Source: Actinomycetota bacterium
GTDB taxonomy: Bacteria; Actinomycetota; Actinomycetes; Actinomycetales; Microbacteriaceae
DNA length: 45,549 nucleotides
NCBI GenBank assembly: GCA_018268455.1
Contig: JAFDWM010000011.1
Span: 1-45,549 of the forward strand
Direction: 5' to 3'
Notes under the pieces: generated by a model
Told to the model about the DNA's origin: nothing
The model's input: only the letters and a program-made list of their open reading frames with translations
Databases searched by the model: none
Program-made: the position numbers and the translations under genes
Part shown: positions 1-45,549 of the stretch, piece after piece
How the letters are laid out: every line of letters begins with the position of its first letter
Numbering within the stretch: the stretch's first letter is position 1

Positions 1-275
1 TTCTTCGGCCCGAACCGGTCGCCGAGGCGGCCGGTGATCAGCAGCGGCACGGCGTAGGCGAGCAGGTAGGCGCTGGTCACCCATACGACGTTGTCGAGGT
101 TGTTCGTCGTGGGGTCGAGGGCGGCCTTGATGGCCGGGTTGGCCACCGACACGATGGTGGTGTCGACGAGGATCATGAAGAAGCCGATGACGAGCGCCCA
201 GAGGGCGGGCCACGGGCTCTTCGGCTTGTGGCCGACGGCGTAGGTGCCGGTCGATGTGCCGATGGGTTCAGCCAT
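1..275 (-). CDS. MFS drug exporter, DHA2 (EmrB/QacA) type, N-terminal part
   Basis: The gene runs off the left edge; about 91 residues are visible from an ATG at 275. The N-terminus is [10 protein letters not shown], followed by a first membrane segment containing [18 protein letters not shown]. That is the DHA2-type motif with Asp in helix 1. After it comes [19 protein letters not shown] and the loop motif [10 protein letters not shown]. Members of this family are 14-helix proton-driven exporters of drugs and cations. The start lies 8 nt inside the upstream PadR gene, with GAAAGG as ribosome-binding site, so the two are translationally coupled. PadR-type repressors commonly control adjacent exporters. 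The substrate cannot be read from this fragment. Confidence 0.88.
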
Positions 276-879
276 TCTGGTGTGCCTTTCGCTGGGCAGG
301 AAGATGATCAGGATCCGATCCCCACGCGAAGTCGGGGGAGGCGATCCGGGGGATGAGGTCGTCGAACCAGGCGACTTCGGCTTCGAGCAGCACCTGGTGA
401 CGGGCGAGCTCGATGGTGTACTGCGCCGGCACGCCGCGGGCGTCGGCCTTCTCCCGGATCGCGGCGATCGCTGCGAGTTCCTCGCGCAGCAGCACGAGCC
501 GCTGCGTGAGCAGATCGACGGCCTCGGCTCGGTCGAGGTTGTGCGCCTCGGCGAGCGCGACCCGGAACGTGGCGAGGCGGGAGACGCCACCGAGCTCATG
601 ACGCACCCACGTCCCGACCGCGGCCGATCCGGCCTCGGTGACCGAGTACGTGGTGCGCTCGGGCCGGTTGCCCGCGCGATCGACGCCGACCTCTTCGATC
701 AGCCCCTGCTCGTGCAGGCGGCCGACCGTGTGGTACAGCGCGCCGGTGGTGATGGTGAGCATCCGGTCGCCGCGTCGTGCACGCAGCAGCCGCACCATCT
801 CGTAGGGATGCATGTCGCCCTCGCGCAGCAGCGCGAGCACCATGACTCCGAGAGGGGTGAGCGCAGGATCCTTCACCAT
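268..879 (-). CDS. PadR family transcriptional regulator
   Basis: This is a protein of about 203 residues. The N-terminal winged-helix domain (about 5-85) reads [20 protein letters not shown], then [19 protein letters not shown] and [10 protein letters not shown], which is the PadR pattern. The C-terminal half (about 100-185) is helical, as in the PadR subfamily with an AphA-like dimerisation domain. Three in-frame starts are possible: GTG 882, ATG 879 and GTG 876. I chose ATG, and the position is uncertain by one codon either way. The gene overlaps the DHA2 exporter gene that follows it. It probably represses the pair through the palindrome at 894-909 and responds to an exporter substrate. 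Confidence 0.88.
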
Positions 880-893
880 CACTCCAATCCGAT

Positions 894-909
894 TAGTTTG
901 TTCAGACTA
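894..909. promoter_or_regulatory. Candidate PadR operator over its own -10
   Basis: A near-perfect 16-bp palindrome, TAGTTTG-TT-CAGACTA (6 of 7 pairs match), lies 15 nt before the PadR start. On the minus strand it contains TAGTCT, a plausible -10 box. An AT-rich dyad over the promoter of a PadR gene is the usual autoregulatory arrangement. The role is inferred from position. Confidence 0.5.
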
Positions 910-1044
910 TCCGATGTGGACTATACACGTTCTCTGTGGCTGGTGCGCGAGAAACCAGATCCGGCATGAGACACCACACCTGCCGTGGTGTCTCATGCTG
1001 AGAGTGGTTTCTCGCTCCCGACCGGCGGATGCCGGGGCGCCCGC

Positions 1045-1050
1045 GATAAT
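1045..1050 (+). promoter_or_regulatory. -10 box of purC, leaderless
   Basis: GATAAT ends 6 nt before the GTG start of purC at 1057, so transcription should start at or next to the start codon. No Shine-Dalgarno sequence is present in that interval. Confidence 0.55.
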
Positions 1051-1056
1051 GGATCC

Positions 1057-1932
1057 GTGAGCACCCCCCTTGAACTCTCCGGCTGGCGTCACCTCTACTC
1101 CGGCAAGGTCCGCGACCTGTACGCGCCCGAGGACCCGGCCGACAAGCGCCTGCTCGTCGTGGCGAGCGACCGCGTGAGCGCGTTCGACTTCGCGCTCGAG
1201 CCGGGGATCCCGGAGAAGGGCGCGCTGCTCACGGCCCTCAGCCGCTGGTGGTTCGACCGCCTCGCCGAGGGCGCGGATCCGGTGCCGAATCACCTCGTGG
1301 CCGGCGAGATCCCGGCCGAGGTCGCCGACCGCGCGATGCTGGCGATGTCGCTGGAGATGCTGCCGATCGAGTGTGTCGTACGCGGGTACCTGACCGGATC
1401 CGGCTGGCTGGAGTACCAGGAGAGCGGGACCGTCTGCGGTATCCCGCTGCCGGAGGGCCTGCAGAACGGCGACCGGTTGCCCGAGCCGCTGTTCACCCCG
1501 GCGTACAAGGCCCCGATGGGCGAGCATGACGAGAACATCACGTTCGAGCGCACCGTCGAGCTGGTCGGCGCCGAGCGGGCGGCGCAGCTGCGTGACCTGT
1601 CGCTGACGGTCTACCGCCGTGCCGCCGCGATCGCCGAGGAGCGCGGGCTGATCCTGGCCGACACGAAGTTCGAGTTCGGCGTCGACGCGGATGGCGTGCT
1701 GCGCCTGGCCGACGAGGTGCTCACCAGCGATTCCTCGCGGTACTGGGACGCGGAGACCTGGCGGACCGGATCCACCCCCGCCGAGCGCATGGCCAGCTTC
1801 GACAAGCAGATCGTGCGCGACTGGCTCGCGGCGCACTGGGACAAGCAGGGCATCCCGCCTGTGCTGCCGGACGAGATCGTCGCGCAGACGGCCGCCCGGT
1901 ACGCCGAGCTGCTGGAGCGCCTCACGGCCTGA
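1057..1932 (+). CDS. purC: SAICAR synthase (phosphoribosylaminoimidazole-succinocarboxamide synthase)
   Basis: A 291-residue PurC, the cytosolic ligase joining CAIR and aspartate using ATP in de novo purine synthesis. Visible family motifs are YSGKVRDLYAP (ATP loop), VVASDRVSAFDF, the IECVVRGYLTGSGW strand, and LADTKFEFG with LADEVLTSDSSRYW toward the C-terminus. Length and ending fit the family. The open frame extends 24 codons upstream, but homology begins at STPLELSGWRHLYSGKVRD. A -10 box sits 6 nt before GTG 1057, so that start is chosen. The gene stands alone here. The other purine genes purS and purQ are 13 kb downstream. Confidence 0.95.
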   Translation: MSTPLELSGWRHLYSGKVRDLYAPEDPADKRLLVVASDRVSAFDFALEPGIPEKGALLTALSRWWFDRLAEGADPVPNHLVAGEIPAEVADRAMLAMSLEMLPIECVVRGYLTGSGWLEYQESGTVCGIPLPEGLQNGDRLPEPLFTPAYKAPMGEHDENITFERTVELVGAERAAQLRDLSLTVYRRAAAIAEERGLILADTKFEFGVDADGVLRLADEVLTSDSSRYWDAETWRTGSTPAERMASFDKQIVRDWLAAHWDKQGIPPVLPDEIVAQTAARYAELLERLTA

Positions 1933-1956
1933 CCGCGCGCCGCCCTCGCACCGACG

Positions 1957-2346
1957 TCAGACGGCGATCCGCACGTCGGTGTGCCCGAAATCGTCTCCTT
2001 TGCACAGGAGTGGTTCGTCGTACGCGATCGCGAGGGCGTAGCTGAAGCAGTCGCCGTAGTTCAACCGCGCCGGGTGACCGGATCCGCGACCGTATCGGCG
2101 CGCAGCAACGATGCCGATACGCGCCTGCGCCTCGTCGACGGCGATGACCTGCGCGTCGACAGTGCCCAGGAGCTCACCGAGCTTCTCCACGCCGGCGTCG
2201 CCCCAGCGGCCGTGCACGACGATGTGAGCCTCGAGCAGGGTCGATGCCGAGATCAGCACGCGCTCGGCGAGCATCGCGCGCCGGAACTGCGGCCCTTCCG
2301 GTTCATTGCGAATCGCGGCCACCAGGGCGGACGTGTCGACGATCAC
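1957..2346 (-). CDS. vapC: VapC family PIN-domain ribonuclease toxin
   Basis: A 129-residue single PIN domain. The acidic metal-binding residues are all present: Asp4 in MIVDTSAL, Glu39 in STLLEA, Asp99 in NYGDCFSYALA and Asp118 in CKGDDFGHTD. VapC toxins cleave specific RNAs, often tRNAs, with Mg2+. The GTG start overlaps the vapB stop by 4 nt (GTGA), giving tight coupling of toxin to antitoxin. The length and the ending (KGDDFGHTDVRIA) match the actinobacterial VapC group whose partners are Rv0623-like VapB. It looks intact. The RNA target cannot be predicted from the sequence. Confidence 0.93.
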   Translation of the reverse strand: MIVDTSALVAAIRNEPEGPQFRRAMLAERVLISASTLLEAHIVVHGRWGDAGVEKLGELLGTVDAQVIAVDEAQARIGIVAARRYGRGSGHPARLNYGDCFSYALAIAYDEPLLCKGDDFGHTDVRIAV

Positions 2347-2606
2347 CGCGGGAGACCCCTCTCGTCGTACATGTCTTCCATGATCTCCTCGTAGCTCGGC
2401 CCCACGACAGGCAGGTGCTGGAACTCCTCGATGATCTCGTCGAGGCGTCGCGCTCTCTCCGCACGCTCCTTCTCGGCATCGCCGCGCATCTCCTCGAGCC
2501 GGCGTCGCACGGCATCCTCGATCGCGCTGGTCTGGCTCTGGCCGGTCAGCTCGGCCAGTTGCCGCACCAGATCATGCACCCGCTCGTTCTTGATGTTCAG
2601 GCCCAT
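2343..2606 (-). CDS. vapB: VapB antitoxin, Rv0623-like
   Basis: An 87-residue antitoxin. The N-terminus MGLNIKNERVHDLVRQLA is the conserved DNA-binding segment of Rv0623-type VapB. It is followed by TGQSQTSAIEDAVRRRLEE and a charged helix. The C-terminal tail (from about 60, with EEIMEDMYDERG) would occupy the VapC active site. An alternative ATG at 2612 adds two residues. I prefer 2606 because the family starts with this Met and because TAGAAT at 2614-2619 ends 7 nt before it, as expected for a leaderless message. The protein should bind the repeats at 2616-2650 and repress its own operon. Confidence 0.9.
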   Translation of the reverse strand: MGLNIKNERVHDLVRQLAELTGQSQTSAIEDAVRRRLEEMRGDAEKERAERARRLDEIIEEFQHLPVVGPSYEEIMEDMYDERGLPR

Positions 2607-2613
2607 GGTCATG

Positions 2614-2650
2614 ATTCTACCCTTCTACCTCTGTCGTCTACCCTTCTACC
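2614..2650 (-). promoter_or_regulatory. vapBC promoter with direct-repeat operator
   Basis: Two identical 14-bp direct repeats, plus-strand TCTACCCTTCTACC at 2616-2629 and 2637-2650, start 21 bp apart, two helical turns. Each contains two GTAGA boxes on the minus strand. The proximal repeat overlaps the -10 TAGAAT (2614-2619) and the distal one covers the -35 position. This fits cooperative VapB(C) autorepression. Binding is inferred. Confidence 0.6.
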
Positions 2651-2705
2651 GACGGGCTCCGACATTCGGACGGCGACGCGTGCTCCGGCTGTCGTCGGCA
2701 CCCGA

Positions 2706-2711
2706 TAGCGT
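2706..2711 (+). promoter_or_regulatory. -10 box of the NCS2 permease gene
   Basis: TAGCGT lies 35 nt before the ATG at 2747. A GAGGA ribosome-binding site follows at about 2736-2740, so this gene has a normal leader. Confidence 0.4.
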
Positions 2712-2746
2712 GTCCCCAGCAGCATTTCCCGACCCGAGGAGCCCGC

Positions 2747-4090
2747 ATGGCCCTGTGGAAGATCCGCGGCGACGGACGCACCGTCGAACCCGGCGCCGTC
2801 GTCCGCCCCGATGAGCGCCTGAACTGGCCCGCGACGATCGCGATCGGCGTGCAGCACGTCGTGGCGATGTTCGGCGCGACGTTCCTGGTGCCGATCCTCA
2901 CCGGCTTCCCCGTGCCGACGACGCTGCTGTTCAGCGGCATCGGCACGATCCTGTTCCTGCTGATCACGCGCAACAAGCTGCCCAGTTATCTCGGATCCTC
3001 GTTCGCGTTCATCGCGCCGGTGACCGCGGCGACCGCCGCGCACGCCACCGGCGGCAACGGCATGGGGGCGGCACTCGCCGGCATCGTCTCGGTCGGTGTG
3101 CTGCTGGCGATCATCGGCGTCGTCGTGCACGTCGCCGGCGTGAAGTGGGTGGACCGCTTCCTGCCGCCGGTGCTGGCAGGCACGATCGTCGCGCTCATCG
3201 GGTTCAACCTCGCCGGCGCCGCCTACGGCAACTTCGCCAAGTCACCCATCACGGCCACCTTCACCCTCGCGATCACGATCATCTTCGCGGTGCTGTTCCG
3301 CGGGTTCCTGGGCCGGATCTCGATCTTCCTCGGCGTGATCGCGGGCTACATCTTCGCGGCGTTCCGCGGAGAGCTCGACTTCTCCGCCGTCGACAAGGCC
3401 GCCTGGGTGGGGCTGCCGACCTTTCATCTTCCGGACTTCGGCACGCCGAGCGTGTGGAGCGGCATCGCGATGTTCCTTCCCGTCGTGCTCGTGCTCATCG
3501 CCGAGAACGTCGGTCACGTGCGCGGCGTCGCGACCATGGTCGAGGATCCGGAGATCAACGCGCAGACCGGGAAGGCGCTCATCGCCGACGGCGTCTCGAC
3601 CACGATCGCCGGATTCTTCGGCGGATCCGGAACCACCACCTACGGCGAGAACATCGGCGTGATGGCGTCGACCAGGGTGTATTCGACCGCGGCGTACTGG
3701 GTCGCCGGCATCGCGGCGATCCTGCTCAGCCTGTCGCCCAAGTTCGGTGCGATCATCAACTCGGTCCCCGCCGGCGTGCTCGGCGGCATCACGACCGGCC
3801 TGTACGGCCTCATCGGCGTGATCGGGATCAAGATCTGGGTCGACAACCGCGTCGATTTCTCCCGCCCGGTCAACCAGTACACCGCGGCCGTCGCGCTCAT
3901 CATCGCGGTCGGCGGGTTCTCGATCTCGGCCGGCGACTCCGGCTTCGTGCTCGGCGGCATCGTCATCGCCACGGTCGCCGCGATCGTGATCTACCACGGC
4001 GGCAACGCGATCGCGCGGCTGCGCAAGACCGGCGCCGACGACCCGCGTCCGCTCGAGGCGGTCGGCCCGATGGGCGGCGACCCCGCCTGA
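2747..4090 (+). CDS. Uracil/xanthine permease family (NCS2, UraA-like)
   Basis: A 447-residue membrane protein of the NCS2/NAT family, proton symporters for nucleobases. Features include the helix-1 start IAIGVQHVVAMFGATFLVP and the substrate-site region FLPVVLVLIAENVGHV. The signature SGTTTYGENIGVMASTRVYS is the uracil-permease version of the NAT motif (NIGV after TTYGE). About 14 hydrophobic segments are present and the length is typical. The start has a GAGGAG site at the right distance. It lies downstream of, and divergent from, vapBC. Uracil is the most likely substrate from the motif, but other nucleobases cannot be excluded. Confidence 0.92.
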   Translation: MALWKIRGDGRTVEPGAVVRPDERLNWPATIAIGVQHVVAMFGATFLVPILTGFPVPTTLLFSGIGTILFLLITRNKLPSYLGSSFAFIAPVTAATAAHATGGNGMGAALAGIVSVGVLLAIIGVVVHVAGVKWVDRFLPPVLAGTIVALIGFNLAGAAYGNFAKSPITATFTLAITIIFAVLFRGFLGRISIFLGVIAGYIFAAFRGELDFSAVDKAAWVGLPTFHLPDFGTPSVWSGIAMFLPVVLVLIAENVGHVRGVATMVEDPEINAQTGKALIADGVSTTIAGFFGGSGTTTYGENIGVMASTRVYSTAAYWVAGIAAILLSLSPKFGAIINSVPAGVLGGITTGLYGLIGVIGIKIWVDNRVDFSRPVNQYTAAVALIIAVGGFSISAGDSGFVLGGIVIATVAAIVIYHGGNAIARLRKTGADDPRPLEAVGPMGGDPA

Positions 4091-4124
4091 TCTCGATGAG
4101 GATCCGGCGCGGTGCAGCCGCACG

Positions 4125-5138
4125 TCAGGCCGAGCCGCGCACCACGAGCTCGGTCTGCAGGATCGTCTGCCGGGGCGGCTGAGCGCCGCCCAGCAGGTCG
4201 AGCAGCACTCCGGCGAGGGCCTCGCCCTGCGCGTGCATCGGCTGACGGATCGTGGTGAGCGGCGGATCCGTCGACACCGCGACCGAGGAGTCGTCGAACC
4301 CGACGATCGCGACCTGCTCCGGCACACGCACCCCCGCGCCGCGCAGCACCTGCAGCGCGCCCCGGGCCATCAGGTCGCTGGCCGCGACGATCCCGTCGGG
4401 CAACGCTCCGCCGGGCTGCTCGGCGCGGGCCAGCAGCTCGCGCGCAGCCGCGGCCCCTCCGGCCTCGGAGTAGTCGCCGTCGAGCTGCGCGAACGGCTCC
4501 CGGCCCGCGGCGGCGAGCGCCTCCCCGAACCCCTGCAGACGGTCCACCGCACCGGCCATCGACAGCGGTCCGGTGATCGCTGCGATGCGGGTGCGACCGG
4601 CATCCAGCAGGTGCCGCGTCGCGTCGCGGGATCCGGCGATGTTGTCGACGTCGACCACGTAGTCGGTGTCGCGGCCGACCGAGCGGCGTCCGCCGAACAC
4701 CACGGGCACGGCATCGACGATCGCGTCGATGAACTGGTCGCTGACGTGGTGCGAGAGGATGATCGCGCCGTCCACACCGCCGTTGCGCACGAAGCCGGTC
4801 ATCCGGCCGTCGGCGTCGTCGTTCGCGATGAGGAGGTTCAGGATGTATTCGGAGCGGCCGATCCGGTCGCTTATGCCGGCCACGACCGCCGCGAAGAACG
4901 GGTCGCCGAAGAAGCGCGTCGTGTCCTCCGGCACGACCAGGCCGATCGCGTGCGTCTGCCGGGTCGCGAGTGTGCGCGCCGCACGGTTCGGCACGTATCC
5001 GAGTCGCGCGATCGCGTCCCGCACCGCCGCGAGCGCGTGCGGGCTCACCGCGGTCGAGCCGTTCACGACCCGGGACACGGTCGAGCGGGACACCCCTGCA
5101 GCGGCCGCGACCTCCTCGATCGTCGCGCGTGCGCTCAT
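4125..5138 (-). CDS. LacI family repressor, CebR/CelR-like
   Basis: A 337-residue repressor. The N-terminal helix-turn-helix (1-50) reads ATIEEVAAAAGVSRSTVSRV, then LGYVPNRAARTLAT as hinge. The periplasmic-binding-like effector domain follows, with IGLVVPEDTTRFFGDPFFA, VDVDNIAGSRDATRHLLDAG and PEQVAIVGFDDSSVA. The open frame extends further upstream, but the family start is MSARATIEEV at 5138, preceded by GGGAG. The gene lies 71 nt downstream of a GH1 beta-glucosidase gene. That gene's promoter carries TGGGAGCGCTCCCA, the operator known for the cello-oligosaccharide repressors CelR and CebR. A role as cellobiose or beta-glucoside repressor is therefore likely. No cognate transporter lies in this window. 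Confidence 0.92.
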   Translation of the reverse strand: MSARATIEEVAAAAGVSRSTVSRVVNGSTAVSPHALAAVRDAIARLGYVPNRAARTLATRQTHAIGLVVPEDTTRFFGDPFFAAVVAGISDRIGRSEYILNLLIANDDADGRMTGFVRNGGVDGAIILSHHVSDQFIDAIVDAVPVVFGGRRSVGRDTDYVVDVDNIAGSRDATRHLLDAGRTRIAAITGPLSMAGAVDRLQGFGEALAAAGREPFAQLDGDYSEAGGAAAARELLARAEQPGGALPDGIVAASDLMARGALQVLRGAGVRVPEQVAIVGFDDSSVAVSTDPPLTTIRQPMHAQGEALAGVLLDLLGGAQPPRQTILQTELVVRGSA

Positions 5139-5209
5139 CGGATCCGCTCCCGTTCTGCGCCCCAGCGCCCCTCCATCCGGCTCACCGTCCGACTGTGCGG
5201 CCCGGCCGG

Positions 5210-6640
5210 TCACACGGCCCGCGCCGCGATGATACGAGCGTATTCCCGCCCGGAGTCCTTCACCGTGCGCACCTGCGTCTCGTAGTCGACGCGCACGATG
5301 CCGAACCGCTTGTCGTAGCCGAACGACCACTCGTAGTTGTCCAGCAGCGACCACGCGAAGTAGCCGCGCACGTCGACACCCTCCTCGATGGCGTCATGCA
5401 CCGCCGCCACGTGCTCGCGCAGGAACATGGCCCGCTCGGCATCGTGCACGGCCCCGTCCTGCACGACGTCGTCGTAGGCGGCGCCGTTCTCCGTGACGTA
5501 GAGCGGCAGCCCTGGTGCGTACTCCGTGCCGAGCCGGCGCAGCAGCCGGGTGAGCCCCTCGGGCTGCACCTCCCACCCCATGCCCGTGCGCGGCAGCCCC
5601 CGCTCCACCCAGTGCACATCGTCGGCAGCAGGGAAGGGCGAGCGCGTGCGGCGCAGGCTGTCGGCCCCGCCGTCGTGGGGCGTGCCCTCGACGCCCGGCT
5701 GCGGCATACCGGAGAGCAGCTCGCCGTGGTAGTAGTTCACGCCGAGGCAGTCCAGGGGCGCCGCGATCTCGTCGAGGTCGCCCTCGTGGATCGCGGTGGC
5801 CCAACGCCGCACCGCGACCGGATCCACCTCCCGGATGTCCTCGACCACGTCGGCCGGGTAGGCGCCGCGCAGGATCGGATCCAGGAACCAGCGGTTGAAC
5901 TGCCCGTCGATGCGGCGCGCGGCGTCGACGTCCCCGGGATCCCGGGCATCGGCCGGATCCGCGACCGTGAGATTGAGCGTGACGCCGAGGTCGAGCTTCG
6001 GATCCCGCTCGCGCAGGGCCGTGATCGTGCGGCCGTGCGCCAGCATCAGGTGGTGCGCGGAGAGCAGGCCGTCCTCGATGCTCGTGCGACCCGGGGCATG
6101 CACGCCCGCCGTGTAGGACAGGAACGAGGAGCACCACGGCTCGTTCAACGTGGTCCAGTGCTGCACGCGGTCACGGAGCCCGTCGTGCACGCTCAGGGCG
6201 TACTCGACGAACCGGTCGACCGTGTCACGGGAGGTCCAGCCGCCCTTCTCCTCGAGCGCCTGCGGCAGGTCCCAGTGGTACAGCGTGAGCCAGGGGGTGA
6301 TGCCGGCGGAGAGGAGCTCGTCGACGAGCCGGTCGTAGAAGGCGAGGCCCGCGGCGTTCACGGCTCCGCCGTCGGGGCGCACGCGCGCCCAGGACGTGGA
6401 GAAGCGGTAGGCCTGCAGGCCGAGGTCGCGCATGAGCGCCACGTCGTCGCGGTACCGGTGGTAGTGGTCGCACGCGACATCGCCGGTGTCGCCGTCGTGC
6501 ACGGCACCGGGCACACGGGCGAACGCATCCCAGATCGAGGCGGTGCGGCCGTCCTCGAAGGCGGCGCCCTCGATCTGGTACGCGGCGGTGGCCGCTCCGA
6601 ACAGGAATCCGTCGGGGAACTGGCGGGCGGACGTGTTCAC
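5210..6640 (-). CDS. GH1 beta-glucosidase
   Basis: A 476-residue (beta/alpha)8 glycoside hydrolase of family 1, a cytosolic retaining enzyme for cellobiose and aryl beta-glucosides. The N-terminal signature FLFGAATAAYQIEGA is present. The acid/base is Glu167 in TLNEPW and the nucleophile is Glu384 in YVTENG. The aglycone region DNYEWSFGYDKRFGIVRVDY is near the end. The length is standard and there is no signal peptide. The GTG start at 6640 follows GAAGGAG. The gene is the first of an operon with the LacI repressor, behind the operator at 6718-6731. Substrate preference within beta-glucosides, or beta-galactosides, is not certain. Confidence 0.95.
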   Translation of the reverse strand: MNTSARQFPDGFLFGAATAAYQIEGAAFEDGRTASIWDAFARVPGAVHDGDTGDVACDHYHRYRDDVALMRDLGLQAYRFSTSWARVRPDGGAVNAAGLAFYDRLVDELLSAGITPWLTLYHWDLPQALEEKGGWTSRDTVDRFVEYALSVHDGLRDRVQHWTTLNEPWCSSFLSYTAGVHAPGRTSIEDGLLSAHHLMLAHGRTITALRERDPKLDLGVTLNLTVADPADARDPGDVDAARRIDGQFNRWFLDPILRGAYPADVVEDIREVDPVAVRRWATAIHEGDLDEIAAPLDCLGVNYYHGELLSGMPQPGVEGTPHDGGADSLRRTRSPFPAADDVHWVERGLPRTGMGWEVQPEGLTRLLRRLGTEYAPGLPLYVTENGAAYDDVVQDGAVHDAERAMFLREHVAAVHDAIEEGVDVRGYFAWSLLDNYEWSFGYDKRFGIVRVDYETQVRTVKDSGREYARIIAARAV

Positions 6641-6711
6641 GGCGGCTCCTTCGCAGGGTCGATCGGGGCGGGCTCGATCGCGCTCCGGGTCTGGCGCATC
6701 GCCCGTCCGCC

Positions 6712-6731
6712 AGCGTATGGGAGCGCTCCCA
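6712..6731 (-). promoter_or_regulatory. beta-glucosidase promoter with CebR/CelR operator
   Basis: TGGGAGCGCTCCCA (6718-6731) is a perfect 14-bp palindrome identical to the established CelR/CebR site of actinomycetes. On the minus strand it abuts TACGCT (6712-6717), a good -10 box. A bound repressor would therefore block polymerase. The transcript would have a leader of about 65 nt before the GTG at 6640. Confidence 0.85.
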
Positions 6732-6766
6732 CGGCTGTCAACAGCGGGATCGGAGACGCGCGCGCG

Positions 6767-6772
6767 TACCCT
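6767..6772 (+). promoter_or_regulatory. -10 box of apt, leaderless
   Basis: TACCCT ends 6 nt before GTG 6779. There is no ribosome-binding site in the gap. Confidence 0.55.
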
Positions 6773-6778
6773 GGACCG

Positions 6779-7300
6779 GTGACCACCTCGACTGCCCTCG
6801 CCCGCGCCGAATCGCTCATCCGCACCGTGCCGGACTACCCGCAGCCGGGGATCCTGTTCCGCGACATCACGCCGCTGCTGGCCGACGCCGAGGCGCTGCG
6901 GGTGACCACCGAGGCGCTCGTGGCGCCGTTCCTCGGCTCCTTCGACGTGATCGCCGGGATCGAGGCGCGCGGGTTCATCCTCGCGGGCGCCGCCGCGATC
7001 ACGGCCGGATCCGGTTTCGTGCCGATCCGCAAGGCGGGCAAGCTCCCGCTCCCGGCGGCATCCGTCGACTACGCGCTCGAGTACGGCACCGCGACGATCG
7101 AGATGCACGACGACCTGCCCGCCGGATCCCGGGTGCTGCTGATCGACGACGTGCTCGCGACCGGCGGCACGCTGGCCGCCGGTCGCAGCCTCGTGGAGCG
7201 GCTGGGCTGCCGGGTCACCGGCATCGCGGTGCTGTTCGAGATCGACGGCCTCGGCGGCCGCGCGGCCGTCGGCGACGTGCACACCGTCTTCCGCAGCTGA
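6779..7300 (+). CDS. apt: Adenine phosphoribosyltransferase
   Basis: A 173-residue type I phosphoribosyltransferase that salvages adenine with PRPP to AMP. Family marks are the N-terminal IRTVPDYPQPGILFRDITPL, IAGIEARGFILAGAAA, FVPIRKAGKLP, the YALEYGTATIEMH strand, and the PRPP loop VLLIDDVLATGGTLAAG. The open frame is far longer upstream because of the high GC content. The start is set at GTG 6779, where family homology begins and a -10 box sits 6 nt before. The gene stands alone and is divergent from the beta-glucosidase operon. Confidence 0.95.
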   Translation: MTTSTALARAESLIRTVPDYPQPGILFRDITPLLADAEALRVTTEALVAPFLGSFDVIAGIEARGFILAGAAAITAGSGFVPIRKAGKLPLPAASVDYALEYGTATIEMHDDLPAGSRVLLIDDVLATGGTLAAGRSLVERLGCRVTGIAVLFEIDGLGGRAAVGDVHTVFRS

Positions 7301-7351
7301 CGCCGCCGTCCGCGGCCTCGGATCCGGCCCGGTGCGCACATCGAAACGGAA

Positions 7352-8125
7352 TCAGGCCGCCAGCCCCGTGATCATCGACACCAGTTCGTTGTGACTGGTG
7401 TCGGCCACCCTCCTCGTGCCGACCTGGGTGCCGCGGCGCAGCACCGTCACCCGGTCGGCGATCCGGAACACCTGCTCCATGTTGTGGCTGACGATCACGA
7501 CCGCCGCCCCGCGCTGCTTCAACCGCAGGATGAGCTCCTCCACCTTGGCCGTCTCGGCCACGCCGAGCGCCGCGGTCGGCTCGTCCATCAGCACCAGGTT
7601 CGAGGCCCAGTGGGTGGCCCGGGCGATGGCGATCGCCTGCCGCTGCCCGCCGGACAGATCCGACAGCAGCGCCCGCGCCGACGGGATCCGCACGTCCAGA
7701 TCGTCCACGAGACTCTGCGTCTGGCGTGCCATCTCCCGCCGGTCCAGGGTGCGCAGCGGCCCTCGTGTGAGCTCGCGTCCGAGGAACAGGTTCATGTAGA
7801 CCGGCTGCTGATCCACGAGCGCGAGATCCTGGTAGACCACCTCCACGCCCTGCGCACGGGCGTCCGAGGCGTCGCGCAGCGAGACCGCGGATCCGCCCAG
7901 CAGGATCTCGCCGGTCGTGGGCCGGTGCACCCCGGAGATGATCTTCATCAGGGTGGACTTTCCCGCGCCGTTGTCGCCGACGAGTGCGACGATCTCCCCG
8001 GCCTGCACCCGCAGATCGAACCCCGAGATCGCGGTCACGGCGCCGAACGACTTCGTGATGCCGCGCAGCTCGAGGGCCGCGACGCCGGCCGTACCGACGC
8101 CGCCCGTACCGGGCAGGGGGCTCAT
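7352..8125 (-). CDS. Sugar ABC transporter ATP-binding protein, single-domain (FrcA-like)
   Basis: A 257-residue ABC ATPase with Walker A GDNGAGKSTLMKI, Q-loop VVYQDLALVD, signature LSGGQRQAIAIARA, Walker B LVLMDEPTAAL and switch His in IVSHNM. RbsA-type ribose ATPases carry two fused domains (about 500 residues). This protein has one, as in the fructose transporter FrcABC, so it should act as a homodimer. Its ATG overlaps the stop of the YhfX-like gene (ATGA). It is the last gene of a six-gene operon read leftward from 13543 and pairs with the permease at 9357-10337 and the binding protein at 12413-13543. Confidence 0.93.
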   Translation of the reverse strand: MSPLPGTGGVGTAGVAALELRGITKSFGAVTAISGFDLRVQAGEIVALVGDNGAGKSTLMKIISGVHRPTTGEILLGGSAVSLRDASDARAQGVEVVYQDLALVDQQPVYMNLFLGRELTRGPLRTLDRREMARQTQSLVDDLDVRIPSARALLSDLSGGQRQAIAIARATHWASNLVLMDEPTAALGVAETAKVEELILRLKQRGAAVVIVSHNMEQVFRIADRVTVLRRGTQVGTRRVADTSHNELVSMITGLAA

Positions 8126-9357
8126 CGCGCACCTCCCCAGAGGCGCACCGGGGATCCGCCGTTGGCCGCGCACGGCTCGCCGAGCACCGGGGTGCCGGTG
8201 GCCAGTCCGCCGATGCCGACCGTCTCGCTGCGGGTGACGAAGACCTGCGGCCGGAAGCCGAAGATCACCGTGTCGCCCTCGCGCACGTCGAGCGGCGCAG
8301 AGCTGCCGTCGGCCGCGGCGATGTCGAGCGGCACCGTAGCGTAGTAGTCGATCGCCTCCGGTGCGGGCATCTCCACCCGCAGCTGCCGCGCTTCGGCGGG
8401 ATCCTCCCCCGCACGCACCAGCAGGGCACGCGTCTGCGGGATGCCGAGCACCGGATCCGCGTAGAGCCCGCCGCCGTAGACGTAGGCCCTGCCGTTCCAC
8501 AGGTGCGAGACCTCGCTCACGTACGCGATCGCCGGATCCTCGACCAGATCCCTCGCCGCGTGCAGCGGCGTGGTGCCGGTGAGACCGTGACCGGGTTCGA
8601 CCTGCGTGGCCCCGGCCTCCGCCAGCGCGGCGAGCGTCGCCGTGGAGGTGGTTCCCGGCGCGTTCACCGCGAAGCCGGAGAACCCGGCCGCCTCCAGCGC
8701 CGCCCGCGCCCTCGTGAGCGTGCGGCGGTTGGGAGTGGCGATGACATCGCCGTCGCCGGCGTCGAACAGCGTGGCCGGGAACGTCGTGATCCCGCCGAAT
8801 CGCACCCCGGGGATCTCATCCATGAGCCGCGCGACCTGCACGACCTCGTCGACCGGGAATCCGCCCTCGTGACCGGTGTAGAACCGGTCCTCCGGCGCGA
8901 CGACGCGCACCAGCACGGCCTGCTCGCGCCCCGTGGCCCGTGCGGCCTCGCCCGCCCAGCGGGCCTGCGCCTCGCTGAACACGGTCCAGAACAGCGGCTC
9001 GAGTGCGGCGGCCTCGGCGGCCCGCGAGCGCGGGATCTGCACGAGATGTCCCAGATGGCCGATGGCGAGGCCGGCGAGCGCGGCAGCCTGCGCGCACTCC
9101 AGATCCACGCCGACGGCATGTCCGATGCCGCCGGCGCGGATCGCCGCCGCGGCGTCGGGGTTGCGCCCGATCTGCTTGGTCATCGCGAACGCGTCGAGCC
9201 CGAGCCGCGCCGCCTCGGTCGCGATCGCGCGCGCGTTGCGCTCGATCGCGTCGGTGTCGAGCACCCAGGTGTTGGGGCTGAGCGCACCGCTGCGGTGGAG
9301 CTCGGCCGCCGCACGCAGCAGGCCGGGGTTGCGGCGCTGCAGGAGGGTGAGGAACAT
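8122..9357 (-). CDS. YhfX-like PLP-dependent (alanine racemase fold) enzyme
   Basis: A 411-residue protein with an N-terminal PLP barrel and a C-terminal beta domain. After LSPNTWVLDTDAIERNA comes AFAMTKQIGRNP. Lys61 in this motif is the expected Schiff-base lysine, and the TKQ-GRNP form marks the YhfX group, not catabolic alanine racemases. VQIPRSRAAEA, GITTFPATLF, PGTTSTATL and VEPGHGLTGTTPLHA follow. In E. coli, yhfX sits in the yhf operon with php. Here too a Php-type gene is in the same operon, supporting a shared pathway. The reaction of YhfX is not established to my knowledge; racemisation or deamination of an amino compound is a guess. Its start overlaps the permease stop by 1 nt. Confidence 0.82.
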   Translation of the reverse strand: MFLTLLQRRNPGLLRAAAELHRSGALSPNTWVLDTDAIERNARAIATEAARLGLDAFAMTKQIGRNPDAAAAIRAGGIGHAVGVDLECAQAAALAGLAIGHLGHLVQIPRSRAAEAAALEPLFWTVFSEAQARWAGEAARATGREQAVLVRVVAPEDRFYTGHEGGFPVDEVVQVARLMDEIPGVRFGGITTFPATLFDAGDGDVIATPNRRTLTRARAALEAAGFSGFAVNAPGTTSTATLAALAEAGATQVEPGHGLTGTTPLHAARDLVEDPAIAYVSEVSHLWNGRAYVYGGGLYADPVLGIPQTRALLVRAGEDPAEARQLRVEMPAPEAIDYYATVPLDIAAADGSSAPLDVREGDTVIFGFRPQVFVTRSETVGIGGLATGTPVLGEPCAANGGSPVRLWGGAR

Positions 9358-10337
9358 CAGCGTCCTTTCTTGCCGCGCAGCGACAGCGTCACCGCGACGA
9401 GGATGATGAGACCGCGCACGATCATCTGCTGCGCGACGGTGAGCCCGCCCAGCAGCAGGCCGTAGTTGATCATGCTCATGAACAGGGATCCGACGACGGC
9501 GCCGATGACCGACCCCTTGCCGCCCGTGAGCGCCGTGCCGCCGACGATGACCGCGGCGAGCACGCTCATCAGATCCGAGGTGCCCAGGGTGTACGTCGCC
9601 CCGACCAGCCGGCCCGCATAGAGGAGGCCGGCCAGGGCCGCGGTCGCGCCGCTGGCGAGGAACACCATCAGCCGTACCCGGTCGACGCGGATCCCGGAGA
9701 CCCTCGCGGCCTGCGCACTGTTGCCCACTGCGAGCACGTGCGCGCCGGCACGGCGCCGGCGCAGCACGTGCCAGCCGACCGCGGTCGCGAGGATCGACCA
9801 CAGCACGAGCACGGGCACGCCCAGCACGCTTCCGCCGCCGAAGATCCACACGAACGCCGGATCCGTGACCGGCACCGACTGCAGCCCGGTGATCTGCTGT
9901 GCGAGTCCCGCGACCAGGCCCATCGTGGCCAGGGTCACCAGGAAGGAGGGGAGCCGCACGACGGTGACGAACAGCCCGTTCACCAGGCCGACGAGCGCGC
10001 CGGCGCCGAGGCCGGCGAGCGCTCCCAGCCACCACTGCCCCGTCGCCTGCAGCGCGAGCGCGCCGGTGAGGGCCGAGAACGCGACCGTGGATCCGATCGA
10101 CAGGTCGATCTCGCCGAGACTCAGCACGAACACCGCGCCGATCGCCATGATCGTGATCGGCGCGGCCTGCGTGACGATCGTGACCAGCGTGGTCACGTTG
10201 AGGAAGCTGGCGCCCTGGGTGATCGCGAAGAACGCGAAGACGACGATGAAGCCGGCGTACACGACGTAGTCGCGCCATCCGTGCGCGATGCGGGCGGACA
10301 GGGCCGGTGCCGCCGAGGCGGCGGTGACAGCGGTCAT
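9357..10337 (-). CDS. Sugar ABC transporter permease (RbsC/FrcB family)
   Basis: A 326-residue membrane protein with about 8-10 hydrophobic segments. It carries the BPD_transp_2 motif FVLSLGEIDLSIGSTVAFSA and the ATPase-coupling region with LMSVLAAVIVGGTALTGGKG. This is the ribose/fructose-type permease, working as a homodimer. The ATG at 10337 overlaps the ROK kinase stop (ATGA), and the stop overlaps the YhfX-like start. Expression is thus translationally locked to kinase and PLP enzyme, so transport and catabolism are made together. The substrate is unknown. Confidence 0.93.
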   Translation of the reverse strand: MTAVTAASAAPALSARIAHGWRDYVVYAGFIVVFAFFAITQGASFLNVTTLVTIVTQAAPITIMAIGAVFVLSLGEIDLSIGSTVAFSALTGALALQATGQWWLGALAGLGAGALVGLVNGLFVTVVRLPSFLVTLATMGLVAGLAQQITGLQSVPVTDPAFVWIFGGGSVLGVPVLVLWSILATAVGWHVLRRRRAGAHVLAVGNSAQAARVSGIRVDRVRLMVFLASGATAALAGLLYAGRLVGATYTLGTSDLMSVLAAVIVGGTALTGGKGSVIGAVVGSLFMSMINYGLLLGGLTVAQQMIVRGLIILVAVTLSLRGKKGR

Positions 10338-11356
10338 GCGGGGATTCCTTCCGTGCGGAGCTGCCCGGCCGTCCGGCCGGAGGGTGTGCCGTGCCCCGCT
10401 GCGGCCCGATCGGCCGTGCGCACGAGCTCGGCGGCGCCGATGAGCGGCCCGTCGCCGCCGAGCGCGGAGATCTCCACGCTCAGGTCGCCGTGGCCGTGCC
10501 GTTCCAGCCAGGTGCGGATGCGGCTGAGCAGCTCGGGGCGGGAGCCGATCCCGCCGCCCAGCACGACGAGCGCCGGATCCGTCACGGCACGCACCGCCAC
10601 CAGGGCACGGGCCAGCCAGAGCGCCTCCTCATCGAGGGCGTCCTGAGCCTCGGCGACGCCCGCGACGGCACGGGCGAAGACGTCCCGGGCAGTGCGGGCG
10701 CCGGTGTCACGGGCGGCGAGCACGTCTCCCGCGACCACCTCCTCGAGGGGGCCGCGGCGGCGCGTGGCGGGATCGAGCGGATCCGCCCCGAACGGCAGGT
10801 AGCCGATCTCGCCGGCCGCTCCGGTCGCGCCGCGCACCAGCCGCCCGTCGCTGACGAGGCCCATGCCGATGCCGGTGCCGACCGCCACGAAGGCGAAGTC
10901 CGCGATGTCGCGCCCTCGCCCTGCGGCGAGCTCGCCGAGGGCGGCGGCGTTGACGTCGTTGTCCAGGACCACGGGGCAGCCGAACCGTGCCGACAGCGTC
11001 GGCCCGAGACCCGTGCTCTCGCCGAGGTTCGGTGCGGACGCGAGCCCGCCCGCCTGGGTGGGCACGCCCGCGCCGCCGATGCCGATCCCGGCGATGCGGA
11101 TGCCCTCACCGACATCCGCATCGCCAGGGCGGCGCCCGTCCGGTGCACCCGACGTCCCGGCGGTCGCCGCCGTCCCGTCGCCGGCATCGCACAGGGCCAC
11201 GACGATCTCCGCGAGCTGGGCGGCGACCGCGCGACGCGGATCGGTGATCGCGTCCACGGTGCGTCCGATGCGCCCCTCGGCATCGACCAGACCCGCGCGG
11301 ATCTTCGACCCGCCGAGGTCGATCCCCACCCAGACCTCCGCGGCTGTCGTGCTCAT
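10334..11356 (-). CDS. ROK family sugar kinase
   Basis: A 340-residue actin-fold kinase. The ATP-binding start is VWVGIDLGGSKIRAGLVD. The catalytic base is expected at Asp134 in VVLDNDVNAAALGE, and the second phosphate motif is VAVGTGIGMGLVSDGRL. Two oddities stand out. A Gly/Ala/Asp-rich insert at about 58-86 precedes IAGIGIGGAGVP. The usual ROK zinc motif (CxCGxxGC) is absent: the region reads EIGYLPFGADPLDP and then RRRGPLEEVV. It lies between the Php-like and permease genes with ATGA overlaps at both ends. It probably phosphorylates the imported sugar. The phosphorylated sugar would fit the phospho-lactone preference known for some Php relatives. Confidence 0.9.
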   Translation of the reverse strand: MSTTAAEVWVGIDLGGSKIRAGLVDAEGRIGRTVDAITDPRRAVAAQLAEIVVALCDAGDGTAATAGTSGAPDGRRPGDADVGEGIRIAGIGIGGAGVPTQAGGLASAPNLGESTGLGPTLSARFGCPVVLDNDVNAAALGELAAGRGRDIADFAFVAVGTGIGMGLVSDGRLVRGATGAAGEIGYLPFGADPLDPATRRRGPLEEVVAGDVLAARDTGARTARDVFARAVAGVAEAQDALDEEALWLARALVAVRAVTDPALVVLGGGIGSRPELLSRIRTWLERHGHGDLSVEISALGGDGPLIGAAELVRTADRAAAGHGTPSGRTAGQLRTEGIPA

Positions 11357-12363
11357 CGGATGCCCTCCAGCACGCGCGCCGGGTTCGTCCGGCAGAGTCG
11401 GTCGACCGCCTCGGCGGACACCCCACGCTCGGCGAGCATCGGCAGGAACACCTCGTCGAGGTAGGCGTAACCCCAGGCGCCGTGTGTGCCGGGGTTCATC
11501 CAGAGCTCGGCGCCGGTGAGGTCCTGCGCCAGCAGGATCCGGTCTCCGTAGCCCTCTGCCACGAGGGTCGCGACCATGTCGGCCCTTCCCTCGTCGGCGC
11601 GGAAGAACGACCGCTTGGCGAACTCCCCGTCCGCACGTCGCGCGGGTTCGGGCCCGAGGAAGAAGTCCCAGGTCTGCTTGCCGATGGTGTCGATCGCGAT
11701 GCCCGCGCCGCGGTCGAGGATGCGCCGGGCGGCGTCGAGGTGCAGCTGGGTGTCGACGTGCCCGATGACGATGCCCGCAGGGTCCGCCCCCTCACCCAGG
11801 AGCACGTCCAGCTGCTCCTGGGCCATGGTGCCGTGCGTGGTGTGCGTCATGATCGACAGTCCGGTCTCGCGCTGGGCGCGGGCGGCGGCACGCAGCATGC
11901 GCTCCTCGAAGGCGGTGATCTCGCCGAGACTCGTCGCCTGCTCCCCGAAGACACCGGCGCGCACGCCGCTGGATCCGATCCCCTCGCCGGCATCCGAGAC
12001 GAGGCGCGCGGCGAGCTCGGAGACCGATGCCGCACGCGCCCAGGCGGGCGCATACGACTCCAGGTAGACCGCGGTGCCGCTGACGATGTGCAGCCCCGAC
12101 CGGTGCGAGATCTCGGCGAGCGCGGCGGCGTTCGCGCCCGCCTCGTCGCGTCCGACCACGCCGTACGGCGAGAGATCGACGACGGTGCCGAAGCCGCGGT
12201 CGCGCAGCGCGGAGACCGCCCGCACGGCGACCTCGATCGCGTCGTCCTGCGCCCCGCCGCTGAGCCAGCGCCCTGGCAGCAGCGAGAGCAGATGCTCGTG
12301 CGGCATGACCCGCCCGAGCTGAGCGCCGTCGACCTCGCCGAGCACGGTGGTGACCGTTCCCAT
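11353..12363 (-). CDS. Phosphotriesterase-family hydrolase, Php-like (probable lactonase)
   Basis: A 336-residue metal-dependent amidohydrolase of the phosphotriesterase homology group (COG1735). All metal ligands are visible: His22 and His24 (MPHEHLL), Glu141 (VFGEQATSLGEIT) in place of the carboxylated lysine, His174 (IMTHTTHG), His202 (IVIGHVDTQ) and Asp281 (ILLAQDLTG). The stretches GIAIDTIGKQ and WGYAYLDEVFLP follow the E. coli Php pattern closely. Characterised COG1735 members hydrolyse phosphorylated sugar lactones, so a lactonase step is plausible. Organophosphate hydrolysis is not implied. GAAAGGAC precedes the ATG. The gene follows the binding protein by 49 nt and overlaps the kinase. 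Confidence 0.9.
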   Translation of the reverse strand: MGTVTTVLGEVDGAQLGRVMPHEHLLSLLPGRWLSGGAQDDAIEVAVRAVSALRDRGFGTVVDLSPYGVVGRDEAGANAAALAEISHRSGLHIVSGTAVYLESYAPAWARAASVSELAARLVSDAGEGIGSSGVRAGVFGEQATSLGEITAFEERMLRAAARAQRETGLSIMTHTTHGTMAQEQLDVLLGEGADPAGIVIGHVDTQLHLDAARRILDRGAGIAIDTIGKQTWDFFLGPEPARRADGEFAKRSFFRADEGRADMVATLVAEGYGDRILLAQDLTGAELWMNPGTHGAWGYAYLDEVFLPMLAERGVSAEAVDRLCRTNPARVLEGIR

Positions 12364-12412
12364 GAGTGTCCTTTCGAATGCGGGCGCCGCGGCGCCTCGG
12401 CGGAGTTCCTGG

Positions 12413-13543
12413 TTACTTGCCGGTCACGCTGGCGGGCGGTTCGGTGCCGTAGTCGGCCTTCCACCCGTCGGCGAGGTTCTTCTTGGTGACCTTGGTGGGC
12501 TCGGAGGCCACCAGCGCGGGCGCCGTCCTGCCCAGCAGGCCGTAGGCGCCTGCGTCGGCGAGGCCGGTGCCGATTCCGACGGATCCGTTCCCGATCATGC
12601 CCGCCACACCGGGACCGGTGTTCATGGCGGCGGCGAGCGCGGTGTCGATGTCGTTCGTCACGAGCTGGATGTCGGTGCGCCCTGACGCCTTGATGGCCGC
12701 GAGCACGCCCTGCGCGGCGGTGGCCCAGGAGACGTAGATGCCCTTGAGGTTCGGGTGCTTGGCGATCAGCGCCGCGGCGACGGTCTGCGTCTCGGTCTCC
12801 TTCGCGAAGCCCGCGTCCTCGACGATGCTGATCTTGGGGTACTCGGATCCGATCCAGTCCTTGAACGCCTTGTCGCGCTGATTCGTGAACCAGAAGTTGG
12901 CGTTGTAGCCGACCACGCCGATCTCCCCGGCTCCGCCCAGCGCGTCGCCGAGCACCTCGGCGTTCGCCTTGCCGGCCTTCGCCAGGTCCTCGGTGACGAT
13001 CGACACGAACTCCTTGCCTGCGGTGTAGCCGGCCGGCGGCGTGGTCATGATCACCAGCTTGGATCCGCCGTCGACGATGGGCTTGAACGAGGTGGCCGCC
13101 GAGGTCGGGTCGACGGCGATCGCGACGACGATGCTGGGCTTGAGCGCCATCACCGTCTGGATGTTGTTGGCCTGCGTGCCGGCGTCGAAGTCGGCCTGCG
13201 TGCTGGCGACGACCTTGATCCCCAGCCGCTCGAACTCGGCCCTGGCGCCGCGCTCGACCGCCGCCACGAAGTCACCCGAGGTGTGCCACACGAACGCGGC
13301 TGTGAACTGACCGGCCTTGATCTTCGCGACGTCGTCGGCGGAGAGCACGAGGTCGGAGAGGGGGCCGGGCTTCTCACCGTTCGGGCCGGCGAACTCCAGG
13401 CTGGGTGCGGCAGCGGGCGAGGCGGGCGCGTCCGTGGGGGCGGCTCCCGTCGTCGGCGCGGAGCATCCGGCCAGCAGGGCGATGGTGGCGGTGACGGCCG
13501 CCGCGGCGAGCGCGACGCGATGCCGCGCGTTCAGAGCAATCAT
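12413..13543 (-). CDS. Sugar ABC transporter substrate-binding lipoprotein
   Basis: A 376-residue lipoprotein. The signal peptide runs to LLAGC (Cys at about residue 27), followed by a Pro/Ala/Thr linker and a type-I periplasmic-binding fold. Recognisable parts are TAAFVWHTSGDFVAAVERGA, KPSIVVAIAVDPTS, IGVVGYNANFWF and LKGIYVSWATAAQGVLAAIK. This is the ribose/xylose-type (PBP type 1) sugar receptor. I set the start at ATG 13543 because a clean GGAAGG site precedes it and the signal peptide begins just after. It is the first and probably most highly expressed gene of the operon, behind the promoter at 13614-13643. Confidence 0.92.
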   Translation of the reverse strand: MIALNARHRVALAAAAVTATIALLAGCSAPTTGAAPTDAPASPAAAPSLEFAGPNGEKPGPLSDLVLSADDVAKIKAGQFTAAFVWHTSGDFVAAVERGARAEFERLGIKVVASTQADFDAGTQANNIQTVMALKPSIVVAIAVDPTSAATSFKPIVDGGSKLVIMTTPPAGYTAGKEFVSIVTEDLAKAGKANAEVLGDALGGAGEIGVVGYNANFWFTNQRDKAFKDWIGSEYPKISIVEDAGFAKETETQTVAAALIAKHPNLKGIYVSWATAAQGVLAAIKASGRTDIQLVTNDIDTALAAAMNTGPGVAGMIGNGSVGIGTGLADAGAYGLLGRTAPALVASEPTKVTKKNLADGWKADYGTEPPASVTGK

Positions 13544-13613
13544 GAAAGACCTTCCTTGGTTCTTCTCGTCGCGAGCCGGGTGCCTCGCGCGCATCGGTCG
13601 ACGCTGACGGACC

Positions 13614-13643
13614 ATTTTGATTTCAGTTCGCAACCAATGTCAA
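13614..13643 (-). promoter_or_regulatory. Promoter of the sugar-lactone operon
   Basis: On the minus strand TTGACA (13638-13643) is followed after 18 nt by CAAAAT (13614-13619), giving a leader of about 64 nt before 13543. The -35 region sits inside an inverted repeat TTTCAG-N20-CTGAAA (13621-13652), a possible repressor site. The tract is AT-richer than its surroundings. Confidence 0.55.
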
Positions 13644-13663
13644 GCCCTGAAACGACAATTCGC

Positions 13664-13680
13664 TGGGTACGATCGACCCA
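13664..13680. promoter_or_regulatory. Candidate operator for the divergent ROK repressor
   Basis: TGGGT-N7-ACCCA forms a dyad midway between the divergent operon and the ROK repressor gene. TAGACT (13702-13707) downstream is a likely -10 for the repressor. Binding is inferred from position only. Confidence 0.35.
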
Positions 13681-13731
13681 GGCGCACTCGGCGCGCCTTA
13701 TTAGACTCACGTTGAGGCCGAAAGGAACGCG

Positions 13732-14889
13732 ATGGTCCACGACACCCGAGAGCTGAACCGCAGCGCGGTGCTGAGCCAGCTGCTGCGGTCGCGGCCCGCG
13801 AGTCGCAAGCAGATCGCCCAGGCGTCCGGCATCTCCCCGGCCACGGTGACCCGGGCCGTGGAGCAGCTGATCACCGAGGGGATCGTGCGCGAGGGGTCGG
13901 AGCTGGTGTCGGATCAGCGCGGCCGCCGCGCGGTGCTGCTCGACGTGGTCGCCGACCGCGCACTGGTCGTCGGCGTCGACCTCGGCGCCAGCAATGCCCG
14001 GCTGCTGCTGGCCGACTTCACCGGATCCACGCTCGATCGGCACCGCGCACCGACCCCTGCAGGGGCCGACGGCGAGGCGCTCGCGGTCTGGCTCGTGGCG
14101 CAGATCCGCGCGCTCGCCGGCACCCGCATCGCGCAGGTGGGTCATGTGTGCATCGGCGTCCCCGGAGCGGTGCGCGATGACGGCTGGACCATCACGAACG
14201 CCCCCAACCTCGCCCAGGTCGAGGGATCCGTGTTCCTCGCCCGGGTGGCAGAGCTGCTCGGGATCGGGGTGACCGCCGACAACGACGCCAACCTCGCACT
14301 GCTCGGGGAGCAGCGGTTCGGTGCCGCGCAGGGCCACCCCACGTCGGTGATGATCACGATCGGCGCGGGGCTCGGCGCCGGGATCGCCATCGACGGCACG
14401 CTGCTGCGCGGGGCGAACGGCATCATCGGCGAATTCGGGCAGCTGCCGGCAGGACCCCTCGGCACCCGGCTGGAGCTGATGGTGACAGGGCCCGGCCTGA
14501 TGCGCCTCGCCGCGGAGGCGGGGGTCGCGATCGACTCGCCGACCGCGCTGTTCCAGCCCGATGCCCCGGAGCCGGTGCAGCGGCTGCGTTCGCACTTCGA
14601 CCACGCGCTGCAGATCGTGCTCACCGCCGCCGCGGTGTCGTGCGACCCGAGTGTGATCGTGCTCGGCGGCGGGATCGCGGACTCGCTGGTCTCGCACCTG
14701 GGTCGCTACCAGGACGCCCTGCGCGCGCAGCTGGGCAACGAGGTGCAGATCGCGGCGACCGCGCTCGGGGAGTACGGAGGCGCCCTCGGCGGTGCCGTCG
14801 CCGCCCTGCACCGGCTGTACCTGGAGATCGGCGTGGACGGCTCCGCGCTCGGCGAGATCCCCCATCCAGCCCCGACCGCCGCGGGCTGA
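13732..14889 (+). CDS. ROK family transcriptional repressor (NagC/XylR-like)
   Basis: A 385-residue regulator. The N-terminal winged helix (about 5-65) contains SRKQIAQASGISPATVTRA and LITEGIVREG. A ROK effector domain follows, with VVGVDLGASNARLLLADF, VCIGVPGAVRD, TADNDANLALLGE and MITIGAGLGAGIAIDGTLL. The domain lacks the usual cysteine-rich zinc motif, as does the ROK kinase of the neighbouring operon. GAAAGGAA precedes the ATG. Being divergent from the sugar operon, it is the obvious local regulator. The inducer is presumably the imported sugar or its phosphate. Confidence 0.9.
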   Translation: MVHDTRELNRSAVLSQLLRSRPASRKQIAQASGISPATVTRAVEQLITEGIVREGSELVSDQRGRRAVLLDVVADRALVVGVDLGASNARLLLADFTGSTLDRHRAPTPAGADGEALAVWLVAQIRALAGTRIAQVGHVCIGVPGAVRDDGWTITNAPNLAQVEGSVFLARVAELLGIGVTADNDANLALLGEQRFGAAQGHPTSVMITIGAGLGAGIAIDGTLLRGANGIIGEFGQLPAGPLGTRLELMVTGPGLMRLAAEAGVAIDSPTALFQPDAPEPVQRLRSHFDHALQIVLTAAAVSCDPSVIVLGGGIADSLVSHLGRYQDALRAQLGNEVQIAATALGEYGGALGGAVAALHRLYLEIGVDGSALGEIPHPAPTAAG

Positions 14890-14949
14890 GCCGCGGAAAC
14901 CGCGCGATAGACTGGACGCGCCCCCGCCCGCGACTTCCCGGAGCCACGT

Positions 14950-15194
14950 ATGCCCACCATCGTCGTCGACGTCATGCCCAAGTCCGAACTGCTCGACCCG
15001 CAGGGCAAGGCCGTGTCGGGTGCCTTCGCCCGCACCGGCGTGACCGCGTTCAGCGACGTCCGCATCGGCAAGCGCTTCGAGCTCACCGTCGAGGGCGAGG
15101 TCACCGAGGCCGTGCTCGCCGAGGCGCGCCGCGTGGCCGATGAGGTGCTCTCCAACTCCGTGATCGAGGACGTCGTCCGCGTCGAGGTCGCCGA

Positions 15195-15198
<4 letters not shown>
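14950..15198 (+). CDS. purS: FGAM synthase subunit PurS
   Basis: An 82-residue PurS, the small dimeric subunit that bridges PurL and PurQ in formylglycinamidine ribonucleotide synthase. The family pattern is clear: [19 protein letters not shown], then [20 protein letters not shown] and a final [10 protein letters not shown] strand. A -10 box TAGACT (14908-14913) and a CGGAG site precede the ATG. The stop overlaps the purQ start by 4 nt (ATGA), so the two subunits are coupled. purL is not next to them in this window. Confidence 0.95.
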
Positions 15199-15902
<704 letters not shown>

Positions 15903-15937
15903 TCGTTTCCGCCGTCCGCGGCATTGCCGTCTCCTCT

Positions 15938-16022
15938 GCGACGCCTGCACGATCGCGCGACGCCTGCACGACCGGATCCGCGAATCCGTCGTACGGACGT
16001 CGCGGCGTCGTGCAGGTGTCGC
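15938..16022. repeat. Hairpin element, unit GCGACGCCTGCACGA (element 1)
   Basis: Two direct copies of a 15-bp unit (15938-15952 and 15957-15971) are followed by two inverted copies (15989-16003 degenerate, 16008-16022 with one change). The two 34-nt arms are equal in length and pair at about 27 positions around a 17-nt loop. It lies between purQ and the DHFR-like gene. No T-run follows, so a classical terminator is unlikely. Confidence 0.75.
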
Positions 16023-16106
16023 GGCGCGCGTCGGCTCTTCGGATCCATTGCCCCGCCCTCGCACTCGGGTCTAGCGTCGAATCGGCATCGGCGAGCGGAG
16101 GATCCC

Positions 16107-16694
16107 ATGGGCCGGTTCGTGTACTGGATGAACGTGTCCCTCGATCTGCGCATCGAGGCCGCCCCCGACGAGAACGGCGGGGGCGACTGGATGCGGATCG
16201 GCGAGCCGCTGCACCGCGAATTCAATCGCCGCGCGGCGGACTTGGCCCTCATGGTGCAGGGGCGCCGGGTGTTCGAGATCATGGAGTCGTTCTGGCCGGC
16301 GGCGCGCGATGACCGCACGCTGCCCGCGTACCTGCAGGAGTACGGCGCGATCTGGACGGACAAACCGAAGATCCTCGTCTCACGCACCCGCGCCGAGGCG
16401 CCGTTCCACACCACGGTCATCGGCGAGGACGCGATCTCCCGGCTCGCCGAGCTCCGCGCCGAGACCGACGGTGCCATCGGCGTCGGCGGTGCGACACTGG
16501 CTACCGCGCTGCTCGACGCCGGCCTGCTCGACGAGCTGCTGCTGTTCACGCACCCGGCGGTCCTCGGATCCGGCCGGCCGCTATTCGATGAGCCCGGGCC
16601 CGGCCGGGCCAGGCCTCCGGTGATCCTCGACCTGCTCGAGCAGGCGACGTTCGACGAGGGCGTCACGATGCACCACTACGCCGTGCGGCGCTGA
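16107..16694 (+). CDS. Dihydrofolate reductase family protein (RibD C-terminal fold)
   Basis: A 195-residue protein of the DHFR/RibD_C superfamily. It begins GRFVYWMNVSLDLRIEAA, has ALMVQGRRVFEIME, the NADPH-site GAIGVGGATLATALLDAGL, and ends with a strand containing FDEGVTMHHYAVRR. The order of elements fits the YyaP/RibD_C type, not housekeeping FolA. The true substrate of such proteins is generally unknown; NADPH-dependent reduction is expected. The ATG at 16107 follows GGAGG. A -10 TAGCGT lies at 16072-16077, so it has its own promoter behind hairpin element 1. Confidence 0.85.
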   Translation: MGRFVYWMNVSLDLRIEAAPDENGGGDWMRIGEPLHREFNRRAADLALMVQGRRVFEIMESFWPAARDDRTLPAYLQEYGAIWTDKPKILVSRTRAEAPFHTTVIGEDAISRLAELRAETDGAIGVGGATLATALLDAGLLDELLLFTHPAVLGSGRPLFDEPGPGRARPPVILDLLEQATFDEGVTMHHYAVRR

Positions 16695-16731
16695 GCCACG
16701 GGTCTCGCCGACGGTCAGCCGAGGGCGGCGG

Positions 16732-17160
16732 TCAGCTGAGGGCGGGCGGCCAGACTCCGATGAGCACGGCCATCACCACGACCGTCACGAGTTCGTGCGC
16801 GATGTTCAGCACGGTCAGCGAGCTGGGACGTCCCTCGAAGGCGTCGTGCGTGATGAACCGCGCCGCCGTGAATCCCATCCACAGCGTGATCGCGGTGACC
16901 AGTGCCGAGACGAAGAACGAGCCGCCGTAGAAGTGCCAGGCGATGGCCGTGGCCCCGGCGAGCACCCATGCCGTGATGAAGCTCACGATCACGGTCGCGA
17001 TGATGGACAGCACCGGGTTGCCCTTGGGGTTGTCGAGGTCGACGCCGGCCAGCCGCGCCCAGCGGGTGCCGAGCACGCCCCGGGCGTACCAGAGGGATCC
17101 GACGATCATGCTCGACGCGGTCGCCAGCAGCACCGCCCAGTAGTTGATCTCGGGAATCAT
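16732..17160 (-). CDS. DUF1761 family membrane protein
   Basis: A 142-residue integral membrane protein with four hydrophobic segments. The N-terminal segment, INYWAVLLATASSMIVGSLW and then YARGVLGTRW, is the DUF1761 signature. TLWMGFTAARFITHDAFEGR is the conserved third region. The function of this family is unknown. The gene is read toward the DHFR-like gene (convergent) and is separated from the upstream SDR gene by a 240-nt gap containing hairpin element 2. Confidence 0.85.
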   Translation of the reverse strand: MIPEINYWAVLLATASSMIVGSLWYARGVLGTRWARLAGVDLDNPKGNPVLSIIATVIVSFITAWVLAGATAIAWHFYGGSFFVSALVTAITLWMGFTAARFITHDAFEGRPSSLTVLNIAHELVTVVVMAVLIGVWPPALS

Positions 17161-17258
17161 GATGCTCCTCTGCGATCGGGCCGCGAGCGTGGTGCCCGTG
17201 TGAGAGAAAGCGTAGAGGCTCGGATCCGCGTCGACGCGGTGCTCGGCCGTGTCGAGTC

Positions 17259-17379
17259 GTTCTGCAGGGAGTCACGACCGTTCCGCAGGGAGGAAAGGCT
17301 CATCGAGGCCGGATCCGACCCGCTGCGGGCCTCTCAGCGCCGCACGCTCCTGCACAACGGTGTGGTCACCCTGCAGAAC
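17259..17379. repeat. Hairpin element, unit GTTCTGCAGGGAG (element 2)
   Basis: Direct copies lie at 17259-17271 and 17280-17292, and inverted copies at 17347-17358 and 17368-17379. The 33-34-nt arms match at about 27 positions with one gap, around a 54-nt loop. It occupies most of the gap between the DUF1761 gene and the SDR stop at 17401. Nothing else is recognisable in 17161-17400. Confidence 0.7.
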
Positions 17380-17400
17380 AGCACGGTATCCAGACAGGGG

Positions 17401-18957
17401 TCACCACGGACTGGGTTCGTAGTCCTTCAGGAACACGCCGTGGATGTCCTCGCCGGACTCACCCCGCACGATCGGGTCGTACACGCGAGCGGCGCCGTCG
17501 ACGAGGTCGAGCGGGGCGTGGAACCCCTCCTCGGCCAGGCGCACCTTCGTGTAGTGCGGGCGCTCGTCGGTGATCCAGCCGGTGTCGACCGCGGTCATCA
17601 GGATCCCGTCGGTCTCCAGCATCTCCCCCGCGCTCGTGCGGGTGAGCATGTTCAGCGCGGCCTTCGCCATGTTCGTGTGCGGGTGGCCCGGACCCTTGTA
17701 GCGGCGGGAGAACTGGCCCTCCATCGCCGAGACGTTCACGATGTGCTTGCGCCGTGCGGGCGACGCCGCCATCGACGGGCGCAGCCGGCTGATGAGCAGG
17801 AACGGCGCCGTCGTGTTGCACAGCTGCACCTCGAGCATCTCGAGCGGATCCACCTGGTCGACGCTCTGCACCCAGCTGTTCACCCGGTTCACATCGGGAA
17901 CGAGCCCGCCCGCATCGATCGCGGTGCCATCGGCGTGCTTCGCGAGCGAGGAGGATCCGGGCGCCATCGCGAGCCGGGCGAGCTCTTCGGCGGTGAGCGC
18001 CCGACCGCCCTGCTCGGCGATCGTGCCGTTCAGCGAGGCGATCGACAACAGCGGATGCGCGTCGACGGATGCCTGCAGCGCCTCCGGGTGCGGATCCGCG
18101 GTGTGCCCGAACGTCTCCATCTCGGGTAGCGGGCCGTTCGGTAGCGGCTGCAGCTCGGCGTCGACGAGGAGCGAGTACGCGCCGGGCGAGCGGCGCACGG
18201 TCTGCGCGGCGTTGTTGATGAGGATGTCGAGCGGACCTTGCGCTGCGACCGAGTCGGCGAGCGCGATCACCTGCGCGGGGTCGCGCAGATCGATGCCGAC
18301 CACGCGCAGCCGGTGCAGCCAGTCGGCCGAGTCCTCGAGCGCCGCGAACCGGCGCACCGCGTCGCGCGGGAACCGCGTGGTGATCGTGGTGTGCGCGCCG
18401 TCGCGCAGCAGCCGCAGCGCGATGTGCATGCCGATCTTGGCGCGGCCGCCGGTGAGCAGCGCGCGCTTGCCGGTGAGGTCGGTGCGCGCGTTGCGCTTGC
18501 CGTGGCTGAACCGGGCGCAGTCGGGGCAGAGCTGGTGATAGAACGCATCGACCGTCGTGTACGGCTTCTTGCAGATGTAGCAGTTGCGGGGCTTCAGCAG
18601 CTCGCCGGCGGTCGGTGCGTCCATGACGCTGCTCGCGAGATCCAGCCCGCGGGTCTCGTCGTCGATGCGGTCGGGGGCGCCCGTCGCGGTGGCGGCGATC
18701 ACGGCCTTGTCCGCCTCGGCGATCGCATCGCGGATCTCCCGCCGGCGCACGCGCTTCGCGGCCTTGAACATCGCGGACGTGCCCCGGCGCACCGCGATGA
18801 AGTCGGGGTGCTCCTGGTCGAGTTCGTGCAGGGCGGCCAGCACGCGCAGGGTCGTCGCGAGGTCGTCGGGGTCGATGCCCTGTCCTGCGGTGTCGCCGCC
18901 CGCCGTCGCGCTGCGCTCGCTCGGCGTCGACGGGGCGTCGGAAGAGGCGTCGGTCAT
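17401..18957 (-). CDS. Short-chain dehydrogenase fold protein with N-terminal zinc-knuckle domain
   Basis: A 518-residue protein. Residues 1-120 are an uncharacterised helical region. Cys126, Cys129, Cys144 and Cys147 (NCYICKKPY, LCPDCARF) make a probable zinc site. A Rossmann SDR domain follows with TGGRAKIGMHIALRLL (about 169-184), DILINNAAQTVRRSPGAY and VNVSAMEGQF. The catalytic tyrosine of the YxxxK motif is not visible: the segment reads HTNMAKAALNML, with Thr four residues before Lys. The active-site Ser is present. The protein is therefore either a divergent oxidoreductase or a non-catalytic nucleotide-binding protein. ATG 18957 is preferred over GTG 18963 because TAAAAT ends 7 nt before it. 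Confidence 0.85.
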   Translation of the reverse strand: MTDASSDAPSTPSERSATAGGDTAGQGIDPDDLATTLRVLAALHELDQEHPDFIAVRRGTSAMFKAAKRVRRREIRDAIAEADKAVIAATATGAPDRIDDETRGLDLASSVMDAPTAGELLKPRNCYICKKPYTTVDAFYHQLCPDCARFSHGKRNARTDLTGKRALLTGGRAKIGMHIALRLLRDGAHTTITTRFPRDAVRRFAALEDSADWLHRLRVVGIDLRDPAQVIALADSVAAQGPLDILINNAAQTVRRSPGAYSLLVDAELQPLPNGPLPEMETFGHTADPHPEALQASVDAHPLLSIASLNGTIAEQGGRALTAEELARLAMAPGSSSLAKHADGTAIDAGGLVPDVNRVNSWVQSVDQVDPLEMLEVQLCNTTAPFLLISRLRPSMAASPARRKHIVNVSAMEGQFSRRYKGPGHPHTNMAKAALNMLTRTSAGEMLETDGILMTAVDTGWITDERPHYTKVRLAEEGFHAPLDLVDGAARVYDPIVRGESGEDIHGVFLKDYEPSPW

Positions 18958-18964
18958 TGTCACG

Positions 18965-18970
18965 ATTTTA
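18965..18970 (-). promoter_or_regulatory. -10 box of the SDR gene, leaderless
   Basis: TAAAAT on the minus strand ends 7 nt before ATG 18957 and directly abuts the alternative GTG 18963. This supports the ATG as start. Confidence 0.5.
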
Positions 18971-19050
18971 CGCGAGCCGGCTGGGTGGGCGCCCGGACGG
19001 CCGTGCGGCCGGGCGTCGGTGCGTCCCCGTCCGGGCGTCCGCGCCTCTGG

Positions 19051-19131
19051 GGGCTCGCCGGTGCACCGGTTACTGCCGAGCGCACCGCTTGTTCACGCGA
19101 AGATCAGGTGCACTCGACAGGACCCGGTGCA
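19051..19131. repeat. Hairpin element, unit around TGCACCGG (element 3a)
   Basis: Arms 19062-19094 and 19099-19131 (33 nt each) pair at about 25 positions around an ACGC loop. Each arm holds two GCACC-type units. From 19051 it is about 95% identical over 78 bp to element 3b, 193 bp downstream. A further degenerate unit follows to about 19150. It lies in the 511-nt region between the divergent SDR and dehydrogenase genes. The rest of that region holds GC-rich GAGGACGCC tandem repeats (about 19180-19220) and no credible gene. Confidence 0.7.
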
Positions 19132-19243
19132 GCCGACAAGATTCTGTGCAGCCCGGCGGATCCGCATCACGCCGCACGCCCCCGAGGACGCCGCTGCGGA
19201 CGCCGCCGAGGACGCCCCGCCGCGGTGAGCGCCCAGATACCCC

Positions 19244-19324
19244 GGGCTCGCCGGTGCACCGGTTGCTGCCGAGCGCACCGCTTATTCACGCGAAGATCCG
19301 GTGCACTCGACAGGATCCGGTAGT
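19244..19324. repeat. Hairpin element, second copy (element 3b)
   Basis: This is the near-identical copy of 19051-19131. Arms are 19255-19287 and 19292-19324 around the same ACGC loop. Sequence diverges after GGATCCGG, where copy 3a has GGACCCGG. The pair forms a 193-bp-spaced direct repeat. Confidence 0.7.
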
Positions 19325-19456
19325 CGGGCGGATCCGCTTCGCGTCGCACGTGAGAACGGCACCCCGGCACCCCACGCCCACGCCCCACACCCACCACCCG
19401 CCCCCGCCCGGTCCACCCCCTGCCGAGTGGACCGGGCGCCGTCGCGCCACCGGGCA

Positions 19457-19462
19457 TACGCT
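19457..19462 (+). promoter_or_regulatory. -10 box of the hydroxyacid dehydrogenase gene, leaderless
   Basis: TACGCT ends 6 nt before GTG 19469, with no Shine-Dalgarno sequence between. Confidence 0.55.
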
Positions 19463-19468
19463 CGGAGC

Positions 19469-20398
19469 GTGAGCCTTCTCGTCACCGTCCCCACCGCCGA
19501 ACTCGCCGCCGACATCATCGCCGCCGGGCCGCTGCCCGACGGCGTGCACGTGCAGGTGTGGGACATGGCGACCCCGCCCCCTGCCGAGCGCATCGACATC
19601 GTCGTGCCGTCGTACCTCGGTCGGCAGCGCTTCTCCTCCCTGGACGGCATTGATGTGGGCCTCGTGCAAGGGCAGATGATCGGCTACGAGGCGGTGATCG
19701 GCAGCATTCCCGCGGGCGTCCCGTTCGCAAACGCCGCGAGCGTGCACGAGACCGCCACCGCCGAGCTCGCCGTGGGGCTCGTGATCGCGGCGCAGCGCCA
19801 GCTGCCGCGCTTCGTACGTGCGCAGGACGCGGGGGTCTGGGACCGCGGCTTCACCTCGAGCCTCGCCGACCGCCGCGTGCTGCTCGTCGGCCTCGGCGGC
19901 GTCGGCCGGGGCATCGCGCGGCGCCTCGGCGGGTTCGAGGCGTCGATCACGGCGGTCGCGCAGAGCGCGCGCACCGAGCACCTGGACGGCGTCGGCGATA
20001 TCGCGGTGCACCCGCTGTCGGCGCTGCCCGCGCTGCTCCCCGAGGCGGAGATCGTGATCCTCTCCCTGCCCGGCGGACCCGGCACGCAGCAGCTCTTCGA
20101 CGCCGCGATGCTCGCCCGCATGCCCGACGACGCCCTGCTGGTGAACGTCGGGCGCGGCACGGTCATCGACACCGACGCGCTGGTGGCGGAGGGCGGGCGG
20201 ATCCGCGCCGCCCTGGACGTCATGGATCCGGAGCCACTGCCCGAGGGGCACCCGCTCTGGACCACGCCCGGTGTGCTGTTCACGCCGCACGTCGGCGGAG
20301 CCTCGAGCGCCATGCGGCCGCGCGTCGCCGCACTCGTGCGCCGCCAGATCGCGCACCTGCTCGCCGGCGAGGAGCCGGAGAACCTCATCCCGCACTGA
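19469..20398 (+). CDS. D-isomer-specific 2-hydroxyacid dehydrogenase family protein
   Basis: A 309-residue NAD(P)-dependent dehydrogenase. The nucleotide site GLGGVGRGIARRL lies in the middle, followed by LVNVGRGTVIDTDAL, LDVMDPEPLPEGHPLW and TPHVGGAS. The catalytic Arg, Glu and His positions of the family are all present. HETATAELAVGLVIAAQRQ forms the hinge helix. Such enzymes reduce 2-keto acids such as glyoxylate, hydroxypyruvate or phenylpyruvate; substrate is not evident here. The start is set by the -10 box 6 nt upstream of GTG 19469, since the open frame itself runs through repeat DNA further upstream. Confidence 0.92.
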   Translation: MSLLVTVPTAELAADIIAAGPLPDGVHVQVWDMATPPPAERIDIVVPSYLGRQRFSSLDGIDVGLVQGQMIGYEAVIGSIPAGVPFANAASVHETATAELAVGLVIAAQRQLPRFVRAQDAGVWDRGFTSSLADRRVLLVGLGGVGRGIARRLGGFEASITAVAQSARTEHLDGVGDIAVHPLSALPALLPEAEIVILSLPGGPGTQQLFDAAMLARMPDDALLVNVGRGTVIDTDALVAEGGRIRAALDVMDPEPLPEGHPLWTTPGVLFTPHVGGASSAMRPRVAALVRRQIAHLLAGEEPENLIPH

Positions 20399-20458
20399 GC
20401 CGGACTCGGTGGTCGAACCGATTCGATCCGCGCGTTTCCGCGAATCACGGCGGCCGGG

Positions 20459-20464
20459 TACCCT
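20459..20464 (+). promoter_or_regulatory. -10 box of the GH13 gene, leaderless
   Basis: TACCCT ends 6 nt before ATG 20471. Confidence 0.55.
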
Positions 20465-20470
20465 GTTCGC

Positions 20471-22132
20471 ATGGCCGAGATCGAGCAGCAGTCCGCACCC
20501 GGATCCGAGTGGTGGCGCACCGCCGTCATCTACCAGATCTACCCGCGCTCCTTCGCCGACGCGAACGGCGACGGCGTCGGCGACCTGCCAGGGATCACGT
20601 CGCGACTCGATGCACTGGGCGAGCTCGGCGTCGACGCGATCTGGCTGAGCCCGTTCATGCCGAGCCCGCAGAAGGACGCGGGCTACGACGTGTCCGACTA
20701 CCGCGGCGTGGATCCGCTGTTCGGCACGCTCGACGACTTCGACGCGATGCTCGCCGCCGCGCACGAGCGCGGGATCCGGGTGATCGTCGACCTCGTGCCC
20801 AACCACTCGTCCGACCAGCACCGCTGGTTCCAGGAGGCGCTGAAGGCCGCACCGGGCAGCCCCGAGCGCGCGCGCTACATCTTCCGTGACGGCGCCGGCG
20901 AGAACGGCGAGCTGCCGCCGAACAACTGGCAGAGCGTGTTCGGCGGCGGCATGTGGACGCGCGTGACCGAGCCCGACGGCACGCCGGGCCAGTGGTACCT
21001 GCACATCTTCGACATCAGCCAGCCCGACTTCGACTGGACGAATGAGGATGTGCGGGAGGAGTTCCGCGGTGTGCTGCGGTTCTGGCTCGACCGCGGAGTC
21101 GACGGCTTCCGCGTGGATGTCGCGCACGGCCTGATCAAGAAGGACGGCCTGCCCGACTACACCCCCGCACCCGAGGGCGGCTCGATGGGCGGCGAGGAGG
21201 ACGACGTGCCGTACTGGGGGCAGCCCGGTGTGCACGACATCTACCGCGACTGGCACAACGTGCTCGCCGAGTACGACGGCGAGCGCGCGCTCTGCGCCGA
21301 GGCGTGGCTGCCGACGCTCGAGAAGACCGCGCTCTGGGTGCGCCCCGACGAGATGCACCAGGCGTTCAACTTCAACTACCTGATGACGGCGTGGGATCCG
21401 GCCGCGTTGCGCGACGTGATCCGCGGATCCCTCGACGCGTTCGGGTCCGTCGGCGCCCCGAGCACCTGGGTGCTCTCCAACCACGACGTCGTGCGGCACG
21501 CGTCGCGCCTCGCCGTGACCTGGGACAACCCGCAGGGCGACGGCATCGGCCCGCGCGACGAGCCCAAGCCCGACCGCACGCTGGGACTTGCCCGCGCCCG
21601 CGCCGCCACCACGGTGATGCTCTCGCTGCCCGGATCCGCCTACCTGTATCAGGGCGAGGAGCTGGGGCTGCCCGAGGCGATGGAGATCCCGGACGCGTTC
21701 CGGCAGGATCCGAGCTGGTTCCGCACGAACGGCGAGCGCTACGGCCGCGACGGCTGCCGGGTGCCGCTGCCGTGGAGCGGCACCGCGCCGTCCTACGGCT
21801 TCAACGACACCGGAGCCTCGTGGCTGCCGCAGCCGCCGGAGTGGGCGGAGTATGCGCGTGCCGCCGAGGAGGAAGCGGACGACTCCACCCTCGAGCTGTA
21901 CAAGACGCTGCTGCGGCTGCGCACGGAGCGCGGACTCGGATCCGGCTCGCTCGTGTGGGAGGACCGCGGATCCGACGTCGTCGCGTTCCGGCGCGGCGAC
22001 CTGCACGTGGCCGCCAACCTCGGCGGCGAGCCGCTCGAGCTCCCCGCCGGCGCGACCGTCGTCGTGCACAGCGCCCCCGGCGTCGGCACGGCGCTCCCCC
22101 CGGATTCCGCCGCCTGGTTCACCCTGAGCTGA
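20471..22132 (+). CDS. GH13 alpha-glucosidase (oligo-1,6-glucosidase/AglA type)
   Basis: A 553-residue cytosolic glycoside hydrolase of family 13. The opening segment WWRTAVIYQIYPRSFADANG is typical of alpha-glucosidases. The conserved regions are DLVPNHSS, GFRVDVAH with nucleophile Asp216, AEAW with acid/base Glu277, and SNHD with Asp339. The end carries the small beta domain (LTLYKTLL-type region, then VAFRRGDLHVAANLGG). There is no signal peptide, so it acts on imported maltose or isomalto-oligosaccharides. The gene has its own leaderless promoter and no maltose transporter next to it. Trehalulose or sucrose activity cannot be ruled out. Confidence 0.93.
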   Translation: MAEIEQQSAPGSEWWRTAVIYQIYPRSFADANGDGVGDLPGITSRLDALGELGVDAIWLSPFMPSPQKDAGYDVSDYRGVDPLFGTLDDFDAMLAAAHERGIRVIVDLVPNHSSDQHRWFQEALKAAPGSPERARYIFRDGAGENGELPPNNWQSVFGGGMWTRVTEPDGTPGQWYLHIFDISQPDFDWTNEDVREEFRGVLRFWLDRGVDGFRVDVAHGLIKKDGLPDYTPAPEGGSMGGEEDDVPYWGQPGVHDIYRDWHNVLAEYDGERALCAEAWLPTLEKTALWVRPDEMHQAFNFNYLMTAWDPAALRDVIRGSLDAFGSVGAPSTWVLSNHDVVRHASRLAVTWDNPQGDGIGPRDEPKPDRTLGLARARAATTVMLSLPGSAYLYQGEELGLPEAMEIPDAFRQDPSWFRTNGERYGRDGCRVPLPWSGTAPSYGFNDTGASWLPQPPEWAEYARAAEEEADDSTLELYKTLLRLRTERGLGSGSLVWEDRGSDVVAFRRGDLHVAANLGGEPLELPAGATVVVHSAPGVGTALPPDSAAWFTLS

Positions 22133-22174
22133 CCCCGGGCCGGTGGTGGCGGTCCCGACCCGTACCCGCCACCC

Positions 22175-22242
22175 CGGATCCGCCGGGCCGGCCCCGCCGC
22201 CCCGGACCCGCCGGCCCGGCCCGACCCGGACCCGCCGGCCCG
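22175..22242. repeat. CCGG-rich short tandem repeats
   Basis: Imperfect repeats of GGACCCGCCGGCCCG, exact at 22204-22218 and 22228-22242 (24-nt period), follow the amylase stop and precede hairpin element 4a. A similar C-rich tandem block precedes element 6 at 45078-45121. No gene is visible here. Confidence 0.6.
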
Positions 22243-22262
22243 ACCCGGCTCAACCGCGGCTT

Positions 22263-22343
22263 CTGACCGCGAGACTCCAACGGGGCCTCGAGACTGCGCG
22301 AGAATGACGCAGTCTCGAGACCCAGATGCAGTCTCGCGGTCAG
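22263..22343. repeat. Hairpin element, unit CGAGACTGC (element 4a)
   Basis: Two 36-nt arms (22263-22298 and 22308-22343) pair at 32 of 36 positions around a 9-nt loop. The outer 14 bp and inner 12 bp are perfect. The unit CGAGACT occurs twice direct and twice inverted. It lies between convergent stops (22132 and 22354) and could end transcripts from both sides, although no T-run follows. A sibling with the same unit is at 41260-41332. Confidence 0.8.
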
Positions 22344-22353
22344 TTCCCGGGAA

Positions 22354-23595
22354 TCAGACTCGTTCGACCGCGCCCAGGGGAGGCTCGCCTGCTTCGACGG
22401 GGGCCCGGGGTGTGCGGCGGTGCACCGCGGCCGTGGCGAGCTGCACGACGAGCGTCACCGCGAGCACGACGCCGGAGACCAGCAGCAGCTGATCCGGCAC
22501 GGCGCCCATGGCGAGCGCGAGCCCGCCCAGGGCACTGCCGAGCCCGCTGCCGAGCATCATCGCGCTGTTGTTGAGGGCGAGCACGAGCGCCGCGACCGCG
22601 GGGGCCACCATCATGGCCAGCCGCGTCTGCGCGGCCACGCCCGATCCGCCGTTGAAGAACGCGCTGACCAGGAACCACGCCATGCCGGCCACCGCGCCGG
22701 CGATGCCGGGCAGCATGAGCCCCGCCCAGCCGAGCACGGCGGCGGTGAGCACGGTGGCCACGATCACGGTGAGTACGGTGACGGGGCCGCGGCGGTCGGT
22801 CACGCGACCGGAGACGAAGTTGCCGACGAGACTGACGATGCCGTAGCCGAACAGCGCCCCGATCATCGGGTAGCCCACGCCGATGCGCGGCTCGAGGATC
22901 AGCGTGGCGTAGGTGAAGCACAGGTAGCTCGCGCACATGAGGCCCATCGGCACGAGCAGCACGGACAGGATCGCCGGCTGGGTGAGCGGACTGAGCGCCT
23001 GACGCAGCGACAGCGGAGGCAGGTGCAGCCGGGGCACCTTGAACAGGATCCCGACGAGCGCCGCGGCGCCGACGCCCACCACGAGATACAGCGGGATCCG
23101 CCAGTCGGCCTGCCCGATCACGAGCCCGACCGGCACGCCGAGCGCGGTCGCGAACAGGAAGCCTCCCATGACCAGCGCGAGCGCGCGCCCACGGTACTGC
23201 TCGGGCGTGCGCGCGATGACGTACGAGCCGATCACCGCGTTCAGCAGCGCTCCGCCGACTGCCGAGATCACGCGCCCGGTCATCGCCCAGAAGTACGTCG
23301 GAGCCAGGGCGACCAGCAGATTGCCGAGCACGAACACGCCGAGCGACAGCACGATCGTGGACTTGCGCTCCCAGCGTCCGGTGAGCGCGCCCAGGAGCGG
23401 TCCCGCCACGGCGCCGGTCACCGCGAACACGCTCATCAGCTGGCCGGCGGCCGCGGCGTCGACGCGCAGATCCGTCGCGATCTGCGGCAGCAGCCCGGCC
23501 AGCACGTAGCCGTCGATGCCCATCGAGAAGGTCGCGACGGCGAGCCAGATCAGCGCTCCGGGGCGGAATCCCGCATCGACATCATTCGTTCGCAC
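22354..23595 (-). CDS. MFS transporter, DHA1-like (AraJ/Cmr type)
   Basis: A 413-residue transporter with 12 hydrophobic segments. Helix 1 contains ATFSMGIDGYVLAGLLPQIA, then QLMSVFAVTGAVAGPLLGAL and the A-loop GRWERKSTIV. Motif C-like glycine pattern GGFLFATALGVPVGLVIG follows. This is the drug/sugar efflux group. It begins with GTG 23595. No ribosome-binding site is clear, so the start is somewhat uncertain. The gene ends against the arm of hairpin element 4a. Substrate unknown. Confidence 0.88.
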   Translation of the reverse strand: MRTNDVDAGFRPGALIWLAVATFSMGIDGYVLAGLLPQIATDLRVDAAAAGQLMSVFAVTGAVAGPLLGALTGRWERKSTIVLSLGVFVLGNLLVALAPTYFWAMTGRVISAVGGALLNAVIGSYVIARTPEQYRGRALALVMGGFLFATALGVPVGLVIGQADWRIPLYLVVGVGAAALVGILFKVPRLHLPPLSLRQALSPLTQPAILSVLLVPMGLMCASYLCFTYATLILEPRIGVGYPMIGALFGYGIVSLVGNFVSGRVTDRRGPVTVLTVIVATVLTAAVLGWAGLMLPGIAGAVAGMAWFLVSAFFNGGSGVAAQTRLAMMVAPAVAALVLALNNSAMMLGSGLGSALGGLALAMGAVPDQLLLVSGVVLAVTLVVQLATAAVHRRTPRAPVEAGEPPLGAVERV

Positions 23596-23660
23596 CAGAC
23601 GATCAAATCAGAGCCCGACGACCCCTCGCGCCGATTCGGCAGGATTCCGGACGAATCATC

Positions 23661-23699
23661 GGATCCGTCCCGTCTCCCCGTCGCCTTCGGCACGCTCCG
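23661..23699. repeat. Flanking direct repeat, left copy
   Basis: A stretch of about 39 bp beginning GGATCCGTCCC and containing CGTCTCCCCGTCGCCTTCGG. It is repeated with few changes at 23841-23879, exactly 180 bp further on. The two copies flank hairpin element 5a in the 307-nt gap between the MFS and M20 genes. Confidence 0.7.
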
Positions 23700-23723
23700 T
23701 CGCCTCGTTCCGCGCCTTCCACT

Positions 23724-23786
23724 CGCTCCCGTCGCAACGGATGCCGTTCCCACCGCGCGAGAACCGCATCTTTTGCGACGGGAGCG
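23724..23786. repeat. Hairpin element, unit CGCTCCCGTCGCAA (element 5a)
   Basis: Arms 23724-23748 and 23762-23786 (25 nt) match at 22 positions around a 13-nt loop; the outer 14 bp are perfect. Further degenerate units (CGTTCCC at 23745, CAACGGGAAT at about 23808) restore the direct-direct-inverted-inverted plan. A relative lies in kdpD at 35770-35832. Confidence 0.75.
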
Positions 23787-23840
23787 TATGGACGCAGCGG
23801 CGATCGCAACGGGAATGGAGAGACGGGAATCAAGGCCGAC

Positions 23841-23879
23841 GGATCCGCCTCGTCTCCCCGTCGCCTTCGGCCCGCTCCC
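23841..23879. repeat. Flanking direct repeat, right copy
   Basis: This is the second copy of 23661-23699, 180 bp downstream. It ends just before the -10 box of the M20 amidohydrolase gene. Confidence 0.7.
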
Positions 23880-23889
23880 GGCCACCGCG

Positions 23890-23895
23890 TAGGCT
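23890..23895 (+). promoter_or_regulatory. -10 box of the M20 gene, leaderless
   Basis: TAGGCT ends 7 nt before ATG 23903. Confidence 0.5.
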
Positions 23896-23902
23896 CGGCC
23901 CC

Positions 23903-25117
23903 ATGACGATCGACCTGGAAGCGCTCTTCATCGACCTGCATCGCAACCCCGAGCTGTCGTTCCAGGAGGTGCGCACCGCCGCGATCGCCGCCGGGCACCT
24001 GCGCGACCTGGGACTCGAGGTCACCGAGGGCGTCGGCAGGACCGGCGTCGTCGGCGTGCTGCGCAACGGCGAGGGGCCGGTCGTCTGGGCCCGCGCCGAC
24101 ATGGACGCGCTGCCGGTGGTCGAGGAGTCCGGCCTGCCGTATGCGAGCACCGCGAAGGGTATCGACCCCGAGGGGCACGAGGTGGGCGTCATGCACGCGT
24201 GCGGGCACGACATGCACGTGACCGCGATGATCGGCGCGGCCGAGGAGCTCGTGCGCACCCGCGACGAGTGGTCGGGCACCCTGGTCGTCATCATCCAGCC
24301 TGCCGAGGAGTTCGGCGCCGGTGCGCGCGCCATGCTCGACGACGGCATGCTCGACCGCTTCCCACGCCCCGACGTGGTACTCGGCCAGCACGTCACCCCC
24401 CTTCCCGCCGGCGTGATCGGCCTGCGCCCCGGCCCGCAGATGTCGGCGTCCGACGGCTTGCACGTCGTGCTGCACGGCCGCGGCGGGCACGGCTCGCGCC
24501 CGCACGCCACGATCGACCCCGTGGTCATGGCCGCGGCGACCGTGATGCGCCTGCAGACGGTGGTCTCGCGCGAGGTGGATCCGCACGACCTCGCCGTGGT
24601 CACCGTCGGCGCCATCCACGCCGGCACGAAGAACAACATCATCCCCGCCGAGGCCACTCTCGATCTCAGCCTGCGCTACCCCGACGAGACGCTGCGCGAG
24701 AAGATGCTGGCCAGCGTGGAGCGGGTGATCAAGGCGGAGTCCCTGGCGTCGGGGGCGCCTCAGGATCCGACGATCGAGACGCTGCACACGCTGCCGGCGA
24801 CGATCAACGACGTCCCGGCGACGAAACGCGCATCCGCGGCGTTCCGGGCCGCCTTCGGCGAGCAGAGTGTGATCGACCCCGGCCTGTTCACCGGCAGCGA
24901 GGACGTCTCCTGGTTCGCACGCGACGCCGGCGTGCCCCTGGTGTTCTGGTTCTGGGGCGGGGTCGACCCTGCACGCTTCGCCGCAGCGGTCGCCGCCGGC
25001 ACCGTCGACAGCGAGATCGCCACGAACCACTCCCCGTTCTTCGCCATCGAGATCCACCCCACGATCGAGGTCGGCGTCCGCGCGCTCACGGTCGCCGCGC
25101 GGGAGTTCCTGAGCTGA
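23903..25117 (+). CDS. M20D family amidohydrolase (N-acyl amino acid / hippurate hydrolase type)
   Basis: A 404-residue peptidase-family M20 amidohydrolase. DLHRNPELSFQEVRTA opens the protein. Metal ligands are expected in MHACGHDMHV, in the QPAEEFGAGARAML segment and in LGQHVTPLPAG. The dimerisation lid domain contains GRGGHGSRPHATIDPV and AGTKNNIIPAEA. GSEDVSWFA and TNHSPFFAIE complete the C-terminal catalytic part. The family cleaves N-acyl amino acids, IAA conjugates or hippurate; this member's substrate is unknown. Cytosolic, no signal peptide, own leaderless promoter. Confidence 0.93.
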   Translation: MTIDLEALFIDLHRNPELSFQEVRTAAIAAGHLRDLGLEVTEGVGRTGVVGVLRNGEGPVVWARADMDALPVVEESGLPYASTAKGIDPEGHEVGVMHACGHDMHVTAMIGAAEELVRTRDEWSGTLVVIIQPAEEFGAGARAMLDDGMLDRFPRPDVVLGQHVTPLPAGVIGLRPGPQMSASDGLHVVLHGRGGHGSRPHATIDPVVMAAATVMRLQTVVSREVDPHDLAVVTVGAIHAGTKNNIIPAEATLDLSLRYPDETLREKMLASVERVIKAESLASGAPQDPTIETLHTLPATINDVPATKRASAAFRAAFGEQSVIDPGLFTGSEDVSWFARDAGVPLVFWFWGGVDPARFAAAVAAGTVDSEIATNHSPFFAIEIHPTIEVGVRALTVAAREFLS

Positions 25118-25119
25118 GA

Positions 25120-25152
25120 GCCGCCGCGGGGGGCGAGCGGGCTGCCGGCGGC
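25120..25152. terminator. Possible bidirectional transcript end
   Basis: GCCGCCG (25120-25126) pairs with CGGCGGC (25146-25152) between the convergent M20 and alarmone synthetase stops. There is no T-run, so this is only a stem-loop in the right place. Confidence 0.3.
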
Positions 25153-25170
25153 CGTCCCGAGCGGATCCGG

Positions 25171-25863
25171 TCAGACGTCGAGCGCGACCGTCGGGAGGGC
25201 CGCGAGCGGGGAGTGCGCCTCGTGGTGCAGCCGCTCCATCCGCTCGTCCAGTTCGCTGGCCGCGTCTGCCGCCGCGGTGAGGTCGTCCACGAGATGCGCG
25301 GGCACCTGCCCCTGGAACTTGTAGTGGATCTTGTGCTCCAGGCTCGCCCAGAAGTCCATCGCGATGGTGCGGAACTGCACCTCCACCGGCACGCTCAGCG
25401 GTCCTGAGGACAGGAAAACCGGCACCTCCAGGATCGCGTGCAGGCTGCGGTACCCGTTCGGCTTGGGGCTGGCGATGTAGTCCTTGACGACGCGCACGGT
25501 GATGTCGTCCTGCGCGGTGAGCAGATCGAACAGCCGGTACACGTCGGCGACGAAGCTGCAGGTCACCCGCACACCGGCGATGTCGGTGATGTTCTCGCGG
25601 ATCGAGTCGAAGTCGGGCTCGATGCCGCGGCGGGACACCTTCTCCACGATGCTGTCGGGCGACTTCACCCGGCTCTTCACGTGCTCGATCGGGTTGTACG
25701 AGTGGTGATGCGCGAACTCGTCGCGCAGGATCGAGATCTTCGTCTCGATCTCGCGCATCCCGAACTCGTACTCGTGCAGGAACCGCTGGAATTCATCGCG
25801 CAGTTCGCGCGCTTCGGAGATGGTCTGGTTCAGCGCATCGTCGTCGAAAGGGACCGTGCTCAT
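25171..25863 (-). CDS. Small alarmone synthetase (RelA/SpoT-homology GTP pyrophosphokinase)
   Basis: A 230-residue single-domain (p)ppGpp synthetase without hydrolase, TGS or ACT domains. Synthetase motifs are SRVKSPDSIVEK, ITDIAGVRVTCSFVADVYRL, ASPKPNGYRSLH and VPVEVQFRTIAMDFWASLEHKIHYK. N-terminal helices (about 10-50) and a C-terminal helix allow tetramer formation as in RelP/RelQ. The start is ATG 25863: TAGCGT on the minus strand ends 7 nt before it, and the longer upstream frame lacks homology. The gene is divergent from the KimA-like K+ importer, linking stress signalling with potassium supply by position only. Confidence 0.92.
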   Translation of the reverse strand: MSTVPFDDDALNQTISEARELRDEFQRFLHEYEFGMREIETKISILRDEFAHHHSYNPIEHVKSRVKSPDSIVEKVSRRGIEPDFDSIRENITDIAGVRVTCSFVADVYRLFDLLTAQDDITVRVVKDYIASPKPNGYRSLHAILEVPVFLSSGPLSVPVEVQFRTIAMDFWASLEHKIHYKFQGQVPAHLVDDLTAAADAASELDERMERLHHEAHSPLAALPTVALDV

Positions 25864-25870
25864 GCCTGCG

Positions 25871-25876
25871 ACGCTA
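25871..25876 (-). promoter_or_regulatory. -10 box of the alarmone synthetase gene, leaderless
   Basis: TAGCGT on the minus strand ends 7 nt before ATG 25863. Confidence 0.5.
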
Positions 25877-26010
25877 CGCAAGAGCCGTTCGGATCTCCTG
25901 TGTGTTCGTTCTGAGCGGATCCGCCGTGCACCACGGCGGGAAGCGGTCTCCGGATCCGGATCCGGATCCATGGCAGCAAGAGTGATCGAACAGTTGTGAA
26001 ATCAACCTGA

Positions 26011-26033
26011 TTTGCCTTTGCATCCAAAGCAAA
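26011..26033. promoter_or_regulatory. AT-rich palindrome over the kimA-like promoter
   Basis: TTTGCCTTTG-CATC-CAAAGCAAA is an interrupted palindrome (one bulged C) ending 7 nt before TAGTTT at 26041-26046, so it covers the -35/spacer region. The tract 25985-26050 is markedly AT-rich against this genome. A GTTG/CAAC dyad lies just upstream (25993-26006). A repressor or activator site is likely; the protein is unknown. Confidence 0.5.
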
Positions 26034-26040
26034 CCAGGCG

Positions 26041-26046
26041 TAGTTT
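26041..26046 (+). promoter_or_regulatory. -10 box of the KimA-like gene
   Basis: TAGTTT ends 8 nt before GTG 26055. No ribosome-binding site is present, suggesting a leaderless or nearly leaderless message. Confidence 0.45.
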
Positions 26047-26054
26047 AGCGGCTC

Positions 26055-28157
26055 GTGGTCAATGAGAGCCGGGAGAGCGCGGACGCCCCGCAGGTAGCCA
26101 AACGCATCCTGATCGGCGAACCGCTGAGCACCGAGAAGGCGAACGAGCAGCTGCTGCCCAAGCGCATGGCGCTGCCGATCTTCGCCTCCGACGCCCTGTC
26201 GAGCGTGGCCTACGGCCCGCAGGAGATGCTGATGACGCTGGGCCTGGGCGGCCTGGCGTTTCTCACGTTCGCCCCCTGGGTCGCCGCGGCGGTCGTACTG
26301 CTGCTGGTCGTGATCGTGCTCAGTTACCGCAAGCTCATCCAGGCCTATCCGTCGGGTGGCGGCGACTACGAGGTCGCGTCGAAGAACCTCGGCGAGATCC
26401 CCGGCGTGATCGTCGCCTCCGCGCTGCTGGTCGACTACATCCTCACCGTTTCGGTGTCGATCGCATCCGGTGTCGACAACATCATCTCGGCGGTCCCCCA
26501 GCTCAACCCGTGGCGGGTGGAGCTCGCGGTCGGGTTCGTCATCCTCATCGTCGTCGTGAACCTGCGCGGAGTGCGCGAGGCGTCGACGTTCTTCGCGGTG
26601 CCCACGTACATCTTCATCGGATCCGTCGGCGTGATGATCATCACAGGGCTCATCCGCACCTTCCTCGGCGATGCGCCCGTCGCGGCCAGCGCGCAGTACG
26701 CCATGCACGGCGATCAGCTCGCGGGCGCGGCGATGGTGCTGCTGGTGCTGCGCGCCTTCTCCAGCGGCTGCTCGGCGCTCACCGGCGTCGAGGCCGTCTC
26801 CAACGGCGTGCAGGCGTTCCGGATCCCCAAGATCGGCAACGCGCAGACCACGCTCGCACTGATGGGCGGGATCGCGATCCTGCTGTTCACCGGCCTGACC
26901 GCGCTCGGCCTCATCACGAACGTGCACTACGCCGAGGATCCATGCCGCGACCTCGTCGGCTTCGCCTGCGGCACGCCGCAGCAGTCGCTCATGGCGCAGA
27001 TCGCGGCGGCGGTGTTCGGGGGCGGATCCCTGCCGTTCTTCATCATCCAGGCGGCGACCGCCTGCGTGCTGCTGCTCGCCGCCAACACCGCGTTCAACGG
27101 GTTCCCGCTGCTCGGCGCCGTGCTGGCGCGCGACGGCTACGCCCCGAAGGCGCTGAACACGCGCGGCGACCGGCTCGTGTTCTCGAACGGCATGATCGTG
27201 CTCGGCATCGCCGCGATGGGTGTGCTGGTGATGTTCCAGGCGAACCTCACCAACCTGATCCAGCTGTACATCATCGGCGTGTTCGTGTCGTTCTCGCTCG
27301 GCCAGGTGGGGATGGTGCGGCATTGGCGCCGGCTGCTGAGCGCCGCGAAGACCCAGCCTCCGCAGGTCGCCGCGCAGGCCCGCCGCACCGCGTACACCGG
27401 TCTCGCGATCAACTCCCTCGGCGCGACGCTCACGATCGCGGTGCTCGTGATCGTGACGATCACGAAGTTCACCCACGGTGCGTGGATGGTGTTCCTCGCG
27501 ATCCCGGTGCTGAGCCTGCTGATGATGGGCGTCAAGCGGTACTACCGCGACGTGGAGCACGAGATCGCGGTCGACGACACCACGCACTTCGGATCCGAGG
27601 GCGACGTCGCCCTCATCCTCGTGAATCGGCTGCAGAAGCCGGTGATCAAGGCCCTCGACTACGCCATCGCCGCGAAACACCAGAAGACCATCGCGCTGCA
27701 CGTCGCGGCGAACCCCGATGACGGGGTGCAACTGCAGAAGGAGTGGCAGCACCACCGGATCCCGGTGCCCCTGGTGATCGTGGAGTCGCCGTTCCGGCAC
27801 TACGCAGCGCCGGTCGAGGCGTACATCAAGAAGTACCGCGCGAAGCACGGGCCCTGCGTGGTGACCGTGTATCTGCCGCAGTACATCGTCGGCCACTGGT
27901 GGGAGTCGATCCTGCACAACCGCCGCGCCCGCCGCATGGCGAACCAGCTGATGATGATCCACGGCGTGACCATCACCCTGGTGCCGTGGCTGCTCGACTC
28001 GTCCGAGCTCATCTACGGCCGCCGATCCCGGCCTGTGCCCGGTCAGCAGCGCGCCGGACGCCCTGTCCCGTCGTACGCCCCCGCGGGCGCCGGCGCGGGC
28101 CGCCGCGCACAGCGCCCGGCAGGTCCCCCGGAGAAGCCGGGCGGCACGCAGGGCTGA
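26055..28157 (+). CDS. KimA-like potassium importer (APC superfamily)
   Basis: A 700-residue protein with 12 membrane segments and a cytosolic C-terminal domain. It follows the B. subtilis KimA order closely: RILIGEPLSTEKANEQLLPK, then FASDALSSVAYGPQEML, AYPSGGGDYEVASKNLGE, ASALLVDYILTVSVSIASG, LRAFSSGCSALTGVEAVSNG, NTAFNGFPLLGAVLARDGY and RGDRLVFSNGMIVLG. The soluble domain (from about 510) has the universal-stress-like fold, with LHNRRARRMANQLMM near its end. KimA is a proton-coupled high-affinity K+ importer, inhibited by c-di-AMP in Bacillus. A Pro/Gly-rich tail of about 45 residues is additional. It lies upstream of the kdp operon, consistent with K+ uptake. Older annotation would say amino acid permease. 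Confidence 0.87.
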   Translation: MVNESRESADAPQVAKRILIGEPLSTEKANEQLLPKRMALPIFASDALSSVAYGPQEMLMTLGLGGLAFLTFAPWVAAAVVLLLVVIVLSYRKLIQAYPSGGGDYEVASKNLGEIPGVIVASALLVDYILTVSVSIASGVDNIISAVPQLNPWRVELAVGFVILIVVVNLRGVREASTFFAVPTYIFIGSVGVMIITGLIRTFLGDAPVAASAQYAMHGDQLAGAAMVLLVLRAFSSGCSALTGVEAVSNGVQAFRIPKIGNAQTTLALMGGIAILLFTGLTALGLITNVHYAEDPCRDLVGFACGTPQQSLMAQIAAAVFGGGSLPFFIIQAATACVLLLAANTAFNGFPLLGAVLARDGYAPKALNTRGDRLVFSNGMIVLGIAAMGVLVMFQANLTNLIQLYIIGVFVSFSLGQVGMVRHWRRLLSAAKTQPPQVAAQARRTAYTGLAINSLGATLTIAVLVIVTITKFTHGAWMVFLAIPVLSLLMMGVKRYYRDVEHEIAVDDTTHFGSEGDVALILVNRLQKPVIKALDYAIAAKHQKTIALHVAANPDDGVQLQKEWQHHRIPVPLVIVESPFRHYAAPVEAYIKKYRAKHGPCVVTVYLPQYIVGHWWESILHNRRARRMANQLMMIHGVTITLVPWLLDSSELIYGRRSRPVPGQQRAGRPVPSYAPAGAGAGRRAQRPAGPPEKPGGTQG

Positions 28158-28180
28158 GCCGCCGGATCCGGGCTCGGGCG

Positions 28181-28237
28181 CACGGATCCCGGGGGCGGCA
28201 CGCACGGATCCCGGGAGCGGGGCGTATGGATCCCGGC
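28181..28237. repeat. 22-bp tandem repeat upstream of kdp
   Basis: CACGGATCCCGGG begins at 28181 and 28203, and a variant TATGGATCCCGGC begins at 28225: three copies with a 22-bp period, roughly two helical turns. The tract lies between the KimA-like stop and the first kdp gene. It could be a regulator-binding array or simple repeat expansion. Confidence 0.6.
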
Positions 28238-28301
28238 ACGAGGCGTTCGGGAAACGTGAGGATCCGGATCCGGGACCCGCCGAACGGCTTCGATCGGATC
28301 C

Positions 28302-28385
28302 GTGCTCGACATCATCTTCGTGACAGCCGTCCTCGCGCTGTTCGCCCTCATCGCCCTGATCGCCAAGGGGGTGGAGAGGCTTTGA
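28302..28385 (+). CDS. 27-residue membrane mini-protein at the head of the kdp operon
   Basis: A GTG-started frame encodes 27 residues: about 20 hydrophobic residues (core [16 protein letters not shown]) followed by KGVERL. It is one membrane helix with a positively charged end. The stop TGA (28383-28385) overlaps the TTG start of kdpF. That repeats the coupling seen along the whole operon and argues that it is translated. It resembles KdpF in size and topology but not in sequence. I recall similar tiny frames ahead of kdpF in other genomes without an assigned name. A role as a second small Kdp subunit is inference. Confidence 0.6.
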
Positions 28386-28471
28386 TCGTCTTCGAGATCA
28401 TCGCCGTCGCCCTCGCGATCGCCGCCATCGGCTACCTCGTCGTGGCCCTCGTCGCCCCGGAGCGGTTCTGA
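28382..28471 (+). CDS. kdpF: KdpF, small stabilising subunit of the K+-transporting ATPase
   Basis: A 29-residue one-helix peptide: [20 protein letters not shown], then ALVAPERF. The YL-x(2)-AL-x-PERF ending is the KdpF signature. KdpF stabilises the KdpABC complex in the membrane. The TTG start overlaps the preceding mini-protein, and the stop TGA shares its A with the kdpA ATG. It is too short for ordinary gene finding but well supported by position and sequence. Confidence 0.88.
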
Positions 28472-30156
28472 TGGGCGCGGCCGGCATCTGGCTCGGCGTG
28501 CTTCAGGCCGCCACACTCATCCTCGCCCTCGTGCTGCTGTACCGCCCGCTCGGCGACTACATGGCGCGCGTCTTCACCAGCGCGAAGGACCTGCGCGTCG
28601 AGCGGGGCCTGTACCGCCTGATCGGCGTCGACGCCTCGTCCGCGCAGACCTGGCGCGCCTACGCCCGCAGCGTGCTCGCGTTCTCGGTGATCGGCGTGCT
28701 GCTGCTGTACCTGCTGCAGCGCGTGCAGGAGCTGCTGCCCCTGTCGCTCGGCCTGCCGCCGGTGCCGGAGGGCATCGCGTTCAACACGGCGATCTCGTTC
28801 GTGACCAACACCAACTGGCAGTCGTACTCGCCCGAGCAGACCATGGGCCACCTGGTGCAGCTCGCGGGGCTCGCCGTGCAGAACTTCACCTCGGCGGCGG
28901 TCGGCATCGCGGTCGCGATCGCCCTGGTGCGCGGCTTCGCCGGCCGCGGCAGCGCCACGATCGGCAACTTCTGGGTCGACCTGATGCGCACCCTCGTGCG
29001 TCTGCTGCTGCCGCTGGCGATCATCGCGGCGATCGCGCTCATCGCGGGCGGCGCCGGGCAGAGCCTGTCCGGCTTCACCGACGTGCACACGGTCGCCGGC
29101 GCGACGCAGTCGATCCCCGGGGGCCCGGTCGCCTCGCAGGAGGCGATCAAGCTGCTCGGCACCAACGGCGGCGGCTTCTACAACGCCAACTCGGCGCACC
29201 CGTTCGAGAACCCCACGCCGTGGACGAACCTGCTCGAGATCCTGCTGATCCTGGCGATCCCGTTCGCCCTGCCGCGCACGTTCGGCGCGATGGTCGGCGA
29301 CCATCGCCAGGGCTACGCCATCGCCGGTGCGATGGGATCCCTCTTCCTCGTCTCGATGGTCGCGCTCAGCGCCCTCGAACTCAGTGCGCAGGGCGCCGCG
29401 CCCCAGCTCGCCGGAGCCGCGATGGAGGGCAAGGAGCAGCGCTTCGGGATCCTCGGCACGGCGCTGTTCGGATCCGCCTCCACACTCACCTCCACCGGCG
29501 CCGTGAACGGCATGCACGACTCGTTCACGCCGCTCGGCGGCATGATGCCGATGCTCAACATGATGCTCGGCGAGGTGGCGCCCGGCGGGGTCGGGTCGGG
29601 CCTGTACGGCATGCTGATCCTCGCCGTGATCGCCGTGTTCGTGGGCGGTCTGCTGGTCGGACGCACCCCGGAGTACCTCGGCAAGCGCCTCGGTCCGCGC
29701 GAGATCAAGCTCGCCAGCCTCTACATCCTGGTCACCCCGACCCTGGTGCTGGCCGGCACGGCGCTGAGCTTCGCGATCCCGCCGATCCGCGCCGACGTCG
29801 AGAAGACCTCGATCCTCAACCCGGGCCCGCACGGGCTCAGCGAGGTGCTCTACGCGTTCACCTCGGCGGCCAACAACAACGGATCCGCCTTCGCCGGCCT
29901 CACCGCGAACACGCCGTGGTTCAACACCGCGCTGGGCGTGGCGATGCTGCTCGGACGCTTCATCCCGATCGTGCTCGTGCTGGCCCTCGCCGGATCCCTC
30001 GCCCAGCAGCAGCACGTGCCGGAGACCGCGGGCACCCTGCCCACACACCGCCCGCAGTTCGTCGGGCTGCTCGTCGCCGTGGCGGTCGTCGTGACCGCCC
30101 TCACCTACTTCCCCGTGCTCACGCTCGGGCCGCTCGCAGAAGGACTCGTCCGATGA
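28471..30156 (+). CDS. kdpA: K+-transporting ATPase subunit A
   Basis: A 561-residue channel-like subunit of the superfamily of K+ transporters. Ten or so membrane helices carry the four pore-loop filters. Examples are [40 protein letters not shown] and [20 protein letters not shown]. Length matches E. coli KdpA (557). Start and stop overlap kdpF and kdpB, consistent with fixed complex stoichiometry. It selects K+ and passes it to KdpB. Confidence 0.97.
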
Positions 30157-32462
30157 CCGTCATCGACACCCCGCTCACCCACCCGGCACCCGAGCCGGGC
30201 ACGAACTCCCCGCAGCGCACACCGCGCGCCTTCGGCTGGAGCCAGCTCGTGCAGGCCCTGCCCGGAGCGCTGCGCCGGCTGAATCCCGCCCGGCTGCTGC
30301 GCAACCCGGTGATCCTGCTGGTCTGGGCCGGCGCCGCGATGACGACCGTCCTCGCGATCGCGGAGCCGTTCCTCGGCGGTTCCCTCGGCGCCGGGGGCGG
30401 CGCTGCCGCGGACTCCGGCAGCGCGCCGGTGCCGGCCGGCTTCACCTGGTCGATCGCGGTCTGGCTGTGGCTGACCGTCCTGTTCGCGAACCTCGCGGAG
30501 TCGGTCGCCGAGGGCCGCGGCAAGGCGCAGGCGGCGACGCTGCGCAAGACCCGCACGAGCACCATGGCGCGACGCGTGCTCGGCTACGACGCGGCAGCGG
30601 ATCCGTCGGCCACCGGCGCCCGCACCGAGGAGGTCTCCTCGGCGGAGCTGCGCCGCGACGACGTGGTGATCGTCACGGCCGGGGAGCCGATCCCCGGCGA
30701 CGGCGACATCGTCGCCGGCATCGCCACCGTGGACGAGTCGGCGATCACCGGAGAGAGCGCGCCGGTCGTGCGCGAGTCGGGCGGCGACCGCAGCGCCGTC
30801 ACCGGCGGCACCCGCGTGCTGTCCGACCGGATCGTGGTGCGGATCACGTCGAAGCCCGGCGAGACCTTCGTCGACCGGATGATCGCTCTCGTCGAGGGCG
30901 CGAACCGGCAGCGCACGCCCAACGAGATCGCGCTGAACATCCTGCTCGCGAGCCTGTCGATCGTGTTCCTCGTGGTCGTGCTCGCGCTCAACCCGATCGC
31001 GTCGTACTCGGCGTCGCCGGTGGGCATCCCGGTGCTCATCGCCCTGCTCGTCTGCCTCATCCCGACCACGATCGGCGCGCTGCTGAGCGCGATCGGCATC
31101 GCGGGCATGGACCGGCTGGTGCAGCGCAATGTGCTGGCGATGTCGGGCCGGGCGGTCGAGGCGGCGGGAGACGTCACCACGCTGCTGCTCGACAAGACCG
31201 GCACGATCACCTACGGCAACCGGCGCGCCACCGAGGTGCTGCCCGTCGCGGGCGTGACCGTGAAGGAGCTGCTGCGCGCAGCAGCCCTGTCCTCGCTCGC
31301 CGACCCCACCCCGGAGGGCGCCTCGATCGTCGAGCTGGCCGCCGGCCACGGCATCGTCGTCACCTCGCCGGAGGGTGCGCAGCCGGTGCCGTTCACCGCG
31401 CAGACGCGCATGAGCGGCGTGGATCTGCCCGACGGCACGCAGATCCGCAAGGGGGCCGGATCCGCGATCCGCTCCTGGCTCGAAGCGGAGGGGGCGGGAT
31501 CCGAGGTGTCCGCGGAGGAGGCCCGGCGCTTCGCCGACGCGATCGCGGCGTCCGGCGGCACCCCGCTGGTGGTCGCGGTCGCCCGTCCCGGCACGCTCGC
31601 GCGGTCGATTCCTGAACGCGCGGCCGATACATCTGCAGCGCCGTCAGGAAAGGACAGCGCGAGCGTGCATGGCGGCGCCGATACCGACGCGGGCGCCGCT
31701 AGCGAGGGCGGTGCCGCTGGGGCCAGGATCCTCGGCGTCGTGCACCTCAAGGACGTCGTCAAGGAGGGGCTGTCCGAGCGGTTCGGCGAACTGCGCAGCA
31801 TGGGGATCCGCACCGTGATGATCACCGGCGACAACCCGCTCACCGCGAAGGCGATCGCCGCGGAGGCCGGCGTGGACGACTACCTCGCCGAGGCCACGCC
31901 GGAGGACAAGCTCGCGCTGATCCGCCGCGAGCAGGAGGGCGGGCGGCTCGTCGCGATGACCGGAGACGGCACGAACGACGCGCCCGCACTCGCGCAGGCC
32001 GACGTGGGCGTCGCGATGAACACCGGCACCTCGGCCGCGAAGGAGGCCGGGAACATGGTCGACCTCGACTCGGATCCGACCAAGCTCATCGACATCGTGC
32101 GCATCGGCAAGCAGCTGCTCATCACCCGCGGTGCGCTGACCACGTTCTCGCTCGCGAACGACATCGCCAAGTACTTCGCCATCATCCCGGCGATGTTCGC
32201 GGCCACCTTCCCCGGGCTGGGCGTGTTGAACATCATGCAGCTGCACTCGCCGGCGTCGGCCGTGACGAGCGCGATCATCTTCAACGCGATCGTGATCGTC
32301 TTCCTCATCCCGCTCGCGCTGCGCGGCGTGCGCTACCGCCCGGCCGGCGCCGCGCAGATCCTGCAGCGCAACCTGCTCATCTACGGCCTCGGCGGCATCA
32401 TCCTGCCGTTCCTCGGCATCAAGCTCATCGACCTCGTGGTCGCCCTCATCCCCGGCTTCTGA
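30153..32462 (+). CDS. kdpB: K+-transporting P-type ATPase subunit B
   Basis: A 769-residue P-type ATPase. Conserved parts are [16 protein letters not shown] (actuator loop), the phosphorylated Asp347 in [62 protein letters not shown] and [18 protein letters not shown]. It is about 75-85 residues longer than usual. The excess comes from an N-terminal extension and a low-complexity insert at about 480-525 (Ser/Ala/Asp/Gly-rich, encoded by about 31590-31725) in the nucleotide-binding domain. The ATG overlaps the kdpA stop (ATGA). The insert keeps the frame, so the protein is probably functional. Confidence 0.96.
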
Positions 32463-32481
32463 CCCGGAAGGAACCCGCATC

Positions 32482-33138
32482 ATGTCGAACCTGCGCGGCA
32501 CTGTCCGCCTCACCGGCGTCGCCCTGCGCGCCATGCTCGTGCTCACCCTCGTGCTCGGCGTCGGCTACACGCTCGTCGTGACCGGCATCGGCCAACTCGC
32601 CCTCCCCTGGCAGTCGAACGGATCCCTCGTCGACGCGAAGGACCGCCCCGTCGGCGGCTGGACCGGCGGGGACGCCCCCGTCGGCAGCGCCCTGATCGGC
32701 CAGTCGTTCAGCGACGCGGACGGGAACGCGCTGCCGCAGTACTTCCAGCCGCGGCCGTCGGCGGCCGGCGAGAAGGGCTACGACCCCACCTCCTCGGGCG
32801 GCAGCAACCTCGGCCCGAACAACCCGGATCTGACCGACGCCATCGCCGAGCGCCGCGCCGCGATCGCCGCCCGCGAGCACGTGGCCGAATCCGCCGTTCC
32901 CGCCGATGCGGTCACCGCGTCGGGCTCGGGGCTGGATCCGCAGATCAGCCCGGCTTACGCGCTGCTGCAGGTCGACCGGGTCGCCGCGGCGCGCGGAGTG
33001 GATCCGTCGGCGCTGCGCAAGCTCGTGGAGTCTAAGATTCAGACGCGCGATGCGGGCTATCTGGGCGAACCTCGGGTGAACGTGCTCGAGCTGAACCTTG
33101 CCCTGGACGACGGGGCGCTGGGCACGGCGAGCCGGTGA
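32482..33138 (+). CDS. kdpC: K+-transporting ATPase subunit C
   Basis: A 218-residue single-pass membrane subunit. Residues 15-40 form the anchor (MLVLTLVLGVGYTLVVTGIG). The outside domain has GSALIGQSFSDADGNALPQY, YFQPRPSAAG, SGGSNLGPNNPDL and, near the end, DPQISPAYALLQVDRVAAAR. KdpC assists ATP binding by KdpB. The gene starts 19 nt after kdpB behind GGAAGGA, and its stop overlaps the kdpD GTG (GTGA). Confidence 0.96.
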   Translation: MSNLRGTVRLTGVALRAMLVLTLVLGVGYTLVVTGIGQLALPWQSNGSLVDAKDRPVGGWTGGDAPVGSALIGQSFSDADGNALPQYFQPRPSAAGEKGYDPTSSGGSNLGPNNPDLTDAIAERRAAIAAREHVAESAVPADAVTASGSGLDPQISPAYALLQVDRVAAARGVDPSALRKLVESKIQTRDAGYLGEPRVNVLELNLALDDGALGTASR

Positions 33139-35873
33139 ACAAAGCGGTGCCCGGGGTCGATCGGGCGAGACGGAGGGGCGGAATGCACGCGGTGGGCGAG
33201 GCGACGGCAGAACGGCGCGAGGGCGGATCCGGCTCCCGCGGCCGCCTGCGCGTGCTGCTCGGTGCGGCGCCCGGCGTCGGCAAGACCTACGAGATGCTCG
33301 CCGAGGGCCGCCATCTGCAGGACACGGGTGGCGACGTCGTGATCGCGGTCGTGGAGACGCACGGCCGTGAAGCCACGCGGGCGCAGACCGCGGGTCTCGC
33401 CGAGGTGCCGCGGCGCACGGTGACCCACCGGGGCGTGCAGCTCGAGGAGATGGACCTCGATGCGGTGCTCGCCCGCCGCCCCGGCACCGCACTCGTCGAC
33501 GAGCTCGCACACACGAACGTCCCCGGATCCCGCAACGAGAAGCGCTGGCAGGACGTGCAGGAGCTGCTCGCGGCCGGCATCGACGTGGTCACCACCGTCA
33601 ACGTGCAGCACATCGAGTCGCTCAACGCGGTGGTCGAGAAGATCACCGGCGTCGCGCAGCAGGAGACCGTGCCGGACGCCGTGGTGCGCGGGGCGGACGA
33701 GGTGGAGGTGGTGGATCTCGCACCGCAGTCCCTGCGTGACCGTCTCTCGGCAGGGCAGGTGTACCCGGCCGAGCGGATCGATGCGGCGCTGTCGAACTAC
33801 TTCCGGCTCGGCAACCTCACGGCGCTGCGCGAACTCGCACTGCTCTGGCTCGCCGACGAGGTCGACTCCGCGCTGCGCAGCTACCGCACCGAGCACGGCA
33901 TCGACAGCGCCTGGCAGACCCGCGAGCGCGTCGTGGTCGCCCTCACCGGCGGCCCCGAGGGCGAGACGCTGCTGCGCCGCGGCGCCAGGATCGCGGCGCG
34001 TTCGGCGGGCGGGGAGCTGCTCGCGGTGCACGTCACCACGCAGGACGGCCTGCGCGCCGACCAGCCGGGGGCGCTCACCGCGCAGCGCGGCCTCGTGGAG
34101 TCGCTCGGCGGCAGCTACCACCAGCTCGTCGGCGATGACGTGGCCGGCACGCTCGTCGAGTTCGCGCAGTCCGTCGATGCCAGCCAGCTCGTGATCGGCG
34201 TGAGCCGGCGCTCACGGCTGTCGGCGGCGCTCACCGGGCCCGGCATCGGCGCCGAGGTGATCCGTCGCTCCGGCGACATCGACGTGCACATCGTCACGCA
34301 CGCCGCCGCAGGCCGGCGCGGGGCCCTGCCGCGCATCACCGGCGGAGCCCTCGGCTGGCGGCGCCAGCTCATCGGGCTCGCGGTCGCGCTGGTCGGCGGC
34401 CCGCTGTTGTCCTGGCTGCTGTACACGACGCGCACCCCCGGATCCATCACCTCCGACGTGCTGGCCTACCAGCTGCTGGTCGTCGTGGTGGCGCTCATCG
34501 GGGGTCTTCGCCCTGCGCTGTTCGCCGCCGTGCTGAGCGGACTCACGCTGGACTTCCTGTTCGTGGAGCCGCTGTTCACCGTGACGATCGCGGATCCGCT
34601 GCACGCGCTCGCGCTGGTGCTGTACGTCGTGAACGCGGTGCTCGTGAGCATCGTCGTCGACCAGGCGGCACGCCGTGCCCGCGCCGCCCGGCGGGCGTCC
34701 AGCGAGGCCGAGCTGCTCGCCGCCGTCGCCGGGAACGTGCTGCGCGGAGACAGCGCGCCCACCGCACTCGTGGCGCGGGCCCGGGAGGCGTTCGGGCTCA
34801 GCGGGATCCGCCTGCTCGCCCCCGACGGCGCCGTGATCGCGGCCGACGGCGAGCCGCTCGGCGTGATCGGATCCGATGAGGCCGCGACGGTGGAATCCGT
34901 GCCGGTCGGCGTGAACGCGGACGGGCGTCCGCGCGCCGTGCTCGAGCTGCACGGCGCCGAGCTGGATGCGGCAGGACGGCGCCTGCTCGACGCGATCGCC
35001 GCCCAGCTCGCGGCCGCGATCGAGCACACCGATCTGCGCGAGACCGCCAGCCAGGCGGCCGTGCTCGCCGAGACCGACCAGGTGCGCAGCGCCCTGCTCT
35101 CCGCCCTCAGCCACGACCTGCGCCGTCCGCTCGCCGCGGCCGTGGCCGCCGTCGGCGGCTTGCGGGGCGCGCACCGGCTCTCCGCCGCCGATCGCGCCGA
35201 ACTCGTGGAGACCGCCGACGAGAGCCTCGCCACGCTCACCCGGCTGGTGACGGACCTGCTCGATGTCAGCCGCGTGCAGGCCGGGGTGCTGGCGGTGTCG
35301 CTCGCGCCGGTCGACGCGGCGGGCGTGGTGACCTCGGCGCTGGACGAGCTCACCCTGGGCCCGGGCGAGGTCGAGCTGGCGCTGGATGCGGCACTGCCGC
35401 CGCTGCGTGCGGATCCGGTGCTGCTGCAGCGCGTGCTCGTGAACCTGCTCGCGAACGGCGTGCGGCATTCGCCGGACGGCAGCCGGGTGCTGGTGTCGAC
35501 GAGTGCCCTCGGCTCCCGCGCCGAGATCCGCGTCATCGACCGCGGCGCCGGGATCCCGGAGGATCAGCGTGAGAGCGCGTTCCTGCCTTTTCAGCGGCAC
35601 GGCGACACCGACAACACCACCGGACTCGGCCTGGGCCTGGCGCTCTCGCGCGGCTTCGCCGAGGGCATGGGCGGCACGCTCACCGCGGAGGACACCCCGG
35701 GCGGCGGCCTGACGATGGTCGTGTCGCTTCCGCTCGCCGGCACGGTTCTCGACCAGCCAGACCCACTTTCGCTCCCGTCGCAGAAGTTGTCGTTCGAACC
35801 CCTTTCCGGCGACAGTTATCGCGACGGGAACGCCCGCCGACCCGACCCGCTCGCGAAGGAGGATCCGCGATGA
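33135..35873 (+). CDS. kdpD: Potassium sensor histidine kinase KdpD
   Basis: A 912-residue sensor. In order it has: a KdpD N-terminal domain with Walker A GAAPGVGKTYEML and IDVVTTVNVQHIESLNAVVE; a universal-stress-like domain (about 250-370); four membrane helices of the DUF4118 type; a GAF-like region; and a HisKA box LLSALSHDLRRPLAAAVA. A HATPase follows with LVNLLANGVRHSPDGS, DRGAGIPEDQ and TTGLGLGLALSRGF. The start is set by overlap with the kdpC stop. The kinase fold ends near VVSLPLAG. The last 45 or so residues, including DPLSLPSQKLSFEPLSGDS, are encoded largely by a hairpin repeat (35770-35832) and are probably not part of the enzyme. Confidence 0.95.
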   Translation: MNKAVPGVDRARRRGGMHAVGEATAERREGGSGSRGRLRVLLGAAPGVGKTYEMLAEGRHLQDTGGDVVIAVVETHGREATRAQTAGLAEVPRRTVTHRGVQLEEMDLDAVLARRPGTALVDELAHTNVPGSRNEKRWQDVQELLAAGIDVVTTVNVQHIESLNAVVEKITGVAQQETVPDAVVRGADEVEVVDLAPQSLRDRLSAGQVYPAERIDAALSNYFRLGNLTALRELALLWLADEVDSALRSYRTEHGIDSAWQTRERVVVALTGGPEGETLLRRGARIAARSAGGELLAVHVTTQDGLRADQPGALTAQRGLVESLGGSYHQLVGDDVAGTLVEFAQSVDASQLVIGVSRRSRLSAALTGPGIGAEVIRRSGDIDVHIVTHAAAGRRGALPRITGGALGWRRQLIGLAVALVGGPLLSWLLYTTRTPGSITSDVLAYQLLVVVVALIGGLRPALFAAVLSGLTLDFLFVEPLFTVTIADPLHALALVLYVVNAVLVSIVVDQAARRARAARRASSEAELLAAVAGNVLRGDSAPTALVARAREAFGLSGIRLLAPDGAVIAADGEPLGVIGSDEAATVESVPVGVNADGRPRAVLELHGAELDAAGRRLLDAIAAQLAAAIEHTDLRETASQAAVLAETDQVRSALLSALSHDLRRPLAAAVAAVGGLRGAHRLSAADRAELVETADESLATLTRLVTDLLDVSRVQAGVLAVSLAPVDAAGVVTSALDELTLGPGEVELALDAALPPLRADPVLLQRVLVNLLANGVRHSPDGSRVLVSTSALGSRAEIRVIDRGAGIPEDQRESAFLPFQRHGDTDNTTGLGLGLALSRGFAEGMGGTLTAEDTPGGGLTMVVSLPLAGTVLDQPDPLSLPSQKLSFEPLSGDSYRDGNARRPDPLAKEDPR
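35770..35832. repeat. Hairpin element inside kdpD (element 5b)
   Basis: Arms 35770-35792 and 35810-35832 (23 nt) match at about 17 positions around a 17-nt loop. The outer unit CGCTCCCGTCGC pairs with GCGACGGGAACG (one mismatch). It shares the unit of intergenic element 5a. It is read as coding sequence for KdpD residues of about 879-900. Confidence 0.7.
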
Positions 35874-36550
35874 AGCTGCTCGTCGCCGACGACGACCCCC
35901 AGCTGGTGCGCGCCCTGCGGATCACGCTCTCCGCGCACGGGTACGAGGTGATCGCGGCCGCCGACGGAGCCGCGGCGATCGCCGCCGCCGTGCAGCACCA
36001 TCCGGACATCGTGCTGCTCGACCTCGGCATGCCGAAGCTCGACGGGATCGCCGTGATCGAGGCGATTCGCGGGTGGAGCGACGTGCCGATCCTCGTCGTG
36101 TCGGGGCGGACCGGATCCGGCGACAAGGTCGATGCGCTCGACGCGGGCGCCGACGACTACGTCACCAAGCCGTTCCAGGTCGACGAGCTGCTCGCGCGGC
36201 TGCGTGCGCTCGCCCGTCGCCGGGGTGCGGCGCCGAGCGAGTCGTCCGTCGTGTTCGGCGACGTCGAGGTCGACCTCGCGGCGAAGGCCGTCACCCGTGC
36301 CGGATCCCGCGTGCACCTCACGCCGACCGAGTGGCTGATCCTGGAGCACCTCGCCCGCCACCCCGGCGTACTCGTGACGCGACAGGAGCTGCTGCGGGAG
36401 ATCTGGGGCACCGAGCAGATCACCGACACCGGCTACCTGCGGCTGTACCTGTCGCAGCTGCGCAAGAAGCTCGAGCGCACACCGAGTGCCCCGGTGCACC
36501 TGATCACCGAGCAGGGCATGGGCTATCGACTGGTGCTGGATCCGGCCTGA
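35870..36550 (+). CDS. kdpE: Response regulator KdpE (OmpR family)
   Basis: A 226-residue regulator. The receiver domain contains LLVADDDPQLVRALRITLSA, phospho-acceptor Asp51 in IVLLDLGMPKLDG, and DDYVTKPFQVDELLARLRAL. The C-terminal winged helix (about 130-226) has HLTPTEWLILEHLARHPGVL and TGYLRLYLSQLRKKLE. The ATG overlaps the kdpD stop (ATGA). It should activate the kdp operon under K+ limitation; its site in the 28158-28301 leader is not known. Confidence 0.96.
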   Translation: MKLLVADDDPQLVRALRITLSAHGYEVIAAADGAAAIAAAVQHHPDIVLLDLGMPKLDGIAVIEAIRGWSDVPILVVSGRTGSGDKVDALDAGADDYVTKPFQVDELLARLRALARRRGAAPSESSVVFGDVEVDLAAKAVTRAGSRVHLTPTEWLILEHLARHPGVLVTRQELLREIWGTEQITDTGYLRLYLSQLRKKLERTPSAPVHLITEQGMGYRLVLDPA

Positions 36551-36577
36551 GCCACGGGGGCGTCGCGTGCCTCGACG

Positions 36578-37651
36578 TCAGACGCCGGCCTTGTCGGCCG
36601 AGGCTGACTCTCGCGCATCCCGCAGCTCCTGGCCGGAGAGCAGGCCGGGCAGGCCCCGCCCGTTCCGCGTGAAGAAGAACAGCAGGCAGGCGACGAACGC
36701 CGCCGCGCTCGAGATCACGCTGAACACCCCGCCGACAAGGCCGAGCGCCGCGAGGCCTGCCACGCCGCCGACCCACCGCAGCAGCCGTGCGAGCGGCCGC
36801 GGCATCGGCCCTCCGTCGTAGCGCAGCTGCACCGCGTGATCGCCGACCGAGCGTCCCGTCGCGAGCGTCACCACCAGCCACAGCACCGCCGCAACCCCGG
36901 TCCCGAGCAGGCTCGACAGGCGCCCGTCGGCCATCGCCGTCCGATCGTTCAGCACGTAGCCGATGAACAGCTGAGCTCCCACGGCCACGCCGATGTCGAC
37001 GAACCAGAACCCGATTCCGTCGCAGAGCATGGCCAGGGCGCGACGACCGCGCGTGACCGGTCGCGGTTCGGAGGCCGATGGATCCGCGGTGGCGCCGCGG
37101 TGGGAGCGCGGGACGACGAGACCGGCGACGGATCCGAGCACGGCGCCGAGGGTGTTCGTCATCAGGTCGCCGACGTCGAAGAAGCGGTACGCGCACGGGT
37201 ACAGCCCCCAGACCCCGGTGAGCTGGGTCGTCTCGATGAACAGCGACAGGCCGAGCCCGACCAGCAATGCGGTGAGGATCCCGCGTCCGCCGAGCACGCG
37301 CACGAAGAAGCCCAGCGGCGCGAACAGCATCACGTTGAACACGAGCTGCAGCATCGCCGGATGAGTGAGCGGATGGCCGGACGCGAGGGCGGTGCGGATG
37401 TCATCGACCACGGCCATCGGATCCAGGATCGCGCCGACGCAGCGGAGCTCGTCCGGATCCGGCAGCGGGAGCAGCGTGTACGTCCAGATGGCGAGGAAGT
37501 AGATCAGCGCGGCGAGCCAGAGCAGCAGCCGGCCGGGCGACAGCCGGCCGCGGCGGCGGTAGCTGATCGTGACGAACGGCACGAACAGCGCGAGCCCGAT
37601 GGCCAGTCCGATGACGACCGCGAGCACACCGAGCAGCACCTGACCAGTCAT
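36578..37651 (-). CDS. VanZ-like and RDD domain fusion membrane protein
   Basis: A 357-residue membrane protein with two family domains. Residues about 30-175 are VanZ-like: IWTYTLLPLPDPDELRC, QLVFNVMLFAPLGFFVRVL, GLGLSLFIETTQLTGV and RFFDVGDLMTNTLGAVLG. Residues about 205-320 are an RDD domain beginning RRALAMLCDGIGFWFVD, with GRSVGDHAVQLRYDGG. Both families are membrane modules of poorly known function; VanZ itself lowers teicoplanin sensitivity. TAGAAT (37658-37663, minus strand) ends 6 nt before the ATG, so the message is probably leaderless. It is convergent with kdpE. Confidence 0.88.
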   Translation of the reverse strand: MTGQVLLGVLAVVIGLAIGLALFVPFVTISYRRRGRLSPGRLLLWLAALIYFLAIWTYTLLPLPDPDELRCVGAILDPMAVVDDIRTALASGHPLTHPAMLQLVFNVMLFAPLGFFVRVLGGRGILTALLVGLGLSLFIETTQLTGVWGLYPCAYRFFDVGDLMTNTLGAVLGSVAGLVVPRSHRGATADPSASEPRPVTRGRRALAMLCDGIGFWFVDIGVAVGAQLFIGYVLNDRTAMADGRLSSLLGTGVAAVLWLVVTLATGRSVGDHAVQLRYDGGPMPRPLARLLRWVGGVAGLAALGLVGGVFSVISSAAAFVACLLFFFTRNGRGLPGLLSGQELRDARESASADKAGV

Positions 37652-37657
37652 CCCTCG

Positions 37658-37663
37658 ATTCTA
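37658..37663 (-). promoter_or_regulatory. -10 box of the VanZ-RDD gene, leaderless
   Basis: TAGAAT on the minus strand ends 6 nt before ATG 37651. Confidence 0.55.
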
Positions 37664-37687
37664 TGGAGACTCCGCGCCGTTCCTCGT

Positions 37688-37739
37688 CGCCGGCCTCACC
37701 CGCAAAGCCTCAGCGCCGGCTTCACCTGCAGAGCCTCAG
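37688..37739. repeat. 26-bp tandem duplication at the end of the LuxR gene
   Basis: Two adjacent 26-bp copies (37688-37713 and 37714-37739), both starting CGCCGGC and ending GCCTCAG, differ at three positions. The second contains the stop codon of the LAL regulator gene, so the gene's 3' end has been duplicated. Confidence 0.65.
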
Positions 37740-40585
37740 CGCCGGGCGGCGACCGCGGCCTCGGTGCGCGTGGCCACGCCGAGCTTGCGCAGGATCGCGG
37801 AGACGTGCACGCTCGCGGTCTTGGCGCTGATGAACAGCCGGTCGCCGATCTGCCGGTTGCTGAGCCCCTCCGCGATGAGGTCGAGCACCTGCCGTTCGCG
37901 GGCCGTGAGCTCTGCACCGGCGGAATCGGATCCGCGACTCACCGCCCCGTGCGCACCGGGCCGCAGCCCCGCCGCGTCGAGGAACTCCGCGGTGCGCCGG
38001 CGCAACCGGTCGTGCCCGAGCTGCTCCGCGGATGCGGCCGCGTCGACCGCGACGTCGGCTGCGGCGGGGCGATCCCCCGCCGCCACGAGGGCGCGCGCCT
38101 GCTCCAGTCGCACGACCGCACGGAACACCGCCGGCACATCGTCGGCGTCGGCAACTGACAACACCGCACCCAGGGCGTCGGCGTCGGCGTCGAGCAGCGC
38201 CATCAGCACCGAGCCCCAGTGCGGATGCTGGAGTTCGACCGGCAGCGACGCCCAGCGTTCACGCACGAGCTGCGCCGTGGACGCGGCGAGGTCACCATGC
38301 CCGTCCGCGCGCAGATCAGCGACCACCCGGCCGCCCTCGAGCAGGATCCGCCCCAGCAACGCCAGCCGCTGCCCCGGATCCTCGATCACCACGCGCAGCG
38401 CGGCGGCGGCGCGCACGGAATCCCCGCTGCCGAGCGCGATGAGGATCTCGACGTCGTGCAGCGAGTACCAGACCTGCCGCTCGACCGCGGCCACCCCTTC
38501 GGCGGTCGTCCGCCATTCACTCAGCAGCCGCACCGCCTCGTCCATCCGCCCTCGCCAGACGAGAGCCCGGATGCGCGACATCGTCGAGTACATCCGGAAG
38601 ACCTGGAGCGTGCGCACCGTGAGCTCGCGCGTGGAGATCTCCTCGACCCGGTCGATCTCACCGAGTTCGAGCAGTGGCTCGACCATGTTGTGCGACAGGA
38701 TCGCGCCGCTCGACCGCTCGACGCCCAGGGTGCGGGAGTGCGCCACGCCGGCCTCGGCGACGTCGACCGCCTCGCGGAAGCGTCCGAGCATGTTCAGGCT
38801 GTCGGCGAAGTTGACGCGGTAGCGCAGCTGCGCGTCGTGATCGGCCGCATGCTCCCAGGACAGGCGGAAATCAGCCAGTCCGGCCTCGACCTCGCCGAGG
38901 TGGATGCGGGTGCAGCCGCGCAGATTCGCCGCGACCGACATGCCGTTGTCGAAGCCGATGCTCTCTGCCATCCGGTACGCCTCGTCGGCCGTCGCCACGG
39001 CCTCCTCCAGCCGCGCGCCGATGAGGTAGCGCCCGGCCAGATAGCCCAGCAGCGTCGCGCGCAGCCGCTCCTCCCCGGCGCTGCCCTCGATGACCGCAAG
39101 CGCCTCGGTGAGAACCTCGACCGTACGGTGCCGGCCGAGGTTCTGCAGATACAGCGCCTTGTCGCGCAGCAGCCGCGCATGAACCGCCGGCTCGACGGTG
39201 ACCGGATCGATCTCGTCGAGCGCGAGCGACACCACGGCGAGCGCGCGTTCGCCGTCGCCGCCGTTGCGCAGGACCGAACCGAGCCGGGCGAGCAGCGCGA
39301 TACGCCCGATGCCCGCCACCCCCTCGGGATCGGGGACCTGATCCCACAGCTCGAGGGCGAGCTCGCCGAAACGCGCGGCGGTCGAGAAGGCGTAGCTGTT
39401 CTTCGCCTGCATCATCGCGCTCACCGCGGCGTGCAGGGCGCGCGGTGAGTCGTGCGCCTGGTGCCAGTGGAAGGCGAGTGCCGACGCGGATCCGCCGGCG
39501 GCCTCAAGCGCATCCGCGTACGCCCAGTGCAGGCGGGCCCGCTCCCCGGGGAGCAGATCGTCGTGCACGGCCTCGCGCAGCAGCGCATGCCGGAAGCCAT
39601 AGCTCTCGTCGCCGGTCACGGCGAGCACGCCCGTCGTGACCGCCTCGCGCAGAGCCTCGTCGAGGCGGTCGTCGGCGAACTCGGCGAGGGTGGCGAGCAG
39701 CGTGTGCGAGATCGCGCCATCGGATCCCGAGGCGAGCCGCACCACCTTCTTCGCGTCATCACCGAGCACGTCGAAGCGCGACAGCAGCACGTCGCGCAGG
39801 GTGTCCGGCATGGGCCCCTGCGCGTTGCAGAGCAGCTCCTCGACGAAGAACGGCACGCCCTCGCTGCGCTCCATCAACCGTGCGAGCGCGGCGTCGTCGA
39901 CGGTGCCGCGCAGCCCCTGCACGAGGTCGCGCACCTCGAGCGGGTCGAGGCGGTTCAGGGTGATGCGATCGAGCAGCCGTGCGCGCTCGGCCTCCGCGAG
40001 GAAGGTGCGCACCGCCCCGCCGCGGCGCACCTCGTCGATGCGACACGTGAGCAGGAACAGCACGCGGCGGCCGATGAGCGCGCGCAGCAGGAAGGACAGC
40101 ATCGACAGGGTCGCCGCATCGGCCCAGTGCAGGTCTTCCACGACCACCACCACGGGACGGATGGCGGCGGCCGCCTCGAGCAGGTTCGCGATGGTCTCGC
40201 GCAGCCCCTCGGGGCGGATCGCCGACCGGTCGACAGGATCGACCGCCCGTTCGGGCAGCAGCAGCTGCAGGGCGTCACGCCCCGGGCCGGCCGCCTCGTC
40301 GGCCCGGTCGCCGAGCTCGTCGAGCACGCCGCGCAGGATCGCCGGGAGCGGGCCGTAGGGCGCGGGCGTGGATCCGTAGTCGAGGCACCATCCGGTCAGC
40401 ACCGTCGCCTCGGCGGACGCTCGGCGACCGAACTCGGCCGTCAGCCGGGACTTTCCGATCCCCGCCTCGCCACCGACCAGCACCGATGCCGGCTCGCCGC
40501 GCGCCGCACGCTGCAGCGCATCGTCGAGACGGGCGAGCTCGGCGTCGCGAGCCACCATCTCGGCGGAGGAGGCGGTGAGGGACAT
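37736..40585 (-). CDS. LAL-type (large ATP-binding) LuxR family transcriptional regulator
   Basis: A 949-residue regulator of the MalT/LAL class. The N-terminal AAA domain has Walker A GGEAGIGKSRLTAEF (about 36-52) and Walker B VVVVEDLHWADAATLSML. A long helical-repeat middle (TPR-like, about 400-850) follows. The C-terminal LuxR helix-turn-helix reads LTARERQVLDLIAEGLSNRQ, then LFISAKTASVHVSAILRKLG. ATG 40585 is chosen because homology begins at MVARDAELARLDDAL; the open frame runs further upstream. Such proteins act as ATP-dependent switches for catabolic or secondary-metabolite genes. No target is evident. It may be cotranscribed with the unknown gene upstream, 140 nt away. Confidence 0.9.
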   Translation of the reverse strand: MSLTASSAEMVARDAELARLDDALQRAARGEPASVLVGGEAGIGKSRLTAEFGRRASAEATVLTGWCLDYGSTPAPYGPLPAILRGVLDELGDRADEAAGPGRDALQLLLPERAVDPVDRSAIRPEGLRETIANLLEAAAAIRPVVVVVEDLHWADAATLSMLSFLLRALIGRRVLFLLTCRIDEVRRGGAVRTFLAEAERARLLDRITLNRLDPLEVRDLVQGLRGTVDDAALARLMERSEGVPFFVEELLCNAQGPMPDTLRDVLLSRFDVLGDDAKKVVRLASGSDGAISHTLLATLAEFADDRLDEALREAVTTGVLAVTGDESYGFRHALLREAVHDDLLPGERARLHWAYADALEAAGGSASALAFHWHQAHDSPRALHAAVSAMMQAKNSYAFSTAARFGELALELWDQVPDPEGVAGIGRIALLARLGSVLRNGGDGERALAVVSLALDEIDPVTVEPAVHARLLRDKALYLQNLGRHRTVEVLTEALAVIEGSAGEERLRATLLGYLAGRYLIGARLEEAVATADEAYRMAESIGFDNGMSVAANLRGCTRIHLGEVEAGLADFRLSWEHAADHDAQLRYRVNFADSLNMLGRFREAVDVAEAGVAHSRTLGVERSSGAILSHNMVEPLLELGEIDRVEEISTRELTVRTLQVFRMYSTMSRIRALVWRGRMDEAVRLLSEWRTTAEGVAAVERQVWYSLHDVEILIALGSGDSVRAAAALRVVIEDPGQRLALLGRILLEGGRVVADLRADGHGDLAASTAQLVRERWASLPVELQHPHWGSVLMALLDADADALGAVLSVADADDVPAVFRAVVRLEQARALVAAGDRPAAADVAVDAAASAEQLGHDRLRRRTAEFLDAAGLRPGAHGAVSRGSDSAGAELTARERQVLDLIAEGLSNRQIGDRLFISAKTASVHVSAILRKLGVATRTEAAVAARR

Positions 40586-40725
40586 GCCTTCATCGTGCCA
40601 TCCGCCTCGGACATCCGGGGCGGTCGTCATCGAGGTTCTGCCGTGGGCAGTCGCCTCGGCGCCCGCCTCAGGCGGATCCGCCGTGGGCCCGGGAAGCGCA
40701 CCGGGTCCACGGCGGAGTGTGTCGG

Positions 40726-41136
40726 TCACGCGGCGTGCGAGACGCAGCCGACGAGCTCGCGCTCGATCCCGGCCGCAGGCTCGAGGTCCGCCGCCGGCTC
40801 GAGGTCGGCCGGGGTGCCATCACTCCCGGCAGGCTCGGACAGACCGGCGGGCCGGTCGGCGGGGACGAGGCCGGTCGCGGCGGATCCCCCAGACGACGAC
40901 CCCTCGGCGGGCGCGGGTGCGCCCTGCGGAACGGGTGCCGTCGCCCCGGCGATACGGGACGTGCGGGCGGGGGCCGGGCGGATCCCGAGAACAGTCAGCA
41001 CTCGGCGCGCGAGGCTGTCCCGGCGGACGATCTGATCGGCGTGCTCCGTCGCCATGCGGGCCCGCTCGGCGCGCATCGCCGCCTGCTCGATCTCGAGCGT
41101 CGTGATGCGGTACGACAGGGTGGGGTTGATGCTCAT
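40726..41136 (-). CDS. Uncharacterised protein, helical N-terminus and Pro/Ala-rich tail
   Basis: A 136-residue frame that I do not recognise. Residues 1-50 (ITTLEIEQAAMRAERARMAT and following) are a charged helix that could form a coiled coil. Residues about 52-125 are Pro/Ala/Gly/Ser-rich with a short DLEPAA repeat. It ends GIERELVGCVSHAA. A strong ribosome-binding site (AGAAGGAGAAGGATC before the ATG at 41136) supports translation. No membrane segment or signal peptide is visible. It lies upstream of the LAL regulator on the same strand and may be a partner of it, but that is only positional. Confidence 0.65.
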   Translation of the reverse strand: MSINPTLSYRITTLEIEQAAMRAERARMATEHADQIVRRDSLARRVLTVLGIRPAPARTSRIAGATAPVPQGAPAPAEGSSSGGSAATGLVPADRPAGLSEPAGSDGTPADLEPAADLEPAAGIERELVGCVSHAA

Positions 41137-41259
41137 GATCCTTCTCCTTCTCCGGTACTCATACGCTCGTCGCTAAGGCCCCCTCGCCCCATCGGGCAGA
41201 TGCCTTAACTTCTGCGGTGGGTACCTCAGATCCGCGGATCCGCCCCGCAGACAGCTGGC

Positions 41260-41332
41260 CCGCGAGACTGCATCGGGGGCGCGAGACTGCATCGCAGGAG
41301 CGCAGTCTCGTGACGGAGATGGAGTCTCGCGG
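41260..41332. repeat. Hairpin element, unit GCGAGACTGCATC (element 4b)
   Basis: Direct units lie at 41262-41274 and 41281-41293 (identical 13-mers), and inverted units at about 41302-41310 and 41318-41331. The 31-nt arms (41260-41290 and 41302-41332) pair at about 25 positions around an 11-nt loop. The unit is shared with element 4a, 19 kb away. Here it lies between divergent genes. Confidence 0.78.
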
Positions 41333-41393
41333 TCACCATGCGCCACACCGGGCACGCGCGAGACCCGGCGCACGGCGGGCGGGCAGGCCGGAC

Positions 41394-41399
41394 TACCGT
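41394..41399 (+). promoter_or_regulatory. -10 box of the FUSC gene, leaderless
   Basis: TACCGT ends 6 nt before ATG 41406. Confidence 0.5.
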
Positions 41400-41405
41400 G
41401 GAACC

Positions 41406-42443
41406 ATGCGCCCCCTTGCCGCCCTCCGCGCCGCCCGACGCGGCCCGATCCTGCAGGTCGCGAAGTCGGCGGCGGCAACGATCGCGGCGTGGATCATCGC
41501 CGGCTGGGTGGTGCCGGGGCACCTGCCCGTGTTCGCGGCGATCGCGGCGCTGCTCGTGGTGCAGCCCAGCGTGAACCAGTCGTTCGCGAAGGCCGTGGAG
41601 CGCAGCATCGGGGTGATCGCCGGCGTCGTGATCGCGGTGCTGCTGAGCCTCGCGCTCGGACAGCTGAGCTGGGTCGTGCTGCTGGCTGTCGTCGTGGCGA
41701 TGGTCGCGGCGTGGGCGTTCAAGGCGACACCAGGCACCTCCAACCAGGTCGCGATCTCGGCGATGCTCGTGCTGGCGCTCGGATCCGCGAGCCCCGACTA
41801 CGCCATGGACCGGATCCTGGAGACCCTGATCGGCGCCGCGATCGGCTTCGTCGTGAACGTGATGGTCGTGCCGCCTGTGCTGCTCGCCCCGGCCCGGCGT
41901 GATCTGGCCCTGCTCGGCGGGGAGCTCGCCGCGTCACTCGACCGGCTCGGCACGGCGATCGTCGCGCCGCAGTCGTCGGCGCGGCGCAACGAGCTGATGG
42001 TCGAGGCACGACTGCTGCGGCCGATGAAGGCGGCGTCCGACGCCTCGCTGCGCGCGGGCGACGAGTCGCTCACCCTGAACCCGCGCGGCGGCCGGCATCG
42101 CGACGAACTCGCCGCGATGCACGCGCTGCAGGAACGGCTCGGGCCGGTGGTGACGCAGGTGATCGGCATGACCCGCGCCTACGTCGACCACTACGACGAC
42201 ACTCTGCCCTCAGAGCCGGCGGTCTCCGCGATCGCCGAGCAGCTGCATCGTGCGGGCCACGACGTGCGGCTGGCCGTGCAGCTCGCCGAGGTCGACCCGG
42301 AACCCGAGGCGATGACGTCCGTCATCCCGGCGCTCACGTCGCCGCTGGAGATCCGCCCGCCGTCGTCGCGCAGCTGGGTGCTGATCGGATCCCTCACCGA
42401 GGACCTCCGCCGCATCCGCGCCGGCCTGCGCGGCGACGGCTGA
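41406..42443 (+). CDS. FUSC family / aromatic acid exporter-like membrane protein
   Basis: A 345-residue protein. The N-terminal half (about 15-160) holds six hydrophobic segments, including AAATIAAWIIAGWVVPGHLP, ALLVVQPSVNQSFAKAVERS and ETLIGAAIGFVVNVMVVPPV. These match the FUSC/ArAE fold. The C-terminal half is soluble and helical. Relatives of this family export aromatic acids or are uncharacterised; the substrate is unknown. The start is supported by a -10 box 6 nt upstream. It is convergent with the GH35 gene. Confidence 0.85.
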   Translation: MRPLAALRAARRGPILQVAKSAAATIAAWIIAGWVVPGHLPVFAAIAALLVVQPSVNQSFAKAVERSIGVIAGVVIAVLLSLALGQLSWVVLLAVVVAMVAAWAFKATPGTSNQVAISAMLVLALGSASPDYAMDRILETLIGAAIGFVVNVMVVPPVLLAPARRDLALLGGELAASLDRLGTAIVAPQSSARRNELMVEARLLRPMKAASDASLRAGDESLTLNPRGGRHRDELAAMHALQERLGPVVTQVIGMTRAYVDHYDDTLPSEPAVSAIAEQLHRAGHDVRLAVQLAEVDPEPEAMTSVIPALTSPLEIRPPSSRSWVLIGSLTEDLRRIRAGLRGDG

Positions 42444-42510
42444 GGGGCGGATCCGGTCCCGGTCGTCGAGCGAGGACGGCCGTGCCGCAGACGGCCGAGA
42501 CGGCCCCGCG

Positions 42511-44277
42511 TCACGACCCGATGAACTCCTCGACGGGGCCGAAGTCGGGCTGCTCGCGGATCTCGACCGCGGATCCGATCGCGTCGGTGTCGAGGATCCG
42601 GATCTCGTTGCGGCCGGTGCGCCACAGCGGGGCCGGCGCATACAGGGTCACCTGCGGTCCCACCGCGCGCAGCCGGCCGAGCAGGAAGCCGTTCAGCCAC
42701 ACCATCGCGTTCGCCGCGCCCGGGACGGCGAGCCAGGCGTCGGCCGGGTCCGCAACCTCCAGGAGCGCCTCGGACAGTCCGTCGGCCGGCGCCGCCGGCA
42801 CCGCGTCCGCGCTGACGGGGAGCATGGGTGCGTCCTGCGGCAGGATCCGGTGCGTCCAGCCGTGCGCGAAGCGACGCCCGATCCGCACTCCGGCGAGGAT
42901 GCCCTTCGCCTCGCCGGTGCGCGGACCGTAGTTCACCCGGCCCTGGCTCTCCACGACGAGCGTGAGCACGCCGGATCCGCCCCCATCGTCCGGCAGCGCC
43001 AGCGACCGCTGCCCGTCGCGCTCGAGCACCCCGAGCCGCACCCCGTCGAGGTACGCCACGGCCCGGTCGTGCAGCTCGTCGATCGTGAGCGTCTCGCCCG
43101 GCGCGAACGTGACCGGCGCCTCGTAGACGACGAGGCCGTCCTCGGCACCGAGCTCCTCGAACGTCAGCGGCATCGGCGCCGCAGCTCCCGCGGGCGCGGT
43201 GTGCACGACGTCGAACAGCGAGGCGATCGCACGAAGCGGCGCCGACGCGGCCGGCTGACGCCGCGGCGGATCCGGGATCGGCGGCAGCTCGCCGTCGTGG
43301 AACGGGGCGAACGCCGCGCGCAGCGCGTGGAACTTGTCGTTCAGGGATCCGTCCTCGCCGATCGGGGCGTCCGAGTCGTACGAGGTGACGGTCGGCTGCA
43401 GCGCACCGTCGTGGTTCGCGCCGGCCCACAGGCCGAAGTTCGTGCCGCCGTGCGCCATGTACAGGCTCACGGATCCGCCCGCGTCGAGCAGCTCCTGCAC
43501 CGTTCCGGCCATGCTCGCCGCCGAACGCACGTGGTGCTGCTCGCCCCAGTGGTCGAACCAGCCGCCCCACAGCTCGGCGCACAGCAGCGGCTGCTCGGGC
43601 GTGCGCAGGGACTCGGCGAGCGCGACGCCGGTGCCGAACGTGAACGAGCCCATGGCCCCGTCGACGCTGCCGTTGCGCACCATGTCGGCGGTGGTGCCGT
43701 CGGCGGTGGTGAGCAGCTCGGTGATGCCCCGTGCGCGCAGGCCGTCGTGCAGGTGCTCGAGGTAGCCGCGGTCGCTGCCGAAGGATCCGTACTCGTTCTC
43801 CACCTGGATCGCCGTGATCGGTCCGCCGTGCACGGTCTGCAATGCCGCGAGCCGGGGGATGAGGTCGTCGTACCAGGCGTCGACGGCGGCAAGGAAGACC
43901 GGATCGCTCGTGCGCAGGGCGCGGGTGCGGCCGCTCAGCCAGAACGGGATGCCGCCGTTCGACCACTCCGCGCAGATGTACGGGCTCGGACGAACGAAGA
44001 CGTCCAGGCCGATCTCGCCCGCGAGCCGGATGAACCGCTCGGCGTCGCGCCACCCGGTGAAGTCGCGGTGACCCTCCGTGCGCTCGTGGAAGTTCCACGG
44101 GATGTAGGTGTCGACGGTGTTCGCCCCCATCGCGGCGAGCCGGCGCAGCCGGTCCTCCCACTGGTCGGGGTGGATCCGGAAGTAGTGCACGGCACCCGAC
44201 AGCATCCGGAACGGCTTCCCGTGGCGCAGCAGCACCCCATCGGCGTAGGTGAGCGCGGGCGCGGCGGTCTCGGTCAT
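42511..44277 (-). CDS. GH35 beta-galactosidase
   Basis: A 588-residue glycoside hydrolase of family 35. The N-terminus has GKPFRMLSGAVHYFRIHPDQ and ANTVDTYIPWNFHE. The acid/base lies in ITAIQVENEYGSFG (Glu160/Glu162 segment), and the nucleophile is Glu235 in LLCAELWGGWFDHWG. Jelly-roll domains follow, with PSA-type galactose-binding parts near the end. No signal peptide is seen, so it is probably cytosolic and acts on imported beta-galactosides. ATG 44277 follows GGGAGAG; the longer frame upstream has no homology. A degenerate LacI-like site precedes it. Confidence 0.93.
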   Translation of the reverse strand: MTETAAPALTYADGVLLRHGKPFRMLSGAVHYFRIHPDQWEDRLRRLAAMGANTVDTYIPWNFHERTEGHRDFTGWRDAERFIRLAGEIGLDVFVRPSPYICAEWSNGGIPFWLSGRTRALRTSDPVFLAAVDAWYDDLIPRLAALQTVHGGPITAIQVENEYGSFGSDRGYLEHLHDGLRARGITELLTTADGTTADMVRNGSVDGAMGSFTFGTGVALAESLRTPEQPLLCAELWGGWFDHWGEQHHVRSAASMAGTVQELLDAGGSVSLYMAHGGTNFGLWAGANHDGALQPTVTSYDSDAPIGEDGSLNDKFHALRAAFAPFHDGELPPIPDPPRRQPAASAPLRAIASLFDVVHTAPAGAAAPMPLTFEELGAEDGLVVYEAPVTFAPGETLTIDELHDRAVAYLDGVRLGVLERDGQRSLALPDDGGGSGVLTLVVESQGRVNYGPRTGEAKGILAGVRIGRRFAHGWTHRILPQDAPMLPVSADAVPAAPADGLSEALLEVADPADAWLAVPGAANAMVWLNGFLLGRLRAVGPQVTLYAPAPLWRTGRNEIRILDTDAIGSAVEIREQPDFGPVEEFIGS

Positions 44278-44304
44278 GTCTCTCCCGGTCGACGAGGCGT
44301 GTGA

Positions 44305-44318
44305 TGTTAGCGTCACCA
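44305..44318. promoter_or_regulatory. Possible LacI-type operator before the GH35 gene
   Basis: TGTTAGCGTCACCA has one good half-site of the TGTTAGCGCTAACA class and one degenerate half. It lies 28 nt before the GH35 start. On the minus strand the half-site includes TAACAT (44304-44309), a possible -10. Confidence 0.35.
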
Positions 44319-44359
44319 TTGTCTCGCATCGGGCCGCCCCGACACAGTTCGGTGCGGCA

Positions 44360-44365
44360 TAGGCT
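44360..44365 (+). promoter_or_regulatory. -10 box of the AlkD-like gene, leaderless
   Basis: TAGGCT ends 6 nt before ATG 44372. Confidence 0.5.
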
Positions 44366-44371
44366 GTCGGC

Positions 44372-45034
44372 ATGTCCACGACCCTGGCTCAGGCCCTCGC
44401 CGATCTTGCCGCCCTGGAGGATCCGAAGGCCCGCGCGATCAACGAGCGGCACGGCGATGCGCACGGTGTGAACCTCACCAGGATGCGCGGCCTCGCGAAG
44501 TCGATCGGCGCGGATCCGGATCTCGCCCGCGAGCTGTACGACGACGGCGACGTCGCAGGCCAGCTGCTCGGGATCCTGCTCGCGAAGCCCCGCACGCTCA
44601 GCGCCGACGACCTCGACACCATGGTGCGGACGACCCAGAGCTCGAAGGCGCACGACTGGGTGGTCGCGTACCTCGTGAAGAAGTCGCCGCACGCGGAGGA
44701 GCTGCGGGAGCGCTGGTTCGAGGATCCGGATCCGGACGCCCGCGCCGCCGCCTGGTCGCTCACCTCGGTGCGGGTCGCGAAGAGCCCCGACGGCCTGGAC
44801 CTCGATGCGCTGCTCGACCGGATCGAGCGCGAACTCGCCGGCGCCCCGAGCCGCGAGCAGTGGGCGATGAACGAGACCCTCGCCTACATCGGGATCCACC
44901 ATCCTGCGCTGCGCGAGCGTGCCGTGGCCATCGGTGAACGGCTGCAGGTGCTCGCCGACTACCCGGTGCCGCCGAACTGCACCTCGCCCTTCGCGCCGCT
45001 CTGGATCGCCGAGATGGTCCGCCGCCAGGGGTAG
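44372..45034 (+). CDS. DNA alkylation repair-like HEAT-repeat protein (AlkD-like)
   Basis: A 220-residue all-helical protein. The segment VVRTTQSSKAHDWVVAYLVK-type helix pairs, AAWSLTSVRVAKSP and NETLAYIGIHHPALRERAVA fit the HEAT-like repeats of the DNA alkylation repair (PF08713-like) family. AlkD members remove positively charged alkylated bases by a non-base-flipping mechanism. The catalytic Asp and Trp cannot be assigned with certainty here, and many relatives are uncharacterised. Own leaderless promoter, divergent from the GH35 gene. Confidence 0.75.
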   Translation: MSTTLAQALADLAALEDPKARAINERHGDAHGVNLTRMRGLAKSIGADPDLARELYDDGDVAGQLLGILLAKPRTLSADDLDTMVRTTQSSKAHDWVVAYLVKKSPHAEELRERWFEDPDPDARAAAWSLTSVRVAKSPDGLDLDALLDRIERELAGAPSREQWAMNETLAYIGIHHPALRERAVAIGERLQVLADYPVPPNCTSPFAPLWIAEMVRRQG

Positions 45035-45077
45035 CCCCGGATCCGAGAACCGGCCCCGCCCGGGCCCCGGCCCGGCC

Positions 45078-45121
45078 CGGCCCTGGGCCTACCGCGGCCC
45101 GGCCCTGGGCCTACCGCGGCC
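45078..45121. repeat. 22-bp tandem duplication, C/G-rich
   Basis: CGGCCCTGGGCCTACCGCGG begins at 45078 and again at 45100 (22-bp period). It follows the AlkD-like stop and precedes hairpin element 6, as the CCGG-rich block precedes element 4a. Confidence 0.65.
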
Positions 45122-45130
45122 GCACACCCG

Positions 45131-45205
45131 CTCGGGAGGAGAACTCACGCTCGGGAGGAGCGTTGGCGCGAAACCCTCCTCCCGAACCGGAGTTCTCCTC
45201 CCGAA
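45131..45205. repeat. Hairpin element, unit CTCGGGAGGAG (element 6)
   Basis: Direct units at 45131-45141 and 45150-45160 are followed by inverted units at 45176-45185 and 45195-45205. The 30-nt arms (45131-45160 and 45176-45205) pair at 26 positions around a 15-nt loop. It lies between the convergent AlkD-like and aldehyde dehydrogenase genes. No T-run follows. Confidence 0.8.
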
Positions 45206-45261
45206 GGCGCGAGGACACGCGGGCGTACGGGGCAGCGCATCGTGCGGCACCCCCGGGGCAG

Positions 45262-45549
45262 TCAGCCGACGCGCCGGTGCACGGACTGCGGCGTCAGGTA
45301 CGCCGCGAGCCCCTCCAGCCCGTACTCGACTCCCAGGCCGGAATCGTGCCTGCCGCCGAACGGGGCGTAGTGGTTCGAGGCGAACATGTTCACGCCGACG
45401 GATCCGGTGTCCATGCGCCGCGCGATGCGGAACGCCGCATCCTCGTCGCCGCCGAACACGATCCCGCCGAGGCCGAACGGGGTGTCGTTGGCGATGTCGA
45501 CCGCCTGGTCCACATCGGATGCGCGCAGCAGCGTGATCACCGGGCCGAA
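45262..45549 (-). CDS. Aldehyde dehydrogenase family protein, C-terminal part
   Basis: The gene enters from the right edge; only the last 95 residues are visible. FGPVITLL opens the fragment, then ANDTPFGLGGIVFGGDEDAA, RRMDTGSVGVNMFASNHYAP and FGGRHDSGLGVEYGLEGLAA. This is the standard C-terminal end of NAD(P)-dependent aldehyde dehydrogenases, ending at the oligomerisation strand. The catalytic Cys lies outside the window. The substrate cannot be inferred. Confidence 0.93.
   Translation of the reverse strand, partial: FGPVITLLRASDVDQAVDIANDTPFGLGGIVFGGDEDAAFRIARRMDTGSVGVNMFASNHYAPFGGRHDSGLGVEYGLEGLAAYLTPQSVHRRVG

Follow-up and report, generated by a model that had tools for sequence, protein, structure and literature searches.

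The window analyzed here is a 45,549-nt stretch of DNA and corresponds to contig C22 in G000, a 3.6-Mb genome probably from the genus Microbacterium. It contains eleven palindromes of one general kind, well above the number in shuffled sequence. Nine of these had been listed in the original prediction, and all nine were recovered, either at the positions given there or displaced by a few bases, with long hairpins as their computed folds (−29.7 to −65.8 kcal/mol, native sequences only); two further palindromes of element size, at 947–1015 and 31591–31668, were absent from that list. Family A is represented by an element in a convergent gap (22263..22343; CGCGAGACTGCA / CGAGACTGC, 19-bp period, outer unit ends 71 bp apart) and by a copy at 41260..41332 from the inverted-repeat scan, also with a 19-bp period. 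Two copies of family C were located at 19062..19131 (GTGCACCGG units) and 19255..19324 (inverted-repeat scan, 19-bp period). Family D includes a 59-bp element with CTCCCGTCGCA ends (23724..23786), in which a 19-bp direct repeat is absent, and a copy identified by pattern at 35770..35832 on the plus strand, which was missed by a BLAST-type search with the 23720 family D copy. The latter is in frame with kdpD, in the 3′ end of that gene, and the description of the blocks as non-coding fails at this site. Single elements represent family B (45131..45205; TCGGGAGGAG units, 73 bp, 19-bp period), family E (15938..16022; GCGACGCCTGCACGA units) and family G (947..1015; units CGAGAAACCA / TGAGACACCA, 19-bp period, family likeness judged by eye). 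Also present are an element with 21-bp period units GTTCTGCAGGGAG (17259..17379), which has one partial match elsewhere in G000, and a palindrome with GCACGCTCGCGC ends (31591..31668), to which two others in the sampled stretches (L070:6772 and L075:4254) appeared similar by eye.

Scanning the window for inverted repeats without gaps gave 12 repeats with scores of at least 13, versus 0–4 in each of ten first-order Markov shuffles, and 8 repeats with scores of at least 15, versus one across the ten shuffles together. Nine of the 12 were blocks of element size and three were ~40 bases long; blocks 17259 and 35770 fell below the cut-off of 13. When 20 further G000 stretches (337 kb, picked near earlier matches) were scanned, 56 repeats scored at least 15 (short ones counted) versus 1 in shuffled sequence. 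The expected excess of long inverted repeats over shuffled sequence was thus observed both in the window and in these additional regions. The window had no Rfam match at the gathering threshold, which ruled out a known RNA family for its hairpins.

The predicted build, two direct units followed by two inverted ones, was evaluated by the best 9-base match inside one arm. It was evident at a 19-bp period in both arms of seven of the eleven elements (947, 15938, 19062, 19255, 22263, 41260 and 45131; 7–9 of 9 bases matching), at the same period in one arm alone of element 31591, and at a 21-bp period in element 17259, and a clear direct repeat was absent from elements 23724 and 35770 by this test. 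Exactly 19 bp was also the period in 106 of 196 arms in G000, with 0–2 arms at each of the other periods. Of 113 family A copies, 110 had a length of 71 bp (64–80 bp permitted by the pattern); the length was 73 bp in all 23 copies of family B (71–75 permitted) and 59 bp in 29 of 30 copies of family D (58–66 permitted). The geometry is rigid, with four units, an 18–19-bp period in many families and near-constant length, and these data support the proposed class with common geometry and differing unit sequences. In their rigid spacing and unit conservation the elements look like sites for a multimeric DNA-binding protein, and to the extent of this resemblance the corresponding suggestion of the original prediction is supported.

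It had also been proposed that arms stay complementary while sites diverge; the data did not bear this out as a general pattern of compensation. Across 22 G000 copies of family A, spacer pairing was 0.614 versus 0.612 with arms shuffled between copies, and pairing of the outer unit was 0.934 versus 0.907, a value reached in 5 of 500 shuffles. We therefore rejected compensatory pairing as evidence for RNA structure, there being none in the spacer and a slight signal in the outer unit. The strong pairing excess among 91 family A copies in other species (z 10.7) mixes species subfamilies and was left unused; part of it may be compensation. Arm pairing is mostly a reflection of the repeated unit sequence.

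The families occupied 36 (A), 29 (B), 19 (C), 18 (D) and 11 (E) places in G000. The suggestion that the blocks are REP-like non-autonomous elements is supported. Two features were invisible to a reader of the window alone: members of the families are scattered across both the genome and the genus, and several families adjoin their own wHTH-nuclease gene. Extragenic position was checked only roughly with crude gene calls, whose over-extended starts make them too rough for a firm claim on gap type; by these calls, 41 of 75 long repeats could be placed, 18 of them in convergent gaps and others in divergent gaps, and 21 of 33 elements were within 100 bp of a stop codon. A check of orthologous sites for compensatory change had been suggested, and the orthologous gaps turned out to hold different families instead. 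For example, relatives carry other families in the gap orthologous to that of the 22263 element, and a short plain hairpin was seen there by eye in L203. In the slot comparison, from which LacI-like palindromes were excluded, the same slot was often hairpin-bearing with a different family (120/193 versus 108/1574). Aligned flanks of families A, B and D gave no clear excess of target-site duplications (a few false matches were included in the family A set); a small 2–3-base excess in the family C set of 60 came from a loose pattern with false matches, including coding sequence. No precise empty site was seen in the work on families A, B and D and the orthologous gap. The aligned ends of these three families had bases other than the GTAG or CGTC tag that REP palindromes carry at one end.

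We found that the protein encoded beside families A, B, C, D and G combines an N-terminal AbiEi-like wHTH with a C-terminal DUF559/Vsr-like nuclease domain. G000 has nine such genes. Elements flank the nuclease gene on both sides for family A (C66:19511-20269), family B (C233:227-1048), family C (C252:8635-9585) and family D (C11:19318-20295), and a family G element lies ~170 bp from C11:44893-45666 (element L316:1258-1330, beside the match at L316:1501-2274). Families E, F and H and elements 17259 and 31591 were beside none of the nine G000 nucleases; elements similar to family E flank nucleases of relatives (L225 and L222), and a nuclease partner was sought for elements 17259 and 31591 and none was found. 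Eight of the nine G000 genes had a hairpin with a score of at least 13 within 300 bp; at the remaining gene (C11:30.1k) the hairpins were weaker (score 11–12) and ~220 bp away. Ninety neighborhoods from the genus, fetched by protein profile alone, were the top of 473 summed profile matches with a few skipped, one of them (L219) being from G000. A hairpin was present within 300 bp in 69 of the 90 and on both sides in 30, versus 89 and 13, respectively, of 267 ordinary genes and 9 of 87 other genes in the nuclease loci; no hairpin lay within 300 bp of the remaining 21 nuclease genes. Counted by genomic location, the association held in 22 of 24. A short stand-alone gene (C225) caught by the DUF559 model, presumably resembling a true Vsr, had no hairpin of the element kind beside it and was discarded.

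Nuclease genes were detected in all 59 sampled genomes of the window's genus; in the sample taken from the whole order, 113 of 119 genomes had them. There are 1–16 genes per genome, and they diverge fast. Once duplicate loci and proteins interrupted by stop codons had been set aside, 50 proteins remained, of which 43 entered the alignment. At E≤0.01, PF04480 (DUF559) matched 34 and PF18741 (MTES_1575) matched 30 of the 43 members; an AbiEi_4-like wHTH was detected in 23, and one PADLOC AbiEi model matched 30. The acidic residues E181, D208 and D219, each kept in 41 of 43 members, are predicted to be catalytic, and H224 was kept in 33. The three A/G-type members scanned had no Pfam match of their own; a profile search, together with hhalign at a probability of 99, connects them to the family. 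The C211 gene matches profile positions 3–148 only. A weak match (E 0.033) related the profile to the mobile intron protein in PDB 3r3p, which we take to be I-Bth0305I. The genes keep their genomic locations, and 45 of 69 similar nuclease pairs were syntenic, i.e., mostly vertically inherited.

For 29 of 32 genes with elements on two sides, the match between the paired elements exceeded the 95th percentile for pairs taken across loci. Nuclease similarity also correlated with element similarity (Mantel r 0.34, 0/2000 permutations), a result that is inflated because the genes are mostly vertically inherited; among the non-syntenic similar nuclease pairs, only 3 of 24 have an element family in common. 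Nucleases that resemble each other have hairpins that do so too, in part because of shared ancestry. The nearest relatives of the G000 B and C nucleases carry similar elements, as do two of the three nearest for E2. Family D had no match among the sampled nuclease-flanking elements of relatives, and for N a resemblance to relatives' elements was judged by eye and confined to the outer unit, scores over the whole element being no higher than those of shuffles. Among 63 dispersed hairpins in relatives (LacI-like palindromes again excluded), 7 matched a sampled nuclease-flanking element, 2 of these best in the same genome, in a test that is weak with 90 of 473 nucleases sampled.

These observations suggest that the hairpins are probably dispersed palindromic repeat families served by a cognate wHTH + DUF559/Vsr-like nuclease, in an arrangement like that of REP and RAYT with an unrelated enzyme class. 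The association was observed directly, and from sequence we infer binding, cleavage and copying. The wHTH would read the element units, which would seat a nuclease multimer, and the enzyme would act on the element, most likely in a folded or single-stranded form, which is favored because 18–36 chromosomal copies are tolerated. Repair or replication at the cut would copy the element into new places, and diverging specificity of nuclease lineages would yield the same design with different unit sequences. Because families A, B and D lacked target-site duplications and no precise empty site was seen, transposition itself is a step that we infer. More tentatively, this may be a hitherto undescribed class of mobile DNA that is widespread in one actinobacterial order, in which a wHTH + Vsr-type nuclease copies palindromic multi-unit elements without a transposase, with a per-lineage code and with families replacing each other at gene-end slots.

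Alternatively, a domesticated protein of nuclease fold, regulatory or architectural in function, could bind the elements, for instance at the ends of genes; the elements would be anciently spread, no longer mobile and kept for termination, insulation or chromosome structure. Rigid spacing and unit conservation suit such a multimeric site, as do the proximity to stop codons and the recurrence of hairpins of different family in the same slots; we nevertheless consider this reading unlikely, since the putative catalytic residues are kept, copies occur in divergent gaps and inside kdpD, and the hairpins are found to either side of the nuclease gene, more often downstream (55 of 90) than upstream (44 of 90), unlike an operator. 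A reading as ordinary bidirectional terminators of transcription in a high-G+C genome would agree with the convergent gaps or positions soon after stop codons, with the plain hairpin in L203 and with the third of ordinary genes that have a hairpin within 300 bp. This explanation appears quite improbable, as it does not account for multi-copy families, near-fixed length, the 19-bp period, nuclease linkage, or copies in divergent gaps and a coding frame. A role in defense or self-recognition, with the nuclease restricting DNA and chromosomal elements titrating it or marking self, is suggested by the PADLOC match of the wHTH half to AbiEi and by the number and fast divergence of the genes. There is little chance that this is the explanation, given that the genes keep their locations and that an AbiEii-type partner toxin was absent among the four neighboring proteins scanned at three loci; one query protein had 0 phage and 2 plasmid matches, which we counted as neutral. 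True REP/RAYT elements mobilized by a Y1 HUH transposase, which would share the dispersed palindromes, arrays, repeat-flanked gene and co-evolution described for RAYTs (PMC2817692), are extremely improbable here, as the gene beside the repeats encodes a nuclease from a different family and the RAYT-type transposase of the original prediction was ruled out by a PF01797 (Y1_Tnp) search with no match at E≤1 in G000 and matches in 10 of 14 control genomes (6 above cut-off).

The preferred reading, repeat families served by cognate nucleases, provides a candidate role for a large nuclease-like protein group named only DUF559 or AbiEi-domain in databases. If true, it would be a second, independent arrangement of REP/RAYT type with a nuclease in place of the HUH transposase, would explain how one palindrome design occurs with unrelated sequences in related bacteria, and would make the nuclease-site pairs a natural library on changes in wHTH DNA specificity. 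In the open PMC papers searched, we found neither a link of DUF559, REase_MTES_1575 or AbiEi proteins to palindromic repeats nor a description of this class, as the original prediction had supposed.

Several known systems share some of these features. Like MITEs, the elements are short, mostly non-coding, dispersed inverted repeats, but families A, B and D lack target-site duplications, the gene they flank does not encode a DDE transposase, and element length is nearly fixed through the center. The element-linked nuclease and EDxHD homing endonucleases such as I-Bth0305I presumably have a Vsr-type catalytic domain in common, together with a separate DNA-reading part. In contrast to those enzymes, the gene was not seen inside an intron or intein, is chromosomal and mostly vertical, and is associated with many dispersed palindromic elements. 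I-Bth0305I is reported (PMC3943268) to dimerize on a target of nearly 60 bp. AbiEi antitoxins of type IV toxin-antitoxin systems and DUF559/REase_MTES_1575 proteins have the same AbiEi_4-like wHTH, DUF559 and MTES_1575 domains, and PMC3710099 describes MTES_1575 as a REase domain of the Vsr type in fusion with wHTH domains; the absence of AbiEii among the four neighbors scanned may be a difference from the toxin-antitoxin systems. A further parallel is with REP elements and REPINs and their RAYT (TnpA_REP) enzymes (PMC2817692, PMC3116915, PMC3733652; a text search of the last found no actinobacterial names). G000 lacks a Y1 HUH enzyme, having the wHTH + DUF559/Vsr-like nuclease instead, and its elements are ~59–85 bp, many of them having a pair of direct units 19 bp apart in each arm, in contrast to the 20–40 bp of REPs. 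By analogy, G000 has a repeat-flanked enzyme gene, many dispersed, mainly extragenic copies and enzyme-repeat co-evolution, although the last is seen mostly in syntenic pairs. These features resemble the short dispersed palindromes in species-specific families and arrays, and the chromosomal gene for a fast-evolving enzyme flanked by, and co-evolving with, its own repeat family, that are described for REP/RAYT (PMC2817692).

All nine long hairpin blocks of the original prediction are present in the window and show strong predicted folding. The expected excess over shuffled sequence was also observed: 12 palindromes scored ≥13, each of the ten shuffles giving 0–4, and 8 scored ≥15 vs one across all ten shuffles combined, in an ungapped scan whose score cut left out the blocks at 17259 and 35770. 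Two extra palindromes of equal size, at 947–1015 and 31591–31668, were absent from the earlier list. In 20 further stretches of the same genome, G000 (337 kb, selected near hits), 56 palindromes scored ≥15, short ones included, vs 1 in shuffled sequence. The proposed build of two direct followed by two inverted unit copies was recovered for most sites, with a 19-bp unit period in both arms at 947, 15938, 19062, 19255, 22263, 41260 and 45131 (two family-C sites being extended by 3 bases for this check), in one arm at 31591, and a period of 21 bp at 17259, but no clear direct repeat was seen at 23724 and 35770, both of family D (letters denote sequence families). Nor are all blocks non-coding, as had been stated, since the family-D copy at 35770–35832 lies in frame within the last ~44 codons of kdpD, past the ATPase domain; this frame extends on, overlapping the start of a response-regulator gene.

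Among 196 arms of long palindromes in G000, taken from stretches selected near hits and including many same-family copies, 106 matched themselves at exactly 19 bp (≥8 of 9 bases), and other periods from 11 to 28 accounted for 0–2 each. The 19-bp period was found in 29 of 100 arms from 20-kb stretches of relatives and in 36 of 206 arms of nuclease-adjacent palindromes, a further 28 of which showed 18 bp; shuffled arms gave 0–1. Length was 71 bp in 110 of 113 family-A copies (64–80 allowed), 73 bp in 23 of 23 family-B copies (71–75 allowed, one overlapping pair included) and 59 bp in 29 of 30 family-D copies (58–66 allowed). In family A, CGAGAC of both units is nearly invariant and the spacer is freely variable. 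The idea that arms remain complementary while sites diverge fared poorly for this family in G000: compensatory pairing in the spacer equaled that of shuffled arms, and the outer unit alone paired slightly better (reached by 5 of 500 shuffles). This pattern, with a nearly fixed length, a nearly invariant CGAGAC and a spacer that pairs as shuffled arms do, would be predicted better by a rigid multi-site protein complex than by selection for RNA pairing.

Sequence searches of G000 placed family A at ≥36 sites, B at 29, C at 19, D at 18 and E at ≥11 (counted by hand from tables at E≤0.001, with strands and overlaps merged); searches with the A, E and 17259 elements scored 40 candidates, so that A and E totals may be higher, and among these candidates the 17259 element had one partial match. 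The 35770 copy was given to family D by pattern and was not returned by the family-D sequence search. Additional families of the same size were present in sampled stretches. The family-A pattern matched at least 103 stretches of the genome collection, including 81 from Microbacterium, 16 from an Actinomycetota MAG, 3 from Microbacteriaceae PS02070, 2 from Humibacter and 1 from Aurantimonas, a distribution suggesting that the window also comes from Microbacterium; unit spacing was 19 bp among the matches listed, the pattern permitting 16–20. Five family-D copies form a tandem array on contig C251 (L046:1156–1507; step ~73 bp, inner sequences apparently alternating), and arrays of B (126–176 bp steps) and C occur on C213, C235, C38, C256, C248, C268 and C239. 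Several contigs (C38, C213, C225, C233 and C275) start or end in or near elements; the assembly may thus have been interrupted by the repeats, and actual copy numbers may exceed the counts. Another hairpin family, with arms GTTGAGCGAGC / CGCTCGCTCAAC, was seen in relatives (L198:1228–1279, L212:9373–9456).

On G000 contigs C252, C11 and C233, gaps of ~1 kb are bracketed by one family, and the gene inside always codes for a protein of ~270–330 aa. Of these proteins, those of C233 and C11 had a Pfam match to DUF559, and the C233 one also matched MTES_1575 and, weakly, AbiEi_4; the C252 protein had no relevant Pfam match. Among 43 members, 34 had DUF559, 30 MTES_1575 and 23 AbiEi_4, and E181, D208 and D219 were each conserved in 41; the members are read as winged-helix (wHTH) proteins with a putative nuclease domain. 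Among solved structures, the best sequence relatives were the endonuclease-like protein 3hrl (E 1e-8) and the mobile intron protein 3r3p (E 0.03). A profile from five G000 proteins had matches in all 59 genomes sampled from the genus (1–16 genes each), and a wider one found nine nuclease genes in G000. The A- and G-type proteins scanned had no Pfam match of their own; hhalign (probability 99) and profile-search E-values of 1e-12 to 1e-22 linked the former to the family, and the wider profile linked the latter.

Eight of these nine genes meet the hairpin cut used for relatives (score ≥13, ≤300 bp from the gene). Hairpins of families B, A, C and D accompany the genes on C233, C66, C252 and C11 (19.3k), respectively. 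The C275 gene has identical 85-bp E2 elements at both ends, one of which begins the contig, so that assembly may contribute to their identity. Family N occurs downstream only on C215, and family G on one side at C11:44.9k, soon before the contig end. For the gene at C211:95945–96385 (L082:10945–11385), the match is confined to the first profile half; this gene has a single nearby hairpin and may represent a decaying system; that at C11:30.1k has hairpins of score 11–12 only. A short C225 gene, which we take to resemble true Vsr, had no such hairpin beside it. Nuclease genes of two relatives (L228, L326) carry an in-frame stop within the match; some systems may therefore be recently lost.

When 90 neighbourhoods were selected by protein match alone (top of a 473-match list), 69 had a hairpin within 300 bp of the nuclease gene and 30 had one on both sides; the distance was typically 100–150 bp for upstream hairpins and 5–120 bp for downstream ones. 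Random intervals gave 12.6% and 0.4%, respectively. Intervals bounded by genes in relatives served as a stricter control, with limits set slightly looser, and gave 89/267 and 13/267; other genes of the same loci had a hairpin in 9/87 cases. Fisher tests gave P of 6e-13 and 5e-11, but the loci share descent: the 90 genes represent 24 genomic locations, 22 of which have a hairpin in one or more species and 20 in at least half of the species. Of 29 nuclease loci fetched from across the order, 22 had a hairpin (16 of 22 outside the window's family; control counts come from other genomes), some being short and terminator-like (L334, L341).

In 29 of 32 cases, the two elements lying upstream and downstream of a gene (≤400 bp) matched each other better than 95% of cross-locus pairs did. 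Nuclease and element similarity were correlated over 70 loci (Mantel r 0.34, 0/2000 permutations). Among 69 similar-nuclease pairs, 23 of 45 syntenic and 3 of 24 non-syntenic pairs shared elements (background 0.3%), and much of the correlation thus reflects vertical descent. Like elements by score were found for C233 in its nearest sampled relative L250 (the second nearest, L223, had no hairpin), for C252 in its nearest relatives L256 and L266 (by eye in L278), and for C275 in L254 and L220, not clearly in the nearest, L221. The relatives nearest to C215 (L236, L257, L265, L244) share the outer unit of family N by eye, with whole-element scores no better than shuffles; those nearest to C66 (L127, L182, L088) all have A elements, having been found via the A pattern. 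Elements adjacent to nucleases L225 and L222 match window family E, and those adjacent to L272 match family F; the D, 17259 and 31591 elements had no match among sampled nuclease-flanking elements. Within a synteny group spanning 11 genomes, a number of elements resemble drifted forms of one unit (CACAACGCAGGA, CACAACGACGCAGATT, CCGATTGCAGGA), and those of L301 and L302 appear unrelated to it. At syntenic loci, the nuclease gene averaged 67% identity vs 83% for flanks, the latter biased upward by the use of BLAST segments, and was lower in 141 of 142 pairs.

The intergenic gap following the amylase gene (window 22132) holds family A in G000 and D-like, GAGAAACCA, other hairpins or a short plain hairpin in relatives. 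Some hairpin occurred in 120 of 193 non-alignable orthologous segments of hairpins vs 108 of 1574 control segments, many of these non-independent pairs coming from few slots, the amylase gap foremost. Hairpin-free orthologous gaps were mostly shorter than an element, and no exact empty site was resolved among the gaps compared. Several relatives (L197–L205, e.g. L200:17112–17163) carry paired GGGAGCGCTCCC palindromes at a conserved location; these look like ordinary LacI-type operators and were excluded from this count.

In the proposed reading, the wHTH-nuclease would bind, cleave and copy the elements, and the tolerance of dozens of chromosomal sites suggests that it acts on folded or single-stranded DNA. 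No published link of these proteins to palindromic repeats was found in a literature search of mainly open PMC papers. The RAYT-type transposase considered earlier had no counterpart in G000, where no Y1 match was detected. The organization of hairpins and flanking gene matches that described for REP/RAYT in PMC2817692; however, the REP/RAYT enzyme is a Y1 protein and the flanking gene here codes for a wHTH-nuclease. By analogy, the hairpin-nuclease system would thus work like REP/RAYT without being a member of it.
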